Shown in pieces: positions 1 through 64,000 of a stretch of DNA of 64,000 bases; position 1 is the first letter of the stretch, and each line of letters starts with the position of its first letter. The notes beneath the pieces were generated by a model. The model was not told the DNA's origin, made no database searches, and was given only the letters and a program-made list of their open reading frames with translations. This stretch comes from Tribonema minus (Eukaryota > Sar > Xanthophyceae > Tribonematales > Tribonemataceae): positions 124,001 through 188,000 of the forward strand of contig JAFCMP010000526.1 of the NCBI GenBank assembly GCA_017506865.1, given 5' to 3'. The translations under genes and the position numbers were made by a program.

Positions 1-3000
1 GAAACACAAAGCTTGGGGTAGAAAAGTTCAAAAGGGGTTCATCAGCAGACTCACCGCTCTGATTGATGGTCTTGACGCGGAACAGGTATGATGTGCCCTC
101 TGCCAAGCCTGTTGCGGTGACTGTAGTTCCAGTGATGGTGTCTGAGATGGCTGCGTAGCTGGTGTCGCTGTCTGCAGCTGCCTTCACCTCCACCACATAG
201 CTGGTCACCACATGGCCAGGTGACACAGGTGCTGTCCAGCTAAGGCCAACCGTTGTCGGGGACATGGCAGTTGCTGACAGACCGGTTGGCGCACCCGGCA
301 CTGCTGGAAAGATGAACACGTTGTCACTACTAGCGCTACCTGCGCCTTCCCCGGCCGCATTGGTGGCAAAGACCTGAAATGTGTAGTTCTGTGCTACTGT
401 GAGCCCCGTCACTTCCAGTGTCAATGTATTGCCGTCAACACTGGTAGCATTGTTCACTGTGGAGGTGCCAGCTTGCTGGTATGCTATGCGGAACTGTGAG
501 ATGGCTGCATTGTTGCTGGCAGGTGCTGTCCAGGTTACGGCGGCATTGCCTGTGGCAATGCTGGGTATGACAGATACAATGCTGCAGTGCAACAGGCGGC
601 AGCAAAGAGTAGCCATGATGATGGTCAGCATCACACTTAATTCATGTGCTTCTGGTGAGTCACGCAGGTGCCAAAAGTGCTAATAGGTACCTAGCAGCAG
701 CCTTGCACTCATGTTTGCGCTTCACCAGCTGCCTGGCATGGTACGCTGGTAATACAAACAGGTTTGTACAAGCAATATCTACTCAAGCCGATCTCTCAAG
801 TATTGCTAGCATGCAGTCATATCTTGCCCGTGTTCCATCATGGTATCATTAGCCAGCAACTCCGTACACATTGCTCACCTGACAATGGATGGTGCAGCAG
901 GCACTGCATATGATGTCAATGCCACTGCAGAGAAGGCTGTCACCGCATTGCCCTTGTCAAGGACCGCAGTTGAGGCAATGGTCACCCCTCCCGCAGTCAG
1001 CGCTGAGCAGTAGAGGTAGGGCCCATCTGCTGTCAATGATCCAGCACTGTCGAAAACAACAGTCTTGCTCAAAGCACCCGTGTTGACGTCCGATGTTGCA
1101 GTGTCCAGCAGCACACAGGCGGTGCCGGTCAAAGACACCACAGCTGTCATATCTGCAACATCACAACAACAGCAGCAGGGTATCATCCAATATTCAGACC
1201 TCGGGTACTGACAGTGTGCATCTTTGTGATACTGTGCATGTATATCAAACACAAATTTCAGGCAAATTGATGGCGGCTTACTCACATGTAGGCGATCAGG
1301 CTGCATTTCACAATGTTGACAGCAATTCAAAAGGTGCTTGTGTGCTATCAAATCACCTCTTCATGGCAAAAGCATCTGCTACTAGTATTACCGCAAGGAC
1401 CGATGCCCTCAGGCTGATGCCAAGCAACACTTGAAGCGATGACCTGCAGGCAAAAGACACACGCTGGTGCAATTGTGCTTGTCAATGAATAGCCCAGCAC
1501 CACTTGCTGAGTGCTGTTGCATTCCTTACCTCCATTAGCCACCGTCTGGCTGTTGGTAGCAGCGAACAAAACCTGCAGCTGTGTAGCATGCGCCAGCACA
1601 ACGCCACCAGCACTGCCAGTTGCGACAGCAGCTGCATTTGCCTTGTACCGCAGCCCCAGTGACCCATAGATGCCTATTCGGACTGCAGCTGCAAGCAGTG
1701 TATATGCGCTAGTGCCTGTGCATCAACAGCAGCAACAAAGGCAGCAGGCAGTCTTGAGCATGAGTTTTCAACTGGAGCAAAGTGTAATTCATCAAGGGAC
1801 AGCCATCAATGCATTGCAAAAGTCACTCACGTTGGCAAGACGTGCTAGCGCGGGAGTCAGAGTCTACATCATGATGATGACATAGAGTCATGTGTGGCTA
1901 CTAGTATGCTAGGAGGCAAGTTCTGCTGCCATTGAAATCTTGCACGGGGCACCATTATGCCTCAGGCTGCAAGTGGGTTGTGGTCCCATTTGCCCTTACA
2001 TCAAGTCCAACCCTACAATTAACTTCAACGCTTATCTTAGCCCTCGTCTGAAACCCTACCCTGCATCCTCATCCAGACGGTCTTCCTGCACCCACCGTCA
2101 AGCTGTGATGTGACATACTGATGACATGGAGACATGTGTGTGGCTACTAGTATGCTAGGAGGCAAGTACTGCTGCTGTCAAGAACTTGCACGGGGTACAA
2201 TGCCTCCAAGGGGGTTTTGGCCCCGTTTGCCGTCACACTTATAGTAAGTCCAGTCCCTAATCTAGAGCCAACACTGAAAATCTAACCTGCATCCCCATCT
2301 AGACCCTTCTTCTTCACGCATCGGCAGTTGTTGATGTGACATAGCAGGTTACTGGGCCTGCATGGAGCGAAGGGCTCCTGCTCTATTTGCAATAACCAAA
2401 ATGCGTGAACTACGATCTGATATTGGTTCCAGCAGTTGAGGGCACCTGTGAAAGTAGCTCAAATGCCATAAAAAGCGGAACCACACAAAGGCTCTGCAGT
2501 ATGCTTGGTGCCCCTCAAAAATCCAATGCAAGGCTGCAGGCGATCCGCAAGCGACACTCGGCACATGACGACAAAGGCCCCACCAGAAAAGACCAACTTG
2601 AAGCTTCAAGTTGGCATCAAGGATGCACTGCAGAGTCTGACTCACCGCTTTGATTGATGGTCTTGACACGGAACAGGTATGATGTGCCCTCTGCCAAGCC
2701 TGTTGCGGCGACTGTAGTTCCAGTGATGGTGTCTGAGATCGCTGTGTAGCTGGTGTCGCTATCGGCAGCTGCCTTCACCTCCACCACATAGCTGGTCACC
2801 ACATGGCCAGGTGACACAGGTGCTGTCCAGCTAAGGCCAACCGTTGTCGGGGACATGGCAGTTGCTGACAGACCGGTTGGCGCACCCGGCACTGCTGGAA
2901 AGATGAACACGTTGTCACTACCAGCGCTACCTGCGCCTTCCCCGGCCGCATTGGTGGCAAATACCTGAAATGTGTAGTTCTGTGCTACTGCCAGCCCCGT

Positions 3001-6000
3001 CACTTCCAGTGTCAATGTATTGCCGTTAACACTGGTAGCATTGTTCTCTGTGGAGGTGCCAGCTTGCTGGTATGCTACGCGGAACTGTGAGATGGCTGCA
3101 TTGTTGCTGGCAGGTGCTGTCCAGGTTACGGCGGCATTGCCTGTGGCAATGCTGGGTATGACAGATACAATGCTGCAGTGCAACAGGCGGCAGCAAAGAG
3201 GAAACAGCAGTGCAATGGTAATGGTCAGCGCCACACACGATCCATCTGCATCTGATGAGTCATGCAGGTGCCCAAAGCGTGAATACCTAGCATTAAAGCC
3301 TCAAGCTCATATTGGCGCTTTCACCACCTACCTGGCAAACCATGCTGATAAATATGCAGATGCCAGCAGCCTGAGGTTCAAACAACAAGATCAACTTAAG
3401 CGGATCTCCCAAATTGCTAGCATGCAGTCATGCCGTTGTCTCCGCAAAGTCTTCTTTCAGCATGGCAGAAGTATAACTTGCCAGCAACTCTGTGCACATT
3501 GCTCACCTGACAATGGATGGTGCAGCAGGCACTGCATATGATGTCAGCGCAACTGCTGCAAATGCTGTCACTGCATTGCCCTTGTCAAGGCCTGCTGTTG
3601 AGGCAATGATCACCCCTCCAGCAGTCAGTGCTGAGCAGTAGAGGTAGGGCCCATCTGCTGTCAATGATCCAGTGCTGTCAAAGATCACAGTCTTGCTCAA
3701 AGCACCCGTGTTGACGGCCGATGTTGCAGTGTCCAGAAGCACACAGGCGGTGCCAGTCAAAGACACTACCGTTGTCATATCTGTGGCATGGCAAAAAACA
3801 GCAGCAGGTTTGCATTACTGTCTACGTTACTGTCTACTCTTTAATACTGACAGTGTGTATGTACTTCGAAGCATGAATTAGCGCGCGTGTATACAAAAAT
3901 GTCAGGCAATTGGATGGTGGCTGATTCACATGTAGGCATGCAAGTTGCGGTTGTCAATGTAGACATGTTGGCATTGTTCAGGCAAATTACCTTAAGACCG
4001 TAACAGATGTTGAGAAGGCGGTTTTGGGCGAGCAAATCACCTTGTCAAGGCAACACCGAATGGCTATTCATGAGAAATGATGTCAAGAACCACTGAGACA
4101 AATTACCGTAAAATGCAAAAGCCACACGCTGCTGCAATTGTGCTTGTCAACAAATGGCCCAGCACCGCTTGCTGAGCGCTGGTGCGATGCTCACCTCCAT
4201 TAGCCACTGTCTGGCCGTTGGTGGCAGTGAATACAACCTGCAGCTGTGTCGCATGGGCCAGAACAACACCACCAGCACTGCCAGTTGCGACAGCAGCTGC
4301 ATTCGTCTTGTACCGCAGTCCCAGTGACCCATAGATGCCAGTTCGAACTGTAGCTGCAAGCAGTGTATATGCGCTGGTGCCTGTGCATCAGCAAAAAACC
4401 AAAAAAGGCAGCAGGCATTGAGAGAGGGTGAGTTTTGGAGTCAATCAAAATTACTTCTATATTTCTCAATAGCCATGCACAGTATCCAGCAGTCACCCAT
4501 GTTGGCAATGCCGTGCTGGCGATTCGGAAGAGGTAGGGGCTACATCATGATCATGACATGACTTCAGCCATCAACAAATTTTGATGTGACATACCAGGTT
4601 GTTGGACCTGCATTGAGCGGAGGGCTCCTGCTCTATTGCCACAACTAAAGTTCATGAAGCAATGTTGATTTCCGCAAATAAGTGCACGTGCAAAATAGCT
4701 CAAATGCCGTATAAAGCGGAACCACAAGAACACTCCGCAGTGAGCTTGGTAGCCCCTCAAAGCCAATTGAATTAGCTGCCATAGACACAATTTGTCAAAT
4801 TCATGACCCAGGTAACCGCATCGGATCCTCACAACCTTCAGTGAGAGAGACACCAAGCAACAATGCCTGTGTCAACTTGAGAAAACCCTCAAGGGCGATC
4901 CTGCATAGACAGAATGGTGGGCTGCTCATGATCCACAGCTGCTGCAGCTGCACTCAGCGCATGACGACGAACGCATTCAGAAACACAAAGCTTGGGTAGA
5001 AAAGTTCAAAAGGGGTTCATCAGCAGACTCACCGCTCTGATTGATGGTCTTGACGCGGAACAGGTATGATGTGCCCTCTGCCAAGCCTGTTGCGGTGACT
5101 GTAGTTCCAGTGATGGTGTCTGAGATGGCTGCGTAGCTGGTGTCGCTGTCTGCAGCTGCCTTCACCTCCACCACATAGCTGGTCACCACATGGCCAGGTG
5201 ACACAGGTGCTGTCCAGCTAAGGCCAACCGTTGTCGGGGACATGGCAGTTGCTGACAGACCGGTTGGCGCACCCGGCACTGCTGGAAAGATGAACACGTT
5301 GTCACTACTAGCGCTACCTGCGCCTTCCCCGGCCGCATTGGTGGCAAAGACCTGAAATGTGTAGTTCTGTGCTACTGCGAGCCCCGTCACTTCCAGTGTC
5401 AATGTATTGCCGTCAACACTGGTAGCATTGTTCACTGTGGAGGTGCCAGCTTGCTGGTATGCTACGCGGAACTGTGAGATGGCTGCATTGTTGCTGGCAG
5501 GTGCTGTCCAGGTTACGGCGGCATTGCCTGTGGCAATGCTGGGTATGACAGATACAATGCTGCAGTGCAACAGGCGGCAGCAAAGAGTAGCCATGATGAT
5601 GGTCAGCATCACACTTGATTCATGTGCTTCTGGTGAGTCACGCAGGTGCCAAAAGTGCTAATAGGTACCTAGCAGCAGCCTTGCACTCATGTTTGCGCTT
5701 CACCAGCTGCCTGGCATGGTACGCTGGTAATACAAACAGGTTTGTACAAGCAATATCTACTCAAGCCGATCTCTCAAGTATTGCTAGCATGCAGTCATAT
5801 CTTGCCCGTGTTCCATCATGGTATCATTAGCCAGCAACTCCGTACACATTGCTCACCTGACAATGGATGGTGCAGCAGGCACTGCATATGATGTCAATGC
5901 CACTGCAGAGAAGGCTGTCACCGCATTGCCCTTGTCAAGGACCGCAGTTGAGGCAATGGTCACCCCTCCCGCAGTCAGCGCTGAGCAGTAGAGGTAGGGC

Positions 6001-9000
6001 CCATCTGCTGTCAATGATCCAGCACTGTCGAAAACAACAGTCTTGCTCAAAGCACCCGTGTTGACGTCCGATGTTGCAGTGTCCAGCAGCACACAGGCGG
6101 TGCCGGTCAAAGACACCACAGCTGTCATATCTGCAACATCACAACAACAGCAGCAGGGTATCATCCAATATTCAGACCTCGGGTACTGACAGTGTGCATC
6201 TTTGTGATACTGTGCATGTATATCAAACACAAATTTCAGGCAAATTGACGGCGGCTTACTCACATGTAGGCGATCAGGCTGCATTTCACAATGTTGACAG
6301 CAATTCAAAAGGTGCTTGTGTGCTATCAAATCACCTCTTCATGGCAAAATCATCTGCTACTAGTATTACCGCAAGGACCGATGCCCTCAGGCTGATGCCA
6401 AGCAACACTTGAAGCGATGACCTGCAGGCAAAAGACACACGCTGGTGCAATTGTGCTTGTCAATGAATAGCCCAGCACCACTTGCTGAGTGCTGTTGCAT
6501 TCCTTACCTCCATTAGCCACCGTCTGGCTGTTGGTAGCAGCGAACAAAACCTGCAGCTGTGTAGCATGCGCCAGCACAACGCCACCAGCACTGCCAGTTG
6601 CGACAGCAGCTGCATTTGCCTTGTACCGCAGCCCCAGTGACCCATAGATGCCTATTCGGACTGCAGCTGCAAGCAGTGTATATGCGCTAGTGCCTGTGCA
6701 TCAACAGCAGCAACAAAGGCAGCAGGCAGTCTTGAGCATGAGTTTTCAACTGGAGCAAAGTGTAATTCATCAAGGGACAGCCATCAATGCATTGCAAAAG
6801 TCACTCACGTTGGCAAGACGTGCTAGCGCGGGAGTCAGAGTCTACATCATGATGATGACATAGAGTCATGTGTGGCTACTAGTATGCTAGGAGGCAAGTT
6901 CTGCTGCCATTGAAATCTTGCACGGGGCACCATTATGCCTCAGGCTGCAAGTGGGTTGTGGTCCCATTTGCCCTTACATCAAGTCCAACCCTACAATTAA
7001 CTTCAACGCTTATCTTAGCCCTCGTCTGAAACCCTACCCTGCATCCTCATCCAGACGGTCTTCCTGCACCCACCGTCAAGCTGTGATGTGACATACTGAT
7101 GACATGGAGACATGTGTGTGGCTACTAGTATGCTAGGCGGCAAGTACTGCTGCTGTCAAGAACTTGCACGGGGTACAATGCCTCCAAGGGGGTTTTGGCC
7201 CCGTTTGCCGTCACACTTATAGTAAGTCCAGTCCCTAATCTAGAGCCAACACTGAAAATCTAACCTGCATCCCCATCTAGACCCTTCTTCTTCACGCATC
7301 GGCAGTTGTTGATGTGACATAGCAGGTTACTGGGCCTGCATGGAGCGAAGGGCTCCTGCTCTATTTGCAATAACCAAAATGCGTGAACTACGATCTGATA
7401 TTGGTTCCAGCAGTTGAGGGCACCTGTGAAAGTAGCTCAAATGCCATAAAAAGCGGAACCACACAAAGGCTCTGCAGTATGCTTGGTGCCCCTCAAAAAT
7501 CCAATGCAAGGCTGCAGGCGATCCGCAAGCGACACTCGGCACATGACGACAAAGGCCCCACCAGAAAAGACCAACTTGAAGCTTCAAGTTGGCATCAAGG
7601 ATGCACTGCAGAGTCTGACTCACCGCTTTGATTGATGGTCTTGACACGGAACAGGTATGATGTGCCCTCTGCCAAGCCTGTTGCGGCGACTGTAGTTCCA
7701 GTGATGGTGTCTGAGATGGCTGTGTAGCTGGTGTCGCTATCGGCAGCTGCCTTCACCTCCACCACATAGCTGGTCACCACATGGCCAGGTGACACAGGTG
7801 CTGTCCAGCTAAGGCCAACCGTTGTCGGGGACATGGCAGTTGCTGACAGACCGGTTGGCGCACCCGGCACTGCTGGAAAGATGAACACGTTGTCACTACC
7901 AGCGCTACCTGCGCCTTCCCCGGCCGCATTCGTGGCAAATACCTGAAATGTGTAGTTCTGTGCTACTGCCAGCCCCGTCACTTCCAGTGTCAATGTATTG
8001 CCGTCAACACTGGTAGCATTGTTCACTGTGGAGGTGCCAGCTTGCTGGTATGCTACGCGGAACTGTGAGATGGCTGCATTGTTGCTGGCAGGTGCTGTCC
8101 AGGTTACGGCGGCATTGCCTGTGGCAATGCTGGGTATGACAGATACAATGCTGCAGTGCAACAGGCGGCAGCAAAGAGGAAACAGCAGTGCAATGGTAAT
8201 GGTCAGCGCCACACACGATCCATCTGCATCTGATGAGTCATGCAGGTGCCCAAAGCGTGAATACCTAGCATTAAAGCCTCAAGCTCATATTGGCGCTTTC
8301 ACCACCTACCTGGCAAACCATGCTGATAAATATGCAGATGCCAGCAGCCTGAGGTTCAAACAACAAGATGCTACTTAAGCGGATCTCCCAAATTGCTAGC
8401 ATGCAGTCATGCCGTTGTCTCCGCAAAGTCTTCTTTCAGCATGGCAGAAGTATAACTTGCCAGCAACTCTGTGCACATTGCTCACCTGACAATGGATGGT
8501 GCAGCAGGCACTGCATATGATGTCAGCGCAACTGCTGCAAATGCTGTCACTGCATTGCCCTTGTCAAGGCCTGCTGTTGAGGCAATGATCACCCCTCCAG
8601 CAGTCAGTGCTGAGCAGTAGAGGTAGGGCCCATCTGCTGTCAATGATCCAGTGCTGTCAAAGATCACAGTCTTGCTCAAAGCACCCGTGTTGACGGCCGA
8701 TGTTGCAGTGTCCAGAAGCACACAGGCGGTGCCAGTCAAAGACACTACCGTTGTCATATCTGTGGCATGGCAAAAAACAGCAGCAGGTTTGCATTACTGT
8801 CTACGTTACTGTCTACTCTTTAATACTGACAGTGTGTATGTACTTCGAAGCATGAATTAGCGCGCGTGTATACAAAAATGTCAGGCAATTGGATGGTGGC
8901 TGATTCACATGTAGGCATGCAAGTTGCGGTTGTCAATGTAGACATGTTGGCATTGTTCAGGCAAATTACCTTGAGACCGTAACAGATGTTGAGAAGGCGG

Positions 9001-9957
9001 TTTTGGGCGAGCAAATCACCTTTTCAAGGCAACACCGAATGGCTATTCGTGAGAAATGACGTCAAGAACCACTGAGACAAATTACCGTAAAATGCAAAAG
9101 CCACACGCTGCTGCAACTGTGCTTGTCAACAAATGGCCCAGCACCGCTTGCTGAGCGCTGGTGCGATACTCACCTCCATTAGCCACTGTCTGGCCGTTGG
9201 TGGCAGTGAATACAACCTGCAGCTGTGTAGCATGGGCCAGAACAACACCACCAGCACTGCCAGTTGCGACAGCAGCTGCATTCGTCTTGTACCGCAGTCC
9301 CAGTGACCCATAGATGCCAGTTCGAACTGTAGCTGCAAGCAGTGTATATGCGCTGGTGCCTGTGCATCAGCAAAAAACCAAAAAAGGCAGCAGGCATTGA
9401 GAGAGGGTGAGTTTTGGAGTCAATCAAAATTACTTCTATATTTCTCAATAGCCATGCACAGTATCCAGCAGTCACCCATGTTGGCAATGCCGTGCTGGCG
9501 ATTCGGAAGAGGTTAGGGGCTACATCATGATCATGACATGACTTCAGCCATCAACAAATTTTGATGTGACATACCAGGTTGTTGGACCTGCATTGAGCGG
9601 AGGGCTCCTGCTCTATTGCCACAACTAAAGTTCGTGAAGCGATGTTGATTTCCGCAAATAAGTGCACGTGCAAAATAGCTCAAATGCCGTATAAAGCGGA
9701 ACCACAAGAACACTCCGCAGTGAGCTTGGTAGCCCCTCAAAGCCAATTGAATTAGCTGCCATAGACACAATTTGTCAAATTCATGACCCAGGTAACCGCA
9801 TCGGATCCTCACAACCTTCAGTGAGAGAGACACCAAGCAACAATGCCTGTGTCAACTTGAGAAAACCCTCAAGGGCGATCCTGCATAGACAGAATGGTGG
9901 GCTGCTCATGATCCACAGCTGCTGCAGCTGCACTCAGCGCATGACGACGAACGCATT
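1..9957. repeat. Two near-identical 4978-bp tandem copies inside the FN3 gene
   Basis: Sequence from position 1 recurs from 4979 with only scattered single-base changes; exon borders repeat at an offset of 4978 (879 to 5857, 1530 to 6508, 2646 to 7624). Each copy holds two B-C-D modules (A-type at the left, B-type at the right). A third partial copy starts at 9958 and stays alike through the D exon to about 10565, then diverges into sequence resembling the other module type. Near identity that includes introns points to recent unequal exchange or gene conversion. Confidence 0.95.
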
Positions 9958-12908
9958 CAGAAACACAAAGCTTGGGGTAGAAAAGTTCAAAAGGGGTTCA
10001 TCAGCAGACTCACCGCTCTGATTGATGGTCTTGACGCGGAACAGGTATGATGTGCCCTCTGCCAAGCCTGTTGCGGTGACTGTAGTTCCAGTGATGGTGT
10101 CTGAGATGGCTGCGTAGCTGGTGTCGCTGTCTGCAGCTGCCTTCACCTCCACCACATAGCTGGTCACCACATGGCCAGGTGACACAGGTGCTGTCCAGCT
10201 AAGGCCAACCGTTGTCGGGGACATGGCAGTTGCTGACAGACCGGTTGGCGCACCCGGCACTGCTGGAAAGATGAACACGTTGTCACTACTAGCGCTACCT
10301 GCGCCTTCCCCGGCCGCATTGGTGGCAAAGACCTGAAATGTGTAGTTCTGTGCTACTGCGAGCCCCGTCACTTCCAGTGTCAATGTATTGCCGTCAACAC
10401 TGGTAGCATTGTTCACTGTGGAGGTGCCAGCTTGCTGGTATGCTACGCGGAACTGTGAGATGGCTGCATTGTTGCTGGCAGGTGCTGTCCAGGTTACGGC
10501 GGCATTGCCTGTGGCAATGCTGGGTATGACAGATACAGTGCTGCAGTGCAACAGGCGGCAGCAAAGAGGAAACAGCAGTGCTTTGGTGTTGGTCAGCGAC
10601 ACACATGTGCATCTGGTGAGTCACGCAGGCGCACAATACGTCAATGCCTAGCAGCACTTCAAAGCTCATATTCATGCTACCACCAGGCTATCTCACATAG
10701 CATGCTGATCAATATGCTGAACCCAAAGACCCACACATCAATTTGCTACAAAGGCTGCTTGCACTTGATGACAAGCATGCGCTCATGCCGCTGTCTCGGA
10801 GACACTGTGTTTCACCATGATATTCATTGCCAGCAGCTCTGTGCACCTGGCTCACCTGACAGTGGATGGTGCAGCAGGCACCGCATATGATGTCAAAGCC
10901 ACTGCAGTGAACGCTGTCACTGCATTGCCCTTGTCAAGGCCCGCTGTTGAGGCAATGGTCACCCCGCCGGCAGTCAGCGATGAGCAGTAGAGGTAGGGCC
11001 CGTCTGCTGTCAATGATCCAGTGCTGTCAAATATCACAGTCTTGCTCACAGCGCCCGTGTTCACCGCAGATATTGCAGTGTCCAGCAGCACACAGGAGGC
11101 GGTGCCAGTCAACGAAATGACGACAGTCATGTCTGTGGCAGACGGGAGGGGCAGTGCGGTTGGGGGCAAGTACAACGCCAATCGTGTTGGTCATGTATAC
11201 TCTGAAGTACAAGTATTTCTCATGACATGTGGACATGCAAGCATGCTACAGCTCCTCAATACAAACAAGCCTCAGGGTCAACATGAATGCATTGGCCTCA
11301 TCTTTTCAATTAGACAGAGATAGTTGCAACGATCAGTGAGATTGTGCAAGCAACACTGCCATTTTGATAGCAATGCATGCAAGCGTTGTGCCGACTTGTG
11401 ACAAATGCTGATCATTTTCAATTGCACGACCAGGACGCCACGAGCTGACTTACTGCTGAGCAATTGATGTAGCATTCCTTACCTCCATTAGCCACCGTCT
11501 GGCTGTTAGTAGCATTGAACACGACCTGTAGCTGTGCAGCTCGCGCGAGAACAACGCCGCCAGCACTGCCAGTTGTAACAGCAGCCGTGCCCGACTTGTA
11601 TTGAAGTTGAAGTGACCCATAGATCCCAGTTCTAACCGCATCAGTTAGCGTCGTGTATGCACTGGTGCCTGTGTAACACCAGTGGAGCAAGGGGAGCCAA
11701 GTGGGCAATATGAGAATGCTGAACATCAGATTGTCACAACGTCTTGATGGTAACGTGCTCAGTGCTAAATGACCACATGGCATGACCTGACCACTTGCGA
11801 GCCGAAGGCTTGAGTGCCATAAGCCTTGCTGCGCAAGACTCTGACTCAAAGCCTACAGCTTCAGCCGCAGACCTAAGGTCACTTTAGTAAAGTGTCAATC
11901 AGTTTCTGCCACGAAAGTTCTTTCCGCAATGCATGTCTCTGGCAGTGTACAGTTGTGCCATGTAGTCTAGTATATAACCGTGTACTTTGTGAAGCAACAA
12001 GGAAGAGTATTCCATGCAACGAGGTGTGCAGTGACTGTCACTAAAATTGTGGCGCGTTCCATTGCACGATGCCACTTTCACCAAATGGTTAGTCAAAGCG
12101 ATATCGTTTGAAGTATGCATCAAGGAAGAGTATTTCATGCACGAAAATGGGCAGGTACGGGCAATGACTACCACTGAGCTTGTGGCGCACTCCATTCGCA
12201 CAATGTCGGTTCACCAAATGGTTTGTCAAAGCAATATTGTGTATAAGTTTGCCATCAGCTGGTGCCAGCCTTGTTAGATGCAGATGGCACATGCATCAAC
12301 TAGCAGAGGCACTCTCTTGTTGTGTTAGATTTGCACAACAATATTCGCAACAGACAACGGCTTCGGCATACTCCAATGCAGAAGTTGCAACATGCTGTTG
12401 CTTTGATGGTACGCCATGACATAGCCGCTTTCATCATTCCTCGACACCAACGTGCTCGCAATGCCATTGCCGTCAGGTATCACCTGAGCCAGCGACACTC
12501 CACGGCACTGCACTTGCTTACAAACAGGTACTGCAAACACGCATGTCCTGTACTTGCTGTGCCTCTATGGCGCTGTGCAGTGTCCAGAACAAAGACAATT
12601 GATAACTTAGTTGAACGACGTATGACAGCAGTACCACGCTTGTCATTCCACTGGCGTCACGTACCATCAGTGCTGACTGCCCGCACTTGAACAAAGTATG
12701 ATGTCCCCTCCTGAAGGCCGGTGACTGCAGCAGTCACCGTGACTGAGTTGCTGCTGACTGTGTCCGTCGCATTGGAAAAGGTGGTGCCGTCAACGCTGAC
12801 TTGAACTTGATAACTGTCGACTGTGTCCGTTGCAGCATCCCAGCTGACGCTGAGCGCTGTTGGGGATGCTGCCACTGCTGTCAGGTTCGCCGGTGCGCCT
12901 GGAGCTGC
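55..12908 (-). CDS. Fibronectin type III / Ig-like repeat protein (partial, multi-exon)
   Basis: Sixteen exons can be placed; the gene leaves the window at the left and its 5' end is unresolved. In coding order: FN3 exon 12908-12665; then module B-C-D five times: 11668-11483, 11132-10856, 10540-10014; 9359-9174, 8759-8486, 8150-7624; 6693-6508, 6130-5857, 5559-5033; 4380-4195, 3780-3507, 3172-2646; 1715-1530, 1152-879, 581-55. All borders are GT-AG; phases are B 1-1, C 1-2, D 2-1, so one module is phase-symmetric and can be duplicated without a frameshift. D (about 175 residues) encodes two FN3 domains, with the hallmark LSWTAPVSPG and the AVTWTAP strand. B plus C (about 153 residues) look like one bacterial-type Ig-like domain (TNSQTVANGG, then LTADGPYLYCSALTAGG). 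FN3/Ig arrays are usually extracellular adhesion or matrix proteins, so a surface role is inferred. No signal peptide or membrane anchor is visible. Confidence 0.8.
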
Positions 12909-14390
12909 CTCATCACAAGGTCCAGCAAAGCCGGAACAGAATGAGCACACGGGTCATAACTAGTTGTCATTGGTGATGACTTGCATTCCTCATTGTTGCT
13001 CACCCAACCGTCAGAGTGACATCATTCAATGCTTGCCTGAGAGGCAAAATGAATTCTGACGGAGAACGTACGTGCTACTCCTTAAACATAGCAGCAACGT
13101 TCTAGGCAACTTCCAGCTCCTGACAACATGCTGGCCTTGTTGCAATGCAGCTTCATCTGACTTTGCATTCAACCCTTTTTGTCTGAGAGGGAAGTTTTTC
13201 TTTCCAACCTCTCAAAGGAGCTGCTGTCAAGTGGTAGCGGAAGTCTTAAGCTGATGCATGATGTGATTTCGAGTTGACTGGCACAGTGCATGTACATATG
13301 ATTGGGACAGGTACCCTACGAGCTGTACTTAGGGTTAGGGTTAGCAATGGCAGCCTGATTGCATCTGTACAACACGAACGTATGAATTGTCCCACAAGAG
13401 CAACAGCTTGCATGGCCTAGATGGGCCTACTGTAGCTTCACTCAAGATTCCGACCTCACAAGGCTGGGACAGCAGTGGTCCCCCTGCATTGGTCTCCCCT
13501 GCATTGGTCTCCCCATATCAGTCATGCTCTGCTAATGCATTTGGTATAACTTCAGTAGTAGGCGGCTTCTTGTTCAAGTGTCTCCTTGTACTACATCCAC
13601 TATTTATGTCTAACAACGATTTTAAAACAAGACAATTTCCCCCCCCGATATATAGCAGGAGCAACACCAGGTGCCTCATATCATGTTTTTATTTCTTTTG
13701 TATGTTTGGGCTCATCTTTTGAAAGTTTAGCGTGAAGTATGATTCATGTTTTATCCAAGTTATCAGTTTTTCTTTGGTGCATTATTGCAGTAGTAATCAT
13801 ACTTTTTTAACGCTTTAAACCGCAACATGACGGTACTGAAGCTGCAATGCCAAGGAGTGTTCCAGCTTCAAACATCTCAATTTCGAAAAAAAATTGGATG
13901 TGATTCAAAGGTTTTGTTGTGGATTTGATTTTGACATTAGCTCGTCACGGTCCAGTAGCGGGGTTTCTTTTTTTGAGCGTGAAGCCTTTCAAGTTAAATC
14001 TTGTCATTTGCAGTATGTATGTATACGCATTGACTTGTTTGAGTTTAGCAGTGCGCGAAAGTAGAACAGCAACTTTCAGCGTGTCTGATGGGATTTACGG
14101 TTCTGCATATTACAAAGCAACAGGGTTTATGTTGCTGGCGTTTGCTGTCTGTGCTTGAACAGTCATAAATCAAGAGTTTTAGTCGGACTCATCATTTCGA
14201 CTTTGAATGAACCTGCTGCTTGTAATTGGCACTTCGTTGATGTGGTACGGTTATTTTCGTTCGCTAGCATTTACTGGTGGGGATCTTAAATTACAATCAG
14301 TAACGTATGACAAAAACAAACGGGCGAGAACGCGAAGGTCCAGTCTGGCCTGCACTCTCAAAGCAGGATGCAGGTGCAGAAAATTAGCGA
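12909..14390. other. Intergenic, AT-rich stretch without a supported gene
   Basis: I see no convincing exon. From about 13600 to 14330 base composition is clearly more AT-rich than the rest, with a run of C at about 13640. A 16-bp unit is doubled at about 13488-13516 and a short TTAGGG-type block lies at about 13330. Short ORFs here have no recognisable motif. The right end probably contains the 3' UTR of the minus-strand gene at 14391-15918, because TTACA (TGTAA on the minus strand) lies at 14291-14295. Confidence 0.5.
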
Positions 14391-15918
14391 TTAAAAGCCT
14401 CTGCTCTTTAAGTACATTAGCTGCCTGTAGTGATCAATAGCAAATGGGCGAGTGGCTATGTATGCGCTGGCTGTGTGCTGCACGTGCTCTCAAAGCGGCA
14501 CCAGCGAAGCCTTACCAACGCCACGCACTTGCTTATTTCTGCATGCGCTCTCATTGCGGCACCGGCTGAGCTTCACACACACAACGGCAGCGTTCAGATT
14601 CTAGCGCATGGCTGATGTTGAGTAGCAACGAGTCCTAGGCCTGTTCTTACCACAATAAGCGACACCGAATTGAGAGCATTCCTGCGTGGCACTGGAAGAG
14701 CAGCCTCCGGATCTCCGCTGCCATGCTGGGTCAGTGGCTGAGCCGCTGCAACAGATAGCCCACTCACCCTGCCAGGTCGCAACTCCTATCAAGGGCAAAG
14801 CAGCCACCGCAACCACCTTTCTCCTTTAGCATCATTCACAGCATTTAAGCGGTGGTCTGCAGCAGGAGCACAACGCACTTACATGAGTGACAGCACATAA
14901 ATGGGTGCTAGTTGAAGCCTCACCTGTGAGTCGCCGTTCTGGTCCACCCGCCTGCCGTGTCCGCTGCTGCGGCTGATCGCTGCTGCCTGCAGCCATCGCA
15001 GCAGCGCCCCCCACACCCGCCTCGCTGCTGCCAGCAGCTGTCTCCACACTCTCTGCTGGCACTGCAACCTCAGGCAAACTCTCCTGCACATGCTGTTCAA
15101 CATGCGGTGACACAGACGCCGGCGCTCTGGCTCCCTGCACCTGCTTGTGTGCCGCCGACGTTTGCAGGGACTGCGCACTCGCTGTATCATTAGCTGATAT
15201 TCCCGTCTTCATCATCGTGTCGTCTACTCCGCTGCTCGCTGCCACATGATCCAAGATCCCATGCGCCTGCTGAGCGTCCTCACCGGCTACAGCGCCCGTC
15301 ACTGCTTCATCCTCCCGGCCCTGCTCCTTTCCGCTGTTAGTGACATGCGCCTCCTCGGCGGCTGCAAGCGCCGCCTCAGCCTGCACTGTGACATGGTTCG
15401 TGCTGGCGGCTCTGCGTTTTGAGTCTGCTGCTGCTGCTGCTGCTGCTGCCTCCGCCTTCTTACGAGCTGTTCTACTGTGCGCGCCATTGGTCCGACCGGC
15501 AGCTCCACCTCCCTGAACTCTAGCTGCTGGGACAGGTTTCTGCCGCTTTATTTGCTGTGCGCGCGCCGCGCTGCAAGCAGCACACAATACAGATGCTAGC
15601 ATTGAAATGCAGCTTCTCACAAATGTTCTTGTTGCGGATCGACCAGGCAAATATGCACTTCAAGTGACTGATACATCGGCAGATCCATAGACATTGCATG
15701 TAGATCAGCATCTCTCAGACGGGACACAACGGCCAGGCAGCTTCGATGCATACCTGCTGCTGCCTTTGCGAGCCGCTACGATGCATTGTAACAGCAGCAA
15801 CACCACTACACAACTCCAGCTCCAGCGGGAGTTGGCAGTCCTCCTCCTCTGTGCCATGCTGTGCAACAAAAGCTTCACACAACGCTGCTGCTGCTCCTGC
15901 CTGCAGCCGCCATGTCAT
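14391..15918 (-). CDS. Ala-rich low-complexity protein, unknown function
   Basis: Four-exon model with matching phases: 15918-15754 (starts MTWRLQAG), 15554-14924, 14745-14651, 14477-14391 (ends KSRGF, stop TAA), 325 residues. Exon 1 has an acidic patch (GTEEEDCQLPLELEL). Exon 2 is rich in Ala, Gln and Ser with a basic patch (QIKRQKP) near its start and an Ala run of about 8. No domain is recognised. A TGTAA signal lies about 95 bp past the stop. The start codon is 187 bp from the divergent TPM-RING gene, suggesting a shared promoter. The exon 2 acceptor was chosen because it keeps frame; an acceptor 12 bp upstream would give an early stop after 16 codons. Low complexity makes the model uncertain. 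Confidence 0.5.
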
Positions 15919-16105
15919 TCGGGGCAACGCTGATGGCCTGAACAGGCCCTCTTGCGGACAAGCATGAGAACACCCAGCCAGATCTGTGGGCCACTTGAAG
16001 TTTTCCGTTAAGAGAATAAGGTGAAGATGAAGGAAGAAGTGGGAAGAAGTGTCACTAATGAGTTTTCTGGGTGATGCGCGGTGAAGGGTTGGTCTCAGAG
16101 TCGCA
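15919..16105. promoter_or_regulatory. Putative bidirectional promoter
   Basis: This 187-bp gap separates the start codons of two divergent genes, the Ala-rich protein (-) and the TPM-RING protein (+). I see no clear TATA box. The role is inferred from position only. Confidence 0.35.
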
Positions 16106-18873
16106 ATGGGGAAAATCAGTCTTTTAAAAGTCATAAGCTTCTTTCTGTTGGTGCTGGTGCTGCTTTCACTGGCGTGTCAAGTCCTGGCAGAGGAGAAGCG
16201 AGCGTGGGCTACCGACGACTACCCGGACCTGCAACGGACGCCTGTGCTATGTAGAGCTGCTGATGCTCCGAATAATGCAGCGCTTCTGTGCGATCCCGAC
16301 GCGACACTGTCGCCGCCCAACGCAGACAGGTGTGTGCAGTCAAGCTAAGAACACGTGGCTTTCTGGCACAAATCTCAGCGGTGTTGGAATCCAAAAATGT
16401 TCTGCCAGATGATTATGTTAGCATTCTGCTGCCTACTGCCCTTAGTGTCGCCACCAAGCTTTCTGCAGCATGTTCACGTGCAGCTGCTGGCTTCATGGTC
16501 GACAAGTACGCTCCCTAGTGAAATGCGTCCCCACTTTTGCATGCTCCTTTCGTGAGTGGTGCAGGATTGAAGCGGAGCTGGAACGGCTGGCTACGGCATA
16601 CCAATCTGCTTGCGGCCCTGAGGGCTCATACCAACCCCTGCAGCTGGCGGTGGCCATAGCCGACGCCATCCACATCCCCGCGGGCGCGGACACCCACGCC
16701 ACCACCGCCGAGTTCGCCAAGCGCCTGCAAGACGCGTGGGGCGTGGGGCACGCCGACTGCCACAACGGCGCGCTGCTGCTGGTCTCGCTGCGCACGCGCT
16801 CGTTTGCCCTGTCCATCGGCACGGGCCTGGAGGTGACGCTCCCCAAGGCGAAGCGCGACGCCGTGCTCGACGCCATGGTGCCGTGGCTGCGGCGGGGCGA
16901 CACCGCGGCCGCCGTTTTGGCCGCGCTGCGCCTGCTGGACGGCCTGCTGCTGGCCGAGTCGCAGAAGCAGCAGCACCGCAAGCGCGGCCCGCCGATGCTG
17001 CGCGCGGTCCCAAGCGCTGACGGGCACCTTAACGTCAATGAAGCAGGTGGCGGCGGCACCGGCAGCGGCGGCAGCGGCCCTGGCGCCAGCCATGACGGCG
17101 GCGGCAGCGGCGGTGGCGGCGGCGGCGGCGGGCACCGCAGCGGCACGACCGCGGCGTCCGATGCCTTGCGGTTCCTGAGGCGCCACTCGCAGTTTGCGCT
17201 GCCGGCGGGGCTGTCGGCGCTGTTTCTGTTCGACTCGTGGCGGCGCGCGCAGGCGGCGGACTTCCGGCGCAAGGTGGAGGAGCTGCAGGCGCTGCAGCAG
17301 CGCTCCGCGGGCGCCGCGGACGGCGCGCCGAGCGCCGAGGCGCGCAGCTCGTGCCCCGTGTGCCTGGAGCCGTTCAAGGCGACGGTTACGGATGGGGGGG
17401 GTTCAGGGGGCGCGGGGGGCGAGGAGCTGCCGCTGGGGAAGGCTGGGCTGCCGCTCGTGGAGCTGCAGTGCGGGCACAGGTGGGCGTGAGAACCCTTACT
17501 TCAACCTCAAACATATGTAGACTAACTGCAAGTTCAGACACTGGGTGACTTGACAACCGTCAAATGCATCCCCAGCGGACCTAGGTACCGCTGTGAAAAT
17601 TTGCAATCAGGCACATGTGTTTCGTGCAAGTTTGCGTGCAGCATTGCAACGCAAAGGCATGTCGTACATGTGTGCGCTCGTCACCCCGCACATGCTGGCT
17701 TCCAGCTGCAGCCAGCAATGGCCTTGACCCTTTCAGTACCATGACCGGTGGCCTTTCGTTCTGTACCGACCCTCACACTCTGCCAGTTTGTACCGACCCT
17801 CACACTCTGCCAGTTCAATGGGGCAGGCTTAAACGCACGCCACATGCATCTGTTCCACTGCTGCAACTATTATCTCCACAATGTCAGCTTTGAAGTCTGA
17901 GTGCGGGTGTGCATTTGTCAATGTCAGCACACTGTAGACCCATGCAGAAGGCAGAGATTCTGGGCGGAAGGCAGAGATTCTGGGGCGTGCACACATGTCA
18001 GGTTGAGAAAAATGTTTGGCTGCCGCTGCCCGAGCGGCATGCCAGGCAGGCACGTCCACCCCTCGGACCAGCTAATCCTTCTGCCCCCATCATGCAAAAC
18101 AAGAATCACGTCTCACTCCACCCATACACTCACTCTACTCATTGACACAAGTCCGAGTCATAGCCCCCCCCCCCCCCCCCCCCCCCCAAACAAACAGGTA
18201 TTGCCGCAGCTGCCTCGGCGGCATGCTTCGCAGCGCCGGCGCCTCCACGTGCGGCCCCAGCTCCCCCTGCCCCATCTGCGACCCCGAGTTCTGGCAGGCC
18301 GCCGCCGCGCAGGCGCCCGGCGCGCGCGGCAGGAAGAGCGACTTCCGGGACTACTACCGCCACGCGTACGCCCCCGGGCGCGGCCCCTCGGTCGGCTTTA
18401 CCCTCGGCGGCAGCGGCAGCGGCGCCAACAAGGGCATGGCGCCGCGCAGCGCGTTCACGCACACGCGGCGGCGCGCGCACGATCGGGGCGCGCGGCCGGA
18501 GGCGGATGCGGGAACGTCGCCCGCGGGCGGCGGCGGTTACGGCAGCGGTTACGCGGAGAGCGATGCGGGGGGCGGCAGCACGTTTGAGGCGGGCAGCGGC
18601 GGCAGCACGGCGGCGCGGGAGCGGGCGTTCCGACTGCACTCGCTGCGCGCGCTGCACCCGCGGCGGATGAAGGGCGACGTCGCGGCGCGCGTGGCGCGGG
18701 GGGAGCCGCTCGAGCAGCAGAAGCCCGCTGCGGCGGCGGGCATGGGGCACAGCGCGTGGACGCGCAAGGGGTACAGCGGGTCGCAGCAGCAGCGCTCGTC
18801 GTCGTCGTCGCGCAGCGGCGGGGGGAACTTTGGAGGGGGGAGGTCTTCGGACGCTTCCGCCGGAGGCTGGTGA
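16106..18873 (+). CDS. TPM-domain protein with C-terminal RING finger
   Basis: Three exons with consistent phases: 16106-16329, 16565-17479, 18198-18873; 604 residues. Residues 1-28 form a signal peptide or anchor (hydrophobic core FFLLVLVLLSLACQVLA). Residues about 40-240 match the TPM domain (DYPDLQRTPVL, then ALLLVSLRTRSFALSIGTGLE). A Gly/Ser-rich linker and a short hydrophobic segment (FALPAGLSALFLF) follow. A C3HC4 RING spans residues about 338-407: CPVC at 338, CGHRYCRSC from 376 (split by intron 2) and CPIC at 404. The tail is Gly-rich and ends SAGGW, as in many TPM proteins. TPM proteins act in photosystem II repair or as membrane factors; RING fingers usually give E3 ubiquitin ligase activity. 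A membrane-bound ligase is inferred. TGTAA lies at 19096-19100. Intron 2 carries a run of 24 C just before its acceptor. Confidence 0.9.
18164..18187 (+). repeat. Homopolymer run of 24 C before an acceptor
   Basis: The run ends 10 bp before the intron 2 acceptor of the TPM-RING gene and sits where a polypyrimidine tract is expected. Confidence 0.9.
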
Positions 18874-19681
18874 AAGCGATAGTCTAGGGCTAGGATCTCA
18901 AGGCGTGGTATATATAAGGTACATAGACAAAGTGCCGCGGATTGCGCAGATAGAGGGTGCTGGGAGCGCTTCTGGCTGGGTTGCTGGTCAGCAACGCTGG
19001 CGCCGACAACAGTCTCGGGCGGGGACAGCAGCGCGCGAGTCAGCGTGCGCACTCTTTCGCACAATTATTGAGCATGTACAAATGCACACAACCACTGTAA
19101 AGGTACTTGGTGGTATTGGATGCCGGGCGTGGAATCGGCTCTTGCACATGTTTCGTGCATGTCTCATGGGCACATGTCATGCAGCACCTCTGCTTGCCTT
19201 TCTGTTTCAGGAGTGACCATCAATAACAGACACACAGGGCAGGTGCCTACCGCAGCACCGCAGTTGTGGCGGCTCGGGGCGTTGTGCAGTAAAGGGGTGG
19301 GGGGGGGGGAGGGGGGTTCAAGGCTTGGCATGCTGTGGTTCAGATTGCTTAAAACCCCCAATGTGTAGCGGTCTTAAGAACAAGCTGTCGGTATGTTGAG
19401 AGGTGACGCGGGCTTAAGATTTTGTGAGCGTTTATCAGATGGGTGGCATTCAGCTGAGTTGTCAATACCTGGCCTATCATTTACATGTTGCGCCTGCAGC
19501 CCTAAGCTGGCTATGCAGCTTTGACTCTGCTCCAGTTATTTAGGTACCATGCTGGGCTGATACATCCCTCATGTTGCCCTGATGCGCGCTGCGTTCATCG
19601 AATGTACGTGCGATCAACTGATGAATCTGGTCATGCCCATTACCTGAACTTCTGCCATGCTGAACTTCACCTGCACCGCAG
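18874..19681. other. 3' UTR and intergenic
   Basis: It starts with the TPM-RING 3' UTR, with TGTAA at 19096-19100. A G-rich run lies at about 19296-19316. I see no further gene. Confidence 0.5.
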
Positions 19682-19822
19682 CTGCACAAGGCGAATGCGG
19701 CACTGAAGCAGGCCCGGCGCAATCATCACTACGAGATCTTGGGCGTTCAACGCGATGCAGATGAACAGACCATCAAGAAGGCACACAGAAAGGCCGCGCT
19801 GAAGTGGCTCACATCATCCTGA
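19682..19822 (+). pseudogene. Orphan J-domain (DnaJ) exon, probably a remnant
   Basis: After a possible acceptor (ccgcag) the frame reads a short helix, then HHYEILGVQRDADEQTIKKA and HRKAALKW, the first two helices of a J domain. The basic lead-in before it resembles the junction in TPR-J proteins of the DNAJC7 type. The frame hits a TGA at 19820, right where the HPD motif should follow, and I found no HPD-containing exon downstream nor TPR exons upstream. A functional J domain needs HPD, so a degenerate fragment or an exon copied from elsewhere is most likely. A real gene with a distant next exon is not excluded. Confidence 0.6.
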
Positions 19823-21137
19823 TCGAACTCTGAGCAGAGTCAGACTCAAGTCACACGGGGAGTTCAGTTTTGAAGTACATCGATGAAGAACGCATTAACT
19901 GCACCTCATGGCTGCCACAGCACGCCATGAGTGAAGAATCAGATGCTGTTGCAGACCACATCGGCGGTGTTGCAAGCAGGGAACTGATTGTACCAAGTGC
20001 ACCAGCAGCACAGGTCCAATCAAATCATTGTCAATGTCAGAGGAGTTGCAAACAGGGTTAGGTTTACCCAACCCTAACCACAGCGCAAGCATGCGCCAAG
20101 ACAGAGCCAGCAGCACGGGAAAAAACACGTAAGACAAAATTCGCCATGTATTTACAAACAGCAAGACCGTGCCTTGCAATGCGCTCTCCCTTGGGAAGAC
20201 GAGGTCTTGGCGCAAGGCCCATTGAAAACACGCCCATTGGAATGCGTGTACTTGTACCTTTGCTCTTTGTCATCTTGAGCCTTCTGCTTCCGGGGCTTGC
20301 AGCGTGGTGTTGTCAGGTGTGGGAGGACCTAGCGGCACAGGCTTCCCCGTTAGATTCCCAAGACTGCACAACAACCAGAATTTGGGCTTAGGGTTAGGCG
20401 CAGGGAGGGCTACGGTTAAGGATTAGGGCTAGGGTTTGGCTCAGGTAGGGCTAGGGTACGGGGGGCAGGCGTACTGCGCACACAACGAAGTCAGTTGTGA
20501 CCAAATGCCCGGTGCCCAGCAGCAGATGAGCATCACCAAATACAGAGGAGTCATGGAGCATAGTGCCAAGCGCTCGTGCCTTGCCACAATTGCCCGCAGG
20601 AGCTGCGGAGGTGAGGTGACGGATTCCAGAAGTAGATGCATGTGAGGCGAGTACTGCCCGTCGAAATGCAAGGTGCAGTAGTCTTTCAGCAGGTACGGGT
20701 GGGACGTGTGCGAAGCGCTTTGGTGAATTCGCTGAGTTGCAGTGCAGGGGTAGGGTTAGGGTTAGGGTTAGGGCACAGGGTCGGCTGAGGCGTACAACTC
20801 CCAGCTAGTGCGCAGTGTCGAGCAGTGCGCATGCATGGGCGCGATGCGGCAGCGGTCTATGGTCGGTAATTGGAGAGCAGGCGTTATACTGCAGCACTTG
20901 AACGCAGTCCTGCAAATGCGAGACCCGTACACGTACGCACATACTTGTAGCAATTGGTGGCAGCCGCACTGATCACGTCAGTTATCAGCAACAATCGAAC
21001 TTGTCTACCAGCCACAGGTCACATGACACATAGATCATGTACTACAAGCTTTGACATCAATTATAGAAGTATGGGCTTTTTGGAAACCTCGGCGAGAATA
21101 AATAACAAGTACAACGATGGTACAGGTGTGAACTCAC
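19823..21137. other. Telomere-like blocks; possible minus-strand exon at 20441-20671
   Basis: Degenerate TTAGGG-type repeats lie at about 20056-20082, 20390-20460 and, cleanest, 20750-20774. Between them, the minus strand at 20671-20441 is open and reads HFDGQYSPHMHLLLESVTSP, which looks protein-like but has no match I recognise. It may be a 3' exon of the membrane-protein gene ending at 21138, or chance. I could not join it in phase. Confidence 0.35.
20750..20774 (+). repeat. Interstitial telomere-type repeat (TTAGGG)n
   Basis: About four tandem TTAGGG units in non-coding DNA. Confidence 0.85.
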
Positions 21138-22071
21138 GTCCATTGCAAATACAGAACTTGCGTCTGCAGGTCCGCCACTGTCCCCGCCAGGGCACCCAAC
21201 TGTTGCCTGTACACAGAAAGCGGTCACGAAGATTGCGCATGTCAATGACCTTCAATGGCATCTGACCCTTCTGGCAAACTACCCCAACTAAAGCATCGAT
21301 CGCAGTGTTCAGCAGAGCGTGCACTTCGACGCAAGTTCAACAGTCCAATTCGATGCGGCGAACTTGAGTTTGCCGTGTAGAAACAGGTGCTCAAAGAAGC
21401 TTCAACATGCACAGCAGGAGCAGTCAGAGCAGTCGAGATGTGCTCGCTTTGACATGGATTGTTCCGCGGATGGCACAAGACGCATTGGCTAAGCTGTGGA
21501 GGGGCCAGTTGTACTTGAAGTTCCAGAAGTGAAGTGGCTGCATCGCACCCTGATTCGCCGATTGCCTCCCAGCTCGCTCAGTCATGCCTTGCCCAGTGCT
21601 CCTGGTACGTGAGGACCAGCCGTGAGGTTCAACAGACCTAAATCTGCTACACACGGTCTCCAAAGACTCGTGCTGAGTGACTCATGATGTACGTATAGAT
21701 GAGTGACTTACCCATATGTCATGGTTGCATTTAATTTCGCCAGCACGGCCTCTTTTCGCCTCTCGGCAGCCGTTTTGGGCACGATCTGTTCAATTTCCGC
21801 CTCTCTGCCCGTGCTCCGCAAGTAGTTGATGGTGTCCCCCTGCCGATGCAGTGCAGCGCCAAAAAAGAATAAGTGGTGCCCCTCGTGCATGCACATGTGC
21901 GATGCAATGGTTGCCTATGCCGCGGCGCAGCACTGACAGAGTATCATGTAGATGGCTTCAGTTCAATGCGCTCAGCAAGCAAATGGTTCAGTTCATGGTG
22001 AAAACCAAGCACATGTCACCAAACTTGAAAGAAGATCTGTTGATTCGTTTTCAGAAAGAAGATCATAGAAG

Positions 22072-22133
<62 letters not shown>

Positions 22134-22800
22134 GAACGCCCCCATGCAGACGCGGTGTGAGGCACGGCGCATGTGATGCGCCAATGTCTGCACGTCCACG
22201 ATGCGCAACTGTATCCGCACCAATTGCGGCATATCTGTCAAGCATCTAGTCAACGAAGCAACGAAAGGCGGATAGGGTGCGAGTGCCTTGCCTACCTAAT
22301 TTCTGCTGTTGTGCCACCAGATGTCAACATCGATAACATTCGTTACATCCTGTGGCGGGACGGCCAACATGGTTCTTGCTTGGAGTATTGGAGTCAACGG
22401 CGCATGAAATTCACAGCAAGGGCCAAACTTAAAGGAGTGACCTCTTAAGTTGGCAACTGGGCAGGAGAGAAAACCCCTAAAAGCTGCCCTGCCTCTGCTT
22501 GATGACACCAGCAAAATTGCCTGGTTTGATGCTAAAAAATGCAGTATGCGTATATCTGCTGCTGACACAAAACACCGTACAGGCGAAAGCCGAATCCACA
22601 CCATGGATCTTGTGTCGGTGTCGTCTTATAAATAAAAATTCCACTGCGGTAACCTCTCTCACCTTGTAGTCTTTAAACAGGATATTTCTCAGCAGTATGA
22701 ATGTGAAGAAGGTGCCTATCATCGATATCAGAAACCGCTGCGCTCTGCTGCCGCCATTGCCTTCCGGATATGCAGCTGCTACGTTGTCGGTAGGCCTCAT
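21138..22800 (-). CDS. Small single-pass membrane protein with coiled-coil tail, unknown (3' partial)
   Basis: Three exons join in phase: 22800-22663, 21839-21712, 21206-21138. Exon 1 (46 residues) starts MRPTDNVAAAYPEGN and holds one membrane helix (RFLISMIGTFFTFILLRNIL). Exon 2 starts GDTINYLRSTGREAEIEQIV and is charged, with a helical AAERRKEAVLAKL stretch. Exon 3 adds QQLGALAGTVADLQTQVLYL, a coiled-coil heptad pattern. Phases are 0, 2 and 2. The final exon is not found. The orientation suggests a tail facing one side of a membrane; organelle and function are unknown. Intron 1 contains a CAG run at about 22075-22131. Confidence 0.6.
22075..22131 (+). repeat. CAG trinucleotide microsatellite (about 19 units)
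   Basis: A pure CAG run inside intron 1 of the minus-strand membrane-protein gene. It is not in a supported coding exon. Confidence 0.9.
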
Positions 22801-23292
22801 TCCCACCCTCCGCTTTAAGCACAATAAGCAAGCACAGCCGAGGCTTCCACTCGCAGCAAAGAGGCTTGCACTGCAAATCACGGGGGTTCTGGTAGGCGCT
22901 CGCTCCTGATTGAGCGTTTTCCTCCAAACCTTCTACTTCAACTGAAACTTCAGCTTCTACTTGAACTGAAACTTCAAACCCTAGATGGAAAAGTAGGTGT
23001 GATCCCGCGCTGCTTCCATCATCAATGTGGGTGGCAAGTTTTCATGAGAAGGTAGGCCACAAGCAAGCTTGACAGTGATCATGGACAGATGACGCTGAAC
23101 GCCCACAAAAACCCAGCAACGTAGAACCAGTTGCAGCTCACAAAAAAAATCACCGAGAGGGACCTTGCATGCAAGGGGCCATACGGCAACCGCATTCCAT
23201 TTCTCCACACACGCCGACTCCTGCCCAGGGAAGAAGCTCAAGAACACAACCCCCCCCACACCACCACCGCCGCTCCCCCGGGACAGCCGCCG
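22801..23292. other. Intergenic between two minus-strand genes
   Basis: It should hold the THUMPD-type gene's 3' UTR and the promoter of the membrane-protein gene. I saw no TGTAA on the minus strand. Near-repeats of a ttcaactgaaacttc motif lie at about 22934-22976. No gene is seen. Confidence 0.4.
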
Positions 23293-26200
23293 TCATAACC
23301 GCTCCAGCACCACGACGCTCGCCGGCACGCCGCCAATATTCACAGGCAGGTCTTGCTCGACGCGCCACCGCGCCCCCTCCCCCCCCTGCGCAACGTCTAC
23401 TGCCGCCGCCGCCGCCACAATCACGTGGCTGTACGTTGAGAGCAGCACGGCGCGGCCGCCGACCTTGAGCACGCGGCGCCACTCCGACAGCAGGCGCGGG
23501 ACCTGCTGCTTGTTGGCCCGCGCGCTGCCGTACTGGCGCCCAAAGGGCATGTCCGTCACGACGTGCGTGACGCTCGCGTCGGGCAGCTGCAGCGCCGCCG
23601 CGTCCCACTGGTGGACCTGCGCCGCCACGGAGAGAGGGGCATCGGATGACGGGAATTGAGGTTGGGGGGGGGGGGGGGGGGGGGGATGTGTGCTGGGCAC
23701 AGCAGCGTGCAGCTGATGCATGGGTTAAGTTGGCATCATCGTGCGTGCGCTGGCTGCTCCCCGAGCGGCGTCCGAAGCGCACGTTCGGCCATTTGCGGGG
23801 TCATGCAGCAGCAGCGGTGCCGCCGCGACCCTGGCGAGCAGCGCGTACACAACACCATGCAACCACGAACGCTGTATCATGCAACCACACGCGCCAGATC
23901 ACAGTGCCAAGCAGAAGAGCGCTATTTGCAGCGCTGCCGCGTCCCACTGGTGGAGCTGCGCCACGGAGAGAGGGTTCGGATGACTTGCAGTGCGGTCGGT
24001 GAAGGATGTATGCTGAGCACAGCAGGACGGATGCACAAGTTGAAGTTGGCGTGTCCGTGTGTTCGTTGCCAGAACTGGCGTAGTCGGAACCGCCGCCTGC
24101 AAAACGTGTACCTTTGCAATATGTACCACAGTGAGTGCAGTGTGATGTATGCGCGCTGAGGGTAGCATGCAGCGGGAGTGGCGCTGCGCATGCGTATGGC
24201 AACGGTGCCTGCTCGCATCAATGGCGGCGGTCACGCGTGCACTGCAGCAGTGCCCTGCCGCACGCCGACACACGTGTGCGTTGCTCAGCATGCGTGTCAG
24301 CGCTCGAGATCATGCAACAGCACCCGCATCGCAGCGAACGGCCACAGACGACAGCAACAAGTGCGCACACGGATTGACCCCCCCCCCCCCCCACAGCGCT
24401 CGCAGCAACACGCACCTCGACGCTTCCGACGCACGCGCCGGCGCACGCGGCGGCATTCTCACGAGCGCACGCCGTCGCCTCCACGCTAGTGTCCGAACTT
24501 ATGCAGCGCGCGCCCGCGACTGCCAGCGCCGCCTCCACCGCAATGGTCCCTATGCCGCCCATGGGGTCCAGCAGCGTCGCGCCGGGGGCGACGCGCGCGG
24601 CGCGCAGCAGCGCGTGCGCAGTGCTCGGCCGCAGCATGGCGATGCGGCCGCCGCGTTGGAGGTAGGCGCGCGGCTCGTGCGGCAGCCTGAATATGGGGCA
24701 GGGGTGCAGAAGGAGGTTGATGTTCATCGTGAAAAACTGCGTTTGCGTTGTTTGTGCGATGGTTGGTGGTGGTGCAGCGTGGCGATGCGGCCGCCGCATT
24801 TGAGGTATGCGCGCGGCTCGTGCGGCAGCCTGAATGCGGGCCGGGGGTGCGGAAAGAGGGCGATGCTCATTGTGAAACTGGGTTTGTATTGTGCGGTGGT
24901 TGATGGCAGTGCAGCATGGCGACGCGGGCGCCGCGGCTGAGGTAGGTGCGCGGCTCGTGCCGCAGCCTGAAAATATACATGGGCTGAAGGAGGCACGGAA
25001 AGAGAGTAATGTTCATCATAAAACTGTGTTTTGCTTTGTGAGGAGGTAACTGGCAGTGCAGCATGGCGCCGCGGGCGCCGCGTTTGAGGTATGCACGCGG
25101 CGCATGCGGCAGCCTGCATGCGGGCCGGGGGTGCGGAAAGAGGGTGATGCGCATCGTAAGACTGTGTTTCTGTTGTTGCGCAAAGGCTGGGGGGTGCTGC
25201 TCGGTCTCGAAGTGCACAGCGCTCGTCAGTGATACAGCGAGGCGGAGTCGCCATCGTACGGCAACGTGGCGCGGCGGAGGGGGACAGACAGCAGCAACAG
25301 CAGCAGCGGCGGCAGCAGCAGCAGCGCTCGAGGAGGTGCAGACAGCAGCAGCGCTCAGCAAGAAAGGGGTGCAGTGCTCAGACACACAGGACGGAAAGCC
25401 TGCGGGCGCGTGAGCGGGTCGCGGCGAAGACAGCAGGCAGCAGTGATCAGCACGCAACTGCGCGTGATGCCGCAAACTAAAGCATGCCGGTATAGCAATG
25501 CCTGACACGCCCAGGGAGTGCGCAAGGGCGTGTGGCAAGAGGTGGCCACCATTGACGCACCGGCACGCTGTTGGTGTACATGCCGCATCATTCACATTCA
25601 GTTCGGATTCGAGTTGATGTTAAAAGAGTGTTCAGAGGCGTAAGGACACGCAAAGTGGTGCCATGTACTGCCATGGCGCAATCTAGAGGCATGGCAACGA
25701 GTACTTGTGGCAGCGCTCAGACGGACGCGTGCGCGCACCTGTTGCCCGACTTGTGGTGCAGCAGCTTGAGCGTCAGGCCGCACGCCATGCAGTCGCGCAG
25801 CACGATGGTGCAGACGTCGCAGTCAAAGGCCGACATGCTCACGCCCCAGCGGAACCGCTCCCCCACCGCCTCCCCCACGCTGGCCATGGCCTGACGGTCG
25901 ATGGAAACGAATCAGAAGATCGTAGAGCTCTAGGTGACAAAGGATGGTTAGCTGCAAGTGCCTTCCATCAATAACCGTAGTCGCCGCTGCTGGCGTCATT
26001 GGCCACGAGTCAATGTGATGTTTGTATGTTGCAGGAACACAGTGGGAGGTGCTGTTGTGTCAGATGGGTGTATGCCGGCGCGTTGAGAAGGCAGGTGGTG
26101 TTTGAAAGTAGAGTCTCTGAACATCTACTGCTTGAGTGACGGGTGCTTATCACATTTGCTTGTAACTGGCGTGCGGCGGTGTGACAGTCGGTGATTGCCA

Positions 26201-27546
26201 ACAGTCACTGCCTCGCTGACTGCAGCAGCCGCTGGCCTCGATTGCCCACTGGTTCAGTCTGCATGAAGGGCGCCAAGCATGGGCAGGCACCTGTGTGCTG
26301 CAAGCGCTCATAACAGTAATCAACCCTTGTCTCATTCTGCCATGTCTGATGTCGCTGATATTGTGCCCTGAGCATGCTATGGCGTTCACCGAAGCCACAT
26401 GAATGAACAAAAGTGGATATAAAGTGCACGGCAAAGAATTGCACCATTACCGCTGTAAGTTTCATTACTCATGACATCATCAGCCAGGTATGCGCAGTCG
26501 ACAGCGGAATGCTGACAGGTGCAAGGCAACGGCTCCGAAGCAGCATCCCTGGCAGGCCGTGGAACTGCATGCGCTTACTCGACAGTGCAACTCCTAACAA
26601 TTCCTGACTGTGGCCAAGGCAACAGCTCCAAACGCAAAGCTCTCAGCTCTCATCAGACCTGTTGAACTGCATGCGCTCACCTCATTGCTGCTCCAGTCGT
26701 GCGGCCCGTCGCGCACGCATGACGACCTGAACCTCAGGGTCCCCTCAGCGATCCTCTGCGCCGCGGCGGCCTCCCCCTGATCGCGCAAGTGGCGCGCCAG
26801 GAGGTTGAGCGCTGCTGCCCACCGCTGCGACTGCGCCACTGCGGCGCCCAGCTCTTGCAGGCCGGCCTCCTTTTCCGGTTTGACAGTGCCAGTTTGATGT
26901 TGTATCAGAGCGAGGCCGATTATGATGCAGGGCTCCGTGTCGCCACGGAGTGCTGCTCGCACGTCCGCGCTATCTGATGCATGTGGGACAGACACCAGCA
27001 GCTTGCCGACTCCCGCCGCGCCTCCGCTGTGGTTGTTTGTGAGTTCCTGCAGGAGTCACCGGGCCAGCTAGCTGCGGTTTGCTGGTGAAGTTGATTGCGT
27101 AAACGACATTGTGCGGGAGCACGCAACCTCTATAAAGACAAATCTTGTTGTAGGTTGCTGAAGCTAGTTGTTGTGTACTGTTCACATTTGTGCTTCCGTC
27201 GTCATGCCATCCTGTGTCAATAAGGCCAATGTCCAATGTCAGCTGCGTCAGCTCTGGTGTACTGTGAGTAGATCTGCTAGCACTAACACGAGATAGCGAG
27301 CATATGTTTCACGCATACCTGCCTTGGTATCGGCTCCACGCTAATGCCTGGATCATGCAGTCTTTCGCGCAACGCGTCCGCTACGACATGCTCTAGCCCT
27401 CCGCAGCACAGCAGCAGATAGCTGTCCACACCAGGCACCGCCGCCTCCGTTTGCCCCATCACCGTGTAGGCAACAAGCACATCACCACCAACTGTTGAAC
27501 TTCGCCTGCATAAACTTGAACTAAATAGGGGATTCGCCAGGCGCAT
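23293..27546 (-). CDS. THUMP-domain tRNA guanine-N2 methyltransferase (THUMPD2/3, Trm14 type)
   Basis: Five exons in phase: 27546 (or 27459)-27319, 26869-26681, 25890-25739, 24686-24416, 23616-23293; 387 residues from the first ATG or 358 from the second. The longer start gives a transit-peptide-like MRLANPLFSSSLCRRSS. Exons 1-3 form the THUMP region, with the marks LRFRSSCVRDGPHDWSSNE and, next exon, FRWGVSMSAFDCDV. Exon 4 starts with RLPHEPRAYLQRGG and carries SAM motif I LLDPMGGIGTI (D at about residue 201 of the short form). Exon 5 carries motif IV THVVTDMPFGRQYG (D at about 273) and the family's NIGG ending. THUMPD enzymes make N2-methylguanosine in tRNA (position 6/7) and work with TRMT112. 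The exon 2 acceptor is the weakest call. The start is close to the divergent hAT-derived gene. Confidence 0.85.
23667..23686 (+). repeat. Poly-G run (poly-C on the coding strand) before an acceptor
   Basis: It lies about 50 bp upstream, in coding sense, of the exon 5 acceptor of the THUMPD-type gene, where a polypyrimidine tract is expected. Confidence 0.8.
23924..23985 (-). repeat. Degenerate copy of the exon 5 acceptor and exon start (THUMPD-type gene)
   Basis: The minus strand reads LSVAQLHQWDAAALQ, matching the true junction LSVAAQVHQWDAAALQ at 23616. The copy diverges after about 10 codons. It lies inside intron 4. Confidence 0.85.
24416..25125 (-). repeat. Four-step ladder of exon 4 acceptor plus exon start
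   Basis: The true exon 4 begins at 24686. Copies of its acceptor and first 17 or so codons begin at 24829, 24966 and 25113 (RLPHEPRAYLKCGG, RLRHEPRTYLSRGA, RLPHAPRAYLKRGA), with steps of 143, 137 and 147 bp. Only the last continues into the SAM motif. Confidence 0.9.
25900..26012 (+). repeat. Dispersed intronic repeat, copy 1
   Basis: About 110 bp shared with 40661-40760 (minus) and 48271-48388. It shares a gaatcagaagatc start, the core ctaggtgacaa and, in the two plus-strand copies, the end attggccacgagtcaa. It lies in intron 2 of the THUMPD-type gene. Confidence 0.75.
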
Positions 27547-27584
27547 TGCCAGCCTATCGCCACAAGATTTGGCAGTTGCACCTG
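27460..27584. promoter_or_regulatory. Putative bidirectional promoter
   Basis: The divergent start codons of the THUMPD-type gene (27546 or 27459, -) and the hAT-derived gene (27585, +) leave only 38-125 bp. Transcription start sites must lie very close or overlap. No TATA box is evident. Confidence 0.35.
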
Positions 27585-28214
27585 ATGGAACCGCAACAGC
27601 TCGGTCACGATGGCTCCGCAGCCCCTTCTGCAGAGGGACCCACATCGGAAACAGCAGAGCTTGCAGCAGCACCGCTGGCACTGCTTGAAGCGGTCAGCCT
27701 CGCAGCTCCAGCTGCACCTGGCGATGGCGGGGGGGATGTCGCTCCAGTCAGGCGCGGTCCCGCCAGTGGCAGTGGCCGCCCCCCCCAGCCCATCTGGCTC
27801 GAATTCGAACGAGGGGAGCAGCTGTCCGGCGCGGGCCGGAGATCAGCGTCGTGCCGGCACTGCCCCAAGGTCTACCGGGAGGGGCGCCCGGAGCAGATGA
27901 TCAAGCACATACTGGACGAATGCACGGGGGTCAGCGAGGCGGTGCGCGAGCGCGTGCGGCGCGCGGAGGCGGCGCGCGCGGAGAGGGCGGCGGAGAAGCG
28001 CAAGGCGGCGGCGGCGGCGGGGCACGGCGGCGGCAAGGGCAAGAAGCCCAAGGGAGAGGCAGGTGGCGGCGGCGGCGACGGCGCTGCTAAGCAGCAGCAG
28101 CAGCCTGTGATGCTGCCGGCGGCGGGTACAGAGCATCAGCTGCAGCAGCAGCAGCAGCCGCAGCAGCAGCAGCAGCACCTGCAGCAGCAGCAGCAGCAGC
28201 AGCAGCAGCACCTG

Positions 28215-28249
<35 letters not shown>

Positions 28250-31200
28250 ACAGCAGCAGCCGCCGCCGCCGCAGCAGCAGCAGCAGCAGCAACTGCAGCC
28301 TGCGGCAGTGCGGCGGCTCGACCAGAAGCTGCTGCGGTGGCTGGTGAACCAGCAGCTGCCACTGGAGTGCGTGGACGACCCGTTCTTCCTGGACTTTGCG
28401 AATGAGGCGCGGCCGCTGTACACCCCTGCAGGTGCGAGGGGACATGTGTGAACGTTTGCAAGTGCATCGTGCCTGTCCGCTCAATTGCTTGCTGCTGCAG
28501 CTGATGCTGCTGCTGCTGCTGCTGCTGCTGCTTCTGCTTTGATGCTGTTGCTGCTGCTGGTGATGGCGGTGGTGGTGGTGGTGGTGGTGGTGGTGGTGGT
28601 GGTGGTGGTGACGCTGCGTGAGGCCGCCTTGCAGACGCAAACGCTCGGGGTGTACGCTGTACGTGTGGCCACTATGGCTGAAGTTGTGTGTAGCAAGCGT
28701 TCCGCAGGAGGCTGCTTGAGAGCTGCTTGGCGAGGGAGCGGGGGGGAGGGGGGTTAGGGTGAGGGTTCGGGTTCGGGTTAGCGACAGTCGCACCCCGATG
28801 CTCAAATTTGTGTACTCGTGTGTGTTCCACTCATTCAATCACTCGACTTCAGATATGCACAGGACATGTGGGCTTCCGTCAGGTGCCTCAGCGAAGTTGT
28901 GGCCATTCGAAAAGCCTGTGCAGGTATGCAGCTGAGCCGCTGCTGACGTTTCTGTCACACAGCATACGTGCGCCTGAGCATAGTGCGACGGCTGCTGGTG
29001 CCGTTGTCATTGCAGTTGGGGATGCAGTGCTCTACACTGGGAGCGTCACCTCATGGTATTTCGATGACAAATTTGACACTTCATGTTATATGCGCAGGGC
29101 CAGCAAAGCTGACGCAGCTGCTCGGCGAAGAGCTGCAGGCCGTGAAGGCGCACACCCTGCAGCTGCTGGAGGCAGCGGGGACGCTGACGCTGACCCTCAG
29201 CCACTGGATTTCGGGGGCGGTCAGGGGCATTGCGGTACACGCAATTTGCGCCAACCGCGACGTGTACATGCTGGACTCGTGGGAGGAGCCGCTGAGCACG
29301 TTCAGGTGGCAGCGCGTGACAGGTGAGGTGGAAAGTTTCTACTTCAAGTTGAAGAAAGCTACTCTAGGTTGGGTTGCAGGTCGAGAGTGGAAGTACTCGC
29401 AATGTAGGGCGAGGGCTTCTGCTTGGATGTGATTCAGGTATGCACTTGACGTTCTTGGATGCAGCGGCGACGTAGGACAACGGTGGCGCGTGCGCGCGCG
29501 CAGCGTGGCCTTGTGTGCTGCGCCGCCACTGCCAACTTCAACATGAAGTACCATGGCACGTCACCTAGCGCGCCGCCAGATCCTGTTGCTGCCATCTGCT
29601 TCCTCATCTGACTACGCCAGACCATCATATCCGCCTAGGGTCAGAGGGGTCAGCTAACCCTTACCCCAACCTGCAAGCTGAGCACCCTCTAGCGCGCGCA
29701 CCTCTCGTCCGCATGTCGACCCCCTTGTTCGTCCACAACTAACGGTAACTGACGCAACTGTCACTGCCGCGCTGCCGCAGAGACCATCGCCAGGCGCTGC
29801 CTTCTCTGCTTTCTCACCTGACTGTGCCAGACCAACACCCACCTAAGGTCAGAGGGGTCAGCTAACCCTAACCCTAGTAATGCTCGCGACCGCCTTATTC
29901 GCCGCCCACATCCCCCGCCGCCGCCGCCGCGCCGCCGCCGCCGCCGCCGCTGCTGCAGAGACCCTTGCTCGATGCTGCCGCGAGGTGGGCCCGCAGCGCG
30001 TGGGCGCAACCTTGACGGACAGCGCGCGCGACATGCTGCAGGCGCAGCAGCGCTCAACGGAGATCGACGGCCGGCGCCACATCGTCGCCTTCAGGTGCAG
30101 TTCGATCGCGTGCACATACTGGCATGTATAATACATGATCTTTTGATTCGTTTTCATGAATACGATCTTTTGATTGGTTTCCATCATATATATAGCCGTG
30201 TACTCCAGACGTCGCTGCTCGCGGTGCTCTTGCTTGCGCCGTCTGGCGGCGGTGCTGAGTGGGCCAGGGTCATGTGTTGAGCGCTTTAGCGGTAGGATTA
30301 GGGTGAGCGTTAGGGTGGATACTCCAACGACCCGTGTGGCGAGGGCACCGGCAGTTTGCTGGGCGAGAATCAGGGTAAGGGTTAGGGTCACACTTTGTTA
30401 GGGTTAGCAAAGAGACTTCGGTATACACAGGTTGTTGCAGCACTTGGTAGGGCGCCAGTGTGTTCAAATGCGCTTGAAACACGGTGGCAGTTGAAGCGAC
30501 CCCGAGCACAGCCTCCGGGCCCTTATCTCAGGGCCGTCCTCTGCTGAGCACTGCAGCCTAGCACCACTGTGCCGGGTCTGTAACTGCCGTTTTTCCTCAA
30601 CAAGCCGCATCTCCCTTCTCGCTTTCAAGCTCAACTCCAATACCGACCTCACTTGTCAAGTTTGTCCCAAATTGAAAGTTCAACCTCATAGCGAGAGTAT
30701 CCAGTTCACCACACACAAATTCTCACATCAGCGCAACTCCAACACCAACCTCATGAGTCAGTAAAAAAGAGAAACTCAACTTCATGGTGGAAGTATCAAG
30801 GTCAACACTCAAGCTCAACTCCATCTCAACCGCCAACTTCCCATTCCCTGTCGCACGCGCGGCGCGCAGGTGCCACATGCAGGCCCTAGCGCTGCTGGCG
30901 GTGAGCTGACTTTGCATGTAGTGAAAACATCAAGTTCAAAACACAAGTTCAACTCCATCTCGACCGCCAACCTCGCATTCCCTGTTGTGCAGGTGCCACA
31001 TGCAGGCCCTGGCGCTGCTGGCGGCGAGCTGCGCGTCGCACGACTTTGCATGTAGCGAAAGCATCAAGTTCAGTACACAAGTTCAACCCAATCGCAACCG
31101 CCAACTTCGCGTTCCCTGCCGCGCGCGCAGCGTGCACAGGTGCCACATAAAGGCCCTAGCGCTGTTGGCGGCAAGCTGCACGTCGCATGCATTCGCATGT

Positions 31201-34200
31201 AAGTAGTGAAAGCATCAAGCTCAAAAGATAAGTTCAACTCCATCTCGATCGCCAAATTCGCATTCCCTGTTGTGCAGGTGCCACATGCAGGCCCTCGCGC
31301 TGCTGGCGGCGAGCTGCGCGTCGCACGACTTTGCGCGCGGCGCGATTGTTGCGGCACATCGCATCGCTCAGTACTTCATCTCCTCAGGTATGTATGTATT
31401 CATTCAGCCAAACTTGATCTGCTCAGGTGTGTATTTAGTCAGTCAACAAGTCTCGGCGCACCGCATCGCTCATTACTTCCATCTCCTGAGGTATGTATGT
31501 ATGCGGTCAGTCAATCACCGCGCACAGCATCGCTCAGCACTTCATCTGCTCAGGCATGGTGTGTATGTAATCACTTCCAGCATGTGTGCTCGACCGGACT
31601 TTCTGGGGACCCGGGCAGCAGCTGTCGCCAAGTACTTCAAAGTATATAAGTTGCATGGCGCAGCATGTCGCAACAAGGAAAGCGTGCGCTCGGCGCCGCC
31701 TGTTTCTAGCTATTTTTTCCCCACCCAGATGAAGTGATTTTTACAGGATCAAGTGATTTTTACAGGACGCCAACAGAACCCATCACAAACAGTCAACCGA
31801 CTTAACCACCGTAGGAAATCCGAAAGCCAGTGACACACAATCAAGCTGTCGGTAGTACGAATGGGCAGCACTCTTCACTCAAAGGTTTCGACTGTCGTAC
31901 TTGAAGTATCCACGATGATGCGCTGAGCGGTGCACAAATTGAGGTTAACGAACACACAGTGTTGAAGTTAAAAATGACCGGACCACAAAGCATGCCGCAG
32001 CTTCCCGTGGGCCAGTCGCTGCGCTGCAGCAGCGCTCAGCTCGCCCGCAATCCGCGCCCCTCTAGACGCGCCCCAGCAACGCCCATCGTCCCATGCGCAG
32101 CGTCCTCCGAGGATACATTGTGAAGCACGTTAAAGACAGAGGCAGTGCTTCATATGTTGTCAGTTTTCACACGCACAACTCCACATGTGGGAACACGTAC
32201 TGTAGTAGACTACCTAGTGATCCCGCTGCTCTGCCCTCGACGCGCGCGCTGCCGCAACCATGTCAACGGCCACACCGCACGTCTCGCCCGGTGGTTGTGT
32301 CGATTTCAAGGCCAATTTACATAAGCCTCGTCCACCCCCCCCACCCCCCTCAAATACCCCATGTACGCAGGCCTGGCGGCGGCGCCAGCGTTCAGCGCCA
32401 CCCCCCTGCGCGCCGTCCGCCGCACGCGCGCCATGTCCATTGTCCCCTGCCTCGAGTCCCTTCTGGCGAACCAAAGCACGCTAATAGCGCTTGCGGCAGC
32501 GCGCCGCGACGCCCTCGCGAAAGCTGCGCCGGACGTCCTCGCAGCACTGCTCAGCCAGCCATTCTGGGCGGCCGCCGCTGCGGCGCTGCGACTGCTGCGA
32601 CCGGCGGCGGCGGCGGCGGCGGCGGCGGCACACGAGGGGCGGCGCGCGGGGCTCGCCGCGCTGGCGCTGCGCCTGCTGCACGTCGCGCGCGCGCTGCGCG
32701 AGCTGCTGCCGGAGCTGCCGCGCGGTGCGTGCTGCCGCCGCGTGAAACTGCTGCCGCCGCGTGACATTGCTGCATGCCATGAAAGCTGCGTCTAAGTCTT
32801 CCTGCACGGGCTCTCCCGTACACGAAGGCCATCACTGTGAGCCAGCAATGTTAGTCACAGTACGGGCAGCGCAGCAGCTGCGCCTGTGGTTGTCTGCACG
32901 CTGCGCGAGCTGCTGCCGGAGCTGCCGCGTGGTGCGTGCTGCCGCCGCGGCAGTGACGCGCGAGGACGGCTTCGTGGTGCAGTTGCGTGTAAGCAGCAGT
33001 TGCGTTGAAGTACGTGTGCTTGTACATATGTAAGGACTGTGCGCTCAAGCTGCGCCTGCTCCGCGTCGCGCGCGCGCTGCACGAGCTGCTGCCGGAGCTG
33101 CCGCGCGGTGCCTGCTGCCGCCGCGGCGCGGCGGGCGGACGCGCGGGGTGCCTTTGTAGTGCGGTTGTGCGCGCACATCTGTTGGCACTGAAGCGCACCT
33201 GCTGCGCGTCGCGTAAATGCTGCAAAAGCTGCTGCTGGAGCTGCTGCACGGTATGTCTTTTGTGTTGCCGCAACGCGTGGCGCTCACGGCCGCGAGCGCT
33301 AGCGTCTGTGGTCAGGAAGAATGATCGCGCAAGTGTGCGTACCTTCCCGGCGTATGCAATGCTTCAAGCGCCAAGCGCATGCAAGGGAGCACGTGTTGGT
33401 CGTACAGCTCGAATCTGCATACATTGTACCGCGTCTGCATCTATACGCAAACCGTACTTCACACCATACTAAAAGGTATGCGCACTGCACTGGCTATCTT
33501 GCCCCACCACTTGCTGGAATCTATGCGATCATCATGATTGCTGTCATGCAGGAATTGAATTGCTGTCATGCAGGAATTGAATTGCAAGGCCGAGATGCGC
33601 TGACTGCTGCGGACAACCTCCCACGAACTCAAGCGTTAGGATTCATGTGCTTGAAATGTCAAGAACGTCAAGGCAGTGACGCTCCGACCAGTAGGCGGTT
33701 TGCCTTTCATGTCCCCCCCCCACCCCCCCCCCAATGCTTTACACCTTACACATTGCCACAGACTTTGCGGAGCACATGCTAGCATCGCTGCGGCAGCGCT
33801 CAAGCGAGTTCGACCTCGGCCTGTGCCAGCTGGCGCTGTTCCTGGACCCCTGCTACAAGGACGCGCTGCGCGCGGAGGGGTTCACCGCGACCATGACCAC
33901 GGTGATGCTCAGCATTGGTGATGACAGCAGTGCTCAAAATGTTATATATATATGAGGGTTGGTGTTTGCGCAGGTGCTCAGCGGGTGTTGTGTTGACGCG
34001 CTTCACTGCGACCATGACCACGGTGAGCCACCACTGATGGCGATGCTCAGCGCATGTGCGGTGACGCTCAGCATTGATTCACGGCGACAATAACCACGGC
34101 CAGCCAACACTGATGACGATGCCCGTCGCGTGTAGGGTGACGCTTAGCATTGGTAATGACGGCGGTGCTCAAGGTGAACTGAAAGGGGTAGTGTTTGTGG

Positions 34201-36631
34201 TGCTGCTCAGCGGTTGTTGTGTTCCGGCGCTCTATCGCGGATGGCGGTATCGTACCTCACGTGACACACCCGATGTGTCCAAGCGCTGGTTGCGCACCGT
34301 GGCAACGCTGCATTGCCGTTGCTGCTTTGTCGGCGCGCAGGCGGGGCAGCTCATGCAGCAGCGCGGCTTTCGCCCAGCGCCGATTCGTCCAGCCTACTCC
34401 ACAGCGCCCACTGCCGCTGCTACAGCGTACTGATACACACATGATTGAAGCCCACTGTTTACGCCGATGCTTTGCTGCTGAAGTACAATGTTTCGTGTGG
34501 GGGCAGGGCACCTGATGCAGCGGCGCGGCTTCGCTGCTGCTAGGGTGTGCGCGCACACTCTGACGCTGGTGCATGTATGATTGCATCCTGCCAGTTCGTA
34601 CGCAGCAGCTTCTGCACACTCTGCGGCTGATGCGGCGCCGTCAACATTGACATTATGCGCGCAGGCGGGGCAGCTGATGCAGCGGCGCGGCATCACCGCT
34701 GCTATTGGCATACGCGCACACTCTGACGCTGGTGCATGATTGCATCCTACCATTTGCCCGCAGCACACTCTGAGGCTGACGCGTTGCCATTTAAACGCGA
34801 CGCGCCGCGCGCGCAGGTGGGGCAGCTCATGCAGCGGCGCGGCTACGACCAGAACCAGTTCATCTCACCTGCTCCACAGCGGCCGCTGCTACAACGTTCT
34901 GATACATATTTGTTTGAAGCGCACTTAATTTTTGTGGTGCAATGTGGCGCACACTCTGATGCCGATGCGTCGCTGCCTAAATCACTCTCTGTTCGCAGGC
35001 GGGGCAGCTGATGCAGCGGCGCGGCTACGACCAGAACCAGCTCGTCCACGCCATCTTCAAACTTCAAGACTACAGGGCCGGCGCCGCGCCCTTCGACGCC
35101 GTCTACGGCGGCCCCAACTTCAACCCGCGCACGTGGTGGGCAGCGCTCAACTGCGACGGCACGTCCGAAGTCGTCAGCATCGCGCTGCTGCTTCTCGACA
35201 TCGCCCCGCACCTGCCCGACCCCGAGGCGGTATTCGGGGACCTCGGGTGGGCGGGCGGGGGGCACGCGGAGGGGGCGTGCGCGCGCAGCGGCGGCGCCGC
35301 CGCGCGCGTCGTGCGCGCGTGCCAGCGGCAGCGCCCGCCGCCACCGCCGCTCCGCGACAGGTGCGTGTGTGTCAGAGTGCAGCCGTCTCATGAGTTCTAT
35401 CTTGGTGTCTTCAAGAGGCAAAAACTCGTAAAAAAAGCCAAGTGTTTTCAATGGCGCTGCCGCGCGCGTCGCCAGCGCTCGCCGCCGCCGCCGCTCCGCA
35501 GCAGGTGCGTGCATCGTAGCCAGGTCAGGAAGTTTCTTCTGGTGTCCACAAGAGGATTGAAAAACAAAACATGGGTTTTCAGTGGCGCTGCCGCGCGCGT
35601 CGTCCGCGCGTACCAGCGGCAGCGCCCGCCGCCGCCGCCGCCGCATCGCAGCAGGTGCGTGCGTCGGGTTGTGGCCTTGTTGCGAAGCTTTTCTTGGTGT
35701 CCATGTACATGAAGAAAAACAAAACACAAAAACATTGTGTTTTCAGTCGCGTTGCCGCGCACGTCGTGCGTACGAGCACTGCTGCAGCGCCCGCATTAAG
35801 CAGCGCCCGGATCAAGACATGAGCTCGCATGCTGGCGCGGAGGGTGGTGGCAGGGGGACCCTTGCCATAGTAATTGCACATCTAAAGCACAGTAGTCCTG
35901 CCTCCGCTGCATGTATGGCATACGCTGCTTGCGTTGCAGCGGCTGCCGCATTGGGAGCAACGGTCCATGTAGCAGCGCTTTAAAAATTTGCCAGCTAGCT
36001 GAGCGCCATAGGGGTTTGAAGTTTGAACTTGGGGCTGAGGAATGCGTTGTTGCCGTCAGCTTCGTCGTGAAAACCACCTGGCAGTGCTACACGAAGCACA
36101 TCTCCACTGTCTGCACACGCAAGTTGGCATCCTCTCAGCCTTCTGGCTTTCCTTCATATGCTGCGCTGCAGTGTCAACGGGGCCGCGGCGCACGATGCAT
36201 CACCACCACCGCCACCACCAGCAGCAGCAGCGGCAGCAGCAGCGGCGGCGGCGGCAGCAGCAGCGGCGGCGGCAGCAGCGGCGCAGCCGTCGTCCGCCGC
36301 CGCCAGCGGCGCAGACGCCATCACGCCCGCGGAGCTCGACGCGTCGCTGCTCGCCATGGGCAGAGCAGCAGCGCTCATGACACCGCCCCCCGCCGCCGCG
36401 GGCGCGGAGCGCGGCAGCGCCGCCACCGCCAGCATCGACGCTCGGCTCGTGGAACTGTTCCATGGGGTCGCGTTGGATGATGCGCGGCTCGCGCCGGGCT
36501 ACGTGCCGCCTGCGGTCACGCCGACGCCGCTGATGCCCGCGCTGGGCACGTTCACGGCGGGCGCGTACGATGTGGAGGCGCTCGTGCAGGCGAGCCTCGC
36601 GCAGCCGCCGCCGCGGCAGCAGCAGCAGCGG

Positions 36632-36672
<41 letters not shown>

Positions 36673-36805
36673 CGGCGCTCCGGTGCTGCTGCCAATGCAG
36701 CAGCAGCAGCAGCCGCAGCGCCAGCACTTTGCCGGAATCGGCGGTGCCGCTGGCGAGCGCGATGCTGCGCGCAGCGGCGGCGGTGGCGGCAGACCCAGTT
36801 TTTGA
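27585..36805 (+). CDS. BED-finger, hAT-transposase-derived protein, probably domesticated
   Basis: Eight exons in phase: 27585-28431, 29098-29322, 29959-30094, 31278-31387, 32371-32724, 33762-33901, 34999-35360, 36172-36805; 935 residues. A BED zinc finger has C90, C93, H108 and C113 (SCRHCPKVYREG ... IKHILDEC). A basic Ala-rich stretch and a long poly-Gln tract (about 165-240) follow. Exons 2-4 match the DUF659/RNase-H-like core: LTLTLSHWISGAVRG at about 313, TLTDSARDML with D378, and CHMQALALLAAS. Exons 6-7 give ALFLDPCYKDAL and the hAT dimerisation region (TWWAALN, W650-W651; LPDPEAVFGDLGW). The usual first catalytic Asp (DGW) is replaced by SHW at 317-319. The last exon adds Ala and Gln runs. 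Eight exons, no visible terminal repeats and a lost Asp suggest a host DNA-binding protein. TGTAA is at 37199-37203. Confidence 0.8.
28084..28293 (+). repeat. CAG-rich poly-Gln coding tract
   Basis: An interrupted CAG array within exon 1 of the hAT-derived gene, read as Gln with some Pro and His. The reverse frames give long poly-Leu and poly-Cys ORFs that are shadows. Confidence 0.9.
28569..28610 (+). repeat. GGT microsatellite (about 13 units)
   Basis: A pure trinucleotide run in intron 1 of the hAT-derived gene, preceded by CTG-rich sequence. Confidence 0.9.
29775..29800 (+). repeat. Degenerate copy of the exon 3 acceptor (hAT-derived gene)
   Basis: The sequence ccgcagAGACCATCGCCAGG resembles the true exon 3 start (ctgcagAGACCCTTGCTCGA) at 29959. 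Around both, the flank ...aggtcagaggggtcagctaacccta is repeated as well. Confidence 0.7.
30862..31570 (+). repeat. Two-sided junction ladder around exon 4 (hAT-derived gene)
   Basis: Copies of the acceptor plus CHMQALALLAAS start at 30870, 30993 and 31140; the true exon starts at 31278 (steps 123, 147, 138 bp). After the exon, its end (HRIAQYFISSG plus donor gtatgt) recurs at about 31420, 31455-31495 and 31520-31560 in degenerate form (for example AHRIAHYF). The copies face outward from the one complete exon. Confidence 0.85.
32670..33260 (+). repeat. Ladder of exon 5 end plus donor (hAT-derived gene)
   Basis: The true exon 5 end, RALRELLPELPRG and donor at 32724, is followed by copies at about 32895-32945 (TLRELLPELPRG type), 33065-33112 (RALHELLPELPRG) and a more degenerate one at about 33200-33252. 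Steps are about 170-220 bp. Confidence 0.85.
33990..34115 (+). repeat. Copies of exon 6 end plus donor (hAT-derived gene)
   Basis: The true end FTATMTT and donor gtgatgct at 33901 recur as ttcactgcgaccatgaccac|ggtgagc at about 34004-34025 and, more degenerate, at about 34077-34105. Confidence 0.75.
34335..35030 (+). repeat. Five-step ladder of exon 7 acceptor plus exon start (hAT-derived gene)
   Basis: The acceptor plus AGQLMQRRG recurs at about 34341, 34503, 34665 and 34817 before the true exon at 34999 (steps about 162, 162, 152, 182 bp). The 34817 copy extends furthest (GQLMQRRGYDQNQF) before diverging. Confidence 0.9.
35290..35660 (+). repeat. Three-step ladder of exon 7 end plus donor (hAT-derived gene)
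   Basis: The true end ARVVRACQRQRPPPPPLRDR and donor gtgcgtg at 35360 recur at about 35455-35512 and 35590-35662 with the same donor. Each copy is followed by a similar stretch ending in aaaaacaaaaca-like sequence. Confidence 0.9.
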
Positions 36806-37198
36806 AAGAACTTTCAGTATGCTTGCTGGCAGCGTAGTTGTATGTTGCAAGTCCACATGGCCATGTCGTGACGCCGGCTTCATCAATGCACGATGGCCGG
36901 TCATGCCCTTGAGAGCGTGGTCGAAGCCAGCCGTTGCCTTGCCCGCGTGTCGTCTCGCGATTTCGCTGCGACTCTGCATGGCCATGTTGTGGCCGTGAGC
37001 AACAGCGCATGCACCACGACATTTGCGAGCATGGTCGATGCCGGCCGTTGCTGCGCGGCGCAGTGCGCGCTTTTACCGCGAGGTGGCCATGTCTGCGGGC
37101 CGCAGCCACCAAATGAGCCTGTGAAGGCATTTGGCTTGTTGATGTGTAGACTAGTGTGTTGTTCATATGTATACAACAACGGTGTGTATGACGTGCTT

Positions 37199-37203
37199 TG
37201 TAA
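37199..37203 (+). terminator. TGTAA polyadenylation signal of the hAT-derived gene
   Basis: This green-algal poly(A) signal lies in an AT-rich stretch, about 390 bp past the stop and about 165 bp before the start codon of the RPEL gene. Confidence 0.6.
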
Positions 37204-37369
37204 ATAAATAAAAAATCAAACAAAAGAGTTGTTTTTCCCGAGCTTCGGCCGTATTCGGCCAAAGTCGCCGGACCTTTTAGCTCAACTGCCAATCTGCGCT
37301 TTCAAGCCAGACGTGGTGGCGCTGGAAGAAGTTGCTGCTTGTGCAGCGCATCTGGGAGAGGAACGCATC

Positions 37370-40300
37370 ATGGGCAGGTCAGATAAGCGCTATTTTGTTG
37401 CGCTCTTGTGCGTTCTAGTTAACCAAAAAAGATCGCACTTGAAGCTTGAAGCTCACCGATTGATATTGATATGCTTGCGTGTGTGTGTGTCAGGAAAAAG
37501 TCAGGGAACAAGAAGAAAGCTGCAGCGCCCGCCAAAACTACCTCAGAGGGCAGCGGCGCTGCAGTTGCTCCCGTTGCGCTTGAATCCGGAGGTGAATCCA
37601 GTGAGGCGCACGAGCAAGCAGAGCAGCCTGTCGAGGCACCAGCGGCTGAAAGTGCCCCAGCCGCTGAAAGTGGTGGCACCGCTGATGTGAAGGAGGACCC
37701 AGCTGCTGCTGTTGCTGCCGAAACGGAGGCTGAAGAGGGCGCCTCGGCACAATCAGCAGGAGCTGATGAAGGCGAAGGAGGCACAGCAAAATCAGCAACT
37801 GGAACCTCAGTTGCTTTGCAGGAGCAGAAATGTAAGTCGATTCGTTACAAGATGGGCAGTACGTTCACAACATATGAATTCTGCAAGCTGCGAATTGCAG
37901 CACGCGGTGCTTGACTGTACTTGGGAGACATCAGCACCACCTCAACAACAAATCTCAGGCATGTCGATGCCAACTAAGTAGTGTCGTGACGAATGTGGAG
38001 TCATACGGGCACTGCAGAAGTGCACTGCGCTTGGCGGCAAGGCAGAATAATATGTTGCAGTTTGCATGAAGGCGATCACATATCAAAATTGTCACCGATG
38101 ATTGATGTCCTCAGCCAACATCGTGCAGCAGGTTCAAGCGCTGGCACACTAACTTTGGCTATTGTCGTACGTCATAATCAAATTAGTCTCTGGGATTTCT
38201 TATGCCAAAGAGACGTCTTCTCTGGATATTCTATGCATACTTGAATCCACACCAGGCGACAAGTACGGCTTCGCAGGGGGTGTCACGCTGACACCTGACT
38301 GATTCGCATAACCTATTGTTGCCCCCGCACACGCGCCCGACTGCTTCCACGCGAGCAGCTGCTGAGATCTGACTTCTATCACACGCATCCCACGCACATG
38401 TGCGACTGTTTACGCGAGAGCAGCGACCCTGGGGAGCGCGCTGCAACCCTAACCCTCACCCTGGATGTTCCATGCGCTTGGGTCTACACCAGGCGACAAA
38501 AATGGCTCTGAGGCGCACGGTGTCGTGCTGAGATCTGACATTTATCGCACGCGTCCCCCACACATGTGCGACTGTTTACACGCGCGAGCAGCGGCCCTGG
38601 AGAGCGCGCTGCAAGTGCGGCCGAGCGTGGACGAGCTGGAGGCGAAGGGCGTCGTGCAGCACCACGAGCTCGCGGCGGAGGCGCCGCTCATTACGCACGC
38701 AAAGGTGAAGCTGGAGGAGGAGCTGGAGAAGGGGGCGTTCAAGGGGCATGGGGGGGTGCTGCCGGACGCGGAGGAGCTGCAGCAGGCTGGGATACTGCCC
38801 GCCGTCGGTGAGTCGAGCACTGGTGGCCACATACTACTTCTAAGTTGAGGAATTACTACTTGAAGTTATCATGATGCGGCACCGCTCATCACAGGGGAGG
38901 TTTGTTGGAGCCCACCGTTGGTGAGTTCACTGAGTTGAGCACTGGTGGCCACTTATTAGAGCAACTTCGCCCGCATTTGATGAGTTGACTGCATTGAGCA
39001 CTGGTGGCCACATATGTATTAGTCACTACGCCCGCCGTTGGCGAGTCCACGGAGGTGAGCACCGGTGGCCACTTGCCAGCAACCATGCCCGCCGTTGCTG
39101 AGTTGACTGTGTTGAGCACTGGTGGCCACTTGCTAGCAACTACGCCCGTTGACTGAGCACTGGCTGCCACTTAGTAGCGACTACCACTACTTGAAGTTCA
39201 TATGGTAGTGCATCACTATCACTCACAGAGAGGTTTCTTCAAAAAATGGCAGAGACACGCCGGTGGGACTGGTGTTGCTGCTGTGCTCAATTATTTGACA
39301 GGTTCGGGGGCAGAGGGAAGCAAAGCCTGCAGGTGTTTCCTGAATGAGGACCAGCTGCCGCAGCAACTGCCGCCGCTTGCTGATTGAGCATTGCCGCTGC
39401 CCGGCAGCTCAATTGCTGATATAGTTCTTGCGGCATCACAAAAAAAACCTGAGCATGTGGGCTATGGGACGCTAGTATGATGCCTTGAATGCCGAAAAAC
39501 AAACGCAGGTGGACAAGTGGCACTGAAGTACAGGAGCAGGCAAAGGCATTCGAGGCGTCATCATGTTGCAGTAGCATGGTTGCACTGTGGTGATTTGTGT
39601 TTCGCCAGAGTGCTGCCTGTACGTTGCACTACACATGCAGCGACGGCGTGGCCGTAGAAAGATATGTGAACATGCAGGCATTGAACTCATGCTGAGACGT
39701 GGCTACTTCTGAGAAGGGAATGAAGTACAAAGCCACATATGCTGACACGGTGCACCGAAGCACTGGCGTCAGAGCTTGCTGGAGGAATTTGAATGATCAC
39801 TTGCCTCATGAAGTGGAACGCAGCGGCTGCTGCTGAGCGTTGTGTCAAATGGGTAAATGCGAACGGCGGCCAGTTCCTTATTATCATCATTGTGGGATCC
39901 CAAAGGTTGCGTTGCGTATTTCGACAACGTGTCTTCGTCACCACTGCGGCGATGTGGGACCTTGTGTCCGTTCACGTAAATGCAGTTCCGCGCCAGCAGC
40001 AACAGCAATGTGGCCGGGCATCGTAAGATGACTGCAAGGTCCTCAGCCCATCATGCATGCGTACTGGCAGCCTCGCAAGTGGTGTATAATGAGACGAATA
40101 GCTGTAGTTGTCATGACAATGACAACCTGCTGGCCTCTTGAATTACACCCATACACCGCTCTGCACCCCATCAGCAAAGCTAGACATACAATCAGGATGC
40201 CTTGTCATATTGCTGTTTTGTACCACTCTCGGATGAGTGCTGCTGCACCTGTTGCAGGTGCGAATCGTGTTGCTTGTCATGTTGCCATCATGGACCACTC

Positions 40301-43300
40301 TTAGATGAGCACGGCTGCGCTTGTTGCAGGCGCGGTCATGTTGCTTGTCATGTTGCCATCATGGACCACTCTTAGATGAGCACTGCTGCGCTTGTTGCAG
40401 GCGCCGTCGTGTTGCTTGTCATGTTGCCATCATGGATTACTCTTAGATGAGCGCTGCTGCAGCTGCTGCAGGCACGGCCCATTAGCACCGCGTGTGATCC
40501 TGACGCCTTGTCACGTAGCCATTATGGACCACTCTTAGATGAGATGTTGCCATAGTGGATCTCCACTATAAGCTGAGCGCTGCTGCACGCGGTGGTGGCG
40601 CCGGCGTTGCAGGCCCACCAGCACGACCTCGCGCGCAGCATGAGCAAGGACAAGCAGCAGTGGCGACCGCGGTTATTGCTGGGAGGCATGCAATATGACG
40701 GCCCACCACACCTTGTCACCTAGACCTCTCTGATCCTTTGATTCGTTTCCATATATACTGTACACGACTCTTAGATGAGCGCTGCTGCAGCTGTTGCAGG
40801 CGCGGTGGTGGCGCCGGCGCTGCAGGCGCACCAGCATGACCTCGCGCGCAGCATGAGCAAGGACAAGCTGGCAGCGCTGCTCCGCAAGCGCCCGTCCGAG
40901 GCCGAACTCGAAGCGACCGGCATCCTTCCTGGTGAGCGAGCCAAGTACAAACTTCGGAAGTTGTCTGAAGTTACATGTTACATGTGAAGTACTGGATGTA
41001 GGTGATTGTGACACGCGGCACTGACGCTCTCGTACTGCACGCGGCACTCTAGCGCGGACGCAGACGGCGGGGGGAAAGTCGCGGGCAGCCTGCAGGCGAC
41101 GCGGCAGTCGCTGGAGCGGTCACTGAGCGGTGCTGCAGCGCTTGCTGAGCCGTGACACCAACTTCAAGTCAACAGTGGCTGTCGAACAGATGCCAGCAGT
41201 GCTCAGCATACGATGCACGACCATGCAGCGCTTACGCTCACGCGTTCTTGCGCGAATCTTTGCACGAACGCAGACGAGCACGCAGCGTCGTTGCAAGCGA
41301 TGCCGCAGTCGCTGGAGCAGTCGCTGAGCGGTGCTGCATGCACTTGCTGAGCCATGACACCATTATCAAGTCCACTGTGGCTGCCAAATAGAAAATGCAG
41401 AGCTGTCGATCCCGTGTCTTGTGCAATTCTTTAAAGCAGACGGCGCGCGCAGCTGCGGGCAGCCTGCAGGCGACACGGCAGTCGCTGGAGCGGTCGCTGA
41501 GCTGTGCTGCATGCAGTTGCTGAGCCGTGATACCATCCTCAAGTCCACTGTGTGGCTGTCGAATAGATCATGCAGAGCTGACGATCTCGTGTACGCAATT
41601 CCTTGATGCAGACGGCGCACGCAGCATCGCGGGCAGCCTGCAGGCGACGCAGCAGTCGCTAGAGCGGTCGCTGAGCCATGCTGCATGAGTTGCTGAGCGG
41701 TGACACCAACTTTGAGTCCACTGTTGCTGTTGAATAGATCATGCAGCGCTGACGATCCCGTGCCTTATGCAATGGTTTTACGCGAACACAGACGGCGCGC
41801 GCAGCGTAGCGGGCAGCCTGCAGGCGACGCGGCAGCCGCTGCAGCGCGATCGCTGAGCCGTGCTGCATGCACTTGCTAACCTGTGACACTAACATCGAGT
41901 CACTGTGGCTGTCAAACGGATGCATCCGTGCTCAGCACACAATGCACAAGCGAAACACTTGACGCTCTTATGCTGCACGCGGCTTTTTGGTGCAAACGCA
42001 GACGGCGAACGCAGCGTCGCGGGCAGCCTGCAGGCGACGCGGCAGTCGCTGGAACAGTCGCTGAGCCGTGCTGCAGCACTTGCTGAGCCGTGACACCAAC
42101 TTCAAGTCCACTGTGGCTGTCAAACGGATGCAGCAGTGCTCAGCATACAAGTGCACGACCACGGCAGAGCTGACACTCCCGCGTCCTTGCGCAATTTTTT
42201 GACGCAGACGGCGCCCGCAGCGTCGCGGGCAGCCTGCAGGCGACGCGTCAGTCGCTGGAGCGGTCGCTGAGCCGTGACCTGGTGAAGCACAGGCTCGACA
42301 AGCGGCCGTCGATTCCGGAGCTGGAGAGCCAGGGCATACGCATCGGTGAGCAGCGCTGCTGCGAGGCGTCGCACTCGCTCAGTAGCTGTTGAAGTACATG
42401 TTGAAGTTGTATTGCGCAGGTTTCGCCGGCTGGCGGCGGAAGTCGGCGCTGATCGCTCCTGTGTGCGCATGCGCGTGTGCCTGGTTGGCGGTGGCACGCA
42501 TCTGTAGACAGGACACGATCACAGTAATGATGGTGGCTCCAGCACTGCCAGACGCTTGATCTGTGCTAAATGCTGTTGGTGACCGCAATGTCACCATGGC
42601 CTGCAGATGACGTGGGCACGTGATCGCATGATGTTGCAACAGCACTTTCTGAGGCATTGTCGTCTGATTGGACACTACAGCAATCAACGAAGGGTGTGAT
42701 ATAGCGAGCTCATAAAAAGTTCAACACAGAAACGTATCGGAGAACCTGCACCAAATCGGTCCGCCATTCGTCGGTGGCTGTACCGACAGCTATTGACGAA
42801 ATTGAATAGTGCGCTCACCTACTGTGCTTGATAGCGCTGAGCAAACGCAAGGCACAGCAAGCCGAATAAATGTATGGTGCACTGCGCTGCGCTGCGGGGT
42901 CTGTCTACGCGCAGAGCCGGACGTGGCGCCGAAGCTGCAGTCAACGCGGACGAGCCTGGAGAAGAGCATCGCGCGGAGCGCTGTCGCGCGCAGCCTGAGG
43001 CAGAGGCCTTCGCTACAGGACATGAACCACCTGCACTGGTATGCCGGTGAGTCCGAGTGAGTGAGTGAGTGAGTCATTGTTGAGCGCTGTGGCGTGCAAG
43101 CTGACGCACGGGCCCTCGCGGCAAGACATGTAACGGCGTGCAATGCTATGGTGGCGAGTATGAGTAAGTGAGGCATCAGTGTTTTGTCCGACGGATCCAT
43201 CGTGGTCCCATTCGCCGGGTCTCACCGGTGCCTGCAGCCAATGAGCCTTCCACGTGCTAAGTGGGGCTCACATTCACGCTGGCGTGCTCTGTTGCTGCAT

Positions 43301-44465
43301 GCGACGTGCATGCGCCATGTACTGTTGAAGCACATGAACTACCATTACTCGTCTGAATATGATATGTAGGCACAAGCACCTCTGACTGCAGCACCGCTCA
43401 TCACAACCCCGATCCCCGCCGCGACCGCAATCGCGCGCAGCAGACGAAGTCGTGACCGCCGACGAAGGCGGCGGCGACGAGGACCTAGAGGAGCTGGACA
43501 CGCCCGATGCGTCGCCGCTGCCGCGTCACCGCTCAAGCGCAGCGCGCGCGCCCTCGCAGCTGCGGTCCGCGCGCAGCGTCGCAGCGGCGGCGGCGGGGGG
43601 GGGAGGGGGAGGGGGGGCTCTGGAGGAGCGTCTCCGGTACGCAGTTGCGCTCAAGGCGACGGCGCGGCTGGCGGGGGCGGGGGTGCTGAAGGCGGACGGG
43701 CGCGCGCTGCTGAAGGATCTGATACTGAGGGACGACCCGCGGGTGGCGCGCGCGGTGCGGGCGTACGAGGACGATCTGGACCTGCATCAGGTGGGTATGT
43801 AGGTATATGGCGTGTGCGTAGGTATGTGGCGTTGCGCGGCGCGGTTTTGTGTTGTCGTATGTACGCGTCACTGTTGAAGTTGGCGACGCGTTTGGTGATG
43901 GGGAGTGCGCCGAAGGACTGAAACGAGGGTGGTGTGCAGATGGCATGCGCAGCACCCTGCACCGGCGTGGGTTCCAAAGTGCAATGACAAATGAAGCGGT
44001 CATGCGGTCGGTCTCACATTCTCCCAGACCCGGCAGTGCGCGGTGGCTGACATGACCAAAACGAGCGTTTCAGGAGGTCCGACGCATGCATGCTTTTGCA
44101 TGGGGTGGCAGCTCACAGCACAGCACGCCTTGTTGTGACATGCAGGTTGTGTCAACGCTCAGCAAGCCAATGCAGTGCGTGCATGCTTCACCAAGGCATG
44201 CCTGGTATGGCGGTGCTGACCAGCACCCCTTTCTGCCGACATTGTATCGCTCATTTATATTCACTATAAAGCTGGGCATCACGTCACTTCTTCATATGCA
44301 AGTGTGCGCATGTGCGAGCATACGCTTGCGGTGCTCCCAGTCTTCTAAAAAAAAAAGCAGCTTTGTCACTCATACTGCGTCCCCTTCATGTGACCGCAGA
44401 TGATGTCGGTGTTCTGCGCGCTGGTGCGGGAGCACGGCCTGCGAGTGACCGTTCCAGACTCATGA
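37370..44465 (+). CDS. RPEL-repeat protein (G-actin-binding type)
   Basis: Eight exons in phase: 37370-37377, 37494-37831, 38592-38807, 40800-40931, 42208-42345, 42915-43046, 43444-43790, 44400-44465; 458 residues. The start MGRKKSGNKKK is split by intron 1 after 8 coding bases. Exon 2 is an acidic Ala/Glu-rich linker. RPEL motifs follow, one per exon: LQVRPSVDELEAKGV (R125), LLRKRPSEAELEATGIL (R218), LDKRPSIPELESQGI (R264) and a degenerate LRQRPSLQDM (R308). Exon 3 also ends with an RPEL-like half (DAEELQQAGIL). RPEL motifs bind monomeric actin in MRTF and Phactr proteins; actin regulation is inferred. Exon 7 is acidic then Gly-rich with a helical end; its acceptor is a NAGNAG pair. No PP1-binding tail is recognised. 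Confidence 0.8.
38402..38612 (+). repeat. Copy of exon 3 acceptor (RPEL gene)
   Basis: About 210 bp of sequence around the exon 3 acceptor (tgcgactgtttacacgcgcg, then agcag|CGGCCCTGGAGAGCG, true exon at 38592) occurs once before at about 38402-38445 with only the exon's first 23 or so bases. Confidence 0.8.
38790..39165 (+). repeat. Ladder of exon 3 end plus donor (RPEL gene)
   Basis: The true end (LPAVG, donor at 38807) and its flank gagcactggtggccac recur at about 38912, 38970, 39030, 39088 and 39145, each starting from a variant of gcccgccgttg. The period is about 58-70 bp. Confidence 0.9.
40230..40800 (+). repeat. Six-step ladder of exon 4 acceptor (RPEL gene)
   Basis: Copies of gatgagcgctgctgc...ttgcag start exon-like sequence at about 40258, 40330, 40401 and 40472 (steps about 71 bp), then a longer partial exon copy at about 40570-40660 reaching ARSMSKDKQQ, before the true exon at 40800. 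Confidence 0.9.
40661..40760 (-). repeat. Dispersed intronic repeat, copy 2
   Basis: Reverse complement of the element at 25900-26012, sharing the ctaggtgacaa core. It lies in intron 3 of the RPEL gene, between the last partial copy and the true exon 4. Confidence 0.7.
41060..42290 (+). repeat. Seven-step ladder of exon 5 acceptor plus exon start (RPEL gene)
   Basis: The acceptor plus DGARSVAGSLQATRQSLERS recurs with exon-like starts at 41064, 41274, 41440, 41612, 41792 and 42002; the true exon starts at 42208 (steps 210, 166, 172, 180, 210, 206 bp). Only the last continues into the RPEL motif. Copies keep 60-75 bp of exon sequence with few changes. Confidence 0.95.
43060..43165 (+). repeat. 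Degenerate copy of exon 6 end (RPEL gene)
   Basis: Resembles the exon 6 region 42968-43055 (for example ggcccTCGCGGCAAGACATG against AGGCCTTCGCTACAGGACATG), with a stop and no open frame. Confidence 0.6.
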
Positions 44466-45703
44466 CTCATGACCCAGACTCATTCGACGCACAGAGCACT
44501 GCAACGTCAGCGACGCGCGCACGGGCCGCACCGCTGTGGTTGATGCTGCACGCCACCAGTGTCTGGGCCTCAGCGTCAACATGCGTTGCCTGCCAAGCGG
44601 ATAACAACAGAACCAAGCATGGCGCAAGTGGTGTTGCACATTAGATTGCCAACCATGCGGGCCAGACATTGAGTAGGGTCGGACGGCAGGGGATGGGGGG
44701 GTTGGGGAGTTCTTCATTTGCGCCTTTGTCCGCATCTTGTGTTTTGTGTTGCCGTGTGAAATGAAAATTGAAGCAAACGGTTTTGGAACTTTTGATCTTG
44801 TCACTGCCCGCTCGCATGGCGGGAGTCAATGGATGGGCGTCGACATGAAAGAATGGGAGGGCTGCATCCGTAGGCATCACGCCGTTCGCCCATCGCTCTG
44901 CTGGCGTGTCCTATTGCCACTAGGGGCGCTTTGCTTTGGGGCACAATGTGCCGCTTCGGGTGCGGCAGCAGCAGCAGCGCTGTTCTCAGCTGATGACGTG
45001 GCCTACCTGGCGCACGAGATATTTGCAGGGGTTGTCACGACTCCACCCCCGGAGTCGGCCAACGACTCCGCTCCGACTCCGCTCCGGCCGGAGCGGAGTC
45101 GGAGTCGTTCGGCATATCTCATTGCTCCGCGGAGTCGGAGTCGGAGTCGTTCACCGAGCAAGTTGTCGGAGCGGAGTCGTACAGTTGCCCCGGAGCGAAG
45201 GGCCCCGACTCCTCTAGTTGAGCACGCGTTGTGCACGCAGCAGCATATTTCGGTGCATGCGGTACAACGCAGTGCTGGGCTGTGGCTCCAAGTGGCCCAG
45301 AGACAGGCAATATCTAGTTTGAGGAGGAGATGGCTGCTAAAAGGCAGGGTCGGAGTCGCACCGGAGTCGCCCTAACTCCGACTCCGCTCCGGCCGGGCCA
45401 TCGCTTTGCTCCTCGGAGTCGGAGTCGGAGTCGTACAGCGATGGTGCCAGCTCCCCGGAGCGGAGTTGGAGTCGTAGGCAAATGAGTCAGAGTCATACAG
45501 ATATTGAGGAGTCGTGATAACCCCTGGATATTTGGGCCAGGCTGGCCCAAACATGGGGTTCGCTGCATTCGCATACAACTGACATGAGCTGAGCAGCCCA
45601 CCCAGTTACGGACCGGCTCCTGACTTTTGACGTGCACATCGGTTCCAGTACAGTAACCTAGTTTGTCAGTAACCTGCTTTGTCCCATCATGGCTTAGACT
45701 ACA
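44466..45703. other. Intergenic with a GAGTCG-rich palindromic satellite
   Basis: No supported exon. From about 45030 to 45490 the DNA is built of GGAGTC/CGGAGT units in both orientations (see separate entry). I saw no TGTAA for the RPEL gene. Confidence 0.5.
45050..45480. repeat. GGAGTCG-type satellite with perfect hairpins
   Basis: Repeats of GGAGTC and its complement alternate. At about 45062-45111, gactccgctccggccggagc sits at the centre of a near-perfect palindrome of about 50 bp. Further blocks lie at about 45126-45180, 45345-45435 and 45455-45480. Confidence 0.85.
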
Positions 45704-45946
45704 CAGGGCAAACTTCCAGGGAATCCAGGTGACCGCGAGCGGAGCGGGCGCACGGCGCGCAACCGATGGCCGGGGGAAAGTGCACTAAACGGGACTGGTC
45801 ACTTGCTGGTGGCTCAAGGGGAAATAGTGCACACAACGGGACCGGTCACTGCTCTGGTGGCTCGCAACAATCATCAAAATGCCACTGCACGCAGCCATGG
45901 TGATTGCAGAGATCGTTTCCTTGCTCCCACCTCCGAGTCCAAGACC

Positions 45947-46633
45947 ATGTCGTTCAGCGTGGAGGACTTCCGTCGCGCCATGTTCGAGGTCTGCGAGTGG
46001 CTTGATTCCCCTCAAGTCCACTACGCTCAAAACATGCAAGACATGCTGGTTTGGCTGGAGCAGCATCCCGATGCTCGCTTCGGCTCAGAACTCGAGCTGC
46101 AGGAGGTGCGCGGCGTCGGCCACTTCTGGGGTCGCTGGATCTGGACTGCGTTGCTCAATGGGCCAGATTGGTCAGGCCCAGCGTCGGGTTCACGCGGCCG
46201 TGCTGCGCCGGCTGAGCCGACTCTCAAGGCCCAAATTCGAGCCGCCATCCAAGCGGAAACCAAGCTCAGGGCCGAGCAAGTCAAATTAGATGGTACCGCA
46301 AACAAGCGGAGCGAGCTACTGGAGCGCCGCCGCAACGAGCTCGCTGCGACAGTGACCCGCTGCACTGCAACCGTGCGCGTGACGCTGCCACCTCTCATCA
46401 GGCGGAAATTGACGAGGCAAGTCGGAAACGCATGCGGTTACAGAGACTTCGTGATGGCCTCCCGATCCTGCTGCTCCCGCTGCTACTGCTCCGGCTGCTG
46501 CTGCTGCTGCTGGACGTATCGTGCCAGGGCGGTTCGTGCCAAGGCATTCGCGTTGCTGGAGATGGGGTGCGGCGAGCCCGCACGCGTGGTTTCTTGTACC
46601 GTTATCGGAGTCCGAGGACTCCGACGACAGTGA
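45947..46633 (+). CDS. ORF in left arm of fold-back element, unknown
   Basis: 228 residues from ATG 45947 (MSFSVEDFRRAMFEVCEWLD). It has a helical, Glu/Arg-rich second half (ETKLRAEQVKLDGTANKRSE), then runs into Cys/Leu-rich spacer sequence that is probably not genuine. No family is recognised. The same frame is kept in the right arm, with in-frame differences. Confidence 0.4.
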   Translation: MSFSVEDFRRAMFEVCEWLDSPQVHYAQNMQDMLVWLEQHPDARFGSELELQEVRGVGHFWGRWIWTALLNGPDWSGPASGSRGRAAPAEPTLKAQIRAAIQAETKLRAEQVKLDGTANKRSELLERRRNELAATVTRCTATVRVTLPPLIRRKLTRQVGNACGYRDFVMASRSCCSRCYCSGCCCCCWTYRARAVRAKAFALLEMGCGEPARVVSCTVIGVRGLRRQ

Positions 46634-46652
46634 CTCCAGGATCGGGGGGCCA

Positions 46653-47138
46653 TCACGAAGTCTCTGTAACCGCATGCGTTTCCGACTTGCCTCGTAAATT
46701 TCCGCCTGGCAGCGTCACGCGCACGGCTGCAGTGCAACGGGTCACTGTCGCAGCAAGCTCGTTGCGCCGGCGCTCCAGTAGCTCGCTCTGCTTGTTTGCG
46801 GTACCATCTAATTTGACTTGCTCGGCCCTGAGCTTGGTTTCCGCTTGAATGGCGGCTCGAATTTGGTCCTCGAGAGTCGGCTCAGCCGGCGCAGCACGGC
46901 CGCGTGAACCCGACGCTGGGCCTGACCAATCTGGCCCATTCCAGATCCAGCGAACCCAGAAGTGGCCGACGCCGCGCACCTCCTGCAGCTCGAGTTCTGA
47001 GCCGAAGCGAGCATCGGGATGCTGCTCCAGCCAAACCAGCATGTCTTGCACGTTTTGAGCGTAGTGGGCTTGAGGGGAACTAAGCCACTCGAAGACCTCG
47101 AACATGGCGCGACGGAAGTCCTCCACGCTGAACGACAT
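46653..47138 (-). CDS. ORF in right arm of fold-back element, unknown
   Basis: 161 residues from ATG 47138 (MSFSVEDFRRAMFEVFEWLS), the inverted counterpart of the left-arm ORF. It differs by substitutions and a small in-frame loss (WIWNGPDW against WIWTALLNGPDW). It may be a captured gene or part of the element's coding capacity. Confidence 0.4.
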   Translation of the reverse strand: MSFSVEDFRRAMFEVFEWLSSPQAHYAQNVQDMLVWLEQHPDARFGSELELQEVRGVGHFWVRWIWNGPDWSGPASGSRGRAAPAEPTLEDQIRAAIQAETKLRAEQVKLDGTANKQSELLERRRNELAATVTRCTAAVRVTLPGGNLRGKSETHAVTETS

Positions 47139-47474
47139 GGTCTTGGAGGTGGGAGCAAGGAAATGATCGCTGCAAACACCATGGCTGCGTGCAGTGGCAT
47201 TTTGATTATTGTTGCGAGCCACCAGAGCAGTGACCGGTCCCGTTGTGTGCACTATTTCCCCTTGAGCCACCAGAGCAGTGGCCAGTCCCGTTCAGTGCAC
47301 TATTTCCCCAGGCCATCGGTTACGCGGCCGCGCGCCCGCTCGCGGTGACCAGGCTTCCTGGAAGTTTGCCCTGTAGTATGAGCACCTTTATTCTGTCGCC
47401 GTGCTTGCGGTTTGAAGTTGAAAGAAGGTTGGAATGGAGAGGAAGGATGAGTGCGGCTGGCTTTGTGATGAGTG

Positions 47475-50400
47475 ATGGTGATGCTGATGCTGGCGCTAGC
47501 GCTGCTGTGGCAGCAAGCATTCCTGGCAGCTGGTGAGTGCTCGTTCCTCATACTTTGCACTCAGGATATGGCAAGCACGTCACGCTTGATTCAGCCACGA
47601 GGTGTACAGCTGGACACCGTCAAAACTTCGAGCACGTTCGACGGAGGACGCTGCAAAGTGGCATGATCTTGCAGTCCCACACCAATTTCCAGAAGCGACT
47701 CTCACACATCGTTTTTTGCACAAAACTAGAAACCTGCTGCAGCAGATCCAACTCGGGCCGGTCAAGGCCAGTCCCATAGGCAAACCTGTTGTCCCTTGTC
47801 TAGGGTGGTTTCGTGTGTAATTCGGTCAGCTGCGGGCTTAGCCTGCCATCCTGTGACCAGTGCTGATTAGCGTGCAAGGTGCACGTGGTGATCCACCACG
47901 GCAGTCTGCAAGTGGTCGATGTTGCAATGCAATGCAGGCTCGTGCAAGCGCACAGGCTGCCGTGTGTTGGTGCTGCGCGCCCTGGTTCTATGTAGGTCGC
48001 TCGACCATATGCATTGAACGTTGCACAATCGCTTCAAGGTTGGCGATTCATGCTGGATAGCATGTGAATCATGACGTGATACCCTGTTTGCCAAGTATCA
48101 TGACCTCATGAAGTGTTGTCCGGTTATGCAGCCTATGCAAGCACCAAGGCTAAGTTGTGTTGCTGCTGTCCGCCCTGGAAAGAGTGCTTGATCACGTGCA
48201 TTCTGCATTGCACGTGTGCCGTAAGGTTACTGATGCATGCTGCAAGGGCTAGCGCAGGACTACTAACTTTGTGGAATCGAATCAAAAGATCGCAGCGCTC
48301 TAGGTGACAAGGTGTGCTTAGCCCTCAAATTGGGGCTTCCGTCAATCACCGTGGTCGCCGCTGCTGCGACCATTGGCCACGAGTCAACCAGTGCCACCAT
48401 TGATAGTTGCAGGCCGCTGCGGTAGGAGCAGCGCCTCACTCATTTGGAGGCCAGAGTCACTGCTCTTGCAGCTCACGGCAATGGGGATAGCGTTTCACTC
48501 AGTCCATGGCATTCGTTACACTTGCGGTTTGCTGCACGCTTTTGTCCTCGCTTCATCATGTGTAGTCCTGATAGGTACGATCGACACCTTGCCCTCGTTT
48601 TGCGTGCAGGGCCCTGTGACACACATCTTCAACTTCTTGAAGTTCACGACATCACATTGCGCACGTTAGGCTTCCCTAGCCGCTCCAGCTCGCTGCAGCA
48701 GCAGCTGACGCCGCATGAGCAGTGCTATGCGCGGGGCACTTCAACCTCACCACACCGCCTTTTTCGCACGTACTTCTTGTTACTCGAGGTATGCACTTGC
48801 TGCCCCTTTTGGCTAGCTGCTGCTGTACTTTTGCCACGTCATCCTCCTGACTTGAATGCACTTCCTGCCCCTTTTGTTCCCCTGCTGGCAGGCTGCTGCG
48901 GCAGCTGAGACCGCGTCAGTGCTCAGTGCTGGCCACTTCAACCTCACCTCAGTACTTTCCCCTCACTCGAAATATGTACTTCCTGCCCGTTTCCGTCCGC
49001 TGCTGCAGCTGCTGAAACCGCACCAGTGCTCAGCGCCGGTCACTTCAACCTCACGGCCGCCAGCTACGCCGCGGCGGTGCGCAAGCAGCGTGGCGGTCTG
49101 CTCGTGGGCTTCGCATCTCCGGCGTGCGAGAAGTGCGCCGTCTTGGAGCCGGAGTACGAGGCAGCCGCTCAGCAACTCAAGGCCATGGGGGTGCGCTATG
49201 CCTTCCGCCATCGTCCAAGTGTCGTGCTTTTGAAGTGGATGCTTTCGCTTCTGTAGATGATAGCATCGTTGCATCAGAAAAGCGAGTCCACATACCAAAA
49301 GTATTGGTGCATGGACACAGTGCGTATTCGATTGAAACGTATGAGCCGGAGTATGACGCAGCTGCTCGGCAGCTCAAGGCGATGTGGGTGCGTTGTGATT
49401 TGTGCCATTGTTCAAATGTCGTACTCCCGAAGTAGATGCTCTCGCCTCTGCAACTTGTAGCATCGTTGCAGTAGAAAAGGCGAGTTCACGAATGAAGAGC
49501 AGTGGAGCATGGACACAGTGCGTATCCGAACCTCTTCCAATGCCGAGAGCAGAGGGGCATCAGGGTGCCACCGTTCGCGCGATAGGTCGAACGGACGTAG
49601 TGCTCTGCATCACTAATCTGCCAAGGAAGTGCTTGCACGCTCAATGGTGATCATGCACACTGCAGACAGCAGCGGCGGCGACGGCTGCGTCTGCGATGCA
49701 CGAGGTCAACCCGTGTCGAAATCGTCAAAATGCCAAGAAGTTGCATGCTCGGTGCTCACAACGCCGCCATGACAATTCACTACACGATGTGATGACATCG
49801 ATGACATCCATGTGTATGCTCCAAATATCAACACCCGCTACTCATGACACCTTCCAAGACAGCGCCGCCACGGCTGCCTCAGACACCGCACACCAAACTC
49901 AACTCACCAGCACTCCGCGTGCAGGTGCCACTTGCGCGCGTCGACGCGGAAAGAAGCATCACCTCCTGATGTTCCCGCAACGTCGGAAAATTTCTGTCTG
50001 TCTCTGTAGATCCTGCTGTTGGTTGTGTCAATAATGGATTTCGTTGTCGCTAAACGGCAGCACACTACGTCGCCGCCATGACCGCCACCACAAACGCTGC
50101 ACAACGCGCGTTTCACCAGCACTCGCCGCAACGTCCGCGCGCAGGTGCCCCTGGCGCGCGTCAACACGGAAAAGGAGCGTCACCTGCTGGCGTCCGTCGC
50201 GACGGAAACGTCCCGCCCGTCGCTCCCCTGCCTGCTGTTCCACGACCCCCCGGGGAGGGCCTCCGCGCGAGCGTCCCCCGTAGTGTACAAAGGCGCTCAC
50301 AGCGCGAATGACATAGTTGAGTTTGTGCGCAAGCAGCTGGCGTCGCCGTCAGCAGCGCTCAGAAACGCTGCCGCGGTGGACGCGTTTTTGGAGCGCGGGG

Positions 50401-53400
50401 GGGCTTCTGGGTCTGTTACTAGGGTAAGTAGGTTTTGTCATTACTAGGGTATGTAGGTATGCTGTTTGGGTACATGAGTTGGGCTCGGGGGGCAGCGGCG
50501 GAGGAGGCCTCGTCTGAGTGCTATCCGTAGATGGCTTCGTGATGGTAGTGAGTGTTTGTGTATGCTCCCAGCAGGGAAAGCATACACAAGTAAATAGGAG
50601 CGTACGCGTTGTATATGACGTGGTACAGGATAGGGTGTCCGCCCCTTGAGCGGAAATAAATCAATCAAGTTTGTCGCATTCGCGGCATGTCCCTGTGGCT
50701 CGCTCGCTGCGTGCTGCGCTTCGACATGAAGTTCACTGTGCGGGTTGACGCACCATCACACAGTTAGACAGAGGTTGAGGTTCACCTGGACGTACAGACC
50801 TTGCCATGCATCGAAGTCTGGCGCTGTTGATGGTGTGTGGCTCATGCAGCGTGCGCTGCTGTAACACAGCACCACATAGCTGGAGGGGCGGAGGGGCTGT
50901 TGGCGCATGCTCTTTTCAGCCAACACTAGCACATGGCGTCTGCTTGTAGCATCAGCTTGTGGCAGCATTCAAAGCTTCATTACAGTAAGGCTGACTTTGA
51001 TTCTGATGTTGTCGTTACTGCAGGTACTGGGCCTGTTCTCTGATGGAAACGGCATGGAAGATGACGACTTGAGTGACTTCATGGATGCCGCCAGAGAACT
51101 TCAAGGGCGGGTACGTGTGTGAGGTGCAGTGGTAATCCATATTTCTGTGATTTTCTATAGGTGTGTCGTTAAAGTACTTCAAGTTGAAGTCAGTTAAAAA
51201 AGCTGACTCCTCTCAGTGGACGAGTTGCTCTATTTGAACGCTTTAACCATGGGCTGCGAGTTCACGATAATTCACCTCTGGAGCATAGCAACCTCCGAGC
51301 GTGGTACATGGTGAAAGTACACACGCTGAGCGTCACCACCCACATTTGTCTGCGTTGCCGTGGCCCACCACTGTGCCGAATTGTCACATTACATTGCAGC
51401 TGCCATGGCAAAGGACAGTGTCATAGTGCGGAACTGTCATATTTCCATGTGCCTTGCTGGTGCAGTAGCGAGCTGCTCGCAAAGTGTTGAGCATTGTTGA
51501 TTCGCTGAGCGCTGTTTTTGTTTTTCAAGTTGGATCTCTTTTTTCTTATATTTTCTTCTTATATATGTATGTACGCCTGATATGCAGCGTAAAGTTTGCG
51601 GTGTGATGGTGCAGGTACGCATGCTAGGCATCACTGGATTGATCAGCATCATTGCGCTGCCATGCTAAACCTGAACCCCAACCCCATGACTCCTGCTGGT
51701 GCACTGTCGTGGAATTTGCCGCAGAACCTTTCAACTCTCTCGCGCGCGTCCTGTGGGTGTAATTTGAGCGCTGCTGCTGCGCCTCTTGCTCTCCTCTTTT
51801 GTGCGCATCGCCAGGCCGACATATACTTTGGCCATATAGACGATGCGTTGCTGGCAAGGGAGTACGTGGGGCGGAAGGGGGAGTGGCCGGTCCGCACCCC
51901 TGCTGTGGCACTGCTCAGGTAAAGTGCACCAGCGCTGAGCGTTGTGACGCGTGTGCAGTGGCATTGCTCAGGTGAAATGAATCACATTTTGGTGTAGCAT
52001 AGCGGCAGGGGGGGATTTGGTCATGGCATTGCTGAAGGCAAGGCACCACGATTGAGCACTGAGGCATGTCCGCAATGGCACTGCTCAGCTGTGGCGCGTG
52101 TGCAATAGCACGCTCAGGGGGGCTGGCCGGTCCGCACCCCCCGCAGTGGCACACTGCTCAAGTAAACTGCGCCGGCGTTGAGCACTGTGGCACTTCAACA
52201 AAGACAGTGCTCAGGTACTTCAATACAGATAGTGCGTTGCTCAGGCGGTATGGTTTTGCGCTTTATGTAAAGTGCACCTCTGTTGAGCTCTGGCACCTAT
52301 TCATGTTTTTGCAAATACTTCTGTTGTACTGCTCAGGTGAAATGAGGTCACAGATCCCCGTGGAGTGCTGCAGCCTCCTTGCGCTGTTGAGCACTGTGGC
52401 ATCTGTAAGTCAACACCAACACGCAGAGCTGACAGGCCCTGCGATATGGAGATTATTGGCATATGAGACGCCTGGACAATGTCAATTTGCCGCTACCATT
52501 TTCGCTGCGCCAATGAAGGCCAGGCGTGCTTGATGAGCCGCTGAGCATCGAGTAGTACTCCTTGCCTTGTTCCGAGCAGTACTCCTACTCGTTACTCCTC
52601 AGAAGCACTCGTAGTCGTCCTGGCTGTGCACAGCTGACTTGCAGCGCACAGGAAAAGAGCTTGACTCCGCCAAGTGACGCTATCATGCCACCCCTGTTAT
52701 AAAATAGGCCAGGCGCGCTGGAACGAGCAGTACTCCTACTACTTCTTCCCCAGAAGTACTCGTACTCGTGCCAACAGTGCACAGCCGCTGGCACAGCCGC
52801 TGGCACTTAAACACTGGAAGGAACTCCGCCAGTGACGCTGTCATGATCGCCATGTTGAAATGCAGGCCAGGCATGCTGGAGGAGCCGCTGAGCATCCACC
52901 TCGATACGCTCGCCGACGCAGCGGATGCATCGCTGTCGGACTGGATACTGAGGGTGAGCTCTGTCACTGTATGCTTCCTGAGTGTTGTTGCACTGTGACA
53001 CGCCGCGGAGTACTGAGGGTGAGCGCTGTCACTGCGTTGCTGAGCGCTGATGCACCTTGATGCGCTCGCTGACGCCGCAAATGCTTTTCGGACTAAAAAG
53101 TGAGGGTGAGCGCTGTCACTGTCAGAGTGGGTACTGATGGTGAGCGCTGTCGCTGTGTCTCTGAGCACTGTTGCTACTCTACGCGCAACGAGGGGTCACG
53201 CTGCGGAATGCTGTGATGCACTGAGTGTTGGCTGAGTGTTGCTACTAGTAGGCCTGCGGGGTGTACCTTCTCGTTGATGGTAGACTAGGCGTCTAGCGAA
53301 CAATCCCATACCTTACATACCTGTATTATCACGGCACGCCCAGGCCTTGAAAGCACTTAACCGCTCTCTCTCACCCAACCCTGCCTCTGGGTAGAGAGCG

Positions 53401-56400
53401 CTAATGCGTAGTCGTAATCCTGAGGTCTCTGGGGGCAAAGCCTGGCTGTATGAGAAATGCTGCCTGTGCTTCATGGTCACGCTCCAACCCCCAACCCTAA
53501 CCCTAACCTTGCACCTCACCCTAGGTTGTGACACGGTGTGCTCACATCGAAATAGGTAGAGACGGCCAAGTCGTGTCCAGCCCCAATCATAACCCTAAGT
53601 GCCCACCTCCGCATGTCGGCAAAATGCTCCAAGCACAATCAGGATTGTGCCTGGCATCGCGCGCACTCACCGGCGCATTGGCCTGACCCTAACCCTACCA
53701 TGCGATGTTCAGCCCTGATGCTAACCCTAACCCTAGCCAAACCTGAGCGGTGAGGCTTGCTGAGCAATGCGCGCAGCACAGGGAGAGGACCAGGGCGAGG
53801 ACTAGGGTTGGGGTTCAAGTTAGGGCAGGTTGCGCACTGGCTGTCCGCATTCTTCGGGCGGTTTGCGTAGTCAGCGCTCATCAGAGCCCGCTGCGCGCAA
53901 CTTCATCTTCAGATTTAGGGGATGAGTCACGGTTAGGGCAAATAGGGTTAGGGCTAGGGCTGGGGCTACGGTTAGGGCTTACGGTTAGGGTCAGGCACTC
54001 GTCGGCTGCGTTCATCAACAGCGGTGCGGGTAGTGATTGCACCGTTGGGCAGCCCGTCGAGCGCTGTCACCCTGCAAGTGACTGGGCTGCTTTGCGTAAC
54101 ATCATGTCACCGTTCCTGTTTTGAAGACAATGCGTGTTCATGGAAACAAATGAAAAGATTGTAGAGCTATATGTGCTGGCCAGTCTCAACTTCTACCCTC
54201 CACTTCAAAACGCGTTGTACACACAGAGCAGCTTGCCGCGGTCGGCTGCCTGACTCACGGCAGCTTATACCACCAACGTGTGTGCCATTCGCTTCATGAC
54301 TGTTTCCCGCTGATGTCACCATCGAACATCCATACAAGATCTGCAGTTTTTAGACGATATTCGCGCTGGCCGATCTCAAACTTCAAACACGTGTCATCTG
54401 CGCCGTGCCGCGCAGAGCAGCGTGCCGACGGTCGGCCGCCTGACGCACGGCAGCTTTGGTCTGTACGAGAGGCTCGGTCTGCCCATGCTCATCATGTTGC
54501 TGGACCTCGAGGGTGAGCGCTGACATCAGTTGAAGGTGGAGGACGAGCGCTGCCACTGCGTGCAATTTGGTGCCACAGTATGCGCATCTGCCCTGCCATA
54601 ATGCCTTGGGCTTCCATCCGACCTCCAACACGCTTCGAGAAAGAATTGAGCCGCCTGCAGAGTTCAGCGACTCCTCGTCAATCTGTCAATCAAACAAGAG
54701 TTTGACTCAGCGTGGCACGCCCACAGCCTGCCCATGTGCAGTGATCTGCAGCCCTTCGCAGAGGCTCGACCTGTTTGCGTGCGAGTGGCAAGTAATGCCA
54801 CGGCTCAGGCTGCCCTTGTCCTGGCTGGCAGCAATGCCGACAACTTACGCGATGCATAGTTTTTGTGGATAGGCAGGTGATGACATGGCTCAGACTGCCC
54901 TAAACCTAACCCTGACAGCAATGTCATCGCCATTCATTTCGCAGGCGGCTTACAAGCCGGCTCCTCGGGTGGGCTGCCCAACAGCAGCCTGCTGGCGGAG
55001 CTGGAGGCAGTTGCACTTGAACTGGTGAGACCTCACTTTTGTTAGATGCAGTCCGGATTGGGCACCGGGGTAGGTGAGGATATTGTGAACCTCAGCAAGC
55101 GCATGCCCTGATGCATGGGCAGGTAGTGCCATCGGTTCCCGCATTGAGCACTGATGAAAAAGGCTTCAAAATCACTGACACAGCTGTCAGTGAGCAGGTA
55201 GTGCCATTGGTCCGGCCTGCTGGCGGAATCGGAAGCAGTTGCACTTGAGCTGGTGAGACCTCACTATTGTCAGATACAGTCGGAGTTGAGCACCGGAGTA
55301 GGTGAGGTCCTTGTGAACCTCAGGAAATGCACGCCCTGATGCATGGGCAGGTAGTGCCATCGGTCTGGCCTGCTGGCGGAGCTGGAGGCAGTTGCACTTG
55401 AACTGGCGAGACCTCGCCTTTGTTAGATACGTTCGGGGTTGAGCACTGGGGTAGGAAGTGTAATGCTGGCGTTGTAGCTCGGCATACATGAAGCATCAGC
55501 AAGCGGCGCTGTAGGTTCCCCTGCTGAGCGCCAATGAAAATGGCTTCAAAGCCACTGGCAATTTGCTGCGCTGTGATGCAGTTCATTTTTGTGCATGTTA
55601 CCACAGCTGCCTATGCTCACCTTTTCCTTACATAGGCAACCGCCCACATATTTTGGCATATCTTGTGGCGAAAGACAGACACACCAGTATTTCTCCTGGA
55701 GGCTCTGAAAGTCACGCTCGCTTCTGCGTCCTACCCCCAACCTTAAACCTAACCCATCAGATTAGGGATAGGCTGCGTCTAGGGTTAGGGTCAGGGATCA
55801 AAGGAACGGGAGTAGTTGCTTGTGGTTCAAGCAGAGGCTTGTGCCTGAAGAAGAGGCGCATACTTCAAACAGATGCTGATACTTCAAACAGAGGCTCATG
55901 ATACTGCTGCAATGACACCTAACCAAGAGGGTGGCATGCGTTTTTGCAGTGTCATGTTGCCAGCTCACGCCATGGAAACCGCAGCGTAGCTTGCATTTGA
56001 CACATGGCAGCTTATGCACTGCTGCGCCGCAGAGTTAGGGTTAGGGTTATATAGGGTTAGGCTTGTCCTGTCACAAGACCTGCAGCACAGAGCAGCAAGA
56101 ACACTATCGAGCGGTGCTGCTGAGCAGCGCAAACTGCGTCCTTTCTAAACTTCAAGCAGCAATACTGCATGCGCCGAGACTCAGGCTTAACACCCATACT
56201 TCTATGAATGGGCGCGTTGCTGTTGTCTGCCGCATGTGTCAGCGGAGGCCCACGGCCATTCTGTACCATATGCATGGCTGGTATCAATATGCGACCTAAC
56301 TGTGGCCTTGCCTCGTTCTCTAGCATTACCAGCGGCATAAAGACGTGGCATGCAACTTCAAGCATGCACCACGACTCAGACTCAAGACTCACACTTTTGT

Positions 56401-59400
56401 TGTGCTACTTGTCTCAGCGCGGACGCATGTCGTTCGTCTACGCCGATGGCGTGGCTTTCTCTGACAGCATGAGGAGTCTGGGTTTGTTCGGTGAGCGCTG
56501 CCGTGTGTTTGGGTTAGGTGTGTTTTACTGAGCGCTGCGTTGGTAAAGTTGAGCGCTGCATCAGGTTTATTGATGAGCGCTGTCTCAGTGAAGTTGAGCA
56601 CCGTGTTGGGGTTCTTGCTGAGCGCTGCATTGTTGAAATTGAGCACTGCTTCAGGTTTATTTGATGAGTGCTGCCATGGTGAAGTTGAGGGCCTGTATGG
56701 TGAGCACTGCCTCAGCCCTAACCCTACCTTCAACCTACATGCATTCGAGCTCGTGACGCCGACATCGTTTACTGCTCGTGGTACTTGAAGTTCAAAGTTG
56801 GCTTTGCAAGCACTCGTTGTCATTAATTCTAGCTCACGGTGCAACTCCAAAGTGCTCTGAAGGTAGCCCAAGTGCTCTGACGACGCTTAATTGAGGTTAA
56901 ATGGTGCTGAGGCCAGCTTTCAATTGAGATTTGTCCATGGTTCTAATAGCAGCAAAAACAATACTTCGGAAGTATGAAAATTGTGCTGCTACGTTTTTAA
57001 ACAATAAATCAATGCAAAGTCTTGTTGGTGATGTCTATAGACCTGATCGAAAACTGCATGCAGGCACGCAGCAAGACCTGCCGCAGCTGGCTGTCAACAC
57101 ACACGGGGGCAAAAAACACAATGACAAATGACAAAAAATTGTGTGTACTTCTACATTACATATATTTCAATCAAGACGACATATTTATCTGTAGATTTGA
57201 TTCAAAAACCCGGTGTGCAGGCACGAGGCAAGACCTGCCTCAGCTGGCCGTCAACATGTGCGACGCGCGCCGCTTCGCCTTTTAAGACTATGAACCTTTG
57301 TGTACTTTTATTACATTCCACTTGTGGCTGTGGAACATCAAATGAATATCTTTAGGTACATATAAATAAACTCAAGCAAGCACCAACCAACCAAGCCTTG
57401 TTGGTCATCTATATTCGAAAACTGCATGCAGGCACGAGGCAAGACCTCCCGCAGCTGGCCGTCAACACGCGCGACGCGCGCCGCTTCCCCTTCCCCCACG
57501 CCCTGCCCGTCAACCGCGAGACCCTGGGAACGTTCTGCGGCGCGTTCCTGAGCGGCCGCCTCAAGGAAGGTTCCGCGGACGCCGCCACGGCGCTGCAGCC
57601 CGCAAAGAAGAGCCGCACAAACGCTCGCCAGAATGCGAAGGGGAAGGTCGTGCTGCCCGGCGAGGTTCCGGGAATCGCGGAACAGTTCCGGGAAGAGGAT
57701 GCGGTGGTCGAGGTACGGCGAGTGGTGTAACTGTCAGCATGGTGTAACTGTAGGCAGGGGTAACTGTAGCAAGTGTAGGGAAACGGTGATTGCGAGATGT
57801 CTAGGGCTTGTGAAGTGCTGTGAGTCTACTGTGTGCAAACGTCATGAGTGGCAGAAAGGGTTAGGGTTAGGGTTAGGGTTAGACTCGAGCATGCGTCGAC
57901 GTCTTTAGGGTTAGGGTCAGGGGTTGAATTTAGCCTAACCCTGACACTTGCGCGCCGTTGAAGTATACTGTATGTGCATGCTGTTGATGTACACACTGTG
58001 CCTAAACTAGGGCTGGGTATGTTGACCCTAACTCACCTTAGGTCACCTTATTCTGACGCATCAGCTAGTGGAATGGAAATGCAAATGTCACACGCGGGGC
58101 AAAGCACCATGGTCCTTTTCGCCCACGACGTGACTCCCCCGCACCAACATCAATTGACGTGTAACTTTTAAGAAAGAGTAATTCGAGCACCAGATATACC
58201 GTGGCAGGCTCGTAACTGTGCTTGTACATTGGAGTATCGCGTACCTCTCATGGCGTCTTGGTAGCTTTCTGACCTCTGCGCCCCTGTCGCCATGTGGTGC
58301 AGGTGACAGCGCTCAACTTCGATGCCGTGGCCATGCGAGAGGACAGGGATGTGCTCCTGCTGTTTCATCAACAGGTCCGTGCAAAGCGCTGCTCACTGAC
58401 GCACTGTGTTGAAGTCATCTGTTGAAGCACTTCCATGAACAGGTCAGCGCACGTGCGCTACCTACCACAGATTGAAGTACCGTGTGTTGAGTATGCCGAT
58501 GAACATGTGTTTGAAGTACTGTGTTGAAGCACGTCGATGCGCGTGTGTTGAAGTACTATTCCTGAAGTACGATGATGTGAAGTGGCACACATCACCCATT
58601 GTGATTTATCGGCCTCACGGCAACGACGTGCGGTTGAGCGCTGCCCCTCTGGTGTGTGCATCATTCTTGTTTGAATTTTCTAAACCCCGCCCTAACCCTC
58701 TGGCCGCGGTTTGTTCGACTTGCTTTGTTGACTGCTCTCGCCGCCGCTCCACTGCAGGAGAGTGAGGCGTGTGCACACATCATACCCCACTACAAGGTGA
58801 GCTGTCGGTGTGCTCAACTTCAAGTTTCAGCACTCAACTCGCTGTGATGTACTGTAGCGTGACTTGCCGAGCTCTGATGTGGCACGGTCAGGGTTAGGGT
58901 TAGGGTAGCAAACAGGTACAGTACCGTGCAGCATGCGCATGGGCGCTTGCCCTTGCTTTGTCATCCAGTGCAAGCGCAGCTGTTGCGCTGCGCCCGTATG
59001 GTTAGGCTAGGGAGGGGGTTGCGATAACATGCAGAGACATCCGCAGCAGTTGCAGCGCTGGCGACTGATACGGTACCTGTGGTTGGAAATGCGCTGAGGG
59101 GCACTGCTGCGCTGCTCAAACCTTTGCGTGATGGTATGGTGCGCTGCAGTGACGAAACATGCATGCTCCGCTCGTCAAGAACGGAAGGAAGTTGTGAAAT
59201 AAATCTCGAACTTTGCCTTCATGGTGCCAACTGCATGGTCGCCATGTTGAGGTGCAAACATGAGGGGTTGACTCAGGGAGGACTAGGTTTGGGGGTTAGC
59301 ACCACAGCACCAGTTTGAACATGGTGCAGGTTCTGTGGTGACTTGCCTCATTGCAATCGTAGTACTCAATGGCACCAAGAAACATTTGCAATGCACGCAA

Positions 59401-60878
59401 CCTGCTGCCATCGACAATCTGCCATGCGGTCTGTTCGCATGGCGTTGAGGCCGTGTCTGTTTGAAGTTAGACAGAAGAGGAAGGTACACAGGTATGAGGC
59501 TGAACGCTTTGCAGCTGTGCCGCAAACAGTAAGCGGTGATGACCACTGTGTGCACAGGACGCACGCAGCACACAATTTCGGTGTGTATATTATCGGGTGA
59601 TACATCATTGGGCCTTACGACTGGCATTTCACAAGCACACAGAACGCGTGTCCGATGCCCTGTTGAGACTGACGATTTTTCCCCGCCTGTGTCCTTCGTC
59701 TCTGCGGCGCCCATTTGTGTGCACCATCACAGCGAGTGGGGCTGCGCTTTGCGGAGCTGAGCATCGCCACCGTGACCATTGCGCGCATGGACGTAACGGC
59801 CGCAGCGCCGCCGGCGACGCACGCGCTCACGCTGCCGCCGCTGCCTGCGATACTGCTGCTGCCTGCCGATGACAAGGGGCCCCCGTACAGGTAAGATGAC
59901 ATCATCAATGACGACAATGCAGATATGTCGTTGAGGTGAATGCTATATGCTCCAGGTTTATGACAGTTTTATTGTTGGCTACACAACAGAAACATATGAA
60001 TGGTCATGTTATTTCAATAAATAAATACATATGTCCACACTGTAGGACCTGAGAACAAATATCTTGAGGTTTATGCAGAAGTAACAGTTTCAAATGTATG
60101 TAAGCGTTGTGTTGCTTGACACCTGTGTCTGCCAGCGCCAGATCGGAGCAGTTTGTCATGGCCATAAACATGGTCGACCAGGGCACAAGCGCCTACTATG
60201 ACCCCTGCACAACAGCTCAGCAGTGCTCAGGCGTGGTGCGGTTGCGGTCCTAAACTTGAAGTTCGTAGGTCTGACCTCAGCAACACACCACCTCAGTTGC
60301 TCGCGCGCCAGTGCTCAGCGGTCATTGCCCGCTGCGTCACCATCCGCAGACTCTACTCCAGAGAGCGGCTGCTTTGGTGGCATGCACAGCGCAATCGCTT
60401 GCCTGCACCAAATTGACACGTTTCGCATGACCATGTCAACGGCTGAGCTGGCTTATAGGGTGCATGCACCTCAGCGTGATAGCAGTGCTCAGTCCTGGGG
60501 CCCGGGCATGCACACGTGCATGCAGGCCTGCGCTTGGTCTGTGTGTGTTTGGGGGGGGGGGCTGCTGTGTTGTGCAAACCTCATTCCTTCATCATCAGCC
60601 CTCTTGAAGTGCTCATTCCACAGTGCTCAGCAGCATTACCCTGCCGCATCACCTCACGCAGATTCTACTCCGGCAAGGGCAAGACAGCAGCCATCATGCA
60701 GTGGCTGCAGCAGCACGCCTCGCGGCACTTTGAGCTACCGCCGGTGCCGCACCTGAGTGGCGCTGACCGCGTGTTGTACTACAAGCAGCTGAAGCAGCGG
60801 GAGGAAATGCTGCAGCAGCGACAGCAGCAGCAACAGCAGCAGCAGCAGCAGAGCAGTGACGGTTATGAGGAGCTTTGA
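47475..60878 (+). CDS. PDI-like thioredoxin-fold ER protein with one CEKC site
   Basis: Fourteen exons in phase: 47475-47532, 49009-49190, 50145-50423, 51024-51110, 51815-51918, 52866-52953, 54416-54512, 54945-55024, 56418-56490, 57432-57712, 58303-58374, 58758-58796, 59733-59890, 60662-60878; 604 residues. Exon 1 is a signal peptide (MVMLMLALALLWQQAFLAA). The first thioredoxin domain has C59-E-K-C62 (SPACEKCAVLEPEY) and LARVNTEKERHLLAS. Middle exons match PDI b/b' folds (VLGLFSDGNG; VPTVGRLTHGSFGLYERLGL; GRMSFVYADGVAF; LPQLAVNT). The last domain (VTALNFDAVAMREDRDVLLL) has a degenerate site with one Cys (EACAHIIPHY, C472). The tail is Gln-rich and ends GYEEL, perhaps an ER-retention variant. 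Likely a thiol oxidoreductase or chaperone in the ER. Only one of two redox sites is intact. TGTAA occurs at 61300-61304. Confidence 0.87.
48271..48388 (+). repeat. Dispersed intronic repeat, copy 3
   Basis: Best match to the element at 25900-26012, same orientation. Shared are gaatcaaaagatcgcagcgc, ctaggtgacaa, gtcgccgctgctg and attggccacgagtcaa. It lies in intron 1 of the PDI-like gene. Confidence 0.75.
48700..49060 (+). repeat. Ladder of exon 2 acceptor plus exon start (PDI-like gene)
   Basis: The true exon start (TAPVLSAGHFNLTA, exon at 49009) is preceded by copies at about 48719-48752 and 48898-48950 (gtgctcagtgctggccactt, then caacctcac). Each is followed by a similar ...tactcgaggtatgcacttgctgcccc stretch. 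Confidence 0.85.
49330..49420 (+). repeat. Copy of exon 2 end plus donor (PDI-like gene)
   Basis: EPEYDAAARQLKAMW and donor gtgcgt repeat the true exon end EPEYEAAAQQLKAMG at 49190. The flanking sequence around tagcatcgttgca also recurs. Confidence 0.85.
49908..49985 (+). repeat. Copy of exon 3 acceptor plus exon start (PDI-like gene)
   Basis: cgtgcag|GTGCCACTTGCGCGCGTCG and a following cgcggaaagaagcatcacctcctg repeat the true junction at 50145 (LARVNTEKERHLLAS). The surrounding tggatttcg/cactacgtcgccgccatgac region recurs too. Confidence 0.85.
53490..54000. repeat. Scattered telomere-type blocks in intron 6 (PDI-like gene)
   Basis: CCCTAA-type runs at about 53493-53510, 53590-53600, 53685-53697 and 53720-53738, then TTAGGG-type runs at about 53933-53995, with a change of orientation between them. 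Confidence 0.8.
54208..54265 (+). repeat. Copy of exon 7 acceptor plus exon start (PDI-like gene)
   Basis: cagagcagcttgccgcggtc then ggctgcctgactcacggcag repeats the true junction at 54416, one step of about 190 bp upstream. Confidence 0.8.
54990..55450 (+). repeat. Ladder of exon 8 end plus donor (PDI-like gene)
   Basis: The true end LLAELEAVALEL and donor (55024) recurs at about 55215-55252 (LLAESEAVALEL) and 55370-55408 (LLAELEAVALEL, but donor changed to gcgaga). Long flanks match as well (ttgagcaccggagtaggtga). Confidence 0.9.
56470..56720 (+). repeat. Short tandem donor-like repeat after exon 9 (PDI-like gene)
   Basis: About eight copies of tgagcgctgc/tgagcactgc alternate with gtgaagttgag-like spacers of about 30 bp. 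The unit matches the donor flank of exon 9 (gtgagcgctgc) at 56491. Confidence 0.85.
57055..57285 (+). repeat. Ladder of exon 10 acceptor plus exon start (PDI-like gene)
   Basis: Copies of TRQDLPQLAVNTRDARRF appear at about 57060-57108 and 57215-57282 before the true exon at 57432. The second copy keeps DARRFAF before a stop. Confidence 0.9.
57857..57882 (+). repeat. Interstitial telomere-type repeat (TTAGGG)n
   Basis: Four tandem GGTTAG units in intron 10 of the PDI-like gene. Similar short blocks lie at about 55770-55795, 56034-56062 and 58886-58908. Confidence 0.85.
60300..60375 (+). repeat. Copy of exon 14 acceptor plus exon start (PDI-like gene)
   Basis: cagtgctcagcggtcattgc then ccgctgcgtcaccatccgca|gactctactcc repeats the true junction region 60631-60690, one step of about 310 bp upstream. 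Confidence 0.8.
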
Positions 60879-62390
60879 TGGCATCATGGATGTAGCGTCA
60901 GGCCCCAGATAACACTGCTGGAGGCGCAGCTGCCATGCTGCGTGTGCGGCCGACAGCCGCAAGGCCTTTGACACACAGAGTACGATGATGCCACAAGCAG
61001 AGACACCTCAGCGCGCCAGCCACGGTTGTCATATGGGAAGATGCGGTGTGCCGATGTGGACGGTTCAACCCTAGCCCTAACCCTTGCCCTAGGGTTGGCC
61101 GGCGCATCATATCATCAGCATAAGAGCAGCTGCAGCAAGAGTCGCCATGCAGTGGCTGCAGCGGTTCCTGGCGACTACAACACCAGCTCTGGAGCCTGAA
61201 GCTGCTTTGTCACTGAGCCGGGCTAGAGCTGCGCACTCAGTGCGTGTTGGCAACAGGCAGAACGATCGTAGCAAATTCATCAATTCGCCAGCCCCCGTAT
61301 GTAATGACGCCACTGTCATTGGATGCACAATCAGCGAACGCACTGCCGTGGCTGCAGCAATGCTGGCTCGTGGCAATGGCGTGACAGGGGCAACAGCAAG
61401 ACTGGTGGGTTAGCCAGGGTCAAGTTTGACAGCTACCGAAATTCTGGGTGATCGTGTCTTCGGGCAGAACGTCTGACAGCACAGTCAGGCACTTTTATGT
61501 GGGGTACAGATGTTCCGCCCTTGCCGATTGAGGCAGTTTGGGCCCTGCATACGCTGCATCAATTTGTGCCATGCATGTGGTTGCAGGCAAATATCAGCCA
61601 CATAAAGTATTATGCTGGCCATTTGCTGGCATCCCAATACCGACTGCGCCATTCAAAGGCACTGACACACATAACCCTTTTACATGGCAAAAGCATACGT
61701 TCTGCATCCGCAACAGTGCTTTATAGAGGGTATCGGCAATGCCTTCGAACTAGGGTTCCAAAGCATCAGGCCTGCAATGGCTTATCTTCAGCATTTGGAC
61801 ATATTTGCCCTGATGTGTTCGAGCACTTGGCTGTGAGTGTGGTGATTGCCATCCTCTGCCTCATGATGCAACTACCACATGCGCGTTTGGCGTGGACCGG
61901 TGCCTGACATGGCACAACAGTGTGCATGTCGTCAGTGTGCTCTTGGCATTGCTATGCCACTTGTCACGTGCAAGTGCAAATTTCACCACGCTTTCAAAGT
62001 GTAGCGCGAGTCCGCAGGCGGTGCATTGCCAAACGCGCATCTAGACGAGCAGACATCACCAGAAATGACGCTTTCAGTTACAGCTGATCGCCTTGCGCAG
62101 AGCGCAGCTCTCCTCTGCACCCCCCCCCCCCCCCTCTGTCGGATGAGCACGACCTGATCATAGTGATACAACGCATCTCGGTACCTGTACGACATCAGTG
62201 TCCGACATCAGTGTTGTACAGGGTACCCGAGATGCCATTTGGCGGCGGCGGCGCTTGAGTGGTTGTCGTTGAGACACTTTCAGACTGTCACACGACGTAG
62301 ATTCCGTACAGCAAGCTTCAAGTTAGATGCCATTCATCTGGGCTTTTTCGCGCCCTGAGCGAGAATTAATGAAAAGTACAGGGGATTGAG
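60879..62390. other. 3' UTR and intergenic
   Basis: It begins with the PDI-like 3' UTR (TGTAA at 61300-61304, telomere-type block at about 61068-61092). A poly-C run lies at about 62119-62134. At 62168-62237 an imperfect inverted repeat (catctcggtacctgtac ... gtacagggtacccgagatg) flanks a doubled cgacatcagtg. No gene is supported. Confidence 0.5.
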
Positions 62391-62693
62391 ATGCCTTGCA
62401 TCGACAACACCTGGGCGCACACTTTTGGGCTTGCCAGGCCTGAGGTTTTGCGGGCTCTCAGGCGCGCCGTTGAGGACTTCGGCGATCCCGACCACCACGC
62501 GGATGAGCCGGTGGCGCCATTACCATCCTTGACTGCGGCGCGAAGCATCCTAAGCCACCGCCAAGCATCACGCCAGCAGCATGCTGTCGCTGCTTGTGAT
62601 GTTGCGATCTTCGCGCGCCTCATGGTGTATGCGGAGCACTTGGGTATAAAGACAACACGCGCTGCCAGGCTTGCACAGCACAGCGTGTTCTGA
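62391..62693 (+). CDS. Possible intronless 100-residue protein, unknown
   Basis: Open from ATG 62391 (MPCIDNTWAHTFGLARPEVL) to a TGA-terminated VF end, with a helical, Arg/Ala-rich sequence. No family is recognised. The reverse strand is also open over most of the stretch, which weakens the call. It may be a real small gene or a remnant of a mobile element, since the palindrome at 62168-62237 lies just upstream. Confidence 0.35.
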   Translation: MPCIDNTWAHTFGLARPEVLRALRRAVEDFGDPDHHADEPVAPLPSLTAARSILSHRQASRQQHAVAACDVAIFARLMVYAEHLGIKTTRAARLAQHSVF

Positions 62694-63468
62694 TAAAGTT
62701 TACTCGGTTGGATCAATTGCGCGATTAGGCAGGGTCTCCTGGCAACGACCTATGGTTAACGATGGTAAGAAGAAGTTGTAAGCTTGTATTTATTCATTTA
62801 TAAGAAAGAGCTGAGAGCCTCACGTACTTCTGGTGTTGTTGAACTTGCATGCGGCTCGCTCACCCGTTCATGGAGGCGCCTGCAACAGCTCGCCCGGTGT
62901 CAGCCCTGCATGGCGCTTTGTGAGCGGTGTCACCCATAGATCGTTCACAGCAATACAACAAAGTGCGCGAAGCTCTGGATCCTGCTTCTTACCCATTGCC
63001 AACTAAAAATTACTTGCATGCAATTTTGTCTCAAAGCCGAAAACGATGAGTTTCGGCACAAGGCATTGCCTGGGTCAATGAGCTTCGACAAATCGGATGG
63101 CAAGGGACTATACGAATTGCAGAACTGCGCCAGGTGTGCAAAATCATGCTGTGTTTACGGTAAACTTTACCGCGTACTTCCGTCTTTCCGACAGTTGCAG
63201 TTGAAGTTTGCACCTTTTCGAGGTTGCGCAGCAGCTCTCTCCCTGCACAACACAGGGTAGTTCCAACAGCGTTGGAAGCATAGGCAAAGCTTTCAGCACT
63301 CACAAGGCAGAGTTGTTGTGTGCTGACAGCCAAAAGTGGCGCCACACTCCCCAAGCACCAAGGCGAAACCTTCTGGATCCGCAACTAGGCTGCAGCAGCA
63401 CAGCCGCAGCAGCAGCAGCAAGCAGCGAGAAGCAGCAGGACCCGTTCATTTTCCGTTCCTTCGCGCCG
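62694..63468. other. Promoter/5' region of the MYND gene
   Basis: No separate gene is seen. The frame upstream of the MYND start is open from 63208, so an earlier start or an upstream exon is possible. CAG-rich codons lie at about 63391-63440. Confidence 0.4.
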
Positions 63469-63879
63469 ATGTCACGTGTCTGTGCCAGCTGCAGCACCGA
63501 GGGCGCCCAGGGTACCCTCCAGCGCTGCGGGCGCTGCAAGCAGGCGCTCTACTGCGATCGCACGTGCCAGAAGGCGCATTGGGCGGACCACAAGAAAGCC
63601 TGTCTCGCCCGGGGCCTGGACGGAAAGCCGCCACGTCGCGACATCACCTTCACCATCGGCGAGGGCGAGGACGAGAGGCACTACATATCGCTCGAGAGCC
63701 CCGACGAAGCCCTGGCCGAGATGCACGACGCAGACGAGGTCGTGATCGCCGAGAAGCACATTGTGGTGGAGCTCACCTATCCGCTGAGCGGCACGTTTAG
63801 GTTCAAGCTGCACGCTGACACTGCTGCCGGCTTCACGCGCCGCGGCCTCGTCAAGCGCATCTCCGACACCTACCACCAG
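63469..63879 (+). CDS. MYND zinc-finger protein (3' partial)
   Basis: First exon 63469-63879 (137 codons) ends at donor CACCAG|gtctgt; the gene continues outside the window. The MYND finger starts at residue 5: CASC, then LQRCGRCKQALYCDRTCQKA and HWADHKKAC, giving the C-x2-C / C-x2-C / C-x3-C / H-x3-C pattern. After it comes a conserved-looking region (TYPLSGTFRFKLHADTAAGF, then TRRGLVKRISDTYHQ) that I cannot assign. MYND fingers mediate protein-protein contacts, often in transcription regulators. The start MSRVCASC was chosen because it sits just before the finger; the open frame upstream (from 63208) includes an Ala/Ser-rich stretch and could be coding. Confidence 0.75.
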
Positions 63880-64000
63880 GTCTGTGTTGCGGTGCCTGCA
63901 GTCTGCTCTGCTGAAACAATTGGTGCAGTCTGCTCTGCTGGAACGATTGGCAGGTCTCCTCAGTAAAATGAAGGGTTCTCCTCAGCATGCTCTCATGGCC

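Follow-up and report, generated by a model that had tools for sequence, protein, structure and literature searches.

The window, as we call the whole 64,000-nucleotide stretch of DNA analysed here, contains several protein-coding genes in which the intron next to an exon border carries tandem copies of that same border. We refer to such a series as a junction ladder, to its members as rungs or decoys, and to the border of the complete exon as the live junction. A THUMPD-like methyltransferase gene on the minus strand has its exon E2 at 25739..25890, on the donor side of a laddered intron, the complete exon E3 at 24416..24686 and the last exon E4 at 23293..23616, all three placed by the match of the joined protein. 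The ladder upstream of E3 (24687..25177, recognised by self-comparison and seed search) ends at the acceptor at 24686 and has three decoys, the first exon-copy bases of which are 24829, 24966 and 25113. Its rungs, spaced at 137-147 bp, each carry about 68 bp of intron tail, followed by the AG and some 75 bp from the start of the exon, and a genome-wide search with the array matches its own locus only. A single decoy of the E4 acceptor at 23616 was found by the same two approaches 339 bp upstream in the intron (23927..23984).

Joining the outermost copies of the THUMPD-like gene yields a protein of 417 aa, which aligns over its full length, with one gap, to P0021, a transcript-derived protein of 416 aa from a close relative (398 of 417 residues identical, 95%). 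Provided that the relative has the same ladder, the end-to-end match means that its mature RNA is consistent with the use of the final acceptor copies alone.

The remaining ladders described here lie on the plus strand. The acceptor 34999 of a putative exon is preceded by a ladder at 34333..34864 (self-comparison, seed search) with four copies, near 34341, 34503, 34665 and 34817, three of which span the junction. A complete RPEL-domain exon at 38592..38807 (Pfam RPEL, 32.6 bits against a cut-off of 23) is copied on both sides: a seed search located a decoy of its acceptor 38592 with about 23 bp of exon start at 38412..38446, and self-comparison revealed a donor ladder at 38910..39148 with a period of about 57-60 bp, in which each rung includes just 12 bp or so from the end of the exon, this part being read by eye. 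An intron-weighted seed of the donor 38808 has three matches, one of which aligned across the junction; in the other two the short stretch of exon was judged by eye. The acceptor decoy of the RPEL exon stops at 38446, where a telomere-like CCCTAACCCTCACCC stretch starts.

An array of units of about 200 bp, seen in the self-comparison at 41022..42276, lies between the RPEL exon and a thioredoxin/PDI-like gene and likewise matches only its own locus genome-wide. In the PDI-like gene, two decoys of the acceptor 49009 occupy 48691..48951 and a decoy of the donor 49191, with about 45 bp of exon end, the donor and the intron start, lies at 49343..49529 (self-comparison and alignment in both cases); between them stands the complete thioredoxin-domain exon (49009..49190, profile match). 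The beginning of the next exon, given as a translated stretch with an open 3' end at 50145..50474, completes the thioredoxin domain together with 49009-49190, and its acceptor 50145 has a decoy with about 40-45 bp of exon start at 49914..49968 (seed search, alignment). The two joined exons cover positions 4-101 of the 103 of the thioredoxin profile, compared with 4-49 for the open frame of the first exon.

These are the eight junction ladders that were examined singly, in a range in which the self-comparison of the window displays many short-distance direct repeats. The preliminary description had proposed ladders in at least 15 introns; this is borne out at the eight junctions of the window that were checked, and the count of 15 extends beyond those eight. 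It had also stated that one complete exon closes each ladder and that splicing at the outermost copies gives an intact product. Both statements hold for the ladders examined, judging from the profile matches, P0021 and the joined PDI exons, with the near-identity of the THUMPD-like protein, the nearly complete thioredoxin domain and the RPEL score above cut-off as the products concerned. The name hAT, which had been given to the gene with the acceptor 34999, was not upheld, as no hAT domain was found at E <= 0.01 in three frames.

Two further repeats in the window are of other kinds. Positions 1-10568 comprise a tandem duplication of 4,979 bp (99.6% identity over 5,590 bp), inside which units of about 1.2 kb are repeated at about 88% identity, their frames being FNIII-like by eye. 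Positions 45700-46470 and 46637-47378 form an inverted pair of open reading frames about 170 bp apart (91% identity over 776 bp), for neither of which a Pfam search returned a match.

Junction copies in kinesin and chaperonin genes

The assembly scanned is eukaryotic, with 158 Mb in 554 contigs, and 92 matches to light-harvesting proteins mark it as that of a photosynthetic alga, very probably a yellow-green one. The kinesin domain, chosen as a probe blind to repeats, gave 132 exon matches genome-wide, and the merged kinesin stretches amount to 37 blocks of 197 kb with 116 of the 132 matches inside. From 48 pairs of neighbouring kinesin exons 47 introns were resolved, one pair being dropped for want of a valid splice solution, and 44 were kept after three introns with weak splice-site scores had been dropped. 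The consensus of the kept introns is AG/GTGAGY at the donor and GCAG/G at the acceptor, the slash marking the border. One pair on contig C511 had been misassigned, a decoy with a long overhang having been taken as the exon; it was excluded from the seed counts, which refer to 43 introns, and later replaced. The final set of 49 introns includes the corrected kinesin pair and five introns from a single chaperonin gene; a further 41 junctions known from one side only bring the total to 139 junctions. The chaperonin gene was chosen from profile matches before its repeats were inspected, although one overlapping match was already visible in the list. The test set represents one gene family and one chaperonin gene, with arrays in 16 genes, and its junctions were placed by homology and splice-site scores; placement by transcript applies to the THUMPD-like gene only. 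A junction copy was accepted at a score of 36, compared with 24 at the 99.5th percentile of shuffled seeds.

In these kinesin genes and the one chaperonin gene, 33 of 139 junctions, about a quarter, are copied into the adjoining intron, which agrees with the earlier proposal that the pattern is general. Among the first 43 introns, 17 have a copy at either end. The copy profile falls from 34/139 at the junction to 6/139 at 60 bp into the exon (p = 1.7e-6), and exon seeds at least 60 bp from a border are copied in a single case out of 479. Laddered introns are longer than unladdered ones (median 926 bp, n = 20, versus 593 bp, n = 29; p = 0.006), as had been expected from an enlargement of introns by the ladders; these intron lengths, as well as the numbers of self-hits per array used below, were transferred manually from the array list.

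The orientation of the copies is uniform. Within 1.5 kb, the 197 kb of kinesin loci contain 305 direct and 4 inverted self-hits, versus none in one shuffled copy, and neither inverted junction copies (0/139) nor copies on the wrong side of the exon (0/137) were found. Likewise, in six of seven pairs of profile matches overlapping by at least 20 aa, the second copy is truncated and lies on the expected side; the seventh (C279) is ambiguous, and one decoy-decoy row was excluded. Direct copies on the correct side are the necessary outcome of a head-to-tail duplication that spans a single junction. The aligned length reaches at least 0.9 of the copy distance in only 5 of 34 junction matches, while the other 29 stay below 0.9 and are eroded or nested; as most decoy alignments are thus shorter than the copy distance, many arrays appear to be eroded.

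Copy distances spread more widely than the period of about 60 to 220 bp initially given for the ladders, ranging from 91 to 559 bp among DNA matches, with a minimum of 55 bp among the copies located by seeds. The exon share of the copies, first put at 20-75 bp upstream and 15-60 bp downstream, compares with array footprints that overhang into the exon by 20-135 bp, 3 of 24 of them by more than 65 bp. A sharp limit of 65 bp was considered and given up, being softened by profile matches to decoys that include some 66-144 nt of exon sequence. Decoys with overhangs of 87-144 nt occur in the chaperonin genes of this genome (G000) at C51:21979-22639 and C5:352998-353558. At kinesin acceptors, copies seem sparse at intron offsets from -36 to -60, a short way upstream of the border (3/73 at -48 versus 19/73 at 0); this sparse stretch may correspond to the zone of the branch site, the copying of which would make a decoy usable, or may be due to chance.

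State and descent of the decoys

Identity to the live exon is 89.4% on the exon side of the decoys, whereas the intron sides of the copies are 77.9% identical. The corresponding divergences, 10.6% for a decoy from a constrained exon and 22% for intron parts from each other, fit the drift of one lineage in the former and of two lineages in the latter comparison. Splice dinucleotides are retained in the decoys to the same degree as the exon side (27/30 GT bases, 34/38 AG bases). A better conservation of the exon part than of the intron part, suggested together with few indels by matches to exon-weighted seeds, vanished with intron-only seeds and is read as a search bias: with the latter seeds the exon part of the decoys and the interior arrays have mismatch rates of 0.20 and 0.19-0.20 and 6.0 and 6.2-6.4 indels per 100, respectively, in a weak control of only 15 copies, some of which apparently stop short of the exon. 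Judged from such sequence comparisons, the decoys seem to be silent leftovers that drift near-neutrally.

Derived states common to decoys number 35 of 97 possible, compared with 5.4 expected under independence, 19 of the 35 coming from one ladder. Sharing above independence indicates that some rungs were copied from other rungs; for most rungs, however, the live junction seems to be the source.

Origin of the ladders

We consider it probable that the ladders arose by local head-to-tail duplication across junctions, with the outer copy spliced, the inner copies drifting and duplication commoner at junctions than elsewhere. Head-to-tail duplication would affect stretches of tens to a few hundred base pairs within introns and in their surroundings. 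Where a unit straddles one junction, the copy attached to the whole exon (the first at a donor, the last at an acceptor) would remain the spliced one, and as the protein is unchanged the duplication would be silent. The inner copies, left behind in the intron as decoy junctions, would drift free of selection. Repeated events, in most of which the live junction would be the template, would add further rungs and make the intron longer. Decoys with long exon stretches would presumably be spliced and hence selected away, as the scarcity of long overhangs suggests. Tandem geometry, neutral drift and a silent outer exon together explain much of the anatomy of the ladders without any aimed copying; the part of the proposal that goes beyond them is that duplication, rather than retention, would be more frequent at junctions.

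The expectation that repeats are commoner at borders fails when judged by the single seed, since donors (9/43) and acceptors (11/43) of the first 43 introns are copied about as often as the intron interior (192/1123), but it holds once arrays are counted by their anchor. Many interior seed matches are rungs of ladders, and the borders prevail in the latter count: of 38 arrays, 11 are anchored at a donor, 13 at an acceptor and 14 in the interior, so that 24 are junction-anchored (share under gene bootstrap 0.47-0.78), and the anchored arrays hold 8,005 of 10,401 array bases. With exons masked, 19 of 33 arrays contain their own exon-end sequence versus 5.5 expected under uniform placement, and exon ends of other genes match the arrays in 9 of 630 trials.

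One source of this excess could be duplication aimed at junctions through transcription or splicing, for instance by breaks at pauses of RNA polymerase or at the ends of RNA-DNA hybrids. We regard such aiming as possible, though short of probable. It is in line with the excess of junction-anchored arrays, with the live junction as the apparent source of most rungs and with exon overhangs that mostly measure 20-65 bp; the coupling to breaks, hybrids or expression itself is something that we infer.

A uniform and unbiased tandem duplication, of which the silent events survive and which mimics an excess through detection or small sample size, appears doubtful. In simulating it we kept the exons under constraint and detected repeats just as in the real data. 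Junction-anchored arrays made up 27/128 in the first run with the overhang limited to 65 bp and 47/148 with unlimited overhang, a share of 0.19-0.30 in eight further settings, and 49/254 and 110/291 in the third run, the last being the most generous null with unlimited exon overhang. The observed 24/38 exceeds this simulated range of 0.19-0.38 with p from 8e-8 to 0.004, the latter against 110/291, the highest share that uniform duplication attained. In exon-masked simulations the share was 14/120 and 41/128, against which the observed 19/33 gives p = 1.7e-7 and 0.009, respectively. Overhangs above 65 bp were found in 47 of 94 simulated arrays under the four settings that left the exon overhang unlimited, versus the 3 of 24 observed (p = 0.0009). 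What speaks for uniform duplication is the similar repeat cover per seed at borders and in the intron interior, and the behaviour of arrays with a single self-hit, 9 of 21 of which are anchored, near the expected 0.20-0.37; arrays with multiple self-hits are anchored in 15 of 17 cases. As the bias lies in the multi-hit arrays and is hardly seen in the others, it might reflect the retention or the growth of arrays. Nevertheless, uniform duplication seems insufficient for the junction excess.

Another candidate is a ratchet anchored at the exon, in which unequal exchange between exon edge and decoy can enlarge a ladder while shrinkage places decoy letters in the exon and is selected away. This idea, which would predict multi-copy ladders at junctions such as those in the 15 of 17 arrays, was simulated twice with exchange and selection. 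The junction share reached only 0.14-0.34 overall and 0.14-0.47 in multi-hit arrays, and in the first simulation 14 of 57 arrays were anchored at the lowest exchange and 4 of 16 at the highest, which makes the ratchet, under the exchange rules simulated, an unlikely cause. A raised duplication rate at junctions would accordingly be the simplest remaining reading.

Decoys might instead be retained for a function in alternative or regulatory splicing, as the preservation of GT in 14/16 and of AG in 24/27 of the copies found with exon-weighted seeds could suggest. However, the splice dinucleotides are retained no better than the neighbouring exon-side bases, only 4 of 36 predicted decoy uses, three of which concern a single gene, would preserve the frame and stay free of stops, and the transcript of the one relative compared fits none of the decoys of the THUMPD-like gene. 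A functional role of the decoys is thus very unlikely.

Tandem duplication of a piece of exon that contains AGGT, a recognised mechanism of intron gain (PMC3443670), is highly improbable as the source of the ladders, because the intron start resembles the start of the second exon in 0/49 cases and the intron end resembles the end of the first exon in 0/49, a likeness that old gains could have lost, and because none of the 38 arrays runs from donor to acceptor. The tandem units and intronic location of the ladders would also suit a satellite or an introner-type mobile element, to which we give hardly any credence, since the three arrays searched genome-wide (by a search that ignores very common words) each match their own locus only, as the preliminary description had held in rejecting a single satellite, and since arrays hold local exon letters, with their own exon ends in 19/33 versus those of other genes in 9/630.

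Returning to local duplication across junctions, we regard as possible, though short of probable, a fuller reading in which duplication would be biased several-fold to junctions and probably coupled to transcription or splicing, would be a main source of intron length in this lineage, and would leave decoys whose long overhangs are weeded out because the spliceosome would use them.

Short interstitial telomere-like repeats are very common in the introns and spacers of this genome. TTAGGG/CCCTAA repeats occur 21 times in the window versus 0.1 expected (at 13329, 20388, 20751, 29862, 38445, 53493, 56034, 57857 and other positions) and 71 times in the 197 kb of kinesin loci versus 0.2 expected; 27 fall within verified introns (39.8 kb) and none within exons (23.6 kb). 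Perfect telomere 17-mers number 12,771 genome-wide, overlaps counted, versus 0 for the reversed control. We infer a resemblance to the healing of breaks by telomerase. As an origin of ladder edges these repeats were rejected, as 11 of 87 edges lie within 10 bp of one, compared with a fraction of 0.157 at random points.

Comparison with known systems

No recognisable account of junction ladders as a general genome feature was found in the literature searched, the coverage of which is incomplete. If the bias is genome-wide, introns would grow by copying their own ends, a process that does not appear in the available portions of the related papers (PMC2812944, PMC3443670, PMC2891723, PMC7789003). 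In each ladder the true site competes with inherited duplicates for which the amount of exon has been measured, and the exon need of a splice site thereby becomes testable by counting. Such a genome offers many natural tests of the choice between a true splice site and its duplicate; should the junction-biased duplication be true, the ladders would record how natural selection has acted, as in an experiment, on the choice of splice sites. Automatic gene finding in genomes of this kind faces many decoy junctions.

A comparable competition was reportedly set up at the bench by Reed and Maniatis in 1986, in constructs with duplicated splice sites accompanied by differing amounts of exon. Those constructs and the ladders are both tandem copies of one site, the former made in the laboratory and the latter arisen in a genome. 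Zhuo et al. are said to have described, in 2007, introns in human tandem arrays with direct repeats at the intron ends. In that case one end of an intron resembles its other end, whereas in the ladders each end resembles inner copies of itself.

Introners, dispersed families of repeated sequence in the introns of algae and protists (PMC7789003), share with the ladders the tie between repeats and introns; the ladder arrays that were searched are by contrast local and carry local exon letters. The tandem duplication of genomic exon segments with an AGGT is a source of new introns (PMC3443670, PMC2891723), and like the ladders it is a silent tandem duplication that keeps the coding sequence intact. 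It creates an intron between the two copies, however, while the ladders lengthen an existing one, with the crosswise similarity of intron and exon ends at 0/49. In young human paralogs, 27 intron changes have been attributed to internal tandem repeats, often with new introns and with both forms transcribed (PMC2812944). Like the ladders, these human repeats cross exon-intron borders and alter the options for splicing. The ladders in the present genome differ from them in being old and decayed, in affecting about a quarter of the tested junctions, in the use of the outer copy and in forming no new intron. Tandem repeats at exon borders as such are already known (PMC2812944), and the ladders of this genome are a pervasive new form of them.
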